A DNA stretch of 64,000 nucleotides, from contig OZ020488.1 of NCBI GenBank assembly GCA_963971405.1, positions 20,541,089 to 20,605,088 on the forward strand. Reading direction: 5' to 3'. Position numbers and translations under genes: made by a program. The notes under the pieces were generated by a model. It worked only from the letters and a program-made list of their open reading frames with translations, ran no database searches and had not been told where the DNA came from. Positions 1 through 64,000 of this stretch are shown in pieces. Position 1 is the first letter of the stretch. Each line of letters starts with the position of its first letter. This DNA comes from Psococerastis gibbosa (lineage: Eukaryota; Arthropoda; Insecta; Psocodea; Psocidae).

Positions 1-143
1 TGTATACTTGTCAAGCCAAATTTAATTTGGCAAGACTTAGCCTATTTATTCCAAGTGGAATGAATATCAATTTTTATGTTTTTGTTAGTTTTGATTTAAA
101 ATACACAAATTAGGAAGAACGAATATTTCTCATAGAAATACAT

Positions 144-408
144 TAACTGGAGCGGCGGGAGCCATAATATGCCTTACGAAGCACCCGTTAACCATAAGCC
201 AACTATCACAGATAAGTACCAACGCAAAAAATATCGAAGTCTTACTTACACATTGCAGCATAGCAGAACGGTTACCTGGACCCGGTCAAAAACTTTGTAC
301 TTAGCTTGTGCAGGCTACACTTATCACCAGGTTTCCCCGCCAAATTGCTTACTTCTCTTGTGCAGGCTACTCTAGCAGCCATATTGATAACGGTCTCCAG
401 CCCCGGGA
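144..408 (-). repeat. Interspersed repeat E, copy 1
   Basis: This ~265-bp stretch is homologous, in reverse complement, to 27332-27564. Shared blocks include CATAAGCCAACTATCA, the TATCGAAGTCTTA region and a GGACCCGGTC block. Inside each copy the motif CTTGTGCAGGCTA occurs twice, about 50 bp apart. I see no coding potential and no clear terminal inverted repeat. The family is unknown; a non-autonomous DNA element or an old retroelement end are both possible. Confidence 0.7.
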
Positions 409-511
409 TGATATTTCTTATTTACGGTAATGATTTCCAAATTGTTTGCAAGCAAAGCAGGCTTGAGCATATTCGACTAAATTAATTAACCTAAAATTAT
501 GATTGTAATTA

Positions 512-895
512 GGCGCCCATTCCACCGACCGGCTAGGGCTATTTACAAAAACGGTGACGTGATAGCAGACATTCAAGACTTAAGTGGCGTTTCCACCGAC
601 CTCGCATTGCTGAATGCAAATGACATTGACGGAAATTAGAATTTTTCTTTTTATAGAAATCTATTAAAATATTTGTATTTAACATATCCCATGACGCCAT
701 TTTTTAATTTTAGTTTGTTTGTTTGTGATTTTACTGTATGATCATTGATCAATTTTAACTATGGCATAGAGGAAAATAAACATTTCCGTCAATTCTGCAA
801 TGCGAGGTCGGTGGAAACCCCGCCTAAGTCTTGAATGTCTGCTACCACGTCACCGTTTTTGTAAATAGCCCTAGCCGGTCGGTGGAATGGGCGCC
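512..895. mobile_element. Family A foldback MITE (outer, nested host)
   Basis: This is a palindromic element flanked by TTA on both sides (509-511 and 896-898). The ends read GGCGCCCATTCCACCGACC and the reverse complement. The arms run through GGGCTATTTACAAAAACGG to the shared core GTGACGTGATAGCAGACATT and end in CAAGACT. A second element sits exactly in the central TTAA of the palindrome. The 3-bp TWA target duplication and short GGCG ends are typical of PIF/Harbinger MITEs; assignment to that superfamily is inference. Confidence 0.85.
584..824. mobile_element. Family A MITE nested in the palindrome centre
   Basis: This ~240-bp element is flanked by TAA at 581-583 and 825-827. Its arms (TTCCACCGACCTCGCATTGC and the near-perfect reverse complement) enclose an AT-rich centre containing TGATCATTGATCAATTTTAA. 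The centre matches, in reverse orientation, the inner element at 12121-12372. It replaces the loop of the outer element at 512-895. Confidence 0.85.
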
Positions 896-1198
896 TTATG
901 AAAAATTCGTCAGAAATCCAAGCTTTCTAAAAACTAAGACTATTTACCCGTCTGAGTTACGACCAATCTGTAAAATCTGTTTAGCGCACATTATCGTGTT
1001 TTTCTAGAGCAATAAAAGTGCAGGTGCAAAAAAAATATATATATTTTTTTTTTAATTGAATTTTTCATATTACAATTTTCCTATCTTTGCGGCTGTAAAA
1101 CGAGGAATTAATTATTTTATTCAGAAATACCCAGGGCAGTCTTGTTGACTAAATATTAAGAACTCATTAGAATGATAAATTGGTGTAATTACCTAACA

Positions 1199-1758
1199 GC
1201 AGCCTGATCATGGCGATTATAATACTGGTATTTATTTAAGGGCCAACCGGAGTCACCCATATTCCATTTTCTGTTCAAACTTAAATTTCTCATGAAATAT
1301 GGAACGCAGAACAATGAAAAAATACAGAGTCGCGAGAAGAATTTTTTCTCCTAATTTTAATATATAGTATGTGGCCTTAACTAACCCCAATTCGCCACAG
1401 TTGATGAACTCCTTCAACTTGAACTCCTGAGTGACCGTTATTTTTTGCGTATCAAGTTCACTAACTATAGCCGTTCGGTATTGATGATTGCAACATACTA
1501 TATATCAAAATTAGGAGAAGAAATTCTTCTTGCGACTCAGCATTTTTTCATTGTTCTACGTTCGATATTTCATGAGAAATTGAAGTTTACACAGAAATGG
1601 AATATCGGCGACTCCGGTTTACCCTTAATCCCCAGGTATTAAAAATATAAACAAACAAATTTTGAATAGGACTTTCCATTATAAAATTATTTTGTTTTCA
1701 ATTTTAATACCAGGGCATTAAATAAATACCGGTATTATAATCGCCATGATCAGGCTGC
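1199..1758. mobile_element. Long foldback element D1 (560-bp hairpin)
   Basis: The outer arms CAGCCTGATCATGGCGATTA (1199-) and its reverse complement (ending 1758) are nearly perfect over ~40 bp. A second pair of arms, 1240-1375 and 1490-1626, continues the hairpin at lower identity. The loop contains CGCCACAGTTGATGAACTCC, which resembles 32725-32760. No coding sequence is visible. This is a non-autonomous foldback DNA element; the superfamily was not determined. Confidence 0.8.
1627..1717. mobile_element. Mini-element with TTAA flanks inside D1 right arm
   Basis: This ~90-bp block is present only in the right arm of hairpin D1. It is bounded by CCCCAGGTATTAAAA and TTTTAATACCAGGG, an inverted repeat, with TTAA on each side. 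Related sequence occurs near 59875-59957. A TTAA target and CCC ends suggest a piggyBac-type MITE (inference). Confidence 0.6.
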
Positions 1759-2431
1759 AGGAACTACCTACAGAAGTTCAATAGATATTTAAGTGTCTAT
1801 TGTCTAACTAAACAGCTCCCTATTCGTCACCTGAGAAATTTTTTAGTCGATGAATTCCAATAAAATTAGCCTATAATGCCGGTTGTCGCTCAAAGAGTCC
1901 GCTGGTGATTAATAAACGGGATAATGTCCCAGAAATTCTAAAATAATATTTTCTGTCAAATTCTAGTTGAATGCAGCTCCCAACACTGTGTCGTCACATC
2001 TGACCTTGCCTCTATACACCTGTCCCAATTTTACACGTTTTTCATTCATTTTTGTAGGAATCTGGATATATACTGCTAAGCCTATTGTTAATATTCGACC
2101 ACTTCTATGGAATATAATCCTCTATCAGAATAAAATGGAATAAAATGTTTTGCAAACGCCACGGTCAAACATTTTCAATAACCAACATACTCTGTGAAAA
2201 ATTGTAAACAACCCTCAAGGCTGAGCTAGTATGTTCAGTTTCCCATAATAGCCAGCTAGTAAGGACCGGTTGCTCATTGGCTAAAACCTGAACTGACAGA
2301 AGTTGTAATGGCTAATTTTAGTTTCTAAGTTTTAAAAAAAATATTGCTATATATGTATGACGACTCCAAACAGTTTTTTTTTGTTGATACGTGACACTAC
2401 TACACTGGCTTCCACTGTCATGAAAACTTAA

Positions 2432-4114
2432 GAGTGTACAGCCCGTAGGAAATTGGCAACCCGAAATTTGTTACTTTTTATTATTTATTTAATTAACTAA
2501 GCATGTTATTAAAGATTTGGATCATCAAAGTTGTAGAAGACTACTAGAGGTACCGTCCTGGGACCAGTCCTCTTCTTAATATTTATTAACGACCTTTTAA
2601 AGCTTGATCTCGATTGCACCCTTTTGGGATTTGCAGATGACACGGTTCTTCACTTCAACAGTAAAACATGGGAAGAAACCTTTAATAAAGCAGAGAGGAC
2701 GTTACGTGTAGTTAAAAGCTGGCTTGATGAGAATAAACTTACTCTTAATATCGCAAAAACTGCCTACATACCCTTCTCTCTCTCACACGTAGGCCAACCA
2801 CCGCCACATCTCAGTTTAAAACTCCATAATAATTGCAACCTTAATCCATGCACATGTCAGATAATCGCAAAAACAAATACTATTAAATATTTAGGCGTTA
2901 CCATTGATAAGCATCTCAAGTGGCATGAACACATTCTCCTAACATCAAAACGAATTAGAAGAACCTATTACAAATTAAGGAAGCTAAGGTGTACACTTAA
3001 TGTTGATACTCTAAGACAAGTTTATCATGCTTTAGTCCAATCAATTTTCCAATATAGCATATTAGCCTGGGGTGGTGCTCATCCTTGCCATATATGCCCC
3101 CTAGAAACTGCTGTAAGAATAGCCATCAGGGTAGCTTTAGGGAAGCCTCGCCGCTACCCTTCAAATCTTCTTTTTAAGGAATTCAATGTCCTCCCATTGC
3201 CCTTGCTATATGCAAAACAACTTCTACTTTTCCGATTTAAAAGGGCAAAAACCATTCTTGGGCAAGGCGATTTCGTCCATCATAACATTAATACCAGACT
3301 TGGTACTGGACGCAACCTAAAAACTTTGAAACCGAATACGGAACACTTTATGCACTCGCATATGTATAAGTCTATTCCGTTGTACAATTCCCTACCGGAC
3401 AACATAAAAGACACCGTCAGCATAACAAGTTTCAGGACTCTTATTAACTACCTAATTTCTTCCAACCCTAATAACATCACGTCCTTACTTGGCAACTAGA
3501 GTTAATGAAAATTGGGATATATACTGTAACGTGCGGATGTTCTCTTAGTGTCGATTGTGAACCAATATTTTCATTTTTATTCTTTTAACGTACATTAATT
3601 CAGTTATTGCACAATTATTCTCTATTAACGTTTAAATTTTTTTTATATATTTATTTATTTATTACTTGTACTAATTTTCACTTGTGCTAATTTTTCACTT
3701 GTACTTTTGAAAGGGGGCCCAGCACGGGACTTTTCCTTTGGGCCCCTCCTCCATTTCTTTTTTAATATTGTAAATGTTGTTTTGATTTGATTTAATAAAT
3801 TTGATTTGAAATTTGATTTGACTTCGTGCATAATATAATAAGGTATTTATAGTTTTCGAAATTGTAGTTTTTTTTTATAAAATCGCTTTTACGTGAAAAG
3901 TTATTGTTTATAAAATATCTGCATGTTTATGAAAAAACTACAATTTCGAAAATTAAAAATATCTTATAATATGATGCCATGAAGTAGTCTTCTACAACTT
4001 TGATGAGCCAAATCTTAAATAACATGCTTAGTTAATTAAATAAAAAATAAAAAGGAATAAATTTCGGGTTGCAAAATTCCTAAATATAAATAAAATTCCT
4101 AAATTCCTACACTC
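2432..4114. mobile_element. Foldback element split by a LINE
   Basis: The left arm 2432-2545 (GGCAACCCGAAATTTGTTAC ... TTGTAGAAGACTACT) is the reverse complement of ~3985-4114. The inner arms 3816-3870 and 3925-3985 (TTTTCGAAATTGTAG and the complement) close the hairpin. The left arm is interrupted at 2545/3816 by a LINE fragment. Without the insert the element would be ~410 bp. It has no coding capacity. Confidence 0.8.
2546..3815 (+). mobile_element. 5'-truncated non-LTR retrotransposon (RT C-terminal part)
   Basis: An open frame runs from 2546 to the stop at 3497-3499 (~317 codons). It opens with a GTVLGPVLFLIFINDL motif and the catalytic GFADDT box, followed by thumb-region sequence with LGVTID and AWGGAH. 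This is the usual 3' half of a Jockey/CR1-type reverse transcriptase; clade assignment is tentative. A non-coding 3' tail ends in TTTGATTTGA repeats. The 5' end is truncated within the RT. The frame is uninterrupted, so the copy is fairly young. It landed in the left arm of a foldback element, with only a short possible ACT duplication. Confidence 0.88.
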
Positions 4115-4225
4115 ATGATCAAAGCTAGATAGATGTCTTTCGCAGTGTGGTTGATGCATTTAATTTGATAGAAATTTGATAACGTGTGCCTGTTAATTAA
4201 CTAAACCGTATAATAATAAAATATA

Positions 4226-4299
4226 TGGCCCATGGGGGGATCGAACCCACGACCTTCGCGTTATTAGCACGACGCTCTAACCAACTGAGCTAATGGGCC
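4226..4299 (-). tRNA. tRNA-Ile (anticodon AAU)
   Basis: Read on the minus strand, the sequence folds as a full cloverleaf. The acceptor stem is GGCCCAT/ATGGGCC with discriminator A. The D arm is AGCTCAGTTGGTTAGAGC, the anticodon loop is CTAATAA (anticodon AAT) with stem TCGTG/CGCGA, and the T arm contains GGTTCGATCCC. Internal polymerase III boxes A (TAGCTCAGTTGG) and B (GGTTCGATCCC) are intact. A TTTT stop lies a few bases downstream (AAAA at 4218-4221 on the plus strand). There is no intron and no SINE tail, so this looks like a working gene. Confidence 0.96.
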
Positions 4300-4572
4300 G
4301 ATGTTGAGGTTGGAACATTAGATACCCTTTAAGTGCTCCCGTTATCAATTTCATTCATAATAGTGTAAATTTTATTATCTTTCATTCTAAGAAATGTTTT
4401 TCAAGTAATTAATAGTAAAATCAATAGCTAGTACGAGATGTTTGTATTGCTTGGTTACTTTTGTCAATATTTTAATTGTATATCTTACTGTACACTAACG
4501 CCAATCGGTGTTAGTCACGGCCACATACATGTATCAAAATGTAGAGGAGTATTTCTTTAAACCTACCTTTAG

Positions 4573-4796
4573 TACCTGTAGAGTAGCGGTAAAGACTGCG
4601 ACTTTCCCCCGAAAGGTTGTTGGTTCGAGTCCCACACTTGCTACATTTTCTGGCCATGCTTCGGAGGGCATGTAAAGCAGGCGGTCCCGGGCTTTACTAG
4701 TTGAGTGTTGAGTGTAAGCGAGGGCTTTGTGGCCTAACTCCGCTGGGCTGGCTTAGTAATAGAACAAAAAAAGTCAATATTTATTTATTTTTTTTT
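4573..4796 (+). mobile_element. tRNA-derived SINE, copy 1
   Basis: The head has a box-B-like GGTTGTTGGTTCGAGTCCCA. The body contains GCTTCGGAGGGCATGTAAAG and TAACTCCGCTGGGCTGGC, and the tail is GTCAATATTTATTTATTT. The same order occurs at 24691-24908, 53610-53835, 59525-59702 (-) and 59985-60190 (-). The 5' end is approximate. Confidence 0.85.
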
Positions 4797-4799
4797 TTT

Positions 4800-6000
4800 A
4801 AGGAGATGTGACATTACTGATATCTCTATATATCGTAATTTATATATCCTGTGTAATTTGATTTTATTATTATTAAAAAAAAACTATATTAGGGGTGTCC
4901 GATTTTGTATTGGAAGATGACATGACTTCAAGGGCTTGTATAGTCCCGTCACGATTAGATAAAGTTTTTATAAGGAATAGTGGGGGGCCCCATGTTCCAA
5001 TGCATAGCGTGCCTCCACTAGGATTCCACTTAAGAGCAAATTGGAGTTTTTTGTACATAGAAATATCGATCATAGGGCCGTGAAAAATAGTCGTTAAATT
5101 AACAGAAGCTAGGCCTACATTTCGATAATATATGACATAGGCCCTACTGACATCGAATGGCAGCAGTTCTTGAACTCTTTCCTCGGGTCTACCTCACCAA
5201 TCGTTTCTTTCCACAAATCAAATTAAATAATTGTGGCCAATCTTAGCTATAGAGAGGCACGTATCATGCATCAAAAAGCTCAGAAAAAATTCTTTTGTCT
5301 GTCCTGTTATTTTCGACAACTCTACTATTGATATTTCATTTTTCACTTTTTAGGCTTCTCCCCCTCCAATTGCCTTTTAACATGATTTACAAACGAGGTG
5401 GGGCCCGCGAGGGTTTGCTCTTTTTCCGCGTCTCTGCCACGCTAATTGGGGGAATGTTACACGAAAAATGCCATTAATCAAAGTCCCGTAGCTCGAGACT
5501 GACACTGGCGGAAGAGGCTGGTTAACATATCATCTAGAAGATTTTGTCAGTTATATTACGTACCGTAACTCAGCAGTGCAGCTATTTGTTACCTTTTCAA
5601 TTCCAGCGGGGGGTAAGTTGCTGGCGTGGGGGATAAAGGGGAAGGTGTAGGTAATTAAAGGATCCATCACAAAGGATTTGTTACCTTGGTGTTGATTACC
5701 CACCTTGTTTTATTTGCTTAATTTGTAGCGCTGTGTGGGCTATATTGTAGAAAATTTCCCCCGCCTGTCGGATTGGCTCACTATGTTAGAATGGCGGCTA
5801 AATTTAGCGCGCATGAGACGCTGTGTACTTATCGTAATATTATCATATTAATAATGAACGCTATGTGTAAATAGTTTCTTTTTAAGGCTCGGCAGGTTGA
5901 AATGGATTCAAAGCGTTCGATTCCCATTATAATACAGTAGGATAACTATCGTATTGTGTTTTAATTTTTATTATTAGCTACAGTAACATGTTTCTGCTAG
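4800..6000. other. No gene recognised
   Basis: I see no conserved protein, RNA or repeat signature that I can name here. The short open frames at 4873-5083 and 5295-5477 have no recognisable similarity. A G/C-richer patch at 5390-5460 is the only compositional change. Confidence 0.5.
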
Positions 6001-6280
6001 GCCCGGTACAAATGGACGATTCGAACGGCAGTGATACGCTGATACATTGTCATGGGTGCGAATGGGCTGGTGCCAAACCCCAGAGTCTACTGGAAGTTGA
6101 GCAAATTTGAGATTTCTGTCGCGGGCTTGTCCCGAGTGCCCGGTTTTCGACCTTGAAATATTGAGAAGTTTGCTAAAAAAAGAGACGGTTTTTTCTTACC
6201 AACCAATCATCAGCCCTTTTACTCCCATGACAGATTTCTCAGCGGATCGCTGTCATTCGAATCGTCCGTTTGTACCTGGC
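6001..6280. mobile_element. Foldback MITE, ~57-bp inverted ends
   Basis: The left end GCCCGGTACAAATGGACGAT continues to 6055. It is matched in reverse complement by 6224-6280, which ends TCGTCCGTTTGTACCTGGC. The interior is ~170 bp without coding capacity and with weaker residual complementarity. The superfamily is not determined. Confidence 0.75.
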
Positions 6281-6294
6281 ATAAATGAGAAATG

Positions 6295-6824
6295 TACCCC
6301 ATTTGCGGAATAGCTCCTCCATCCATCCGAAGATCGGCTGCAGCTGCCGCTGAAAGAACGAGGCAAATACAAGACCGAAAGCACGTCATGTTCGGACAAG
6401 TACCGGCTCCACGACGTCTATCGTCGCGCAAGAGTTTTCTCCGAACCACTGACCCTCTGCCAAGCTCTATCCAAGACTATCGACTTCTGATGTGGCGACA
6501 AGCCCACCCTCAAATTCCACACCAAAACGAGAGCTTGATGTCTGGCTCCGAACAACCTTTTCCGATCTGGCGCGAGTTGAATCGCCTGCGATCTGGAGCT
6601 CCTCTTTGCAGAACCACCGCTGCACGATGGGGCCTCATACCGCCTGACGACGTTGCCTGCGATTGCGGTGCAACCCAGGATCCCGCACATATGCTGGTGT
6701 GCCCGAACCTTCCGGCACCTTGCACAGCCTCTGACCTCTATGACGCCAACGACAAGGCCGTCCAGGCCGCCTTCTACTGGAATAATAAGCGTGTTGCTCG
6801 GACACGCTAAGTAAGTAAGTAAGT
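6295..6824 (+). mobile_element. 5'-truncated LINE, C-terminal zinc-knuckle fragment
   Basis: The insert is bounded by an 11-bp target duplication, AATGAGAAATG, at 6284-6294 and 6825-6835. It encodes the last ~170 codons of a LINE ORF2, with GIAPPSIRR near the start and a C-terminal zinc-knuckle-like CDCGATQDPAHMLVCPN. The stop sits in a TAAG-repeat tail (6810-6824). The frame is open to its end. The apparent ATG at 6292 lies in the host duplication and is not a real start. A short piece of the same 3' end lies near 26455-26500 on the minus strand. Confidence 0.88.
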
Positions 6825-6839
6825 AATGAGAAATGCTAC

Positions 6840-9180
6840 AAATTACAGTTTACCATCGTGCCAGCTAGGGCTAGAACCATCAAATTCTGAATTTAAACTG
6901 AAAGAATGTAAGAAATGTGAAACTATAAGAATGTACTCGCATTAAATGAACTTAGCTGTGAAACATCCTGACCAGGAAATACCTACGAGTATGGTACGAT
7001 ATATTATATTGTATATTCATTGGTAATCTTTGCATTTAGTCCTTTAGGGACCAAAGTGTTGCCTTATCAATTTTTCTTGATATTTTTACGAACTGAATGT
7101 ATAAGACGACAAATATATATGAATGAATAAGACGACAAATATAGTTAACTAGTTACACTCTAGTTTATTAAATCCACTCTTCTAAACGAAACCTATCTCA
7201 TATCATAACAAACGATGTGTCGAAATATCATATCCAGAAATTTCAATTTTCCCTGAGACGAAGTGGATATATCAAAGTAAATGTGAAGAAAGATTGAAAA
7301 TTGGGCTTTCTTATTTACATATTTGGCTTTGTGGAGGGTTTAGTTGCAATTTAATAAACTTAACCATGAATATTAAAATTTGAATGCATATTCTGGGTTG
7401 TCCGCCTTGAAATGTTACATCCAGACACCAATAAGATAGCCTATCATTACGTGCAGCTACCATCCATCGCGTTTTCTGTGCCTACGTAGAGCGCATTTAC
7501 AATTTACAATTTTAATCCTTTGGAAATTTTGTTATTTTTAACTAGCCTAATGGACTCCATTTGAGAAATTGATGTCCATCTTTCCTTGTTTCACCTTAGT
7601 TTTTCATGTGTTGCCCTGGAGAAACGTTCATGATCTATCCACCGGCTAATGTTCATTTTCATATATATTATAAAAACTGCATATGCTAAGAATTACGTAA
7701 ACATTTATGTATACTTTTTATTATTTATTTTTCTTTTCTTTGGTAGGTATCCAAGCTGCAGGTTATACTGCATACTGTATGTAAGCCTAGCATAGGCGCT
7801 GGTTCAGTTCAAACCTGTAGAGTTAGTTGTAGTTAATTACACATGAAATAGAAAAGCTTACTTTAATGATAAGATTTTAGGGTTGGAATGTTGGGTGAGA
7901 TCAATACAGTTATCTGAGATAAATTCAGACGCGATTAACTCTGGCAATACTTCGTCTCCATGGCAACAGTCTTCTAACTAATTCTAAGCCCCAAAGTTTG
8001 GTTGCTCAAGACAATCAATATGGCATAGGTGCGTAATGTTTCGCATGAAATTGACCATGGCGGCTACAGTCATTGAGAGGTAACGTCACAGCCCTATTGT
8101 TTCACTTTTTTGATTGGTTGGTCGCAAGCATTATCCTTTACGAAAGATTAATTAATTAATCTAAAATACCTACTCTTTCAATACAAGCAACAGCAAATTG
8201 TTTTGAACGGTCCTTCGGTTACGCGTTACCTAATGGGCTCCCAACAGACTCAACTATCCGCATGACGCACCCATCATAGCGTCTACACACCAAAAACAAG
8301 TTTACCCCATTGGTCCTGTGCTTCCTAAAAAAATATATATATACTAGAGCCGCGCCCTTAAGTCTGCTTAATAAATAAATAAATAGGGTGATCTGATCGA
8401 CCGAGACTCGATCATTGCAAGTAAAATGTATGGCCTTTTTCAAATCTATTTCCTATTTACAAATAAAATATTATTTAAAATTTCTTTCTTTGTGCAACCT
8501 GTACCTAGGTAACATTAACGATTTGTGGGGGAAAGACTTTTCAGTGCAATTCTATCTAATTAGGTATATAACTCTGTCTTTGACCATTTGATGTTTGCGA
8601 ATAATTTAAAAATACTATAGAATAAGTTCAGTGGGCTGGATAAAACCATTTTATGATTTTGGTTTTGGCTCAGATCAAAGATTAATGAAAAATTTTGCAA
8701 TGATTTTATTTCTTTTTTCATTAAATTGTGGAAGTGGTTTTGGAATTTAGCCAGCAGTGGCTGTAGAATCTCTCAACGATACAGGCCGTGGCACCCTTGT
8801 ATGTTTATGTGTCCAATGCCATTAGACTTTATACAGACTTGGTGATGGGCGGTGCAGTTTCTGGACTTGATGTTTTATTTGGATTCTTTGATGTATGGAC
8901 AGCTGCCTTTTTCCGGGTGTTGATACTTGTGTTCCTGATGACGGAGTCCCATAGACATGCATCATGATTAAAAAATAATTGTAACAACTCTGGAACGGTG
9001 ACATTTCTGAATCCTGCATGTATGGACATTGTTTAAAGTTGTTTCAAAATAGCTTGCCAAAAGGGCCAATTTATTTCTAGTTACTGTTTGTTTATACCCG
9101 ACTATTGACATATTTTATTCTAAGTAATTATAATGCTGTCCTATTTATGTGTAAGTATAGTGGATAGTTATTAGGGAGGC
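6840..9180. other. Intergenic stretch without recognised gene
   Basis: I see no host exon here. A 7-bp-plus direct repeat (AATAAGACGACAAATAT) occurs at 7108-7143. A low-complexity block at 8320-8385 (TA repeat, AAATA repeat next to CCGCGCCCTTAA) resembles 24030-24072. The open frame at 8219-8443 (-) has no recognisable similarity. Confidence 0.5.
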
Positions 9181-9189
9181 TCCGACTTA

Positions 9190-9329
9190 GGCCCAAATTC
9201 CACCGACCTCGTTTTTGATCGTGAGCGTGATATTGACGTGGTAGCAGACATTAAAGACAGTCTAAAAGTGTCTGCTACCACGTCAATATCACGCTCACGT
9301 TCAAAAACTACGTCGGTGGACTTTCCGCC
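9190..9329. mobile_element. Family A foldback MITE
   Basis: The left flank is TTA (9187-9189) and the right flank is TAA (9330-9332). The arms are GGCCCAAATTCCACCGACCT and its imperfect reverse complement, passing through GAGCGTGATA to the shared core TTGACGTGGTAGCAGACATT. The loop is short (AAAGACAGTCTAAAAG). It is a nearly perfect 140-bp hairpin. Confidence 0.85.
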
Positions 9330-9334
9330 TAATT

Positions 9335-11512
9335 GTCCGATGGAATGGTTTTCAACCGACATCTACGATTTTCCCCGCCCTATTACGACATAGAGGAGTT
9401 CGGAGGGAACTGTTGCGCGGCATAGAATGAGCGGAATACGTGGAGAGCACTAGTATATTGTAATACCGACTGCATAATAACAATACAATATACTTTTTCA
9501 GACGTTTCTATCGAAAAACCAAGACATGCTTGCTGGCAAAATAATTCGGGTTTGTTACTCAATTTAACATAATATCTGAGTTATACAGAGTCAATGGAAA
9601 GGTTTTACATTGATTGATTATTATTTTTTGTCCCAGAACCAAACAATCTGCCGGAAATGAATTTTGTTTATATGCATAAACAGTCAATTGTATTGTACTA
9701 TCTGCCTATTTAGAAAATATTATGTGAACAATTTATGAGTTTTTTTAGTAGTTTTAAAATTTTCTTTTGGGATACAAAACCCTTAAATTCGAGTTAGCCC
9801 AAAACTGAACGTGAAACAACCCTGTTTAATTTTAGTGAACCTACATGCATACAAAATCCATCGTTCATAAAGTACTTTGACTGCAATCGATGAAAAGGCG
9901 ATTCGACGAACTGTGAATATCCTATACTCACAAACAAACTATTTTCATTCCAAATAATAAATAGGACATATAGCTCACCCGTAGATGTCCAAAATTTTTG
10001 TTAAATCCCCCAAAATATTGATGATTCAGTGTAAAAATATGGCTGAAGTTAATTCGCAACAGAGCCCCACCATCGTGTTTCTTGACGCCACTTCTCAATT
10101 GGCAATCACAATTAGCTATAAAACATGTCATAACTTTGGCTATAAATACATACTGTACGATAGACGGATGGAGGAGAGGAAAACTTACATAGGGAATCCA
10201 GCGATTACTGGCTTTTCTGCTTCATTTGATTTCACTTCTGCGCTAGGCATTATTTCTCCGCATTATTGTCGTATTTAAAGCTCTGTGGTTTGTGTTAGGT
10301 GTATTAGGTTAGCCTCGTCTTAAGTAGCAGTTTGAGGAGTTACTATATCACCGACAAACCCTTTCTGCACTTAATAAAATTTTACTCCATGATGATCTCG
10401 AAATGATGGTGAGTGATGAACACCCCGTTTATTTATTTACGTAGCTTATTGCTGGCTGGAAGTTGGTAGACGCAATGCTGCTGACAGTTCAACGGCTATT
10501 TGAAAGGTTTCATCAGACTTAGAAGTGCCAGACTTAGAAGTGACAGTATCCTATGTTTATTAAACTTTAGATATTGCTTAGATATGCTTGAGCTTCTCTG
10601 ATGTTGTGTATGTTGGCAAATTATAAATGGAATGTCATTTTCTATTTATCACATTTACCACTCGAGAGTCATGTGAGTATTTAGGCAACCATTGCACTTG
10701 ATACCGTACAATATGTTCAACCTAGCTCCAACTGGAGCTTTTTTTTCTCAGTTCACATTGATATACTGAATATACAGTATATCGTGGCAATTTGCCATCG
10801 GTGGTTAGCACTTAGAGCTATTCCGATTATTTATCAGGAGGACAGCTTTTCTGCAGCCACGATTTACCCCGCCCCAAAATATGGGACTATTCATTTTTCA
10901 AAGAAAATGCGATCCTTACTCTTTTTTGTTCCCAATTCTACATACATATAAACATCTGCAAATTATAATGTTGTGTATCTAATTTGTCTTCTCTTCATAA
11001 CTAAATAATAATAAATAAGGGCTATATTTGAACGTTTTGTGCATATTCTGCCTTCAAGGTGAGCAAGTGTCAGATCGTGGAAACTTTGGTAATGGGGGTT
11101 CTGTTGGGGCGATTCTTCCAGAAATTGCTCTGGGTTTTATTAACACTACGACAAAATTACCTAATCTGCAAGCACAAGGTACCAAGCTATCTTATTCCCA
11201 GCGCTAAAAATGTAAAAAAAAAACGCTGTAGAATAGCACTTATATATTAGCAATTCGAGATAATTGAGGCTAAAGCTTGTAACTCAATTGAAAATGTATG
11301 GGTGTACCCCTTTTCCATTAATTCTCGCGTTGTTAAAATGACATTCCGATGTTCCTGTTGGTTTCTAGGACAAAGAGCAGCTAGAGTAACAGCCTGGTAC
11401 ACTTGACTCCAAACCTCAAAAATATGCCACTTGCACCCCTTGGCTCATTTATTGTTTTGTCTATAAAAATTGAGTAATTTAATTATATCTTTCGTCTTTT
11501 CTTGTCTTTTAG
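9335..11512. other. Region upstream of first recognised SLC6 exon
   Basis: The 5' exon(s) and promoter of the SLC6 gene must lie here or further upstream, but I could not identify them. The expected first coding exon must end after the first base of a codon. Small open frames at 9985-10278 and 11059-11250 have no recognisable domain. Confidence 0.4.
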
Positions 11513-14500
11513 GAGCTTCCATCCGCACTGGCGGGTCTTTGCGAGATCGTAACCGCAGGTTCTCGGCACACATTGTTGCCCGACGGGAATCGGTTCGGGG
11601 TGTCGACGCTGCCATCCGGCGGCCATCTTTGTCGACGGTCGTCGAGCGGGGTAGCTGGGGCTCCAGATGGGAATTCCTGCTGTCCTGTGTCGGTTTGTCC
11701 GTGGGCATCGGCAATGTTTGGCGGTTTCCCTACCTTGCTTATCAAAACGGAGGTGGTGAGTAAAATAATGCTTATTGTTTTGTTTTTTGTCATTGTTTTA
11801 GTCCAAGCAAGATTCAGAGAAGGAAGACTTGCGATCTTGAATAAAAACGTGGGATTCGTGCGATTTTTATGCCTCCATTTGTCTCTTAAACCTGTAGAAG
11901 TTATCAACTAAGTCTATCAACTAAGCTGGAGACGTATTATACGTGTGCCTACAGTATTCTCTGATAAATAATGATTGAAATGTTGTCATTAAATGTATTA
12001 ATACATAATGTATCTTGTATAAACTGAGCACAAATCAGTAACACTATTAGGCGGGATTTCCACCGACCTCTCATTGCAGAATTCAAAGACATTGACGTGG
12101 TAGCAGACATTCAAGACTTAGGCGGGTATTCCACCGACCTCTCATTGCCGAATGCAAATGTCATTGACGGAAATGCTTGTTTTATTCTATGCCATAGTTA
12201 AAATTGATCAATGATCATAGAGTAAAATCACAAACAAGCAAACTAAAATTAAAAAATGGCGTCATGGATATGTTAAGTACAAACATTTTAATAGATTCCT
12301 ATAAAAAGAAAAATTCAAATTTCCGTCAATGTCATTTGCATTCTGCAATGAGAGGTCGGTGGAAAACCCGCCTATGTCTTGAATGTCTGCTACCACGTCA
12401 ATGTATTTGCATTCTGCAATGAGAGGTCGGTGGAAACCCCGCCTTAGGAGTAGGCTATATATGCGGTAGTAAGTCCTACTGTTCTGTATGGAGCTTAGTA
12501 TAACATAAAATAAAATTAAAAAAAAATGTAAACTGGTATGTTTGTATTCTTTTAAATGTTATTAAGCACCTATTGTGTTTTGTACAATAATTACAATAAT
12601 TGCGAACTATACAAACAATATTGTTCAGTAACAGCTAGTATAGGACAGCGGCTAGTTTGTTATAAGCTTCCTACTGTATATAACATGGCTATAGCTTGCC
12701 TGTAATCATGATTTTAAATGTTCGAAGACATGTAATAGTCCTTTGGATAAGTAAGCAAAGGCTTTACTTTAAATCTAAAAGTTAACTAATGGGTTGCAGA
12801 CTAAAATGTTTAATGTGAATGAGAATTATCCAGGAGTGATTTTCCTTTCTCGTTTCGCTGTTATTCTTAACTGCGTTCTTACTCTTCCTTTGAAATGTAT
12901 TCAATAAAACAAAGTTGATTAAGTTCCTGTGTAATTCAAGTTCAATCTCAATTTAATCATCCTTCATCAAACAGCTTTCTTATTTTATTGTACTATCTGT
13001 CGCTGAATTTATATTGTGGGTTACTGCTGCTGTATAAGAAACTAAAGAATGTGTTTTGTTTTTTTTAGGTGCCTTTCTCATTCCGTACTTGATAATGCTT
13101 GCGTTGATTGGGAAGCCTATGTACTTTCTCGAATTAGCTGTAGGTCAGTTTGCAGGAGTTGGTCCTATTGCATTGTGGAACTGTTGTCCGATTATGAAAG
13201 GTAAGTAAGCTACCTTACCTACGACCTACTGTACCTGGTAATAATACTCCTATTTACATTAATTTTCTAGCTACCGGTACTTTAGGTTGCATGGATGTAT
13301 TTTATAAAAGTTTCAAGGGAGTACTCATTATAGCACTGTGTGCTGTGGCTGCAGTGTTTCCCCTGCATGCGTAAGGAACTAGACTAGAGAACAAGAACTC
13401 AGTGGCGGACTGGGACTTGAAATTGGCCCTGGCTCAGGTCAAAAAAGCTTTAGTTACAAAGTTAACTGTTTTCAGAATGCGGTTGTAAAACTTGTTATTA
13501 ACACAAATTTTATTTTAGTTTGAAATATGTTACATTTTTTTCCTTCGGACGTCCAGCCCCCAAACAACTATTTTTGGTCCGACACACCGGGCAAATGCCC
13601 GTCTGCCCAGTCCGCCACTGCTAGAACTAGGGACAGAAATCTAATAAGTTATGACTCACGAGAATTGTAGGCCTACAGTATTTTGAATGGTAAAAAAAAG
13701 GATTTTTATAATGTTTCTTCCACTACTGAAAATAAAAAAATCGGTAAAATCGTTATCGTAAATATCGACGTAAGAAATTAAACTGTGCTAAGCCTGTGAC
13801 ATGAATATGGTGATCTCACTAAACGGATTAGGCCTATTAAGGAAATCAAGTTATTTAGCTTAATTTCAACATTTTTATAGTGAAAAAGATTCTGTAGGTA
13901 TCCCTTTCCCCTTCTCTTCTCCGAATTGAAAAGGGATTACTCCAGATAAATTGCATTGTTAAATGATTCACCGAAAACCACGATATTTCTAGTTAAAAAT
14001 GAAGCACCGGTACCTACTTTTATGAGTGAAAATATTTGGGGAAAGGATTTGATGTAAGGCTTTAAGAACTTGTTATTTAAAATCACCCCGACCAATTGTC
14101 AATAGTATAATTTGCCTACTACAGTACGATGATTATTTACCCATCCCCAAAGCTGAAAGCATCGAAAGCTTGGGGAACTTGAATTGTTCGGATTTCAATT
14201 GCTGTAGGGATAGTCGGATGCTTCCTCAGATAGAACGTGGGACCGATTTTGAAATTGTAGAAAGTTTAATTGAAAGTCATCAGAGAAAATAAGACTGTTA
14301 CAATAATTAAAATCTGTTTGAGGTTAAGTAAGCAGGCGAGCGACAAAAAATTGCTGTGAAAATAGATTTATTTTTTTAATAATTTTTTTTTCTCAACCGG
14401 TACCCCCAGCACTGGGAGCATATAATATAAAGAATACAATAGTATAACAATAATAGTGTTTACCGGAATACTGCAATATATTCTTTCTTTCTCTCTTTTC

Positions 14501-17500
14501 CTTGTTCAGTATTACCTGGACAAGGAGCATATATTACAAAAATACAATACATAATCATACCATCCCGCATCCCCAAGCTAGCGCTTATTTGGGACAAAAG
14601 ACTCATACAGATACAGTGCTGCTGAACAAGGCTTAATAATTTATTTTTGTTATTTATTTATAATGTTTATTTTATTTTATTTTTATTTTATTTTTACTTG
14701 TTATTTTAATGTCAGTTTTCATTATTATTAACTCCCATTGACCAGCCATCTTTTTATACCCGCTTTTAACTCACCCATCTGTTTTAAATTTTTTCATTTG
14801 TGGAGGAAGTTCATTAAATATCTTTGGTATAAGTACTTTGTTCAATCTCTCTCCGTATTTGTTATATGTTATCTCAAACTTAAGCTTTTTTGGGTTTCTT
14901 GTATTGTACTTCCCTTAATCATCTATTTGGTATTATTAATAATAATAATAATAATAAAGTCTTTTTTGAAAAAAAAATAATGTTGATACAGCGAGATTAG
15001 GGCCTATGGCCCACTCTTTCACTTAACTGTAGGATCAACGATAGTTTAATTGAAAAATATAATTTTGTAAACTACAAAATTAAATTTAAATGCTTGTTCT
15101 GTAGGCAAATAAACTGCCATGCATGGGAATGCCAGGAATAAGTAAGACCTGGCTGGCGGCTTCCTCTGTATCGGATTCAACTTTCCGTAACTTTACCAAC
15201 GATGGTACTGTAAGTGCCACACTTAGTAGCTTGGTTTCTGAACTGAATTTAATTTTTCTAAGGCCGCGACTCTAAGCGATATGTTTCATTAATTTTTATT
15301 TAATTTATAAACATTTTCATTAAGTTAGGTATCTGTTTTTTTTCTGTTGCAGGCGTAGGATATGCAATGGTGACAGTTTCGCTGATAGTTTGTATTTATT
15401 ACAATGTGATTATGTCGTACACAGTGTACTATACAGTAGCTTCCTTCTCGAGCGAAGTGCCATGGAGTAAATGTGATCCGAGCTGGGCGGACCTGAGTAC
15501 GTGCTTTGTCCGTGGGGCCCAAAACTCAGCAAACCTCAGTCTTTCCAATGCTACGGAAAGTAGCAATAACCCCAAATGGGAAACTGCGAGTCTTCAGTAT
15601 TGGGAGTAAGTAACGTATAATATGGTTTCTCTCATTGCGCTAAAATAAAGCCAAAACATATTTTTTCACTAATATGAAAATGCGAAATATTTTTATACGT
15701 GGCGTCGTCGCGTTATAAGCTGCATTATTGTGCTCATATTCCAGCAAAAAATGCATCATAGCCGGTTAAACGATTTCTAACCGGCCCTCACCGGTTGTGA
15801 ATTTTTATTGGAAGGCTGCATGTGCTGGCACCAAAAAACAGCTCTGTATGAAAATGATTACGTAGCTTACCCGTAGGCAAAAATTTGGAAAAATACATTA
15901 CCATAGGTAGGTACGATTTGGGTGTAGCCCATTTGCCGCGTTAAAACAAAAGTATTGGAAGTCTTATCCCGAAATAAATCCCGGATAAGTGCGTGGTTGC
16001 TGAATGTTTACACAACCAGTCTGTGGCTAGTTCTACAAAGGTACAATTAGTTCTCGAAAAGGAAAACCGCTGGGTCGTCAGTTTGTGGTTTTGTAGCTTA
16101 CCCCAAGCGAGAGATTTTGCTTTTTGAAAGGGTGAATGGGCGGGCGCTTTTACCATTCTCTTCCACAAAACATAAAATCGAAATAAAGTGAAGTCACTAT
16201 TCTGGAAAATTTGATCTGACAGAATAGTGATGGGAAATTTTCAGAAGGAAAACAGCTGTTTCTCATCCGCCAGCCGCCATAGACCTAAAGGCCCTATGCT
16301 CATACAGTACATTAACTTTTCTTTTCTCAATTACCAATCAATGGTATCGTTATCTTTATCATAATTTATCTGCCTACTGTGGGTACAATTTATCAGAATT
16401 CGAAATAAAGTGAAGTCACAATTCTGGAAAAATTGATCTGACAGAATAGTGATGGGAAATTTTCGGAAAGAAAACAGCTTTTGTTTCTCATCCACCAACC
16501 AGCGTAGACCTATGCGTTCATTTTTTTTTTTTTTTTACACAATTGTATATTATTAACTTTTCCTTGCTCAATTACGAATCAATGCTGGTATCATGATATA
16601 CTGTAGGTATTTCCTAATTTCGTTCTTGCGTCGCATCAAAACTAAATGATCTGTATTTCGTATTTATTGTGCTTTTGACGAAAATACATACTACGGTACA
16701 TACACACAATGCGTAGGCGTACGAGTACGTTAGGTAAACCTGAATATTTCTACCGCTCAACCAAAGCCACGTTATTTCTCAATGTGTACGTATCCAGTTA
16801 TGATGATTCATTCAATAATATTGATAATCAGGAAGTTCATTTACAGACTTACAGTAGAAATGATTAATAAACGTTTTCCGATCTGTTATCTTAATAAGGC
16901 GGGGTATCCACCGACCTCTCATTGCAGAATGCAAATGACATTGACGTGGCAGCAGATATCATTAATAAGTCTTGAATGTCTGCTACAACGTCAATGTCAT
17001 TTGTATTCTGAAATGAGAGGTCGGTGGAAACCCCGCCTAATCTTATGTGTTCGAACATGCAAAATATGTTCAGTACCTATGTGTGGCACATGTATAGTAT
17101 GTACAGCACATGAATAAGCTAGCCGTTTATGATTTTGCCTTAATCTTTTTTGAATTTAAGTGCAATACAATTTTCCCCTTTCTTTCAAATAGAAAATTAG
17201 CAAAGCGTGACCCGTTAAAACTCTGAAAAGTCACGCCTCATCACACTGAGTTTCACTTCTATTTCAACGTTGCTCATATAAAGCCTGCCTTCTGTTTTGC
17301 AATTTGATATACTTTGACAACGCCCACTCCCTTTGACCTTTTATACTTTCTGTACTCTGCAATAAAACTAGGCTAGTACAGTATGCATTAAGTTTTTTTC
17401 AATTTCCGCCTGCAGCCCTGGACTTCTTGTTTGTTTAACGCTGGACATAGTGAATTATTTCATTGCCAAATTATTAATTAAACTACGTCTTACGTAGGAG

Positions 17501-20500
17501 AATTAGTATAGCTACAAAACAAAAAAAAGGCGACCAGGTGCTTGCTGTTGTATAATATAACCTTCAACTATGCTATTGACATCTTACTTAGGCGCTTATT
17601 CAATAGTCAATAGTAAATGTGGTATTGACGTGGTAGCAGACATTAAAGACAGCCGAAAAATGTCTGCTACCACGTCAATACCACATTTACTATTGACGTA
17701 GGTGGAATAAGTGCCTTACTAGTATTAAGATTTTTGGCTTAAGGTCTTCTCCATATCTTAAGGTTTCCCTTACCAGTTTTGGTAGGCAAACTTGGTTGCC
17801 AAAGGACCGTCTAAAACCGTTTGCCTTTTTCTTTTCTCATAATGATGCAGAAAGTACTTAAGAGTAATTGGTAAGTTAACTCCGTTTGATCGCACTATTT
17901 AAGGCTGTTTGATTTTAAGTTAAAATGTGAAACTGGTATCGGTAATTTAAAATTGAGCCGTAAGTTTTAAGTAATATTATTATTGCTCTTTACAGGAGGA
18001 GGGTACTTAATCTTTCAGATGGCATTGATTCCATGGGTCCTGTAAAATGGGATTTGGCCCTATGCTTGTTGTTTTCGTGGATTATAGTTGTTCTTTGCCT
18101 CGTTAAAGGGATCAAGACGTCAGGAAAGGTACGTTTCTCAAGCTTTTCCTCATTGTCCGGAAGCAAATGCTAAAATTTAACACTAATTATTTATGAATAC
18201 GAAAATACGTTCATGCCCATGCTCTTCTTTTTATGAATTTGGCCGATAGTATTCATTGGCCTTTCATTCTTGAAATTTCTTTTGCCCTTTCCATATTGTT
18301 CCTCTTCCTATGGCTTAAGCAAACGATACAGAAAGTGGGGATTCAAATGATAAAAAAACATTAAATATTATTTTAAAATATGACTGACCTTATAAAACCG
18401 CCATAGGCGCTTATTCCAGCTATGTCAATAGTCAATAGTAAATGTGGTATTGACGTAGGTGGAATAAGCGCCTTATTAGATGTACTGAAACAAATTGATG
18501 TAATTTTCAGGTAGTTTACTTTGCTGCAACGTTCCCATACGTCATACTGCTGATCTTGCTCGTGACAGGACTTATGCAGGAAGGAGCCTGGGCGGGGGTG
18601 CTTTACTTCATCATGCCTCAATGGGAGCAACTCCTTAATATCCAGGTACCGTTACATATTGACGTACATTTTAACATAAGCTTATTTCAGCATGTCGCAT
18701 CAACCGCAGGCATTCGCCAGTACGTATTTATATTTTCTTGAAAGATTGGTCCAAAGCTTCGATAATGTGGAAGAACTGATTACTTTCATTGCGGTTATAT
18801 GAACTTTCTGTAGGGGTTGGAAGCATTAGCATTTATAATGAACTTTATTGGGGAAAGATGCCTCCATATGGTGAACAGTATGTCGTATTGTACAGAATCC
18901 AGCCTTAAGCTCTAACAATTTCCTATGGTATACATACAAATTACCAATATAATGTTGAACACGAATTTCGCCCCGAATGAGACTCGAACACGGTTCGCTC
19001 GGGGGGTAGCCTATCCGAGTTTTGTACCACTTGCCGATTGATTGGATTGTTATCCCATGGACTAAGTTGCCGGGGATAGACCGAATTATTAATAATTAAA
19101 TAAATTATTAATAAATGTTAATACCGTTTGTACATAAAGATTTCTCTAAAAGTAGGGAAAGTAAAAATTAAACCAAACTGACTGCTGACTTATGTCAAAT
19201 TCTACTTTAATTTTTTCTTCTTGAAATACTATAAATCATGAATCCGCAGATTATTTTTTTTAAATTGTGACCCCTGAACTGAAGACCCAATATGTTCAAA
19301 ATGGTTTCCAAAAAGTTGCCTAAATTATCAAACTCGTCCTTTCACTCTATTGGAGCCCTGGATCTGCTCTCTTTTAGCTCTGATAATGTTTGAACTCAAT
19401 TGAGCTTTATACAAGACATTGTTTGAAACAAAAGTAGTGGGAATTGGAGAGCATGTAGCAAAGATAAATAATTCTAGCCTGCACACAGTTTTTTCATAGA
19501 AGTTTGAACAGTGCCGTACACTGCTAGCATCGGAAAACTCCGGTACTCATTACTATTCATTTTACTGTCTCATCTTGATATTCAGTAGTGAGAAATGTTT
19601 TCAGTGAACTTGAAACACAATTGTCACATTAGCAGTGTCTTTAGCCTAAAGTTATTCGAATGAATATGATTTTTATGTGTAATCTGTATGCTAAATTGTC
19701 AATTAAAATATACGCAAAAGACGAATTAACTTAATGATCACTTGGCCTACTTATTAGATTAGTTTTAAATATTGAGTACATGCCTTCTTTTCATTTGAGG
19801 AAAGGTAGACCTAGGCTCACAAAGTAACTTCGAGTCCTTCTAGAGTAATAGTGGATTGACTCGCATTGATTCATTTAGGTTAGCCTGAATTTGAAAAATG
19901 ATGCACGTAAGAGTAGTAATATACAAGTTAAACTGAAAAAACAATAACATAGAAGTACCCAACTAGCTTAGAGCTTACTTTGATTTGTACCGTATCCATA
20001 AATCAGAAAATGCTTTGAAGGATGCTTGAAGTGCGCAAGACATCATTTTTTGTGGGAGGGAGGGATGGTGGTGGTTATTACGTTATCACTGATGTGATAA
20101 CAGTCGATATATCGAGAAGGGAGACTCAAGGACGTTCCTATCGTACACTCAATCTTTCTTACCCCCTATATTGTACATTACCATTGTAACGAAGGTAGGA
20201 GAGATGATCGACTAAAAAAGCGCAGGCTGTTAAAATGAAGTTTTTCGATTTTTAAGTCTTTAAATGGAATATGAGTACAATTTTAGCTGAAGGACTATGG
20301 GATCATTCCGAAATTGTCAAAAGAATTTACAATAAATTTTTGTAGCTATTGTAGTATAATACTAGTAAGCTACATCCTAAGGTGCCCATTCCACATACGT
20401 ACAACGTCAACGAAAAATTGAAAAATGACGTCAAAATGACGTAAATTGACGTGGTAGCAGAATTTTTAGTATGTCTTTAATGTCTGCTAAAACGTCATTT

Positions 20501-23500
20501 TTCAATTTTTCGTTGACGTTGTACGTATATGGAATACCCCCCTAACTGAACTTAATGTTTCTTCTGCCCAGCTAGATTGTTACTAGTTACAGTCAGGAGT
20601 ATTTAACGTAGGTACTAGTATCTCTAGTGTCTAGCTTTTGGTTGCTTATTAACTATTACAAATATTAACTTATATTGTGTTCTTGTAGTTTTAGACTGCT
20701 GCACATGTGCATACGACTGCATAGACTAAATAGCCTACTTTTTGTGCACGTTTAATTTTTTTTCTCTTCTGAAAATGATTCTCCTCAGGTTTGGAAAGCA
20801 GCAGCGGGCCAGATGTTCTTTTCCCTTAGTGTGTCAATGGGAGGACTAATCATGTACAGCAGCTACAATGATTTCACTAACAACGTATACAGGTAAACTG
20901 AGCTGGATTCTCGTCTTTTTACGTCTCGTGTGGTAAATAATTAGACAACTATTATATAGAATGACTTTGTTTTAGTAAATTGAACTTGGGTACAAAATGG
21001 CTGGCCTAATGAGGCGTCATAATTGGCGCCATTATTCAAATGCACAACAGCCTTCTTCTGTAATGCTATCTATAAATTCTGTTTTGATGCATGGTGATCC
21101 GAGGCATTCCGAGCAGGTGTATGCTAATTTCTTTATTTCTTTAGACAATTTTTAATAACATAATTTATTTTGACTTTCATTGGCTTATAACCGTTAATAG
21201 AGCTCTTACATTTTTGGAGACTTTTCCAAGCAAATTTACAAGAACCGGTCCGAGTTTACTGGAACATGCTTTCCAATTTATCAACATTAGTAGATAGAGA
21301 ATATGAGTAATTTCATGGTAAATAATTTTCCTGTGGTTAAATTTCCGATATTGGGGGGGGGGGGGGGCTTGTTGTCCACCTGACGTCACTGGAGGTGAGA
21401 TAAATTCTAGATAGGTCAGACCAACCCATTAATTACCACACAGCAATAATGGCAGGGCACGCAATGCATTTGAGCGCGAATTTTCTATCATTTTTTCAAA
21501 AAATAATTTTTTATGCTTAACCAAATATTTTTTTGGGAAAGGAACCTATCCGGTTTCGTTACTCAATTTAACACCTAAAACATGCCTGAAGGTAAAAATC
21601 ATCAATAGAAAGGTTTCGCAGAAAAATTATTTTTTAGTCATTTTTCATTCAAATTTAGTGGTTTTTATTTTTTTACCCCCAGAAGCAAACTATCAAGGGG
21701 CAAGCGACCCCCCGCATTTTGTCAACATTAATGACGACTACAATATATGTGAATTTTAAAGAAATCGTTAAGCCGTTTTTGAGAAATAATTTTTTTAGAC
21801 GTTTTCTATGAGTTTTTTGAGAATAAACCCCCCCCCCCCCCAAATTGAGATAGCCCCAAATAAAAATAAAAAATGGTCCCGAGGTATGATTTTTGTAAAC
21901 CTACATGCTAAATTTCATCAAAATCGGCCGAGGAGTTTGACCGGAAAACGATGCACAGACAGACAGACAGACATTTCGTAAAAAACCATTTCGTAAAAAC
22001 TTTTTTGGATTCCCGGGACCTTAAAACGTGTAAATCCGTTGAAATCTCGGAATCGAAAATTTCGACCATCACAAAGCTTTCCTTATACAACGTATAAATT
22101 GGGAAGCAATATTCATATTAATAGTGACACGTTGAAATATAATTTACTCGGCAGATACGAGTCAGTAAGTACAAGTTGTACATGCAAGCAAAAAATTTAC
22201 CTCAACTCTTTATGTCGAATATAATAAGAGAGCTGCTCCATAGGTGCACAGACTTGTACATATTATAATATTTCACCTGTAGTGTGTGCTTGCTAATCAA
22301 TGAAGCCCTTCCCCTGTTAAAAGAACTCTTGTCAAATTTTAGTTTGCATAGTATAGGCTAATTATAACATACGGTATTGCAGTTGGAACTGATGACAAAT
22401 GTCTTAGAACTTTTATGTTTTTGTTAACTTCTGCTGCAGAAGGGTTTAAAAAAGGCCGCAGAAGGTTTGCAAAGAAACATCAGATTGCAGGTGCAGATTG
22501 CTTCATAGGGCTTTTGTAGACTTGTTTATTTAATTTAAAATTTTGCACGTACCATGCGGAAGCCTCGTGAGTTCGTTTTGGTTCTTAAAGACAGGTTCCT
22601 TAATGTCACCCCCTCCCCTCTATACGCGAACGATAATGGTTTACATTGGACTATTAAAAAAAAAAATTGATCAAAGTGCAGTGGGGTGCTCATAGGTCTA
22701 TTGAATAAAATTCTTGGAGGAATGGCTGGTAACGGTGAAGTATGGATGTAAACAGTATAAATTAACAGTGTGACTCGAACACCGTTTACAAACTGACGTT
22801 TATGTCTCTGCTCCCTCTTTTCTGCACTTTCTCACCAAGTGCGACGCATTGGCTCTGTTCTTGTGTCTTATATAAAAATTCTATCATTTGCGTATACGAT
22901 AAAATGCCAAGTCTCTGTTATATAGCTTACTATTTCTTTGTCCCTGTTGGGCCTTTGTCGGTATAGGTGGATTATGTGATAGGTCTAATTTTTACTATCA
23001 CACTCCCTGCAGACACATTCTTCAGTTTTCGACATCGGCTTCATTCCGAATAATGCGTATCATAATCACTAAGTTTATACAGAACATTACATTATTCAGA
23101 AAGGTTTGTAGTTGGAGGTATAAATAGGCCTAATTAAGAAACACGCTATCGACATCTGCAATGAGTAAGGTTCAGCCATGTCTGGACTTATTTTTAATTG
23201 AGTTTTCCTTTTTTTTCTGGAAAGAGTTCTTAGTTCAGAAATAAAATATCGTTCCAACCTCTATACTTCTTATTTTCGATGAACAGTTAGTAATGCTAGG
23301 TACTATAAAGTTATTAGGTAGGCTCGAGCTGAAAAATGGCGTGCCTAGCTAACACATCCATGTAAACCACATACGATAAGTTAGCTAACGAATACCATAA
23401 GGCGGCAATTCCACCGACCTCGTTTTTCATAATGCACGTGACATTGATGTGGTAGCAGACATCATTAATAAGTCTCCATATTATAACTTAATTTATAATA

Positions 23501-26500
23501 GATAAGTTAAGTATCTACATTATAGTCTCCTTAAAATATGGCAGAGACTTATTAATGATGTCTGCTACCACGTCAATGTCACGTGCAATATGAAAAACGA
23601 GGTCGGTAGAATTGCCGCCTAAACGAATGGGCTATTTTTCCGTGCGATTGCTTACGCCATATACGGTACAAGATCTTCTGATACATATACGCGGTATTTC
23701 ACTTGCTTTGCCTTCTCATGATTTTTTTGGTTGCTGTTGCAGAGACGCCCTGGTTGTTAGTGTCATGGATACGCTGACTAGTATCATCTCCGGGCTGGTT
23801 ACATTCTCGATTCTGGGCGCGACAGCGCACGACCTCAATGTAACCATCAGCTCTGTCGTCAAAGAGGGCCCAGGTTTGGCGTTTGTCGCTTATCCGGAAG
23901 CCTTGCTCCGACTTCCAGTCCCACAGCTATGGTAAGGAGAGCAGGATTTTATCTTTCTCCAGTCATTTCTAATTAGTGCACATTAATTGCCTATCATATT
24001 GTGGGGTTGGCGCATATGCCACAAACGTGGCACCGCGCCCTTGACTAAAAAATATATATATATATATATATGTAAATTGTAGGGTATATTAGGTTAATTT
24101 TAATAATTTTCTATTTTAATTTAAAAGCCTTTGCAACTGGGAGCTTTATCTTCTAGTCAGAATTTCTTCACACAGTACATTAGTACAAAGGACACGCCGG
24201 GACACCCACGCTACTCGTCTTTTGTACAAAGTCGAATTTCACAGGGAATATTCATTGCAGAGCTATCAAAAAGTATCATTATTTTATTATTATATTATAT
24301 TATATATATTAATTAGAAGAAATATTTCTATACATTTTGATACATGATATCTGGTCGCCTTTAACACCGACTGGCCACAGTATTCAAAATTGATTTCTAC
24401 AAAAAGAGATTGGTCTATTATGGTGTATTCGGATATGTTATAGGATAAAATACAGCATACATTTCAAGTACTGCCGAGGAAAAGAAAAAAATATTTTTAA
24501 TGTACGAATTGAACTTGGCCATATGCCATCGACCCCAGAGGTTTTATTAGATTACAGTTATTGTTTCAGAATTGTTGATAACTGTTGAAAATCTGAAACA
24601 TGTTCGCCATGGGCAGGCAGAGGTCATTATAAATTTATTGAAACTGGTTTGTAAGAGGCCTGGAAACTGCTATATACACGAGTGATTACTAGTACGTCAG
24701 GACATGTTGAGCAGTGGCACAGACTCCGACTTTCACCCGAAAGGTTGTTGGTTCTAGTCTCACACTTGCTAAATTTTTGCTTCGGAGGGCATGTAAAGCA
24801 CGTAAAGTCCCAGGTCTTCCTAGTTGAGTGTACGAGAGGGCTTTATAGCTCTAACTCCGCTAGGTTGGCTTAGTAATAGAGAAAAAAGTCAATATTTATT
24901 TATTTATTTCAGTACGAATCGTATTATGCTGCGCAATGTAGCCTTAGTTATTACTATGTCATGTCTCCCTGTATCGATCAGAATCCGCTGCATGTTAATG
25001 AGAGGCCTTTTAGGTTCGATGTCTCTGAAATCGGTGCAGCTCCTTTTAGGGGAAGCTCAGGCATTTAATATTTATTAGGTTTTATTTAAAAATATAAAAT
25101 TGGTGCCGCATGATTAAGAACGGGTTGGGGGTGGTAGTGTATTCTCGAATTAATGATATTTAACCAACTTTATGTTTATTTCAGGTCTGTCCTTTTCTTC
25201 TTGATGCTTTTTGTACTTGGCCTGGACAGTGAATTCGCTCTCCTGGAAAATGTGCTGACAAGTATATCGGATGAATTTCCCGTTCTGCGCAACCATAAAC
25301 TTTCGTTCTGCATTGCCACCGCTGTCTTTTGCTACATTATTGGGCTGTCCTGCATTACAAATGTAAGGTTCACAACAACCATGTTCAGTATGTATCTTTG
25401 GTTACCTTACCAATAAAGGAAATGCATGAGCACATTTATTGAAACTTTACTTCTTCTACTTAAGTCGCAATCTATCGATTGGTTTGCATCACATCTTTCA
25501 ATCTTGCCCTCCATTCATCTCTGTCCTGGGCCGTTCTCTTGAGGTCTTCTGCGTACGCCTTCCTTGGTGGGGCCCTGGCAGTCTCGCCCACAATGGTGCC
25601 TTCTAATATTCTTTTAAGGAATTGTGTGGTAATTAGGGACCTACCTTCGTATATCCTTTTGACTTTAGAGCACCTCTTCGTATGCTATGTGATCTCTCCA
25701 TGAAACAATTTAAACATTCTTCTGTAACACCGCTTCTAAGCTACCCTTACCGATTGTCAGTTCATAACTACAGTTGTTATTAAGCTCAATAATGAGACTT
25801 GAAGTAGTTTCATGAAAAATTATGCTCTAATCCATACATATCTCAGCCCTAGTTTGTAGCAATTCAGTGTTTTTCCGCTGCTTGAAAAGTCAGAAATATG
25901 CCCCATATCTGTTAACAAAGATACTTGTGTCCACAAAGTGAAAAACTGGCTATATATAGAGTTAAATATTTTCTTTATCAGGGTGGGAGTTACGTGTTGA
26001 CCCTGATGGATGTTTACGGCGGTAGTTTCGCTGTTCTCTGCATTGCGATTGCGGAATGTATCGGTTTGCTCTGGATTTATGGACTAAACAGGATTTGCAT
26101 AGATTTGAAATACATGCTGGGTTATCCCCCAATCTGGTACTGGCGAATCACTTGGGCCGTCTGCTCACCAGCTATATTGTCCGTAAGTATCAAATAGCTT
26201 GGTGACAAACGTGGCCAACTCCATTTTTTTACAAAATGGGGTTTTGATCCGACCTTGCAGAAAATTTTAATGTCCACCTGCACGTTGTAAAATAAAGTGA
26301 CAAAAGCATCCAGATTGCGCACAGAAGCGCTGAGAAGTCTAGGGTTAGCTATAAACTTAATGCAATTTTCAACAGAAAATCCACTCTCCTGAAAAATTCT
26401 ACAACTTGGAGTTGGCCATGTTTGTAAACAGTCTCCTCATTCTTCTTGACAACTTACTTATTTAACGTGTCCGGGCTTAGGACACGTCGATCCAAAACTC

Positions 26501-27177
26501 TGCTAGAAACATTATAGAAAAGTGTACTTATGGTGTACACAAGTTGAGGACATGAGGTGGAACTTGGCAACTAGGTGAAAACTTAAATGGAGTTGGTAAT
26601 GGAATTAAAACTGATAAATAGACCGCTTATAGATTGTGATTCTTATATCTGTCCTAAATTATTTAAAATTAACTGTCTAGTACGGCATAATGACAGATAT
26701 TCCATCTCTTATCTTAGGGTTCGAGACTTAACATTTTACTTAAGAATTTTCCAGATCCATCCAACCCTAATGGTTAGCTTACTTTCACCCAAAAAAAATA
26801 AGGAATATGTTGCTGACCACACGAGCAGTAGTCTCAACCAGTCCTCAGGCTTGAACTATCGTTGGGTTGTCGTGTTGTGATGCGTTTTAATTTCATATTT
26901 TAAATTGTTTCCCCCAGGTAGCAGTCAACCTTTGGCTGGATCCATAGTTGGTTGGTTTACCCTGCAATAAATATATGACTGTGGCATTAATTATTTTCTG
27001 TTTCAGTTCATCCTAATTTACTCCTTAGTCAAGTATGAACCATTACATTATGAAGATTATGACTACCCCGATTGGGCAGATTGGACTGGCTGGGCGTTGT
27101 TTGCGTTGTCCGCTTTTCAAATTCCCATTGTTGCAATCATCGTTATTTGCTCTCAAACGGGAGACTCATTCAAAAAG
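11513..27177 (+). CDS. SLC6-family Na+/Cl- -coupled symporter (amino acid/glycine type)
   Basis: Ten exons join in frame: 11513-11755, 13069-13200, 15353-15605, 17996-18128, 18511-18645, 20789-20892, 23743-23931, 25185-25372, 25982-26182 and 27007-27177. All have GT/AG borders and matching phases, giving 583 codons with all 12 SLC6 helices. Diagnostic motifs are [20 protein letters not shown] (TM1, sodium and substrate site), [12 protein letters not shown] (TM2), [13 protein letters not shown] (after the extracellular loop with N-linked sites such as NLS and NAT), [13 protein letters not shown] (TM6) and [10 protein letters not shown] (TM8). The product would be a plasma-membrane transporter using sodium to import an amino acid or related substrate. 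The invertebrate nutrient amino-acid or glycine-transporter branch is likely, but substrate is not assignable. The 5' end is open (the first exon starts with 2 bases of a split codon) and the C-terminal tail after SFKK was not found. A weak candidate tail exon begins at 29439 (12 codons, AATAAA at ~29610). Introns hold many family A and other repeats. Confidence 0.95.
12050..12443. mobile_element. Family A MITE (outer, nested host), SLC6 intron
   Basis: Flanked by TTA (12047-12049 and 12444-12446). The outer arms are GGCGGGATTTCCACCGACCT, then CTCATTGCAGAATTCAAAG, then ATTGACGTGGTAGCAGACAT and CAAGACT. The palindrome centre is occupied by a second element. The arrangement is the same as 512-895, but the outer arms are a different subtype. 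Confidence 0.85.
12121..12372. mobile_element. Family A MITE nested in palindrome centre, SLC6 intron
   Basis: The arms are GGCGGGTATTCCACCGACCT and its reverse complement, around an AT-rich centre with ATTGATCAATGATCATAG. The centre is the reverse complement of that in 584-824. The flanks are TTA and TAT, fitting insertion into the central TTAA of the outer palindrome. Confidence 0.85.
13400..13620. mobile_element. hAT-type MITE, SLC6 intron
   Basis: The terminal inverted repeats are CAGTGGCGGACTGGG and CCCAGTCCGCCACTG. The flanking 8-mers CAAGAACT (13392-13399) and CTAGAACT (13621-13628) match at 7 of 8 bases, the target size used by hAT elements. The 221-bp interior is non-coding. Confidence 0.88.
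14390..14975 (-). mobile_element. LINE 3' end fragment, SLC6 intron
   Basis: The minus strand at ~14720-14930 reads [20 protein letters not shown] and then [15 protein letters not shown]. This is the typical end of a CR1/Jockey-like reverse transcriptase ORF, here interrupted. The downstream 3' UTR contains two similar stretches (GTATTTTTGTAATATATGCT at ~14550 and ATTATATGCTCCCAGTGCTG at ~14420). The right edge carries a TAA repeat (14935-14957). Confidence 0.65.
16178..16600 (+). repeat. Imperfect tandem duplication (~205-bp unit), SLC6 intron
   Basis: The unit beginning AAATAAAGTGAAGTCAC occurs at ~16180 and ~16402. Both contain CTGACAGAATAGTGATGGGA, AAAACAGCT, CATAGACC/CGTAGACC and an ATTAACTTTTC(T/C)TT...CTCAATTAC block. 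Identity is high in the first 85 bp and lower afterwards, and unit 2 gained a T run. It is non-coding. Confidence 0.8.
16898..17037. mobile_element. Family A foldback MITE, SLC6 intron
   Basis: Flanked by TAA on both sides (16895-16897, 17038-17040). The arms are GGCGGGGTATCCACCGACCT, CTCATTGCAGAATGCAAATG and the core ATTGACGTGGCAGCAGATAT. It is a short-loop hairpin of 140 bp. Confidence 0.88.
17591..17715. mobile_element. Family A foldback MITE, second arm type, SLC6 intron
   Basis: TTA flanks lie at 17588-17590 and 17716-17718. The arms are GGCGCTTATTC and then CAATAGTAAATGTGGTATTG, running into the shared core GACGTGGTAGCAGACATT. The core is the same as in other copies but the arms are unrelated to the ACCGACCT type. 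Confidence 0.88.
18416..18472. mobile_element. Family A derivative lacking the core, SLC6 intron
   Basis: Only 57 bp: GGCGCTTATTCC, then CAATAGTAAATGTGGTATTG, then GGTGGAATAAGCGCC. It has the same arms as 17591-17715, but the GTAGCAGACATT core and most of one arm are absent. The flanks are ATA and TTA. It sits 38 bp upstream of the exon starting at 18511. Confidence 0.8.
18960..19080 (-). mobile_element. Possible tRNA-like SINE head, SLC6 intron
   Basis: The minus strand reads CAAGTGGTACAAAACTCGGA and then CGAACCGTGTTCGAGTCTCA, which resembles degraded box A and box B of a tRNA-derived SINE. No further copy was seen in the window, so the call is weak. Confidence 0.35.
20381..20542. mobile_element. 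Family A foldback MITE, third arm type, SLC6 intron
   Basis: TAA flanks lie at 20378-20380 and 20543-20545. The arms are GGTGCCCATTCCACATACGT and then ACAACGTCAACGAAAAATTG, followed by repeated TGACGT and the core TTGACGTGGTAGCAGA. The right core copy is TGTCTGCTAAAACGTCA. Confidence 0.85.
21240..22108 (+). repeat. Family B ~0.9-kb repeat, copy 1, SLC6 intron
   Basis: Starts AGAACCGGTCCGAGTTTACT, followed by TGCTTTCCAATTTAT, and ends ATAAATTGGGAAGCA (inverted repeat of the subterminal motif). In between come a G run (21354-21367), TTGTCCACCTGACGTCACTG, a C run (21830-21841), GACAGACAGACAGACATTTCG and CACAAAGCTTTCC. No protein family is recognised. Copies recur at 33372, 42751, 44470, 44664, 47873 (-), 53990, 55036 and 63124. 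Confidence 0.85.
23401..23619. mobile_element. Family A foldback MITE with long loop, SLC6 intron
   Basis: TAA flanks lie at 23398-23400 and 23620-23622. The arms are GGCGGCAATTCCACCGACCT, CGTTTTTCATAATGCACGTG, the core ATTGATGTGGTAGCAGACAT and CATTAATAAGTCT. A ~90-bp AT-rich loop contains a further TAACTTAA.../...TTAAGTTA inverted pair. Confidence 0.88.
24040..24072 (+). repeat. AT dinucleotide microsatellite
   Basis: A short A run followed by a pure TA repeat, preceded by CACCGCGCCCTTGACT. A similar junction (CCGCGCCCTTAAG next to A/T-rich repeats) is at 8350-8385, suggesting the tail of an unidentified short retroelement. Confidence 0.6.
24691..24908 (+). mobile_element. tRNA-derived SINE, copy 2, SLC6 intron
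   Basis: Contains CACCCGAAAGGTTGTTGGTT, GCTTCGGAGGGCATGTAAAG, TAACTCCGCTAGGTTGGCTT and the tail AAAAAAGTCAATATTTATTT. It has the same structure as 4573-4796, with a small deletion before the central GGAGGGCATG block. Confidence 0.85.
25445..25740 (-). mobile_element. LINE C-terminal fragment (family with QTNR end), SLC6 intron
   Basis: On the minus strand the frame reads [20 protein letters not shown], then [19 protein letters not shown] and VMQTNR before a stop at 25472-25474. This is the usual C-terminus of RTE/L2-like LINE ORFs (W-R-x-x-V-x-D-x-x near the end). A related copy lies at 56430-56650. The 3' tail is AG-rich. Confidence 0.78.
26440..26500 (-). mobile_element. LINE 3' tail remnant, SLC6 intron
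   Basis: The minus strand reads GCCCGGACACGTTAAATAAG followed by TAAG, matching the last bases of the LINE at 6295-6824 (GCTCGGACACGCTAAGTAAG). The rest is too short or diverged to be recognised. Confidence 0.45.
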
Positions 27178-27331
27178 GTTGGTACCCCCCCAATATCAAT
27201 CGATTCTCTATTCCAAAAACCACATCCCAAAAATTTAACAAGTCTTAGAATCCGGAAGGAGATAAATAAATGAGTTTAAAAAGAAAGAATGGTAGGTATA
27301 AGGATACGGATCCTGTACACGTATCTTTACA

Positions 27332-27564
27332 GCCCGGGGCTCTAAACCGTTATCAATATTTCGGCTAGTGTGGCCTGCATAAGGTAAGTACGCGATGTCG
27401 CTGGGTGAATAGCCTGCACAAGCTAAGTACAGAGTTTGGACCGGGTCCAGGTGTCCATTCTGCTATGCTGCAACTTTTAAGACTTCGATATTTTTTATAT
27501 GGGTACTTATCTCTGATAGTTGGCTTATGACTAACGGGAGCCCCGGATCCCCGCCGTTCCAGTT
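27332..27564 (+). repeat. Interspersed repeat E, copy 2
   Basis: Reverse complement of the repeat at 144-408, with several long shared blocks (e.g. GACCGGGTCCAGGTGTCCAT). It retains the internal duplication of GCCTGCA(T/C)AAGGTAAGTA-type motifs. It lies just after the last recognised SLC6 exon. Confidence 0.7.
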
Positions 27565-27852
27565 AATATATTTATATGGGTTTACCACTCTTTCAATGCA
27601 TTTGACACCAACAGAGAGGACAAGTATTTGTACAGTATTGCCTTAATTTACAGAACAAGCCAATTGGCAATCCTCAAGACTCGAGCTTGTCTTTGAACTT
27701 ATTGAAGTTTTTAATCCTCAATTAACTTCTGCGAGAGCGCGGACAGATGTGTCTGCCTAGTCTCGGATAGCCCAGGTATTTATTTTCTGCAGTGAATGTT
27801 ACTGCTTGCCATCGGCTTAAGAGGAAGCATACCCTTGAAATTAGCCACCCAT

Positions 27853-28380
27853 GGATCACCATAAAATAGGTTGGTTTGTGTTTTTTATTTAAATTAATAC
27901 TTAAGTCCTACATATTTAGTCCGTTCAAATTTTATACACCATATTATTTTAATTTTATTCCTATAATCTTTTCAAGAATCTGATAATTCAGTAAATTTCC
28001 GCACCAAATCAAAAAAATTCCTCGTGGTACCTCGTATGAAATAGTCCTCTGCAAATTGAACATAATCGTTATAATTGAGTTGCCTATTAGCAAAAGCAAT
28101 CCTCTCCACCCAGGTCGATTTTTCAGAAACCGCAAAAAACTGCTGTGCCGCAACGCCATGAGGAATAACATTACAGTTTTTAAAGTCAATTTTAACAGTA
28201 TTAGAATTGCTTTTGCGTCTCAATATCTGATTCATCGGATAGAGTATCGAAAAATAAAAAAAATGGCGCGAATATCTCAAAACTGAAAAAAATGGAGAGG
28301 ATTGCTTTTGCTAATAGGCAACTCAATTTAAGTATTAAATGAAATAAAAAATGTAAACCAACCTATTTTGGGGTGATCTA
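27853..28380. mobile_element. Foldback element G with insertion in one arm
   Basis: The outer arms GATCACCATAAAATAGGTTG (27855-) and CAACCTATTTTGGGGTGATC (ending 28379) pair over ~50 bp. The inner arms TTGAGTTGCCTATTAGCAAA (28075-28108) and the complement (28290-28325) pair almost perfectly. About 165 bp (27906-28072) lies between the two arm segments on the left only, so it is either an insertion or a right-arm deletion. It is non-coding. Confidence 0.78.
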
Positions 28381-29073
28381 GAAGTCAATGGCCAGCTTCC
28401 TCTCAATGTTTTTGCCTTTTTTGTTTACTTTGAATACTTTGTCAATTCTAGAAATGGAATCAAGCGCTTCAAAGTACGGAGGATTGGGGGCCATCAGACT
28501 TACAGTTGCGAGATGGATGGATAGAAGCACAGAAAAAGAAAAATAGCAAGACCGTGTCAATAGATCTTAACACTGTCACTATTGCAGCTTTACCAAATGG
28601 TGAAACCAAATCCAAAGAATATTTGTGAATCCACTTATATAGACCAAATAAGGTATACTTGTAAGACAATAATTGTCTTCATCCGTGGGCAAGTAAAGCC
28701 CTACCATGGCCATTGTTAATATTAGGTAGCTTTCTTATAAAATTAATTAATAGTGATAATGCATCTTCGCGAATTTCGAGTAAAATTGTCATATCTCCTA
28801 CATCCACTGAGGACCCCAAAAAACCCACGTGAAGCAGTCTTCTTACACAGAAAGAAAAACATTTTACCATTTTTACATTTTTAGTTTCGACAAAATTCGT
28901 GAATCATTTTTTTTTTTTATGCATGAACCCTGTAAACAATTTCTACGCATTGTTTTAAAAAAAATATTTATCGATAAAATTGCCAGCAAACTGATAATGC
29001 TAATGTGCGCATCTCTGCGTAATATATCCTATCGGGGAAAATTTGGGGTTTTGGATCGCTATACTGTTACTAA
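28381..29073. other. No gene recognised
   Basis: I see no named element or exon here. A terminal SLC6 exon could be in this area, but nothing matches the expected C-terminal tail. Confidence 0.4.
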
Positions 29074-29213
29074 GGCGGGGATTCCAATGACCTCGTTTTG
29101 CAGAATGCACATGACATTGACGTGGTAGCAGACATTTACGACTTATTAATGATGTCTGCTACCACGTCAATGTCATGTGCATTCTGCAAAACGAGGTTAT
29201 TGGAATCCCCGTC
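29074..29213. mobile_element. Family A foldback MITE
   Basis: The left flank is TAA and the right flank is TGA. The arms are GGCGGGGATTCCAATGACCT, CGTTTTGCAGAATGCACATG and the core ATTGACGTGGTAGCAGACAT. The arms are almost identical to each other over ~65 bp, so this is a recent or conversion-maintained palindrome. Confidence 0.88.
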
Positions 29214-30663
29214 TGAGCCAATAGTACTCCAGAGCTTCCCTTCGCAATAATATGGTAACATACACATGCAATTCCAAATTTCCAACGCATAAATTGTTTT
29301 GGGTGCTAACCTGTTAATAAATAATCTTAGATGCAGCAATGCAAGTAAATAATATCGGGACAACAGCCCCATTGTACTTAAGAGCTCTCAGGTCCGGTTC
29401 TCGCATTGCTTCCTAACTAGACCCATATTTGCGCAGAATATGCAGAAAGGAAAACAGACCGCTGTTATTTGGTGACTTGTCCAATATACGCCCCACAATG
29501 TCTCATCCCTGCTGGCTGTGCCACCATATTAACAAAAAGCTGAAATTCCACATTTGCGAATTTTGGTTCATGGCAGGTTCTGGCAAAAGCTTCTCTGGAG
29601 ATGTGCCATCAATAAATTAATTGTACTGTATATTGACTACGCAGCTTTTAAACGTCTACCAGCAAAGTTTACGGCCAGCTCCTTACTTACCGTACCTTAA
29701 CTCATCCCTCCAATATTTGTGTAAGTGTATATTCTATAGTCCTTAGCCTAATGTAATACTTATAATTACAGTATATTCACTGACTGTTCAATTATTCGAA
29801 AAGACCCACTGACTAACCCTATCACTAAGTAAGAATCATAGGATTTGGTTTGGTATGGCAATAACTAAATGGCAATGGCAATGACAATGGTGTACGTCCA
29901 TCGCTACTGACGATGCATAAAAAGATTTTTTTAGCCAAACAGTCTTGTAGTTCTAAGTGTTGTTTGTCTCGTAATGTGTCATAGCTGATGTTTATAATGA
30001 AATTAGGAACCTACTGTAAACAGCTGGCAATGTAGGTTAACTATACTTTATGTCGCGTTACTTTTATAAGTCGATCAAAGTAAAAATGTAAAGCAATGGC
30101 CTATAATATTTAAGACTAGGCTAAGCCTTTTTAGAACATACGCAAGTGGCTACATGATACAGTAAGTTAGAATTCATATCTGATTCAATTCACTTCAAAC
30201 AAGTTCACACCACCCCTCACTTTCTGAAGAAACCCTAATTTTAAATTCCTGTAAAACTTAAATTATGCAACTGTGCAACGGACCGAAACTTATTAAACTT
30301 GCTAGTAGGCGTAGGTATTCTTCATGTAGGTGGCACCTTTTACATTATAAATGCTATGTCTTGTATCTTCTGACAACATTTTTTCTATTTCACAATAGTC
30401 TAGCGGGTCACAGGTTAATGTTGGCCTAGAATATATTCTAGGCTTACACAATCTCCCATTTAAACGTATAGGGTGTTATTTTCGTGGTTATTATTGAATA
30501 GAATCTATTTTGCATTGAATGTGTATTTTTCTGGAATTTGGTTTAGTCTATTACATTTTTATTGATGTATTACACCGATAGAATTTTTTATTTGTCCACT
30601 CCTATCTCATTAATAGCAAATAATGAACCCCCGCACTTTTTGTTTTTTGTCAAATTTCTCATT
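29214..30663. other. No gene recognised
   Basis: AT-rich sequence. The only coding hint is a possible short SLC6 tail exon after the acceptor GCGCAG at 29433-29438, in frame for 12 codons and followed by AATAAA at ~29610. I rate it weak because the tail has no family signature. Confidence 0.3.
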
Positions 30664-30731
30664 ACATTTCAATCGTAGAGTTATAAAATTTACAAAGTAG
30701 AATAGAAGAAAAGTTCCTCTTCATTTTGATA

Positions 30732-30734
<3 letters not shown>
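30664..30734 (+). repeat. 71-bp target-site duplication, left copy
   Basis: This 71-bp sequence, starting ACATTTCAATCGTAGAG and ending TCATTTTGATACAT, is repeated without any difference at 32607-32677. The two copies flank the LINE at 30735-32606. Confidence 0.92.
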
Positions 30735-30764
<30 letters not shown>

Positions 30765-32606
30765 GGGGTACAGGTGTTACCTGTGTGCACTTAAGCCTAT
30801 TGGGCCTATTGTGCCCCCTACAACAAAGAATCTACATGTCTACATCAGTTCCTCGAGGCCTATTTCCCTCAGGAGAGCCAGGACCTTGAGGGGATTTAGA
30901 AGTGGTAGGTCTTTTACATGTAATTGCAAGTTTCCCAAGCATGCTGCTCTTCTACGTGCGATTGCATCGCAGTGAAGGAGGATATGCTCGGGGTCCTCCG
31001 CTCCTTCGTTACAGAATCTGCATGCTCTAGACTCTCTGACACCTATGTTGGTCAGATGTCCATTCAAGTTGCAATGCCCAGAGAGGAATCCTGTGATCAC
31101 ACGCAGATGTCTCCTGTTCATATTAATGCATACTTGGGCTCTTTTGCGCTGGTGGCTTCCCAGGAGCATTTTGGCTTGCCGAAGGCCCGGCAATGAGGTC
31201 CAGTATTCAGCCACTTTCAGGTTCTCCCTGCCTTTAACAAATCTGCGGGCGAGGGTTTCCCCAACACCGCAAAAAGGTTCGGGTCCCGTAAAAGGGGAGG
31301 TAGCTCCCCTTTTTGCAAGCTGGTCAGCAACCTCATTGCCTTCAATGCCTGTGTGCCCAGGCACCCATATCAAGGTAACCTTATTCGCACCGGACAGTAT
31401 GTCCAGTTTCAATCTACATTCCCACACTAGTTGTGAGGTGATTTTGTATGCTGTTATTGCTTTAAGGGCTGCTTGGCTATCTGACATGATAACAATTTCT
31501 CTCGATCTATATTCCCTGTCGAGATTCATTTGCATACATCTGTCAAGGGCACATAACTCAGCCTGGTAGACTGTAGTTGTCTCCCCAAGAGACTCCAGAT
31601 ATTTCACCCCAGGACCAAAGACGCCAAGACCTGTTCTTGGTCTTGTACGTCCCAGCCTAGAGCCATCAGTGAACCACTTAATTGTGTGACTATTGAGAAT
31701 TCCTGCTGATTCGCAGTATTCTTTCTTTGTCCCTAATATAGTTTCGAATTCCCTCTTAAAACAGTATTTTGGGTGAATTCTATCGCTTGGCATATCCAGG
31801 CAGTGGTCAGACGTAGTCAGAGAGGCTGAGTCTCTCTTAATTGCCCTTCCACTCCTTTTTACCCCGCTCCTAATAATCCGTAGCCTTGCCATTTCGGCTG
31901 ACGTTTCCACTGCAATATGGAGGGGTGGGAAGTCCAGCACAATCTCCATTGCTGCAGTGGGACAGGATTTCATAGCCCCTGTAATGCATACACAGGCCAG
32001 TCTTTGTACTTTAGTGAGGGTGTCTCTTATACTTTGTACTGCAGTCCTGTGGGCCCAAGTCACACTTCCATACGTAATAATGGGCCTTACAATCAATAAA
32101 TACAAATCTCGGAGGGCTCTGGGGGAAGTGCCCCATTTCTTCCCCGCCATTCTCCTGCAAATCATAATAGATCGTTTGGCTTTAACCACTACGTCTTCTA
32201 TATGCTTCTTGTAATTTAGTTTAGTATCCAGGGTTACTCCTAAATACTTGACTTGCCGTTCCCATGCTATTGGTTTGCCCCCAATGAGGACTTGCTTCAA
32301 TGATAGCTTCCTTCTATTAGTGAAGGGAACTAGACATGTTTTGGCCACATTTTGTTTGAGGCCTACTGTTTTGCACCATTCAGCAATAATATCAACCACG
32401 TGCTGCAGGAGCTCGCACAGTGTACTGTCATTTTTCCCTCTGACCATGGCCACGACGTCATCAGCATAGCCAATGCATTCTATGCCCCTGTCAGTAAGTA
32501 TTTGTAGAAGCTTTTCTACTACAATCGTCCACAATAGCGGTGACAGCACACCCCCCTGGGGGCATCCCCTAGTGGTTTTCATAGCCACCCCCTAAAAAAA
32601 AAAAAA
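30735..32606 (-). mobile_element. 5'-truncated LINE with RT and RNase H (I/R1/Jockey-like)
   Basis: On the minus strand an open frame from 32588 to 30840 (582 codons) begins within the RT. It shows GCPQGGVLSP, the catalytic GYADDVV box and KYLGVTLDTK, then an RNase H domain (WFTDGSR, QAELCALDR, IVIMSDSQAA, VPGHTGIEGNEVADQLAKRG). It ends in a C-terminal C-x2-C...H...C knuckle (CRFCNEGAEDPEHILLHC). A 25-nt A tail (T run 30735-30759) closes the 3' end, and a T13 stretch lies at the 5' junction. Perfect 71-bp duplications flank it. The intact frame and identical duplications point to a recent insertion. It is 5'-truncated and so cannot move by itself. Confidence 0.93.
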
Positions 32607-32677
32607 ACATTTCAATCGTAGAGTTATAAAATTTACAAAGTAGAATAGAAGAAAAGTTCCTCTTCATTTTGATACAT
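32607..32677 (+). repeat. 71-bp target-site duplication, right copy
   Basis: Identical to 30664-30734. It continues rightward into a repeat (32655-32860) shared with D1 and with 4497-4560 and 24312-24395, so the LINE landed in an older repetitive element. Confidence 0.92.
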
Positions 32678-33371
32678 ACTGTACCTACTATGGTATGTAG
32701 CCTTGACTTCAACACCAATTAGCCACGGTTATGGAACTCCTTAGACCCAGCCTCCTCACTGACCGTTATTTTAAAATTATCAAGTGTCATAACTGTGGCC
32801 GATCGATGATGGTGCCGTACCATAATTATATTTTCTAGTCTATGATACTTTATTCATCGCACTACAAAGAGAAATTTGGCTTTGCGCAAAAATGGAAAAA
32901 AGGAAGGCTCCAATAGGCTATATTAAAAATAACTTGGTGTAGAATAAAAACCGGTAGTCCAGTATGCTAAGAAGGTACCGCATACACTCTACAGTAATAC
33001 AGTGTGAGTACAGGCCTAAAGGCCGACAGGACACATTTCGAATTCCAAAATCTCCAGGCCTGTTACTAACCGAAAACTACTCAAGAAACTGGCAGTACCT
33101 ACTAATTTTTCATAAAAGTTTCAAGAACTTATTTTAACAAACAATACCATTTATTTTTATAGTTTAAAATCATAGATTTTAATAATGATATCAGTGTAAA
33201 AACTTTTTAGTTGAAGCCTGAACCCCACGACAAAGTAGAAACGGTCTAAAGGCTATATTGTAGCAATTTGCAATGACCAACACATATGAGGGAGAACATT
33301 ATATATTTCACAAAGCACCGATTATTATTGCCTGCATGCAACGACGAGGATCTAGTCAGACAACCATTAAA

Positions 33372-34261
33372 AAGAACCGGTCCAAGTTTACTCGAACATG
33401 CTTTCCAATTTATCAATATTAGTAGATCTACTTCTTCTTCTTCTTCAGCAAACGCCCGTCCTTGGCTGGTAGACCATTTGACGCACATTAGTAGATAGAT
33501 GGTAAATAATTTTCCAGTGGTTAAATTTCCGTTATTTCGGGGGGGGGGGGGGGGGTTGTCCACCTGACGTCACTGGAAGTGAGATAAATTCTAGAAAGGT
33601 CAGACCAACACATTAATTACCACACATCAATAATTGCGGGGCACCCAATGCATTTGAGCGCGAATTTTCTAATAGGCCCTATTTTTTCCAAAAATAATTT
33701 TTTTTTGCAAAGCCAAATATTTTTTGGGAAAGCAACCAATGCGGTTTCGTTACTCAATGTAACACCTAAAACATACCTGAAGGTAGAAATCATCGATAGA
33801 AAGGTTTCACAGAAAAATTATTTTTTAGTAATTTTTCATTAAAATTTACATATTTTTGTTTTTTTACCCCCCGAAGCAAACTATCAAGGGGCAAGCGACC
33901 CCCCGGATTTTATCAAAATTAATAACAACTACAATATATGAGAATTTAAAAGAAATCGTTGAAGCCATTTTCGGGAAATAATTTGTTTAGAATGAAACCC
34001 CCCCCCCCCCCAAATTGAGTTAGCCATAAATAAAAAAATGGTCCCGAGGTATGATTTTTGTGAGCCTACATGCCGAATTTCATCAAAATCGACCGAGTAG
34101 TTTGCCCGGAAATCAACTAACAGACAGACAGACAGACATTTCGTAAAAACCACTTTTTTGGGTACTTGGGACCTTAAAACGTGTAAATCCATTGAAATCT
34201 CGGAATCGAAAATTTCGACCGTCACAAAGCTTTCCTTATACTACGTATAAATTGGAAAGCA
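33372..34261 (+). repeat. Family B repeat, copy 2
   Basis: Full-length copy from AAGAACCGGTCCAAGTTTAC to ATAAATTGGAAAGCA. It has a G run at 33540-33555, TTGTCCACCTGACGTCACTG, a C run at 33999-34010 and the GACAGACAGACAGACATTTC block. A 59-bp retroelement end is inserted at 33428-33486. Confidence 0.88.
33428..33486 (-). mobile_element. Tiny 5'-truncated retroelement end in family B copy
   Basis: A 59-bp insert between ATTAGTAGAT direct repeats (33418-33427 and 33487-33496). On the minus strand it reads GCCAAGGACGGGCGTTTGCT followed by a GAA repeat tail. The same end, with another tail, is at 48800-48909. Confidence 0.78.
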
Positions 34262-35044
34262 AAAACATGGAATAATATTTACTACAAAGAACAGTCCATA
34301 CTACATTCCCGCTAGTTTGGTTCAAAACGCGCGCAATGTGTCTTCTGCCACGTCATAACGTTGACTTTATAAAGGTCAAAGGAGGATTTGTTTACTAATA
34401 AAGGCATTAAAGGCAATAAAGTGACCGCACTGACCGCAGAAGTAATAAACCTAAGTATTATTGAGAATATGAATGAAAATATGTAAGTAAGACTCATTTT
34501 AGTCTTGCAATTGAATGTAGTAAATTTAATTTTTTATTTGACGGCAATAAAATGACATTAACAGATAAGCACGCAGAGGATGCAGCACCCACTAAACCAT
34601 TCTGTTGGTGGCCTAAAAGGCGGGTAGCTCAACACTTTACTGAAAGAAGGCCCTGGCTAAACGCATTATCTATAAAATAAAAATAAGCCCAGTGGCAAAT
34701 GAATTATTGGATATTTTCTAGTCAGCTATCAACAAAAAGGCTCCAACACAACCCCCATATCAGGCTACTTGAATCTCCAGCAATGGGGTGAGCTTTAGGT
34801 TCATTTTTGGATTATGGGAATTCAATAAACTTTCTAATGTGTAAGAGAACGATCTAAAAAGTAGCAGATGAAAGGCTGACACAACTGGCTATACTACCTT
34901 TGACTTAGCTTAGGTAGACAGCAGATCTAATAATTACACTTTAAACATATTTTGTCTTGTTAGTATTCTTTTTAAAACTCAACTTTTGCGGCTTTTAGTT
35001 ATGTGGAATGGGTAAAATAAAAAGGTTTGGTGCTTATGTTTTAG
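34262..35044. other. Region upstream of first recognised GCP2 exon
   Basis: It should contain the promoter and possibly 5' exons of GCP2. I could not match any segment to the ~160 N-terminal residues expected from other GCP2 proteins. An in-frame stop (TAA, 35013-35015) precedes the exon. Confidence 0.4.
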
Positions 35045-35111
35045 GAACAACACTGCAGACCGTAGCGTTCATTCGGTTATTTCTCAGTTGCAATTTGAGA
35101 AGGGGAAATTT

Positions 35112-38100
35112 ATGGAAAAACAGGCAGCTGCGAAACATGATTCAGAAACGGAGTTGCGCCCCTTGCCACACCCGAACCAAAGACTTCCAAAGTTGGTAGA
35201 TTGGCAGAAGAGACTACCTAATGTGTTTTGGAATTTTTCGGCTATTCCTCAGCCAATGCCAGTGGTACCAGTACCATCACAGGAAAATGCAGTTGTAGCG
35301 GACATGCTGCTCGTATTATCCGGGGTATCGGGACGTTACATTTTCCCAGACCAAGGGAATCCTGGCAATTTCCGCTTTGATGAGCATTTGGAAGTTATTT
35401 ACACACAAATGGTCAAGTCTTTATTGCCTCTCGCTGCAGCCCATAGCAAAGTGGCCCAATTTATACAAGAGAAGAGGGCAGTCTCTGCAGGTGGCGTAAA
35501 TCACGCCCTTTCAGCAGAAATAAGCAAATTATGCTGGGATTATTTAGCTATTATATCAAAATTATCAAATGAACACCGCAGTACGGGTTTAAATTTACAA
35601 GGGCTCCATTCTAAAATTCACCGGTATACTAACATTTTTCACACTCTTGCTGACATCTGCACGAAGGTAAGTCCTCTTTTTTGTTTACTAAACGCACCGT
35701 CTAGTGCACAGGAGACTGCCGACTAATTAATATATGGCGGACCTTAATTCTCTTTGGAAAAGGCTACATATCCATGGGCTCTTGGCAGGCAGCGACGCTG
35801 CCTTGCTGTAAAATAAGGACACGTTTGTCGCTTACCGATAACCCCATTAGTGGACAATTAGATCAAAACTAAGCAACGACCGAACAGATTATAAACACAA
35901 ATGTTATTATGTAAATAATTTAGATCTTGAGATATATGTAGGCCGATGAAAAAATAATAATATTCCTGCTGTGCTTACGAAAGAATCTAGTAGCAATACG
36001 TAGTTTGTTTATTTTTTAAATTTTGTCTCGTCAAGATCGGCAAAGAAGGCCGAGGGGGCCGTACATTAAGTATTCTTCATGATGCCGTCCGTAATTCTTC
36101 AGGAAAGACTGACTTGCTCCTGCAGCATCTTTTGCAAACAGCGGCAGTGCCGTACATGCAACAACTACACATTTGGCTCACCCAAGGAGTTGTCCATGAT
36201 GTCTACTCTGAATTCATGATTGAAGACAACCAGGTAAAATTATTTTCCTAATACAGTGTTGAGATTTTAAACTTAACGAGACAAAAACTAGATTTAGATT
36301 AGATTAAAGTTAGGTCGTTTGACCCTGGTGGGCCTTGCGAATCGCTTTGACCTTAAGATCTATTGCGATTTCCCGATCTTGTCAGTCCCAATCTGTGATG
36401 GTGTTCCTTATGAACTTGACCACACTTCTTGGTACTAGTTTGCACACTTCCACTGGATCTAGGAACCGAGAGTCGGTGGCTACTTGGCGTCGGTAGGAGA
36501 TGGCCGGGCAGTCGCATAGTACGTGCTCCGCAGTCTCAGTGGCTTCCTTGCAGAAGCGACATGTGTCCTCAGTCACTTTTCCCATGTTTTTCAGGTGATA
36601 ATTCACCGGGCAGTGTCCTGTGAGGATGCCTGTGAGGATTCTCAGATCTGGTTTGCTGAGCTTGAGTGCCTTCTTTGTGAAGTTTTGTGAGTAGGAAAGG
36701 AACAGTTTGGCCTGTCTTTGCCCTGGGGTTGACTTCCAGTAACTGGTTTTCCTTTTCTCTTCCCAATGCTGGATCATCATGCGTTGATGATTTTTGGGAA
36801 AGGCGCAGAAGGGTTCAGGCCCCACGAACGATGCAGCGCCTCCTTTCTTGGCGAGCGTGTCTGCTTCTTCGTTTCCGGGCACCCCACTGTGGCCTTTTAC
36901 CCACATTAGAGTTACCTTATTGGTATCAGCTACCGTGTTCAGGGCAAGCGTGCATTCCCAGACCAGCTTCGATTCGATGCGATTCGATGCGAGTGCAAGT
37001 AGAGATGCTTTGCTGTCAGTACGGATATATATTTTTGCGTTGCGGTAGCTGCGCATCAGACAGTGCTCAGCGCAGGACCGGATCGCATGGACTTCGGCTT
37101 GGAAAACACTGGGGTGTGATCCCATGGGGATGGCTAGTTGCAGCCGTGGCCCGAATACTCCTGCGCCAGTGTCACCATTGTCCATCTTTGACCCGTCCGT
37201 ATAGTACACGAGTGAGCCTCTTGGGAAGAAGGTATCTTCCTCGGCCCCCATGTTGTCGGCTGTAACAGAGAATTTCTTTTGAAATTGGTATTTGGGCTGC
37301 ATTTCATCTGTGAGCTCATCAATCGGTACCTCGTACTTATTTAAGATCCTTAGGTGCCCCGTGATATCACCAGGTTTAAGGCAGTGCCCCTTCTTTATTT
37401 TTATTGCTAAGAACTAAGAAACTAAGAATTCGGCACTGTTACAATCCATTTTACCAGATAATTTTATCATTCCAGTTGGTTATAACTAAAGAACATCTGC
37501 CAGATGACTACTCCGAAAACTATTGGCAAAAATGCTACACTGTCTGCAAGGAACGTGTGCCAGATTTCCTTGATGGCTCATGTCAGGTACTGTGTGTGAT
37601 GTTTGACACATAACGTCATGTAACATTTAAATACTGGTAGAGGGTCAGTGAAAAATATAATTTAGGCTGCCTACCTAGAGAAAAGCTACGTATAAAACTT
37701 CGCTGAGGCGTACTGTGCAAATGTCACGTGATCAACAGTCATCTTACAAATGATATATGCGATGCCAGCTTTCGTATATACTGTATATAGTATCATTTGT
37801 ATCGCGTAACACTCACTCGCACAGTATGCCTCAGTCACCTTACCGTGATTTTTCTGCTGGCTCAACTCAGCGTATTATTATAAATTATGTGTGTAACCAA
37901 AAGGCTAAGCTTCATAAAAATGAATATGAAGTTAATTTTAAGTCAGCCACTCAGAGGAATAATCTGGTCTCCAAAAATGTATCTGTTGTACTTGTGCATG
38001 TTTTTTGTCAATTTTACCGTAAACAATTGTTAAATCAATAGACCAATTTTTTTATACTACAATATTATTAATGAAAATAAATAATTATTACAAAGGCTAA

Positions 38101-41100
38101 ATAAAAATAAATGCGATTTTTTTTTTTATGATTCGCTCGAACAAAACTGCATGGAGGGCCATAAGGTAACGCACCTGCAGATTTGAGTATATATTTTATA
38201 ATATTTGTTGAACAAAAAGGTTCTCTTTGAATACTATTCAATACAATCATGAGATTCAAGCTCTCATAAAGAGAACTATTCAATAGTCGAACATATCAGG
38301 TTATCGGTAGAGATTTTTTTTTTTTTTAAATTGGTGTGTAACACTTCAAAAGCTTTGTTTCATTGGCAGCTAATCCTTCGAACGGGAAAATACTTAAACG
38401 TCCTAAGACAATGCGAGGCTGCACGAACTGGATCGCCTATTCCAGAAGTGAAGTATTCATATGCTGAGGACACATTTTCTGAATGTATTCGGATGGCCCA
38501 TGAAAGCGCTAGCTCTAGTCTCAGACAGCTAATGATTGATGTCGACCTTTCAGGCCATCTTCGTTCAGTTCGGAATTACCTGCTCTTGGCCCAGGTAGGT
38601 TACACAATTTGAAGTTTCATGACAAAACGAAAATGGTAGTATGAATGCTAGTAAGAAGAAAATTTTATAAATTTCTAGATTCAAGGAACGCACTAATAAT
38701 ATTTATAACAATAAATATTGCTTTGATTTTGTTCTATGATGACCCTAAAACTGTTCCACTGTAGTTGAAGACAATTAACTAACATTCAGAAAAATTTAAT
38801 TTTAATTTTGACATTGGAGCAGTAAATTCGTAAAAAGTGCAACAGATCGAAAATTTTAGCTAAATAAATAAGCAATGTCCACTTGTGACCTTAATGCATT
38901 AAATTTGAAATGGAACCCTCATAAGGCGGGGATTCCACCAACGTCAATAGTGGTAGTAAATGCAGTATGTAGTAAATGTTTTGACGTGGTAGCAGACATT
39001 TTTAGACATACTAAAAATGTCTCTGCTACCACGTCAAAAAGCATTTACAATCACTATTGACGTTGGCGGAATCCCCGCCTAAGTTTTGTGTATACAAACA
39101 CATGCAAAGTCAAAATCTGATTTGAAAATTTAGCATTGGAAATTTGCATGGAGAGGTGGGACTTGGGAAGGCATTACGGGAATATCTATTGTGCATTTGC
39201 AAACTTTTCTGGGCGAACAGTAACACAAGTTATCAAACATAGGTTATCATATAACTCAATTACCACTATTGCATTACACAGTGAGATACAATGTCAGTCG
39301 TTGTACTGCATAATTTGCCAGATCTAACAGATGTTCGGGGCGGCGACAATGAGCGGTAGGCTGTTTGGTTGGTTGAATTCAACGTCGTGTCAGTCCTCTG
39401 CAAGAAGTTGATAGCTAAGGTCTCGGCCCCTTCCGAAAATGTCTTACATAGACGCCACTGGTATTTCATACTAAGATCCGAATCTTTTAATGTTGTTGTT
39501 GGGTAAAATGTATGTATGCATGTTTGCCTTCGTTTTATTTCAGTCAAGAATACCATAACATTCCTCCGGAATTTGATTTCAGGGAGACTTTATGACGAAG
39601 TTTATGGATATGGCTGCTCCTGAATTAGATAAAAAAATTGATGATATAGTCCCATCTAGACTTCAAAGCCTCTTGGAATTAGCACTGCGCACTTCCTCGG
39701 CGAATAGCGATCCATATAAGGACCTTCTCAGTGTCGGACTCCAGCAAGAAACTGCATTGAGCCTGCTCCTTAAGATCGCCAATGGTCAAGAAGTGGGTGA
39801 CATAGGTGGGACCCTCGGCTGGGAAGCTGTTGCGTTTTCCTACAAGCCTCCGTGGCCGGTCTCGTTGGTACTGAATCGTAGTACACTCACCATTTATCAG
39901 CTCATTTTTCGTCACCTGGTGCGAACCATTTTTATTACCTGCCTACGATAATTCCTTATTGTTTGTTCTCTCAAGTGTACCTCTTACAAGCCTCAAGATG
40001 CACGTTTTCATATACTGTACTCATTAGTATATGCTCATAAGCCGATGTCTAGCTGTCAATGTAATGTTGATATCACACACATTAGTTGATACCTTTTAGG
40101 GAATAAAAATTATCATTAGCTTACAATTTTATTAACATAAAAAATACTCAATGTCTTTTCAATAACCATCTTTCTGTGATATCTGTGATACTCTGAAGTA
40201 CAATAATTGTTGGTTTATTTCAGGTGTATTGCAGATACGTCGAGCGTTTACTTTGCCGCGTTTGGCTGGAGCACAAACAGAGAGAGCTTTGGGCCGCATG
40301 GGACCTGAGGCAAAGAATGCTCTTATATGTGAGCAATCTCGAGTATTACATGCTTGTAGAAGTTATTGAGCCTCACTGGAACTTGCTTATGAAGCAGCTA
40401 CCCAATCTACGCGATCTCGATGAAATTCTTGAATGCCATTCAACTTTTCAGAACGACTGCCTCGTAAAATGCATGCTAACTAATCCGAAGCATTTTCAGG
40501 TAGGTTACAATAATTCACTGTGCATTTAATGAATATTCCTTGTAACAGGACAATCCGTGGGAGGTCACCACGCTTTCACAACTAACCACATCCCAAAATA
40601 CAAAGTTGAATAAAGAAAACATTACTGACTCCAATGAAGCCGCCTGTGTGGCATATTTATTGATGGGTACAAGTGAACAATTGAGGGAAAACTGTTCTCA
40701 CCATTTTTTGAATGTTTTCCAAATTAAAAAAAATCTAGTTGAACCCGAATTGTATAATGTAAATTTTGACTGTATTACTTGATACCTGTAATTTTCCAGG
40801 TACTGAATACGTTTCTACGCAAGTGTGTCGAGTTCTGTAAATTTATGGATGCCTGCGGCCTCGTGGAGGCTTCACCCCGGCACAATGCAAAAGGGACTGC
40901 AATAGAGTTCACTCCCGCAGAGTCTTTCTCCGCCAAGATCAAGGAATTTAATAAGAGTTTCACACAACATGTCCGCTACTTATTCCATACAATTCGTGAA
41001 TCTGACGGTGTTCGACGTAGTGACAAGCTCACCGATATGCTCTACCGGCTAGATTTTAATTCTTACTACAAGATGTGTGTAGACAGACAGCAAAGTCAAG

Positions 41101-41126
41101 ACTCCATAGCTTCCCCTGTCGCGTGA
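35112..41126 (+). CDS. TUBGCP2: Gamma-tubulin complex component 2 (GCP2)
   Basis: Seven coding exons join in frame: (35045 or 35112)-35666, 36036-36233, 37476-37586, 38370-38594, 39583-39918, 40224-40499 and 40800-41126 (TGA). Clear GCP2 hallmarks are DMLLVLSGVSGRYIF, VNHALSAEISKL, GRTLSILHD, HDVYSEFMIED, LRTGKYLNVLRQC, SLLELALRTSSANSDPYKD, WPVSLVLNRSTLTIYQLIFR, LRQRMLLYVSNLEYYMLVEV and CMLTNPKHFQ, ending in LYRLDFNSYY. The protein pairs with GCP3 and gamma-tubulin in the small complex that nucleates microtubules at centrosomes. The first half is the Grip1 region and the C-terminal half the gamma-tubulin-binding Grip2 region. ATG 35112 is the first in-frame ATG after a stop at 35013, giving ~675 residues. 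GCP2 is usually ~850-900, so upstream exons joining at acceptor 35044 are likely. The gene is convergent with LIG4. Introns hold an antisense LINE, a hairpin and a family A MITE. Confidence 0.94.
36290..37390 (-). mobile_element. LINE RNase H/C-terminal fragment in GCP2 intron, antisense
   Basis: The minus-strand frame 37302-36382 encodes an RNase H domain (YYTDGSKMDNG, FQAEVHAIRS, IYIRTDSKAS, VKGHSGVPGNEEADTLAKKG) and a C-terminal knuckle (CRFCKEATETAEHVLCDC). It is related to, but clearly different from, the LINE at 30735-32606, and it lacks the RT. The 3' end has a TAATC/TAGAT-type repeat (36290-36306). It is intronic and opposite to GCP2, between the exons ending 36233 and starting 37476. 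The edges are approximate. Confidence 0.88.
37700..37845. mobile_element. Small hairpin element in GCP2 intron
   Basis: The arms CTGAGGCGTACTGTGC (~37704) and GCACAGTATGCCTCAG (~37819) pair, and an inner pair ACAAATGATATA / TATCATTTGT continues the stem. It is ~145 bp and non-coding. The family is not determined. Confidence 0.55.
38925..39079. mobile_element. Family A foldback MITE in GCP2 intron
   Basis: TAA flanks (38922-38924, 39080-39082). The arms are GGCGGGGATTCCACCAACGT and CAATAGTGGTAGTAAATG, then the core TTTTGACGTGGTAGCAGACA, with a TTTTTAGACATACTAAAAA stem-loop in the centre. The arm type is intermediate between the ACCGACCT and AATAGTAAATG types. Confidence 0.88.
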
Positions 41127-42176
41127 TTTTAAAACTATTTGTTGTATTTAATATTGTCGTTTTGTTTGATACTGCGTCAATTATTACAATTGAAAAGAAC
41201 TATTTTTAAGCTCCGCTTACTCGATACTAAAATTTTCTACTGAGTGCCATCTCTTGTTAGTATTACTTTTCAGCATTGCTTCTCTGTACCTATAGTATTT
41301 ACAATCAAGATATTTCGTAAGGCCCAACATCACTTTCCTCATTAATTTTTTAATCAAAATCAGTAAAGCTGACAATAGGCTAATTGACAATTTTTGAAAA
41401 CCTATTTTTAATGCATTAGTAGATTTATTTTATACCTCTCAAAATTATTTTTTTTTCCTAAAAGGCGTTTAAGTTTGATGGTTAAAAACAAGGTCACTGG
41501 CGTTTTGGCTCTTGTAACAGTTAAAAACACTAACGTTTATTTATTTATTTTTTTAATGAAAAAACCATATTGTATTATTATTATTGCTAACCTAAAAGCT
41601 ACAATACCTTATAGATCTAGCATATTTTACATTTTATTGTTACAACTGCCAAGTAGCCTATTGTTACGGTACTCTTTTTTTGTGTAAAATATTGTGAATA
41701 TATTCATATTCTATTTCTGTAGGATACTGGGGGTCGGCCAAAATTGTCAATTTCGTTTAGGGGTCCGCAGTAAATAAAGTTTGGGAACCTCTGATCTGAG
41801 GCATTAGACGAGATTAAACTAATTAATTTGGAGTAATAGCACAAGTTAAGCTAACTGACAGGCTCGGAATGAGTCCTTAGACGATTAAAGACTCAATCAA
41901 ATGTTGGATGGAATGTTTGTTAAAGTTGTTTCCTCATTATTTGGCAGAAACCCTACAATCAAGAGTACACCATAAAAAGTGATAACCTCGGTTTGCATCT
42001 TACATGGAATGAGCAAAAGCTGTAAAAATATAACGAAAACAGTCCGCACAATGAAATAGCCATAGAGCAATGACGTCAACGTTATGATCTCTTTTTGAGC
42101 ACTATCCTCTAAGAAAGGCGTTCAAATTGAAGGGTAATTTTTAATTCACTGTTAAAATAAGTCATCTACTAGTAGT
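41127..42176. other. GCP2/LIG4 convergent intergenic region
   Basis: About 1.05 kb separates the two stop codons. It holds a hAT-like remnant at 41727-41800. Candidate polyadenylation signals are AATAAA at 41773 (+) for GCP2 and ATTAAA on the minus strand at 42145-42140, 32 nt beyond the LIG4 stop. Both are motif matches only. Confidence 0.5.
41727..41800. mobile_element. hAT-type terminal remnant
   Basis: GGGGGTCGGCCAAAATTG ... GGGGTCCGCAG ... AAAGTTTGGGAACCTCTG resembles the ends of hAT elements (CAGxGGTTCCCAAACTTT on the complement). Only one end is recognisable, so this is a fragment. Confidence 0.45.
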
Positions 42177-45100
42177 TCATATAACCATCTGAATGTTAAA
42201 TGAAGATTCTTCTAACCTCTTCTTTGATGCTACGCAGGACGAAATCCACTGTGGAGTTACTATGTGAAACTTTTGGCTTCTTGTTCTTCTCATTGCTTTC
42301 AATGTACTCGCACTCTCCGGATCTCTAAAAAAAATTAAGGTATAGCATTTGTAAATAGAATGTGTATATAGGATTGATATCCTAAATATATCTATTTTTA
42401 ATTCTACCACTATCAGTTTTGTATCCTTGTCCAAAAATTAAGCTTTCTTTGATTATTGAAAATGTGATATTCATATTGGTATGAAGTGTACGCCTGGCCT
42501 GGTGTGTTGGACCGGCTGGCGACCCAGTTGTGCTGGTATTCCTCCTTAAATATGTATTTATTTGTTACTGCTTCGCTTTGCACTGCATTGTTCATTGATC
42601 AATAAATTCTGATTTTGATCTATGCTTGCACACCTGTTGTTGGAAAGTCCGTTAAATTAACAGAAATTCCCTATATAACTATGATATTCATTATTGCCTA
42701 CTGACAACACCCTTGCATTAGTTGGAGGTTATTTTAACCCAAAGAAATCGTGGAACCGGTACAAGTGAATCCGTACATGCTTTCCCGTTTTTTGCGTTGA
42801 ATCCATTACAGCAGAGCATGTTTCAAATTTGGCAGTGTGCACAGCGTTGGCAGGGGAACATGGAGGGACGTGATAACGCGCTGAGATTATACCAATCAGT
42901 CTACGTGCGTGTCCTGGTCACCTCCGATTCAATCGTATGATTACCATATTCCCGAAGTGGTTCGGAATCCACTATAATCAGGTCCACCCTGCCAGTCAAC
43001 TCCGCTTTCCCTCGAGGAGAATGAATCTGCCCTTAGGGTGCCTCAAGTTAACAAACAGACTCACTCCCCCCGCCAGACTGACAGGGTTGCTTAAAGCAGA
43101 AATGCTGAAAGCAGGCGTTGGAAACAACAAACAACACGATTGCATAGTAAACGGGCAGACCAATATAATACAACATAGTAGTAATGGCAGGGTATGTAAT
43201 GTATTGCAATGAAAAAAGAGTTTTAGCAGTTTTTTGGAGTTTGAGGAGGTAAACCCCCAAAATTGAGTTAGCTCAAAATAAAATCCATCACAAAGCTTTC
43301 CTTGTACCTGCTAACTTATAAATAAGAAAGCAATTATTACCCATTGAATAAAACATGAGTCACGGAATTATTTAGCGTCTCAGTGCGGACGCCTCCATTA
43401 AATGTAAAATCAAAAGCTGCAAGGTGAAGGTGAAATGGTAGCTCAGTCGTTTCTTGTGGAACGTACACCCACATGACAAGTAAACGAAAAACCTGATGGG
43501 GGCTTATGTCGCCAAATAATTCGATATCAAAGTCTGCTTTCATTGACTCTGCCACAGGTGCTAGTTTAATCTAAAAATAAAATCCAACATTATTCCTGTT
43601 GATAATAGCGAAAGGCTGAATGAAATGTCATTCAGACAAGTAACATGAAGGCAAGATAGCCTCAAAGGAAAGTTAAAGGGAAGATATCATTTTATTTCTA
43701 CCCACAACTTCTTCCTCTTCCCCCTTAGTGCCGCGTGCACAACGACTGAGTTAAAATATATACTGTGTGTCCAGATTTTATTGCTATTCATTTCATTTTC
43801 TATCACATCGGCAATATTTCTCAAATTAGTAACGGTGAGGTTGGTTCAGAACGACGATATATAGGTACTAATTGTACTATTAGCATTATTTCGAACCAAA
43901 GCACAAGGACTCTCTTGAGCACTCTCTGAAAGGCTTATTAGCAGTAGAGTGAAGAAGGCTAATTAATTACGACTAGCTGATCCCCAAGCAATGTAGCCTA
44001 GTTATTATAAGGATCTAGGCGCAATGGATTCCGGATGGATGCGGAGTATTATGATGAGAAATACTTGCATTGACTGTACTTCCTCAGAAAATCCAGACTG
44101 TCCAACCTGTTACATCGTTACATCATACATCGTTTTGTCCCAACAATATGTGGAAAAATAATAAGCGAACCTTTTTGGCAACTTGTAAACAATTTGTGAG
44201 GGATTCCACATTAGCGGGCACTGTGTAGTGATCTCCGTAAGGGTCGTAATGTCGACTCAGCCGGGCATCTGTACGGACAGACATGCCAATGAGGGCGTGT
44301 CTTGGGAACTCTTCCTGGATGGGAGTGGTCTCTTTATTTAGCAAGGATAAAAGCCAGGAACATTTAACAACGTCGTGTCGCCGGCTTGCAACGACGTTTT
44401 TCACTTGGATGGTTTCATCCTCGGCAACAACACACCATGTATTTATTCCTACAATTAAAATTAATTATTATTAATATATTGAGGGGAACCCCCCCCCCCA
44501 GGGATCCGAAATTTAACCATAGGGGAATTATTTACAATAAAGTGACACATTATGTCCATGGACATAATAGTAGTAAAAGTAGTAGATGCATCTACTACTT
44601 TATAAATTGGAAAGCATGTTCGAGTAAACTCGGACCGGTTCTATCAAATCGCTATCCGTACCAAAGAACCGGTACGAGTGAACCCCTACGTGCTTTCCTA
44701 TTCATCAATTAGCATAGGTACAGAGATAGATAATATGAGTAGTTCCATCGTAAATAATTGTCCTAGGGTTCAATTTCGGTTGCCTATCCTTGCCCTATCC
44801 CAATGCACTCAATTGATAGATGGGACGATTACGTAGTCAAGAATCAATATAGAATAATACAACACCACAGTAGCCTAGTAATGACAGGATATGCCATGTT
44901 TGGGACATGAATTATCAAGAATTTCGACAACAAAAAATTTATTCGAAACCAAAACTTTGCTTGGAAAAGCAACCTATTCGGTTTTGTTACGCTATTTAAC
45001 ACCTAAAACATACATGAAATTAGAAAGCATCGATAGAAATGTTCCCGAGAAAAAATATTTTCAGTCATTTTTCATGAAAATTGAGTTTTTTATTTTATTT

Positions 45101-48100
45101 TTTTGCCCCGAGAACCTAACTATCAAGGGGCAAGCTACCTATTAGGTTTTTTTTTAAATTAATAACGACTACCTACATTATATTATGTGAATTTAAAGAA
45201 ATTTCGACCATTAGAAAGCTTTCCATCTACTAATAACGTATAAATAGGAAAGCAACAAACTTAGTTGCTCTGCTAATTTAGTAATGTAGTATTAGGCATT
45301 GCCAAGTTAATAGTTCAAGTTAATGAATAGTTTTATAAAGTTTTAACTCACAACCTTAAATAATTTTTAACCTACCGGGATTCATGGTTAATGTTCCTCC
45401 GTACTTAACAATGGTCCTTTCAATATCAGTCTTTTTGACATTACCGCAGTCTGTCATCACAACTATTTCCTTTCCTTTCAATAAATTTGAAGAAACTTCA
45501 ATATTACTGGTATCAGTAGCTTTAAAAGCGGATCCTAATTCATAAGCTGGGCGAGCCGTTTTCCGCACTTTAACTTCCGGAGATTTTTCGGCGAAGGTGA
45601 GGTGATGAGCTGTTAGTTTCCCAGAGAAGTTCTGCAACAAAAATTAATTGTTAAGCTTGTAAGGTATTTTTTAAGCCTCTTATAATAAAACCAACCACTC
45701 ACAACACCTCAGCACACCAAGGAATTTGGAATAGCTATAGACAAACTGTTTTAGCCAGTACCTGAACAACGTCGATGCCCAGTATCTGACAGCAGTTTGC
45801 CGAACCACATGGGTACACATCACTCCAGCACCCCTCAACACCACAGCATTATAGTATTACTATGCAGACAACGCGTATATAATAAAAGGCGTTGCGCTTT
45901 GATGAAAATAAAAAACCAACTTAATCAAATAATAATGGGCTAGAGCATTGGTTTTCTTACCAATCACACAGAATGCTGACTTTCCTAATTACTTTAAGGT
46001 TCAATCTGTATAGTCTTATTATTACAGAAAAGACTAGAAAGGTCTTATTCTTTTTAGTTTTTAGAACTTAAAACATTAAAACATTTTTTAGAAATCAATA
46101 AATATTTGAAGTTCACTTACTGTTCTTTTTTTATGGAATTCTGCTAAAGTTATGCAATCTGACCAAGCCTTGTCGTACCGGGCTGATTTAACTCTAGGGA
46201 AACGAAGAGTGAAACCAGTTTTGTACAAGGCACTTGGTACTATTTCTGACGCTTTCACCTGCAAATAATTTCAATTCATTGCACGCTATTGGTAATTTCA
46301 ACGACCAGCAGTAGCTCAAATCAAAAATAGGTAAAACATTATTGGTCTTACTTCTAGAATAACAGACTTGGACGGTTCAATCCAAAAATCAGGCTTATCC
46401 TTAGTCCACTCAATGCTTTCAGGCATTTGTCCGAGGACAGTTTTCTGCCAGAATGGTTCTAACTTTGCCTGCAGCTCTTGAAGCTCTTGCTGAGAATATC
46501 CAGAACCAACTCTGGCAGCTGACAGAAACGTTTTGGGTTCACTCTCATTGTCTGCGACACCCAAGAGAAAATGGCTTATGGAGCCTTTGTGTCGCCCACC
46601 GCCATGATAGCCGCCAATGATAACCATGTCTACAGTATCCATCAGACTATCAGTGTACTGAAACAGTAGGTTGTAATTTATAATAAGTACATATATTATA
46701 TTTAAAACCAAAACTATTAGCCTACCTAGTGTCTAGCCACAGTGAATTGTAAGTCGAACATAAGCCTGCAATGGCCCATCGTTTGAGAGCACCTAATTTC
46801 CTAGACTAATCGAAACACAGACGCTCTAAACAGAGTTGTTTGGAAACGCCGCTGCCGTGCCGCTGACCCTCCCTGAGGACAAAGGCGATGTAAAAGTAAA
46901 AGTAAGTACTATAAATTCAAATAATGTTACACTTTACGACGCGCGAAATCTAAAAATTATCACTTACTTCAGGTTTGATTTTATACCACCCTCCATTCTT
47001 TCTCACGTTGGGCTTATAAACCGCATTATATTCTTTCATAATGATTCCCTCGTCACAGTCATCGATAGCATTGTCTAGAGCGTCAAAAACTTCCTCCTTG
47101 GATGAAACCTTCTTTCGCGGGACAAACATTATAACACCCTGCATAGGGATCACAATTTTCTCCAGTTTAAGCAATCTACTAAATAAGGGTTTATTGGTAA
47201 GAACTTCTCCATTTAGATAGAGGACGTCGAAAACACAAAAACAAGGCCGATGGACGTTTGTTCCTTTTAAATTCTTTACGTCCACATTCATACCTAAAAC
47301 ACGGAAGAAAAATATCTTCGCCCCCTTTCATCATGGCTAAAGTTTGCTCAAGTCCAGAGCTTATTCGGGCCGTTTGGCTGCCGAGTCTTAAGCGTTCAAG
47401 AATTTGTTTCTTCGCTACCTTAGTCTAATTTGAGATATTAAGACGCTGTGGACACCAGCACGTCCGGTAGTTGAGTTTCCAGCTAACTGAAGTGACCCAG
47501 GTGAGAAAACATACCTTTACTAGTAAAGCTGGAATTGTTCGTATTCCATGCCATCATTTCTCCATCTAATATTACATTTTGCACTTCGTTTGAAATCTGT
47601 TTTGCCAATTTGGGAGTTAGAATTCCATCCATTCTTGTGCAGCCGAAACTTGTGTATTCATGGCCGTTCCTAAAATTAAATCGTTTGAGGAAATGTAAGA
47701 TCAACTACACCCAAACTTGATGACAATAGTTAACACCAAATCAACTAACTACTAACAACAGGAATAAATAAAGTAAATATTTATTCTGTTTTAGTTCTAT
47801 TGGTTCAATTTTTCGCAGCAATTCTGAAGGTGAGCACCGAAGTCTGCGAGATAGTCAGGTAAGAGACTATTATTGCTTTCCAATTTAAATGTAGTATAAG
47901 GAAAGATTGTGCAGGTCAAAATTGTCGACTCCGAGATTTCAGTGGATTTACACGTTTTGAGGTCCCAGGAACCCAAAATAGTGGTTTTAACGAAATGTCT
48001 GTCGCTCTATCTGTCTGTTCATCGATTTCCGGGCAAACTACTCAGTCGATTTTAATTAAATTGGGCATGTAGGTTCACAAAAATCATACATTGGGACCAT

Positions 48101-51100
48101 GTTTTTATATTTTGGGTTAACTCAAGTTGGGGTGGGGGTTATTTTCAAAAAACGTCTAAAAAAATTATTTCTAAAAAAAGGCTCCAACGATTTCTTTTAA
48201 ATTCACACATGTTATAGGCTAGTCGTTATTAATGTTAACAAAATGCGGGGGGTCACTTGCCCCTTCATAGTTTGCTTCTGGGGACAAAAAAATAAAAATA
48301 ACTAAATTCTAATGAAAACTGACTAAAATACAATTTTTCTGCGGGACCTTTCTATCGATGTTTTCAACCTTTTAGTATGTTTTAGGTGTTCAATAGAGTA
48401 ACAATACGAAACAGGTTGCGCTCACAAAAAAGAATTTGGTTTGGTGCAAAAAATTATTTTTTAAAGAAATTATGGAAAATTAACGGGTAATACATTGCGT
48501 GCCCTGCCATTGTTGCCTACTACTGTTACAATATATTGGTCTGTTCGTTCCATAATATGCAATTGAGTTTTAAGGGGTTTTTAATATATTGGGGGAACCC
48601 CCCCCCCCCCCCAAGGGATCCGAAATTTAGTCATAGGGTAATTATTTACTATGAAATTACCCATTATCTCTCTCTACTAATTTATTAATTGGAAAGCATG
48701 TTCGAGTAAACTCGGACCGGTTCTTATTTTGTTTTGATCCAAAATTACTTTTAAAAATAAATTTCAAATTGACCTCGAGATAAACTGATGATCATTGTGC
48801 TCACTTTACTTTACTTCATCCAACGCCCGTCCGTGGCTGTTCAGCCATTAGACGCCGAGCTTCCCAGTAGCGATTTGCAGTGTCGAGGGTAGGGTGGGTT
48901 AAAGCAGTCACTGATGATCATTGTGATTTCCCCAGAACATAATTTACAGTTATTTTTTAGGAGCAGCCAACGCCTTACCTGGAGAAGTATTTATAGTTGC
49001 CTTCATTCATATGTAATTGGAACCTTTCCCCATCCATTTTAGTTTCCACAAAGAAGTTTTGTGCTCTATTAAAATTGTGTTCGACATTTTGAATTGGTAG
49101 CTCCTCCGAAAGCATTGGTCGAAAAGGTGAAAATAGTTCGAGTTCCACTTCATGAAGTCTACGATTAGGATCGCGTAGTCGATCACAAACCTAGAGGCAA
49201 GAGTAATATGACAAGTGACTATTATGACATCAAGTTGAATCTGTCACCAACTCAAATTAGAAGTAATTGTTTAAGCTACCTTTCTTAAGCAATTGCTTGC
49301 GTCATAGAGATCTTTCGCATCGACATGGAAGGAATTCAAAATAGATGTTTGTCCCAACCCCATTTTCAAGTCTTTTAAAATTATCCTAATCAGCCATTTT
49401 TGTTCTTCAGCTGAGGTACATTGCAGAAGATGAGTCAGCTCTTCATCCACACCTCCTAATAGAAAAAATAACAATTTTATTAATGCAGGTCTAGGGAATT
49501 GACTGATGTGCAATACCGCAGCTGAACATGATTAACGAAACCCGTAGCTAACAGCACCTAATTTATGGAACAATTCACTTTCCAGCATTGAAATTATTTT
49601 TAGTGCGCATGAGTTATTATGACGGCGTCATCTCAAATAACAGAGCTATTAGCTATTAGATGATTTCGTTAGCCTAAATTTATAATGGAATTTCTCCTGT
49701 CTCTAGTAAGACAGTAAGTTATGTTAATATGTTGCTCTAAAAAAATATTTGTATGAAATTAGATTGAAATTAGGCTATTGGTAGCCTAATAGGGTACATT
49801 TGTGGAAAAGGGACAAGCACCACAGCCACCAGTCTATTGGTAGAGAACTGGACTATTTTCCTTCACCGGCAGGAATAAACGCGGCTGGTGGACATGTTGG
49901 TGACCACATAAGAACCAATAGAGCAGTGGTCAAGAAAGAGGAACTTCTACCAGTCTTCAGACCTCAAAGGAATATCCACGGCGGCGTATATATATGTTTT
50001 TAGATTTTTCCCCTCGTGTTGCTGATAATTTAATTAGAAATAGTATTTTACTAACTCGGGTCATGTTCGGCGTGTTTCAAGGCGATTGCATCTAAATGTG
50101 CATTTACGTCGGCAATTGTAAGCGACTCTCCTTTGTCACAGCGCGTTTTTAGAATCCAGTAGGCGACTTCAGCAAAATCTCCTGCTTGATTACCAGCCGT
50201 TTTCGGAGCTCTTGGTTGTATGATCGGAAGAAAAAAAATTAGAACAATTTAAAAAAAATCTGATTACACCACTTCTAAGACGCTTTTTAGTTTCGTTCGG
50301 ATCGTTCCTAATATGTTTTAGGCATATTACACATAATATATTTCATTATTAGCTAAATAAATGTTCCAAGGGAATTTTTTTGATAAGAATATCAGATGCC
50401 ACCACTGCACTATCGGTATATAACTCCCTATTACCACATAGCATATGGGATTCTCCTCTGGGGAGGAAGCTCCAAATACAATATCGAGAGAATTGTTAAG
50501 CACAAAGAAGAGGGCGGTGCGATATCTCTGTGTTGGCCTACCTAATGACGCCACATGTAGCCTACAAAAGGCTAGACATTCTGACTGCTCCATCTCTCCA
50601 TGTTCTAGAGGCGTGCACTCATGTGAAGAAGGAACTTCTACCAGTGTTCAGGCCTCAAAGGGACATCCACAATGCTTAAGCTGGGAAACGCTTATCCCTA
50701 TGGTACTGGGGGCAGGGATAACATTCAGATCTTTGTACATTGAGAACCAGCAGGTATGCGTGTAAACCAGTCTACGCGGGTGCTTGATACTTCCACGCTA
50801 CTACCTGCCCAGGAACATTAGAGGGGTGGAAGGTACAAATATTTTTAGGCCTATGTGGAGGACATGACGTGAAACTGGGCATACGTTCGTGATATATTAT
50901 ATTTTCTATTCCATTCTACTAGTATAATTTTTGCCTATACGGTTATACCACTTCTTCATATTGTTTGAAGTAAAAATTACCTCTTTAGGGAAATTCTTAA
51001 TAAAATGTATATGGGAAAATGTTGTAGAAAAACCAAATTGATAAGGTGCATTGTGCATCTTGTTAGTATGTATAAGGTTACCTGAAATTGAGCAACTTAA

Positions 51101-51943
51101 GCGCATCATTCCCGTCAGAAGGCAGACACAAAATTCTAATATATATTCGAGCCAGAACGTTTTCCTTGATACCATACGCACCACGTTCACGATCCAAATG
51201 AGGCAAAAGCAGTCTTAAAGCCGGGAGAAAGTTAGACTCCTACAGAAAAAATTAAAAAGTGTTCAAAATTAAATTTAAAAAAACTCTAAAACAATTTTGT
51301 AAACCACGTTTTTTTCTGGTGAACGGTTACTACGGTAGGCCCTAAGACAATTGACAGTCAAGTTGTAAAGCCTACTCTTGTACTTTCGCTGTGTACAAAT
51401 TCTCCAAAGCATTTATATTGTTAGAGTAGTTAAGTTTTAGCCTAATTCTTTAAGCAACATTCAAAATTGGACAGGAATCTTTCTAAGAAATCTAGTTAAG
51501 GTGTAGGTGCGTTAGGTTACAAACACATGGATCGGCTATGCCGAACAAAATTGAATTCTGCCAGTTTTAGGGATCATAAAAGCATGACAAACTTGAAAAT
51601 TTTGTTATCCCGTAGAAGACTACTAGGAATTGCCAGCGATGAAAGTCATTTCATGGTCGAGCTTATAGGCCTCGGTCTCAGCTACCAATAACTAGCTCCA
51701 AATTTAATACTTGTATCAACCTGCTAAGTTATTCGTATTTGGATGCAACCCTTGGGCCATGTCGCCTTGCTATTATAATAGCCAACGTACCACATCCGTT
51801 GATTTTTTAAGCTCATCCTCCAATTGCCGCCAATTAGCGATAAACTTTGAAAGCACTTCTAATTTTCTCGGCTTTTGGACACTGCTAATTTTGCTGCAAA
51901 GTTCGCAAAAATTTGTAAATGTTATTTTTTCTCCAACGCTCAT
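42177..51943 (-). CDS. LIG4: DNA ligase IV
   Basis: Thirteen exons, read downward: 51943-51791, 51239-51082, 50210-50056, 49455-49280, 49190-48979, 47669-47515, 47293-46968, 46657-46352, 46258-46121, 45631-45376, 44448-44171, 43570-43341 and 42324-42177. All join in phase with GT/AG borders to 896 codons plus stop (human ~911). The order is the DNA-binding domain ([35 protein letters not shown]), then the adenylation domain with motif I ETKMDGER (lysine ~265 accepts AMP), [39 protein letters not shown] and WYKIKPE. The OB-fold follows with [16 protein letters not shown]-like ARVGSGY and TLRFPRV. Two BRCT domains flank the XRCC4-binding segment [11 protein letters not shown]. With XRCC4 it seals double-strand breaks in non-homologous end joining. 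The start is chosen because TAG lies 7 codons upstream in frame. Introns hold family B copies and LINE scraps. No defect was seen. Confidence 0.97.
42751..43333 (+). repeat. Family B repeat, diverged copy in LIG4 intron
   Basis: Starts GGAACCGGTACAAGTGAATC and ends ATAAATAAGAAAGCAATT. The middle retains AGTAATGGCAGGGTATG, AAATTGAGTTAGCTC and CACAAAGCTTTCC. Large internal parts are missing or replaced. It ends 8 bases from LIG4 exon 12. Confidence 0.65.
44470..44642 (-). repeat. Family B 5' fragment in LIG4 intron
   Basis: Minus-strand head of family B (AGAACCGGTCCGAGTTTACT on the complement), from the C run at 44489-44499 to GGACCGGTTCT. It shares with 47873-48724 the variant GGGATCCGAAATTTA next to the homopolymer run. 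It faces the following copy head to head. Confidence 0.75.
44664..45255 (+). repeat. Family B repeat in LIG4 intron, head-to-head partner
   Basis: Starts AAAGAACCGGTACGAGTGAA and ends AATAGGAAAGCAAC. It contains ACACCTAAAACATACATGAA and CTATCAAGGGGCAAG. The G and C runs are missing. It begins ~21 bp after the inverted fragment 44470-44642. Confidence 0.75.
47873..48724 (-). repeat. Family B repeat, full-length, LIG4 intron
   Basis: Reverse-oriented copy from TGCTTTCCAATTTAAATG to AAACTCGGACCGGTTCTT. Includes the GTCTGTC repeat, CCCTTCATAGTTTGCTTCTG, ATTGCGTGCCCTGCCATTGT and a C run at 48600-48612. Confidence 0.87.
48800..48909 (-). mobile_element. Short 5'-truncated retroelement in LIG4 intron
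   Basis: A 110-bp insert between 16-bp direct repeats ACTGATGATCATTGTG (48784-48799 and 48910-48925). The minus strand contains CAGCCACGGACGGGCGTTGG and ends in an AAGTAAAG tail. It has the same 3' end as 33428-33486. It lies 54 bp from LIG4 exon 5. Confidence 0.8.
49925..49985 (+). mobile_element. LINE scrap in LIG4 intron
   Basis: Encodes [20 protein letters not shown], matching the LINE C-terminal fragment at 50405-50680. No further extent is recognisable. Confidence 0.55.
50405..50680 (+). mobile_element. Decayed LINE RT C-terminal fragment in LIG4 intron
   Basis: Two plus-strand frames carry consecutive pieces of an RT thumb/C-terminal region: [18 protein letters not shown], then [16 protein letters not shown] and [20 protein letters not shown]. 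The frame shifts at least once, so the copy is dead. Confidence 0.7.
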
Positions 51944-53329
51944 TTTTGTAAAGTTAGGCTTCTAAAGAAGTAAAATAATACTGATTAATGAACAGGGAAT
52001 AATGAATACGATTATAGACTATAACCGATTGAAAATTCAAATTGAAACTTCTCTAGACTGTAGTTCACTAGTTGTATTCATGTGTACAAACAAAAAGCAG
52101 AAGAGAACTGTTATTTACTCATTTGTACCAACCCAACCAGCCCACAATACCAAAAACAAATCCCGCCCAAAAGTTAGCTTTGTGATATTCTTCGTATATA
52201 TTTAATTAATTAATCTAAGGTAGCTGGGCGTAGCACTTGTTTCTTTTTCAACAAATAGCAATATAAAATATTTATATTTAGGAATTTTTTCCTAAAATAG
52301 GTTAGTAAACCTGATTACCACACCGGCAAGGAAGCCGCGGTTCGCGCGCCCCGCGGTGGATAACTTGATTCGAATCAATCGAATCATTGAATCATTCTCT
52401 CTAGTTTCATGAAGTATATATTTAACATTAACACAGGCGATTTTCGCTTAGAGAAGGTTGTACCAGAAATAACAGCGCTATTAGCCCATATTTAATTGAA
52501 ATCATTTAGGTGCCGTAATTTAAGGTTTGGTAAAAATTAAATTCTTAGTACAGTTTTACGGTACAAGATTCACCTAATATGTTAATATGTTTTTAAAATA
52601 TGCGTATGCCTAGTAGCTAAGAATAAAATTTAAAAAATGTTGATTTATCATTGAAATGGAATGTTAGTGCTGAAATGCTGTGAATTTTGGAACCATGCCT
52701 GGAGTGAGATAAAAGCCTTGTAGCTGGAAACGTGTGGATGTGACAGCATACAGCGTCTTGGCCCATGAATCTGTCTCTCTCACTCAGCTCAGTCGCGCCG
52801 CGCGCTTTGTTCGGGAGGGAATGTGTGTGTTTTCCATCAGTGACATTGGAAATTCAAATGCACCTTTGTCTATGTACCGGGCGCATTCTTCCCTTATTTT
52901 GTGAATGAGGTAGGTACCTCCTTAACTACACATAACAGTCAATAGGTTGTAGTTGTGGTCCTAATGTTTTAAATCGCCTAACCTCATATCTTTCGTTAGG
53001 CAAACCACCGGCTACCAGATTCAGGCGCGGCTTTGTATTTTTTTTTAGGTAGTCCTGAGTTTCGACGTCACGAAGTTAAATTAAATTACTGGTCAAATAG
53101 CTTAGAGTATGGGCATTATGCACTAAAAGCACCTTTTCCCTGATGAGACGTCGTGACTTTGCATAGGTTTTACTTCTTTAAAGCCTAAACGCTCCTGCCC
53201 TGTGTGGTGGTAGATATTTTGCCCACCGCGGTAATAAAATAAAACCGGTTAGCCTAATATCTTATGTATTGTCAGGACGTTTCAGACCGGGGGAGGGGGG
53301 GGGGGTGGACCAGGCCATTGTTGTCATGA
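51944..53329. other. Upstream of LIG4; no gene recognised
   Basis: This holds the LIG4 promoter side. A G/C-rich, CpG-containing patch at 52320-52370 and another at 52790-52820 could be regulatory or a non-coding first exon of the gene to the right. No conserved exon was seen. Confidence 0.4.
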
Positions 53330-53600
53330 GTCATGAGTGCCCTGGTACGGTCCTTAGGTCTAGCGCCAGCAACCCGAACACTGACTGCTGACTCCATCCT
53401 ATCGTTTCTTCGGCGGTACCTTATCGCCGGGGGGATTTCGTCAGTCTGCGCGTGTGTTCACTGTTCGGTGTTCGACTTTTTTGTGTTTTCGGTGTTCAAC
53501 TATAAGAATGTTACAAGTGTCTTGGAGTGATAATTTCACCCACAACAAACAGGCCGGACCCTGACCGTCGCGTCGTCCACTCGTCCATCACCATGTATGG
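53330..53600 (+). other. Unexplained GC-rich block
   Basis: Noticeably richer in G+C and CpG than its surroundings, with GTGTTCGGTGTTCGAC-type short repeats (53456-53505). No stable protein or RNA identity. It could be an untranslated first exon or promoter of the NOS1AP homologue, or the 5' part of a mobile element. Confidence 0.3.
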
Positions 53601-53609
53601 GCTAGTTCG

Positions 53610-53835
53610 CTAGTAGTTAAGAGATGTAGAGTAGGTAGTGGTACGGACTCTGACTTTCACCCGAAAGGTTGTTGGTTCGAGTTCTAAACTTCTTACATTT
53701 TCTGGCCATGCTTCGGAGGGCATGTAAAGCAGGTGGTCGGCCTTCCTAGTTGAGTGTAAGAGAGGGCTTTATAGCACTAGCTCAGCTAGGTTGGCCTAGT
53801 AGGACCTAATAGAATAAAAAAGTACTTATTTTTAA
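53610..53835 (+). mobile_element. tRNA-derived SINE, copy 3
   Basis: Contains CACCCGAAAGGTTGTTGGTT, GGCCATGCTTCGGAGGGCAT and AGCTCAGCTAGGTTGGCCTA, then an A-rich end. Same family as 4573-4796. Confidence 0.85.
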
Positions 53836-53989
53836 AAAGGTTTTAAAATTCCTTTTTGTTTTTATAAGCTTCAGCTTGCTTTTTCAGTAACTACAGTGCT
53901 ATAGCCTAGTTAGGCTATTTGAAAATCATGCTCTTTTCAAGTCGGCCAATATATTTCTTTGCTTATTTTATGTGTCCCGTTTAATAATA

Positions 53990-54322
53990 ACAGTAAAGTT
54001 ACTCTGTTTTGCCCTTAAAACATGTCTGAAGTTAGGAAGCATTAATAGAAACGTTCCATTTTTCATTAGGCGGCTACTCCACTTGTCAATTTTTCTTCAA
54101 TTATTCATGCACAAATGACGGAATAATGACAAGTGGAATAGCCGTCTTATGAAAGTAGTTTATTTGCCCACAATTCGACGGACAGACAGACATTTCGTAA
54201 AATCCACTTTTTGGGTCCCTAGGGTCTTAAAAAGGGTAAATCCATTGAAATCTCAAAATCGACAATTTCGGACAATCATCGCAAAGCTTTCCGTATATTA
54301 ACGTTTAATAAAGTAAAGCAAA
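53990..54322 (+). repeat. Family B 3' part, interrupted by a MITE
   Basis: Begins within family B (AAACATGTCTGAAGTTAGGA) and runs to the usual end near AAGTAAAGCA. It includes GACAGACAGACATTTCGTAA. A family A derivative at 54069-54146 interrupts it. Confidence 0.75.
54069..54146. mobile_element. Short family A derivative within family B
   Basis: TTA flanks (54066-54068, 54147-54149). The ends GGCGGCTACTCCACTTGTCA and TGACAAGTGGAATAGCCGTC are inverted repeats. The GTAGCAGACATT core is absent, as in 18416-18472. Its position shows that family A was active after this family B copy was in place. Confidence 0.8.
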
Positions 54323-55035
54323 AATGGTCTAGGTGTACTGGACTAGCCGAAAATGAACTTCTCACCTGATGAAGCTCCCCAGACCCCAGTGTACAAATGA
54401 AGGTAGTAAAATAAACGAGCTTTGTCATTGTCATCGAAAAGGAAATTAGGTCGTCCCAGCGCGGCAACAAACAGGAGATATTGCGAAGAGCTCTTCTGTC
54501 CATTCTCATTCTGCAGCAATGTTTGTTTTATTCTTCCTCGCTTAATTGTTAATTGGACATCAGGGTCTTTGTCATAGTCATGGTTTCTAAAGTGTTAACG
54601 TGCGTTCTCACGACGCTGAGCTCCCCCTGATTTTGGTCTTGAAACTGGTCATGCGAATGTGAGGCCCTATCAAAGCGACCAATGCTTTTTTGGTACTGGA
54701 TGACAGATTAAATCTACACATAAAAAGTTTTTATGTACTTATACCTAATGAATTAAAAAAGTTTTACAGCTGTATATATTGGGAAACAAAGGGTGTGGGC
54801 CTTGAGCGCGGGGTGCCTTCACAATAGGATTTTTTTTAAATCGATTGTGTTTTAAGTATTGCAGGCCTATTATAATTCATTTTTGCCACTAGCGGTGCGT
54901 GGGGCCCTAAAAGATGGCTGCTTAGTCAGTTTATTCGGCAAACAACTGGATTCCAAGGAATAGTGATGCATAGTGGCCCTTGGTCAATATTAGTTATTTG
55001 TCTATGCCTTGGTCCCTAGTAGCGTGGGCTACCTG

Positions 55036-55798
55036 AAATAATTTTCCTATGGTTAAATTTCCGATATCTGGGGGGGGGGGGGGTTGTCCACCTGACGTCA
55101 CTGGCGGTGAGGTAAATTCTAGATAGGTCAAACCAACACATTACCACACAGCAATACTGGCAGGGCACGCAATGCATTAGAGCGTGAATTTCCTATAATT
55201 TTTCAAAAAAACATTTTTTTTTACAAAACCAAATACTTTTCTGGGAAAGCAACCTGTCCGGTTTCGTTACTCAGTTTAACACCTAAAACATGCCTGAAGG
55301 TAGAAATCATCGATTGAAAGGTTTCGCAGAAAAATTATTTTTTAGTCATTTTTCATTAAAATTTAGTGGTTTTTATTTTTTTACCCCCAGAAGCAAACTA
55401 TCAAGGGGCAAGCGACCCCACGCACGTTAATATTAACAACGACTACAATATATGTGAATTTAAAAGAAATCGTTGGAGCCGTTTTTTAGAAATAATTTTT
55501 TTAGACGTTTCTTTGGAGTTTTTTGAGAATAAAACCCCCCCAAATTAAGTTAGCCCCAAATATAAAAAAATGGTCCCGAGGTATGATTTTTGTGAACCTA
55601 CATGCCGAATTTCATCAAGATCGACCGAGTAGGTTGCCCGGAAATCGACGCACAGACAGACAGAACGACAGACATTTCGTAAAAACCACTTTTTTGGGTT
55701 CCTGGGACCTCGAAACGTGTAAATCCGTTGAAATCTCGGAATCGAAAATTTCGGCCTTCACAAAGCTTTCCTTATACTACTTATAAATTGGAAAGCAA
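55036..55798 (+). repeat. Family B repeat, 5'-shortened
   Basis: Starts at AAATAATTTTCCTATGG, lacking the AGAACCGGTCCGAG head, and runs to ATAAATTGGAAAGCA. G run 55070-55083. A 60-codon open frame near the 3' end (KFHQDRPS ... RTDRQ) is the motif found in every long copy. Confidence 0.85.
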
Positions 55799-56161
55799 TG
55801 AATTTGGGCATATCCAAACGGTCAGCATTCCTGGTGAATGGACAACATTTCTCTCGGGGAATAGTAGAAGAGTTGAAGAAGGCGCGTCAATCTATGAGCC
55901 GACTAGCACGCGGCACGTTGGATGCATTCAGTCAAGGTCGATCGGATTTAAAGAATCCAGTGCTTGTATAAAAAACATTACCTCTTGGACCTCAGTGATT
56001 CAATATTTCATAGGCGAATACCTGGCATCACACCCATTACACCATCCCATCTGTACCTACTATGCACGACCGCTTCTTCATTCTCGGGACCACTATATTT
56101 TGCCTCCAGAATTTTGAAATTTCAACTACACGGACTGCTCTTATGTGACGTACAGTATAAG

Positions 56162-56340
56162 CAAGGCCGTAGCCAGGATTTTTTCGGGGGGGGGGGGGGG
56201 GGTTAGAAATGTCATTGGGTATTACATAGTGGTTTTCATTTTTCCTCTCAAAATCCGATTCTCTCTAGTATCAAGCCATTTCATTTCGGGGGGGGGGGGG
56301 GGTTTGAACCCCTATAAACCCCCCCTTGGCTACGGCCATG
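56162..56340. mobile_element. hAT-type MITE with G runs
   Basis: The terminal repeats CAAGGCCGTAGCCAGG and CTTGGCTACGGCCATG are flanked by a perfect 8-bp duplication AGTATAAG (56154-56161 and 56341-56348). Two long G runs (56187-56203, 56288-56302) and a C run lie inside. 179 bp, non-coding. Confidence 0.92.
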
Positions 56341-56429
56341 AGTATAAGCCTCTGCGGGTTGGGGAAGCCTCGGCGCTTCGCGGATCGGACATGTTATCTC
56401 TCCAACCTGGACTCAGTTCACCCGGGGTG

Positions 56430-56650
56430 GTCTTCTTCTTCTTTGGTTTCAATCTAACGATTGGTTTGCAGCAAATCTTTCCACCTCCTTCTCCACTCCT
56501 CCTTGTCTTGGGCTGTTCTCTTTAGTTCCAAGTAGGTTCCGCGTCTCATATCTTTCTTGAGGTCTTCTGCCTACGCCTTCCTTGGTCGCCCTCTTCTCTT
56601 GCATTGGTGCCTACGATCGTGCCTTCTATTATGGTGCTTAGGTGCCGGGG
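56430..56650 (-). mobile_element. LINE C-terminal fragment (QTNR end), copy 2
   Basis: The minus strand carries IIEGTIVGTNARE and, in another frame, KRTAQDKEEWRRRWKDLLQT followed by NR and a stop at 56454-56456. It is homologous to 25445-25740. The frame is disrupted. The tail is a GAA repeat. Confidence 0.75.
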
Positions 56651-56763
56651 TGGTAGATTTAAAAAAAAAAAAAAAAAATAGAGTAGGGCACTGTTTTGAA
56701 TAGTTGCGCTCGTCGGTGCTATTTTCTTATTTGGTTTTTGTTAGTAGTTACCGTTTGGAACAG

Positions 56764-57040
56764 TTAGCCTTTATCTGTCTGTAGGTGTTCTATGACTCCA
56801 GACTTAATGAGAAAGTTAAGTGTTACTGTGACCGGGCTATGTCTATCCCCAATTAAGCTTGGCTGGGTGTATGGTTTCGGGGAGGAAAGTCTGGCTGTTG
56901 CGTATGCAGAGCATTCGATAATTATATGATTTACTGTTAGAGACACTCCACACCTGCCGCATATAGGGGGTTGGTCACAAGGCATCAAGGTGGTAGAGTG
57001 CTTGGACTTGTGCGAATATCTACACACCGTGCGGTCGGAG
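56764..57040 (-). mobile_element. LINE C-terminal zinc-knuckle fragment
   Basis: Minus-strand frame with CGRCGVSLTVNHIIIECSAY (C-x2-C...H...C) and a terminal FLIKSGVIEHL, the usual end of Jockey/CR1-like ORF2 in arthropods. 5'-truncated; the family differs from the other LINEs here. Confidence 0.78.
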
Positions 57041-57056
57041 ACGCGTTACATAACTC

Positions 57057-57095
57057 CTCACTTAGTCACCTATTAAATTAGGTGACTTAGTGAGG
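57057..57095. repeat. Short perfect palindrome
   Basis: CTCACTTAGTCACCTA and TAGGTGACTTAGTGAG are exact inverted repeats around TTAAAT. It could be a minimal foldback element or a cruciform-prone site. Confidence 0.6.
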
Positions 57096-57177
57096 CGAAT
57101 GAAGAAGTTTATCGGATACAGGATACATTCATTAAATTGTTTGAAGTATGCGATTTAACCTTAAAAATATATACTGT

Positions 57178-57181
<4 letters not shown>

Positions 57182-57214
<33 letters not shown>
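57182..57214 (+). repeat. TA dinucleotide microsatellite
   Basis: Pure TA repeat of ~16 units. Confidence 0.9.
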
Positions 57215-57217
<3 letters not shown>

Positions 57218-58697
57218 CATGGGTAAGGCGGGTGTGCTCTATTTGGTAGATGATAATACGAACTTACTACTACAGGATTGTTAGTCAGGTGAGCCTATAT
57301 AGTTGTTGATTCCAGAGCATTGCTAGGGATTTTGGATTTTGGTAGTCTACTTTTGTAGAATATGTCTATAGCGGGTATATTCTTAGACAGACGGCGCGGC
57401 GGACAGACAGACGATTTAGTCAACTTAGTAAATTAATATGTGTAGAGATTGTCTGCTATTACAATACAATTACAATGTATCGCAATTTCTTGTATATTGT
57501 GAATGGGATGACCTCGGGTTCATTAATATAATGAAAATAAATTATTATATTACATTGAGTTCATTTCAATGCGTTTACCCGAGTTTGTACTTGTGCTTCA
57601 GACGCTTCATTAGAAACTGTCTAAAACTGACATATTCTTTTTAATCATATTGTACATATTTTTATTTTAAATCCTCCCTTTCGTTTTACGCAATTATCCA
57701 CTGCTTCTCATGCAACTGCTTCTTATCTGTTGGAGGGATATTCTGTGGAATCTCTATACCATACGTGAACATGTATTCTTGGTACTACTCAATGAGCAGC
57801 TGATCGTGTGCGCATATAGAGCCATTGTTTTTATCCATAAAACAGCTGAGACTTGCGTATCATAGTTATGCATGCAGACAACCTTGAAGTAGGTACATAT
57901 GATTGTTGTCTAGTAAGTTAGTAGTCCATATAGCAGTTCTCACAGTTCTCGTCAGATGTTGCCCATGCTGTACGTTAATACAACTGCTTGTACTACTTCC
58001 ATCAGCTGTGTGTCACGATGAATCAGTTTTCCATTCATTCGATGAGTCAAACTAGTGCTCATGTACTGTTCTGGCCTATGTAATAATCAGGCATGATCTG
58101 ATCCGAGCACTCAACTGGAGTTTCCTCTTAGTGTTTGACTATTTGTTCTTCAGCAGAGCTAAACATTGCAAGTTCTTATCATCCGGTATGTGATTTATTT
58201 TTTTAAACCGGTAGTTAGAATTAATTGCTTCCCCCTATGCTTAAGTTTCACCAATTTCTTATACAGTGTTCAACCTCGTTTCACTTAATAAACTGTACAG
58301 TCATAATATATCGTAATTTGTTCACTCAGTGTAGGTACATTTTTCTTGTGTGTTGAGCGTTGTGCAATACTATTTTAAACTGGAAATATACTATTGATAG
58401 GTAGGTACTATTGAATGTATCTACCTACTTCCCAGTTGTGAAAATCACCCGTCTACTTGTGGCTACTCTACTATGCAGCCTACAACCAAACTCCCTGCAG
58501 CAATTGATTAAGTGATTAAGACTGGGCACCACAGCCGCCCCCCTTTTTCACCAGTACTCTTCCTAGAACGCACCTTGGGAGTGCCGGGTTTGGCCTTGTG
58601 GGGGACCGGGGCGGGGACCGCAATTTGTGGGGGCCCTTTCTGGGGTGAAAAGTCTTATACCCTTAGACGAATATTCCGCTATCAATTATAAAATGTA
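57215..58697. other. No gene recognised
   Basis: AT-rich sequence without an identifiable exon, RNA or transposon. The GC-rich patch 58520-58650 contains several G runs but no recognisable ends. Confidence 0.45.
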
Positions 58698-58987
58698 GGG
58701 CTCTATATTAGACAGGTATTGTCATCCGCCATGTTGTATCCATTATAAGTCTGGTGTATAAGCCAAGCATTGGGTGTTTACCTATTTATTTTTAGAAATT
58801 TATCGTTGTTTATTTATTATTATTTAAAAAACGTGCTACTAATTAGGGAAGTGTTTAATAAAAAAATACTAAAACTTGTATTCGTTTTTTTCAATATTTT
58901 TCAATCTTTTACTTTTCTTACAATACTTACCATATAGGAAATATGGGATACAACATGGTGGATGACAATACCCGGGTATATAGTGCC
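58698..58987. mobile_element. Foldback MITE H
   Basis: The arms GGTATTGTCATCCGCCATGT (~58715) and ACATGGTGGATGACAATACC (~58952) pair over ~27 bp. Weaker outer complementarity extends to GGGCTCTATATTAG / TATATAGTGCC. The interior is ~200 bp and AT-rich. Superfamily unknown. Confidence 0.72.
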
Positions 58988-59524
58988 TTAATAAAATGGA
59001 AACACAGGATGCAAAATAGAATAAAGTAAGGGCATTAATGCCACTGCATGTTCCAATTTCCCGCATATTTATATCGACAAGTTTCTGTTTATTTGTTTAC
59101 GTTTTTGGTATTGGTTTTTTTAATCTTGTATTGTAATTTTGTATTTTGCGGCTTCTTGTGGGGGCCACTGCACCTTGGTGGGTCATGGACAAAGGTTGAT
59201 TGATTGATTGATTACAAACAGCAGGATGGAAGCTATTTACCGCAACTGTAGGAGCATAAGCGTGATATGATATGTACATATGGGCCTGTCTTTTGCTGGT
59301 TTGGCAAGAAAATGAGGACGGAAGTCGTTATTTTACTTTATACTGCAAAGTTGTCGTTACCCATGAACTCCTGTTGTGCTACAGATGCGTAAGAATAACC
59401 CAATTTTGCGACTGCTGATGCTGGTTCAATAAATCCCAATAAGCTCGTTCCCCTCCCGCACCTGGCGGCTCTTTTTGTCCTTTTTCAGGCAGCTATCGAC
59501 TGCAAGTATTGTAATACCAATGAA

Positions 59525-59702
59525 ATACATAAATAAGGACTTTTGTTCTATTACTAGACCAACCTAGCGGAGTTAGGGCTATACAGCCCTCTCTTACACT
59601 CAACTAGGAAGGCCCGGGACCGCCTGCTTTACATGCCCTCCGAAGTATGGCCAGAAAATGTAAGAAGTTTGGGACTCGAACCAACAACCTTTCGGATGAT
59701 AA
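59525..59702 (-). mobile_element. tRNA-derived SINE, copy 4
   Basis: Minus orientation: head GGTTGTTGGTTCGAGTCCCA, then GGAGGGCATGTAAAGCAGGC and CCTAACTCCGCTAGGTTGGT, with the tail AAGTCCTTATTTATGTA toward lower coordinates. Confidence 0.87.
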
Positions 59703-59995
59703 TCTTGCTTACATTTTTAATACCTGGTTAAGTTAATACTAAACGGCATAGTAGGCCCACTGAAGTGATAAATAAATAAACAAATAAATAAATAAAAGTA
59801 TTTCTTATCATGGATGCGATGTTGCATTCTGCAATTAGATTCTGCATTTTTTTATTTTCCAATCTGGGGGGTAAACAAACCAATTTTGAATGACACTTTC
59901 CATTCTAAAATAATTTTGCTTACATTTTTAAGACCTGGTTAAGTTAATGCTAAACGGCATAGTAGGCCCACTGAAGTGATAAAGAAATAAATAAG
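59700..59995 (+). repeat. Duplicated segment between two SINEs
   Basis: A ~90-bp unit occurs twice, at 59705-59790 and 59928-59995. It includes TTGCTTACATTTTTAA, ACCTGGTTAAGTTAAT and CTAAACGGCATAGTAGGCCC. The second is preceded by a block (59875-59925) resembling the TTAA mini-element at 1627-1717. Confidence 0.75.
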
Positions 59996-60190
59996 GACTT
60001 GTTATTGTTCCTATTACTAAGCCAACCTAGCGGAGTTAGGGCTATAAAGCCCTCTCTTACACTCAACTAGGAAGGCCCGGGACCGCCTGCTTTACATGCC
60101 CTCCGAAGCATGACCAGAAAATTTAGCTAGTGTGGGACTCGAACCAACAACCTTTCGGGTGAAAGTCAGAGTCCGTCAAGTCATGTTGAT
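59985..60190 (-). mobile_element. tRNA-derived SINE, copy 5
   Basis: Minus orientation, nearly identical to copy 4, with a better-preserved head (CTTTCACCCGAAAGGTTGTT). The tail AAGTCCTTATTTATTT lies at the low-coordinate side. Confidence 0.87.
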
Positions 60191-60654
60191 AAATTGGTTG
60201 CTCTTATTTAAACTACTGTACATGATATTTTTTAATATTATTAAATTTCGTCAATTTTGTCAAGGAGCCTATCTATTTCGTGTTTTAATAGAATTGAAAA
60301 AATCCACGAATGTCAAACTACCTGCCTTTCTAATTATTCAAAAGTTAAGGGTCTACACTCCCATGGGTATTGAAGTAAAGTGACCCCTCCTTTGTGATGA
60401 CTCATCAGATAAACTTAGTTATTATTGCAGCGGAAATGTCTTGCGGGTTATTTGTTGCCACGCATATATTGCATAGAGTAACCTGTCGCACGGGGCACTG
60501 TGTCTTTGTCACATTCACATAATTTAATCATTTCATAATATCTAATCATTTGTTTTGTTTCCAGAATGAATCGAGATCGGCGACCGAACGTATTTAACGG
60601 CAGCTGTTGCGGCGTTTGAGGCATAACGAGTATTGAGAGTCATTGTTTCTGGAC

Positions 60655-60762
60655 ATGCCGTCCAAGAGGCAATATGATCTGGTTCAAAACGAAGACTGCG
60701 ACCCTAGGGTTCCCGTGCACGCAGATGAGGCTTTTCAACATGGCATCACATTTAATGCAAAG
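60655..60762 (+). CDS. NOS1AP: NOS1AP/CAPON homologue, first coding exon
   Basis: One exon of 36 codons, MPSKRQYDLVQNEDCDPRVP followed by VHADEAFQHGITFNAK, ends at GTAAGA. It matches the highly conserved N-terminus of NOS1AP, which starts MPSK and leads into the PTB domain through AFQHGI.F.AK. An in-frame TGA at 60634-60636 supports this ATG. A polypyrimidine/AG acceptor at 60553-60562 (TTTGTTTCCAG) suggests a spliced 5' untranslated exon upstream. In animals the protein is a PTB-domain adaptor linking neuronal NO synthase, Scribble and related partners at the cell cortex. The PTB exons lie beyond the window, so intron 1 exceeds 3.2 kb. It contains a truncated LINE, a hAT-like MITE and a family B copy. 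Confidence 0.93.
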
Positions 60763-60884
60763 GTAAGATAACGCTAACAGCCATTAGGCAGGAGCTGGAC
60801 CTGGAGTAGTCAAGTTAGTTGATAGCAGGCCTGCAAGCCCGAAGGCTGTAAAATCATTGGTACGAAATTTATCTTATCTCAATT

Positions 60885-61281
60885 CTTTTTCTTTACTTTT
60901 TCCACGCTTTTATCCCTAAGAGGGGTCAGTGATACGGCAGGTTCTCTTCAACTTTTTTCGATTCTGTGCTTCGGCTGCAGTTGCTCTTACAATCCTGAGG
61001 TCTTGGCGGACTTTTGCTTCTACCGTTAGCCTGGGCCGTCCTTTCCCTCAGCTTCGATATGTTTTATACGCTTTATCAGGACATCTGGCTGCCTTCTTTC
61101 GACGTGGCCCCACCACGACAGTCGTCGTTCTCGGGCTTTATCGATGATGCTAGCTGTCTTCATTTCAGCTCTTATTTCGTCGTTCCGGCGTCTATCTGTT
61201 AGAGTGAAGCTCAGGGACCGCCCGCAGCATCCGCACATCTCGGCCACATGCAGTCTTTGTTCTTCGGCCTTTCTTAAGGCA
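60885..61281 (-). mobile_element. 5'-truncated RTE-like LINE in NOS1AP intron 1
   Basis: Flanked by a 14-bp duplication ATCTTATCTCAATT (60871-60884 and 61282-61295). The minus strand carries RRNDEIRAEMKTASIIDKAR and ERRLSWWGHVERRQPDVLIK, an RTE-type C-terminal signature, then DLRIVRATAAEAQNRKKLK in another frame, so it is frameshifted. The tail is A/G-rich. Confidence 0.85.
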
Positions 61282-61295
61282 TCTTATCTCAATTG

Positions 61296-62700
61296 AAGAG
61301 TATAAATACAGTACCCTGCTGGTAGCCCGAAAGGATTCATTTTTAGGGAGAATGGACTGCAGGCTGAACTATTTCAAAATATCCACTGTATATCAAAGAA
61401 TCCATTGGTAATACCAATTAAATGATTAGAAATGACACGATTCCTGGATACGTTCCAGTATATGAACGCTCTCACACGACTGAAAGAAATAAAATGCCTG
61501 GCAATGGAATGAGGACCTGCAGTGAGTGCATCTTGTGCATCAATCCCGCCTGCCCCTCGACCGGCGACCCTCGGATGGTTAACAGCTGCTCTGAGACCAG
61601 CTTCATTGTGTGGCCCTTGTTTTGTTCCACCCGACACTATCGCGACGGGCTTTGCTTGATGAACCTGGGCGATGTTTACCCAGCCCAAGTCCGATCATGG
61701 CGTACCTTAGTACCTACCCAGACCTTCTCTTGATTATTGACAGATTTGATTGTTAGTGTTGGACTTCTTTATTTAGTTTGATAGTTTCTCTTTCTACTAC
61801 TCAATTTCCTCTATTATATCCTTGTACATGAGGCCTTCTTGTGTTGCGTTATCAGCACAAGTGGCATACGCCCAAGCCTGGAGATAACTAAAATCCATTA
61901 TTAAGTTTTTAGTCTAAGTGTCCGTATAGGAGTAAAACCTGGTGTGGTGCCACTGCCAAGATACTATGTAGGTTTTCAAGGGGGGCTGTTCATTTTATCA
62001 AAGAAAAAGGCATAGACAGCTGCAGCCATAATCAAAGTTTAGGAGGGCTGGTCAGTGGCCAGTTCATTGATAGATGCCGTTTTATTTCCCCTACCGAGAC
62101 TTTTTAGGTGATTGTAGGACCGGGCTTACTGCTAAATAAACCTAACTTACCACCAATTAAGATAAATTTAAGCCCAAGTGAGGGCCACAGGGGATTTAGA
62201 ATAAAATGTCAACGCTACTGATTGCTGTTCCTTGGTACATACCATATATACATTAATACAGTGTTCAACTCCAATTTTTAAAAAAAACGAAACAACAAAT
62301 TACAGCTTTACGCTCGAGTTTGTTAACCGGGTTTGTTTAACCATAGAAATACGATATAACTTCTTTTATGTTCGTGCAGCACTGCAATACTAATTTATGG
62401 AATGGTCAAATAGCAGAAAATCTTAAGTGTGACCTTTGCTGTTACTTGTGAGAAATTAGAATTTTTTGGCAATGGCTTGGAAAGTAATAAATATATGAAT
62501 AGTTGATCTGCCTTGAAATGGGAAGATACATTTAAAATTTGCAAAACAGGCAGGCTTTGCATGTAGGCTGCGGTACGGGTATAACGACCATCCGTCCGGT
62601 TTTACCGAAAATGCCTGTCAAAGACACAAAAAATTAACTAAAGAGAATAAATTATAAAAATAAACAAATTTCCTAAAATTAACATCTTGTACCGTACCGT
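61296..62700. other. NOS1AP intron 1; no element recognised
   Basis: A moderately GC-rich stretch at 61480-61720 has open frames on both strands (61374-61688 -, 61422-61733 +) with no recognisable similarity. It could be a decayed transposon. No PTB-domain exon was seen. Confidence 0.4.
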
Positions 62701-62999
62701 AGTGGCGTAGCCAGAATTTTTTTTCTTTTTTGCGGGGGTCCAGTTTTCATAAAGTTTGCCCGCTTACGATAGGTTGTCGAATGGGGTGGTGTTTCATTTG
62801 GCGCCCCCCCTCCCGGGGACTGTTTTTTAAAAGATAGGCCTGAAATAGTTTGTCGGCAAAAAAATTTGATTTTGCAGACGATAACTTTATTAACAAAACT
62901 GAAAAAAACGACTGGGGTACTGGGGTATCCCCGGCGATTAAAAAAAGGTGATATTTTGCTTAATTTGGGGGGGTGGAGGGGGTGTCCGGACCCCGCTGC
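62701..62999. mobile_element. Probable hAT-type MITE in NOS1AP intron 1
   Basis: Left end AGTGGCGTAGCCAGAATTTT, right part GGGTGTCCGGACCCCGCTGC. The flanking 8-mer CGTACCGT occurs at 62693-62700 and 63000-63007. The terminal repeats are poor, so the target duplication is the main support. Confidence 0.55.
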
Positions 63000-63123
63000 C
63001 GTACCGTACTGTAATACAATAGTAAAACATACGTAAAACCTACTATTTCGCGCCTATATTTTTAATTTTCCCCGCGACAGACTGGATTCCTCGGCTTTTC
63101 TTAAATTAAATTAGTCCTTACAC

Positions 63124-63840
63124 AAAGAACCGGTCCGAGTTTACTCGAACATGCTTTCCAATTTATCAAGTAGTAGATGGAGAAAATGAGTAATTTCATG
63201 GTAAATAATTTTCCTATGGTTAAATTTCGGCATCGGGGGGGGGGGGGGGGGGGTGTGTCCACCTGACGTCACTGGAGGTGAGGTAAATTATAGATAGGTC
63301 AGACCTCAGAGTAATAATGGTAGGGCACGCAATGCATTTGAGCTTGAATTTTCTATCATTTTTTCAAAAAATTATTTTTTGCACAAAACCAAGTAGTTAT
63401 TTGGGAAAGCAACCTGTCCGGTTTCGTTACTCAATTTAACACCTAAAACATGCCTGAAAGTAGAAATCATCGATAGTAAGGTTTCGCAGAAAAATTATTT
63501 TTGAGTCATTTTTCATTAAAATTTAGTTATTTTTATTTTTTTACCCCCAGAAGCAAACTATCAAGGGGCAAGCGACCCCCGAATTTAATTAACATTAATA
63601 ACGACTACAATATATGTGAATTTAAAAGAAATCGTTGGAGCCGTTTTGGATAAATAATTTTTTTAGACGTTTTTTTTGGAGTTTTTTTGACGCGTTAATC
63701 CGTTGAAATCTCGGAATCGAACATTTCGACCATCACAAAGCTTTCCATATACTATTATAATACGTATAAATTAAATACACTAAATAAATAAATAAATATA
63801 TATAAATTAAATATACTATATACGTATAAATTGGAAATGG
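63124..63840 (+). repeat. Family B repeat with internal deletion
   Basis: Begins AAAGAACCGGTCCGAGTTTA. It has a G run (63235-63253) and the usual middle, then jumps from GGAGTTTTTTTGACG to CGTTAATCCGTTGAAATCTC, missing the C run and the GACAGACA block. The end carries an extra AAATA/TATA expansion (63770-63825). Confidence 0.83.
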
Positions 63841-64000
63841 AATAAAGTATAAAACATTTTTTTCAATCATGTCCAGGTGTCCCGTTTTGAGGCAAATTGC
63901 AATATAAATGTGGCTGTAACCATTGTTTTGCTTTTTAGGGATTTCATATTCGTATTCGTTTGGGTGTTCATTTGTCTGGATCATATTTGTTGTCGCTTTA

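What the first reader, a model, noticed from the sequence alone, without database searches (positions are those of the whole stretch)
512..54146. A modular family of TWA-flanked palindromic MITEs: constant core, exchangeable arms
Twelve sites (512, 9190, 12050, 16898, 17591, 18416, 20381, 23401, 29074, 38925, 54069, plus two nested copies) share GGCGn ends, a TTCCAC step and mostly TTA/TAA 3-bp target duplications. Ten share the core TTGACGTGGTAGCAGACATT. The ~20-40 bp between end and core differs completely between subtypes: ACCGACCTC..., AATAGTAAATGTGG, ACGTACAACGTCAACG and CGGCTAGGGCTATTTAC. Both arms of one copy always match each other. This suggests arm replacement followed by palindrome-correcting conversion, or a core kept for a function such as transposase binding or dsRNA formation. 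The TSD and ends fit PIF/Harbinger MITEs; the modular structure is the unusual part.
Basis: partly seen in the sequence, partly recalled or inferred. Interest (0 to 1): 0.72.

Follow-up and report, generated by a model that had tools for sequence, protein, structure and literature searches.

The report
Mini-transposons with fast-changing mirrored arms
The window holds eleven copies of a very large family of short palindromic mobile DNA pieces whose ends and inner core stay nearly constant while the stretch between them changes quickly and in step on both sides, which lets one watch how a mobile element remodels its own ends.

Summary
The repeats are real: 11 sites, 9 with the core on both arms. 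The core is genome-wide (7,181 exact copies). The "completely different" arms are not unrelated: the window's four types are joined through intermediate mid-arms by steps of at most 0.25. Nor do arms always match: 20 of 107 sampled copies have clearly different arms, including a repeated hetero-armed subfamily. Arm swapping is not needed, but something specific does happen to the arms. A nested "composite" gives an internal yardstick: between its two main branches the outer arms differ at 34 of 84 sites and the rest at 11 of 294, with intermediates. Mid-arms are periodic at six bases (lag-6 z = 10.3), and units within an arm resemble each other. The nested junction is mirrored: 6,915 exact mirrored flanks against 1 original flank, so palindromy was restored after insertion. 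Best reading: PIF/Harbinger-like MITEs with fixed tip and core and a fast-turning hexamer array kept symmetric by arm-to-arm copying. The mobilising transposase was not found, and what drives the turnover is inference.

The parts
512..895 (.). Composite MITE, T13 outer arms (CGGCTAGGGCTATTTAC), core on both sides, inner MITE at 583-824, TTA/TTA duplication
   Evidence: arm identity 1.00 over 45 bases
583..824 (.). Inner (nested) MITE of the 512 composite; the CAAGAC flank is on both sides (mirrored)
   Evidence: limits computed by hand from the alignment
9190..9329 (.). Simple MITE, T9 arms (GTTTTTGA.CGTGAGCGTGATA), core 0 and 1 mismatch, flanks TTA/TAA
12050..12443 (.). Composite MITE, T12b outer arms (CTCTCATTGCAGAATTC/GCAAA), exact core on both sides, TTA/TTA duplication
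12121..12372 (.). Inner (nested) MITE of the 12050 composite; the CAAGAC flank is on both sides
   Evidence: limits computed by hand
16898..17037 (.). Simple MITE, T12 arms; its loop CAAGACTTATTAATGATATC is the un-nested form of the composite's insertion site
17591..17715 (.). Simple MITE, T2 arms (AATAGTAAATGTGG), exact core on both arms, TTA/TTA
18406..18472 (.).
   Evidence: core 11 and 12 mismatches
20381..20542 (.). MITE with T16 arms (ACGTACAACGTCAACG), core 2 and 3 mismatches, TAA/TAA
23401..23619 (.). MITE with T11/T8-like arms and a long loop, core 2 and 1 mismatches, TAA/TAA
29074..29213 (.). Simple MITE, T11 arms, core 0 and 1 mismatch, flanks TAA/TGA
38925..39079 (.). MITE, T3/T4-like arms, left mid-arm longer than right, core 0 and 3 mismatches, TAA/TAA
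54069..54146 (.). Coreless MITE of the CTTGTCAAT type, sharing only the tip, TTA/TTA

Best explanation
This is a very large family of PIF/Harbinger-like palindromic MITEs. Each arm is read as: constant tip GGCGnnnWTTCCAC, a short array of type-specific units of about six bases (mid-arm), constant core TTGACGTGGTAGCAGACATT, then a small loop. SHOWN: TWA duplications; a chain of arm types; lag-6 periodicity; units within an arm more alike than units across types; weak divergence of the core between lineages although it decays like the mid-arm inside a lineage; outer arms of the composite changing about ten-fold more than its interior, on both arms and with intermediates; a nested junction present almost only in mirrored form; some lineages spreading with unequal arms. 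INFERRED: (0) the composite goes back to one insertion (same site, same inner element; independent insertions at one TTA are not excluded); (1) source copies regain symmetry when one arm is copied onto the other (template switching or gap repair across the hairpin), a lineage-level event rather than routine repair of resting copies; (2) tip and core are kept because transposition needs them; (3) the hexamer array is the part read by the element's accessory DNA-binding (Myb/MADF) protein and turns over as partner proteins diverge, which gives fast, paired, unit-wise change.
For: Genome-wide core, 0 in reversed control. Identical TWA flanks in 32 of 40 (S3) and 39 of 46 (S2) copies whose pattern forced TWA on both sides, where 50% is expected. 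Chain of arms; medoid spanning tree mean edge 0.267 against a null minimum of 0.384 in 40 shuffled sets. Periodicity lag 6 z 10.3, lag 12 z 4.2, lags 5 and 11 negative. Units within an arm 4.50 of 6 identical, first units between types 3.07; 3 of 5000 permutations. Core distance only 0.074 to 0.099 while mid distance goes 0.044 to 0.52 in 50 tip-ascertained copies. Composite T12 vs T13: outer arms 34 of 84, rest 11 of 294, Fisher 2e-16. Intermediates L125, L174, L178, L179. Mirrored flank 6,915 exact against 1 original; 14 composites mirrored and 2 plain among the 16 with both flanks read; the plain insertion is L076. That ORF1 (Myb-like) protein binds Harbinger TIRs: passages of PMC2836001.
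Against: No autonomous element with these ends was found, so the binding role of the hexamer array is untested. In S1, where flanks were not forced, they are identical in only 31 of 59 copies, 27 of them TWA. Symmetry is not required for spread: 20 of 107 copies have unequal arms, and in the ACAGTG-loop subfamily 6 of 12 are hetero-armed in one orientation; the GTTTTAGC/GTTTCAGC core variant is on the same side in 15 of 15 carriers. Private changes shared by both arms of single copies were only 2, both in one element, of 24 and 22 (17 elements), a weak test. The largest edges of the full arm tree (0.41, 0.40, 0.39) are no closer than shuffled sequences, so a few rearranged arms are not securely linked. 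Arm and loop distances correlate only moderately (r 0.32), leaving room for recombination. Outer mid-arms vary 1.4 to 3.2 times as much as the inner centre inside a group, so some mutation-rate effect is possible. Hexamer types were chosen and typed by hand.
Confidence: 0.55

Rival explanations
1. Arm replacement: recombination or template switching at the core swaps in unrelated arms, then conversion makes the two arms equal.
For: Outer arms of the composite differ about ten-fold more than its interior. Elements with two different arms exist, and arm combinations Q/P and Q/Q share one loop.
Against: The window arm types are linked by intermediates. Composite intermediates carry mixed T12/T13 states: L125 15 of 23, L178 17 of 27, L179 16 of 27, L174 4 of 13 outer markers T13-like. 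Short-looped palindromes with the exact T13 core edge: 2 in the genome, both with composite-like loops (no matched positive control was run), against 3,025 exact T13 arms. Arm and loop or core distances correlate.
Confidence: 0.2
2. Ordinary neutral divergence of old subfamilies, with purifying selection on tip and core only.
For: Graded chain, correlated arm, loop and core distances, core constrained between lineages but not within them.
Against: The composite's interior, with no known function, changed at 3-6% of compared sites while its outer mid-arms changed at 43-50% over the same descent, which a single neutral rate does not give. An interior deletion in T13 is not in that count.
Confidence: 0.15
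3. Interior spread: old arm lineages repeatedly receive a young interior by conversion between homologous cores, so arms look old and interiors young.
For: Would also give constant cores with matching arms; in Galileo, copies with TIRs of one subfamily and interior of another are described (PMC3573991, passages).
Against: T13 arms look confined to composites. Of 6 interior substitution markers, L125 has 4, L178 2, L174 2 and L179 1 in the T13 state, so interior and arms drift in the same direction; six markers are few.
Confidence: 0.15
4. Array slippage: mid-arms are short tandem arrays that mutate fast by slippage, without selection.
For: Hexamer periodicity and length differences between mid-arms of about one unit. 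Outer mid-arms vary somewhat more than the inner centre inside a group.
Against: Inside a group the outer mid-arms vary 0.036-0.081 against 0.015-0.097 in the other regions apart from the tips, far from the ten-fold gap between groups; slippage does not by itself make new unit sequences on both arms.
Confidence: 0.15

Closest known systems
PIF/Harbinger (Tourist-like) MITEs, e.g. mPing
   Same: 3-bp TTA/TAA duplication, short non-coding elements with terminal inverted repeats in thousands of copies (TTA duplication of mPing and the two-protein requirement in passages of PMC2836001).
   Different: Here nearly the whole element is palindromic, with a conserved core next to the loop and a fast-changing hexamer mid-arm; no mobilising transposase was identified.
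Galileo (P superfamily) of Drosophila mojavensis, PMC3573991 (passages read)
   Same: Long inverted ends, subfamilies defined on the ends, chimeric copies with two different TIRs, recombination among copies proposed.
   Different: Galileo's 12 chimeric copies lack matching target duplications; here hetero-armed copies recur in one orientation and 5 of the 6 Q/P copies have identical TWA flanks (TWA was forced for all six), so they probably moved as units.
Quasipalindrome correction / inverted-repeat arm homogenisation by template switching (PMC8604942 passages; PMC8794818 abstract and start of introduction)
   Same: One arm templates the other, giving paired changes and restored palindromes.
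   Different: Here the mirrored tract includes the flank and duplication of a nested transposon, and the mirrored form exists in thousands of copies.
Subterminal hexamer repeats bound by transposase, as in Ac/Ds (recalled, no call)
   Same: Repeated six-base motifs behind a short terminal repeat.
   Different: In Ac/Ds, as I recall it, the motif is constant within the family; here the unit sequence differs between arm types and changes together within and between arms.

Membership tests
PIF/Harbinger-type MITE | 3-bp TWA target duplication | tested here: met
   Identical in 32 of 40 (S3) and 39 of 46 (S2) copies whose pattern forced TWA on both sides (50% expected), p 2e-4 and 2e-6; unforced S1 31 of 59 identical, 27 TWA; 8 of 11 in the window
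PIF/Harbinger-type MITE | Terminal inverted repeats, short, non-coding, high copy number | tested here: met
   GGCGnnnWTTCCAC ends; 482 near-full-length and 180 shorter exact-end elements (length classes overlap slightly); 7,181 exact cores. Non-coding judged from length only
PIF/Harbinger-type MITE | Mobilised by a PIF/Harbinger transposase that shares its ends | tested here: inconclusive
   At least 150 DDE_Tnp_4 and 113 MADF matches (scored candidates capped). In 10 six-kilobase loci no matching pair of these ends encloses the transposase: L129 has one tip, L131 has two weak and unlike tip matches, one inside an ORF. 30 shorter loci did not reach both ends
Foldback-like palindromic element | Nearly the whole element is inverted repeat | tested here: met
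   Arms up to 126 bases at 94% complementarity in the window
Arm homogenisation by template switching | Paired identical changes on both arms | tested here: met
   At lineage level: the T12 to T13 change gives the same mid-arm on both sides and nested flanks are mirrored
Arm homogenisation by template switching | Paired changes private to single copies | tested here: not met
   2 shared changes, one element, of 24 and 22 rare changes in 17 elements of two clusters (34 of 500 permutations as high); a weak test
Arm homogenisation by template switching | Inversion of the loop between arms | tested here: inconclusive
   0 inversions in 15 carriers of the one-sided core variant; one mirrored pair L136/L138

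The most novel reading that the evidence does not exclude
The mid-arm is a fast-evolving recognition array: hexamer units that change together within an arm and between arms, tracking the DNA-binding specificity of successive Harbinger accessory proteins, while tip and core stay fixed. Re-mirroring of one half onto the other is how each new specificity is installed on both ends at once, and amplification follows mirroring.
Probability: 0.25. Interest if true: 0.75.

Novelty: new variant of a known kind. Interest (0 to 1): 0.5.

Why it matters
How the two ends of a transposon change binding sequence without losing mobility is usually inferred from a few families. Here one genome holds a graded series of arm types, an internal yardstick (the composite), two unmirrored nested copies beside thousands of mirrored ones, and a hetero-armed subfamily. 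This makes two questions directly testable: what drives rapid turnover of subterminal sequence, and whether palindrome restoration precedes amplification.

Tried and rejected
The partner transposase: the 375-aa DDE_Tnp_4 family looked promising because it carries these ends, but its MITE is a passenger nested at one fixed place. A Harbinger-like locus L129 has one tip but no partner end. A MITE-like match 4 kb from a transposase (C1:37671973) was set aside because its reading direction points away from the transposase, and its stretch could not be fetched. An ORF-like start in the composite interior ([20 protein letters not shown]...) gave no Pfam match. Local duplication as the source of core sharing is excluded. 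Constraint on the core alone is not enough, because the composite interior is as slow as the core. Species not identified: the mitochondrial COX1 looks arthropod to me by recall only.

Dropped rows: 18 core hits in 15 loci had no recognisable pair of ends. Of 173 distinct elements, 119 passed the core and length limits and 107 entered the Mantel and arm tests. S1 was ascertained on an exact core, S2 and S3 on exact ends; S2 is enriched for shortened copies and 46 of its 50 listed elements were fetched; S3 is 40 of the 50 listed, the other 10 being already in hand. In some searches the S2 label also covered L173, L174 and one further element in L148; one search takes them out. The first places listed by the tool lie at the start of the contig order, so the samples are not random. 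The T13 negative had no matched positive control.
Full report
What is there. The window lies in a 409-Mb genome of 68 contigs, at C13:20541089-20605088. I re-read the eleven sites. Nine carry the core TTGACGTGGTAGCAGACATT on both arms with at most 3 mismatches (18 core arms; 0 in each of 3 shuffled windows); two are coreless. Flanking TTA or TAA is identical at 8 of 11. The sites 512 and 12050 are composites of 384 and 394 bases with a second MITE inside. The exact core occurs 3,590 + 3,591 times in the genome and its reversed control 0 times, so the sharing is not a local duplication; the window is about six-fold richer than average (7 against 1.1).

Samples. S1: copies around the first 100 listed exact cores (loci L001-L008 and L045-L119); 18 core hits without a recognisable pair of ends were dropped. 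S2: 46 of the 50 elements listed for an exact-ends pattern that excludes full-length ones (L120-L124, L133-L172). S3: 40 of the 50 elements listed for a second, longer exact-ends pattern, taken from the printed matches; the other 10 were already in hand. After removing duplicates there were 173 elements with the window's own, 119 simple ones with both cores, and 107 used for distance tests (S1 52, S2 14, S3 36, window 5).

Target duplication. With TWA forced on both sides by the pattern, the two flanks agree in 32 of 40 (S3) and 39 of 46 (S2), where 50% is expected. In S1, not forced and with older copies, 31 of 59 agree, 27 of them TWA. This fits PIF/Harbinger.

Arms are graded, not unrelated. 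From 215 arms of 134 elements I took 147 distinct mid-arms (between tip and core). Single linkage joins 137 of 147 at 0.25 normalised edit distance and all at 0.45. The five paths computed, which join the window's four types, never need a step above 0.25, whereas 60 shuffled mid-arms had no neighbour in the real set closer than 0.345; the link to T13 rests on one intermediate, L174. The largest edges of the whole tree (0.41, 0.40, 0.39) lie in the range of shuffled sequences, so a few arms are not securely placed. With 36 medoids the spanning tree's mean edge is 0.267 and its largest 0.41; in 40 sets with shuffled middles the lowest mean and lowest maximum were 0.384 and 0.467. Arm distance correlates with loop distance (r 0.32), core distance (0.27) and tip distance (0.22), each 0 of 2000 permutations.

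Arms do not always match. Mid-arm A and B distances correlate strongly across elements (r 0.77), but 20 of 107 elements have arms more than 0.3 apart, and the own partner arm was nearest or tied in only 34 of 107. Some of the 20 are deletions. A true hetero-armed subfamily with an ACAGTG loop has 6 Q/P, 5 Q/Q and 1 unclassed of 12, Q always on the same side of the loop; 5 of the 6 Q/P copies have identical flanks (arms sorted by a motif rule of mine). The GTTTTAGC or GTTTCAGC core variant sits on the same side in 15 of 15 carriers.

Core. In 50 tip-ascertained elements the core differs by 0.074 between near neighbours (mid 0.044) and by only 0.099 between distant types (mid 0.52). So inserted copies decay evenly, but the core hardly changes between lineages.

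The composite as an internal yardstick. The inner MITE sits in the TTA of the loop CAAGAC-TTA-TTAATGATATC seen in the simple element 16898. One locus, L076, shows the plain insertion: ATATCATTAA + TAA on one side, CAAGAC + CTA on the other, and two different outer arms; L094 is a second, more decayed case. I checked 16 composites in which both flanks could be read: 14 (512, 12050, L045, L060, L062, L075, L079, L095, L101, L112, L125, L173, L178, L179) have the CAAGAC flank on both strands with at most 2 mismatches, and 2 (L076, L094) have it on one side and the exact original flank on the other. Where intact, the mirrored copies read TTA on the left and TAA on the right of the inner element, that is, inverted rather than directly repeated. 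Genome-wide the 21-base mirrored flank has 6,915 exact matches and the 20-base original flank 1. In the first 100 listed places 7 pairs belong to one element by their spacing, so roughly 6,400 composites have at least one exact junction; this is an extrapolation. One mirroring event followed by amplification would explain it; I cannot count the events, nor exclude more than one insertion at this TTA.

Fast outer arms. Composites fall into T12 (CTCTCATTGCAGAATGC) and T13 (CGGCTAGGGCTATTTAC) outer arms. Comparing group majorities (9 and 5 sequences), outer mid-arms differ at 14 of 28 and 12 of 28 sites, outer tips at 4 of 14 and 4 of 14, and everything else (cores with junctions, inner arms, inner centre) at 11 of 294; Fisher p 2e-16. 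A deletion in one inner arm of T13 is not in this count. The two T13 mid-arms are the same sequence, so the change went to both arms. Within groups the outer mid-arms vary 0.036-0.081 and the other regions apart from the tips 0.015-0.097 (inner centre 0.025), so this is not simply a mutable stretch, although a two- to three-fold effect is possible. Intermediates exist: L125, L178, L179 and L174 have 15 of 23, 17 of 27, 16 of 27 and 4 of 13 outer markers in the T13 state. Of 15 interior markers 9 are the deletion, which these four lack; of the 6 substitutions they have 4, 2, 1 and 2 in the T13 state. The T13 arm has 3,025 exact 35-base matches, yet only 2 short-looped palindromes with its exact core edge exist and both have composite-like loops. 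So T13 arms seem to have arisen within the composite lineage.

Hexamer arrays. Over 27 medoid mid-arms self-identity peaks at lag 6 (0.432 against 0.260, z 10.3) and lag 12 (z 4.2), with troughs at 5 and 11 (z -5.2, -4.0); some types (T1, T12) peak at lag 7 instead. Shared ancestry inflates these z values. In 14 types written out by hand, the first two units within an arm share 4.50 of 6 letters, first units of different types 3.07; 3 of 5000 permutations reach this. An example is TGCAAG-TGCAAA (L174) against GGCTAG-GGCTAT (T13).

Arm-to-arm copying. It is seen at the level of lineages (mirrored junction, paired arm change) but hardly in single copies: 2 shared rare changes, in one element, of 24 and 22 (17 elements in two clusters, 34 of 500 permutations as high). 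The known mechanism that fits is template switching between inverted repeats, which homogenises arms (PMC8604942 passages; PMC8794818 abstract and start of introduction). Galileo is the nearest transposon I found with chimeric ends (PMC3573991 passages).

Partner. At least 150 DDE_Tnp_4 and 113 MADF matches exist (scored candidates are capped), including Harbinger-like transposase and companion frames (L125, L126, L130, L132). In ten six-kilobase loci no matching pair of these ends encloses the transposase: L129 has one tip without a partner, L131 two weak tip matches that are unlike each other, one of them inside an ORF. The role of the hexamer array as a binding site for a Myb/MADF accessory protein is inference, resting on the report that ORF1 protein binds Harbinger TIRs (PMC2836001 passages).

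Literature. Five searches bearing on palindromic, nested or chimeric MITEs and concerted arms listed no paper that I recognised from title and start of abstract as describing this family or this combination; only open-licence PMC papers were searched, the lists were capped, the sequence itself was not searched as text, and most listed papers were not opened.

Noticed in passing
L009-L029 (G000, 375-aa DDE_Tnp_4 transposase loci): Transposon family of nearly identical copies (98.7-99.6% to L012) that carries a T16-type MITE nested at one fixed place behind the transposase in 17 of the 18 loci printed (L029 lacks it): the MITE hitchhikes.
   Followed up: partly
window 54069-54146; L139, L147, L149, L153, L159, L164, L168: A second MITE group sharing the GGCG...TTCCAC tip and TWA flanks but without the core (CTTGTCAATATTCCGTCATTTGTGC...). 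It shows that the core is not needed by every element with this tip.
   Followed up: partly
L108 (G000:C1:8571550-8572550): Core and right end of a MITE repeated three times at 144-base spacing (core places 8571858, 8572002, 8572146).
   Followed up: no
composite interior, e.g. within window 583-824, minus strand: The inner MITE holds an ORF-like start ([20 protein letters not shown], my reading) that is well kept across copies; no Pfam match. It may be a remnant of the parent element.
   Followed up: partly
window 1268-1597 and 27854-28378: Other long inverted repeats (143 bases at 82%; 51 bases at 86%, with a perfect 36-base pair inside) not matched to this family.
   Followed up: no
L040-L042 and further COX1 matches: 43 matches to mitochondrial COX1, most of them nuclear fragments, one long one on C14; L042 has a pair of these MITE tips near its fragment.
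   Followed up: no
G000 PF13359 hits with 384-aa frames: About 36 DDE_Tnp_4 matches with the same score (127.2 bits), scattered over the chromosomes, suggest a recent burst of another transposon.
   Followed up: no
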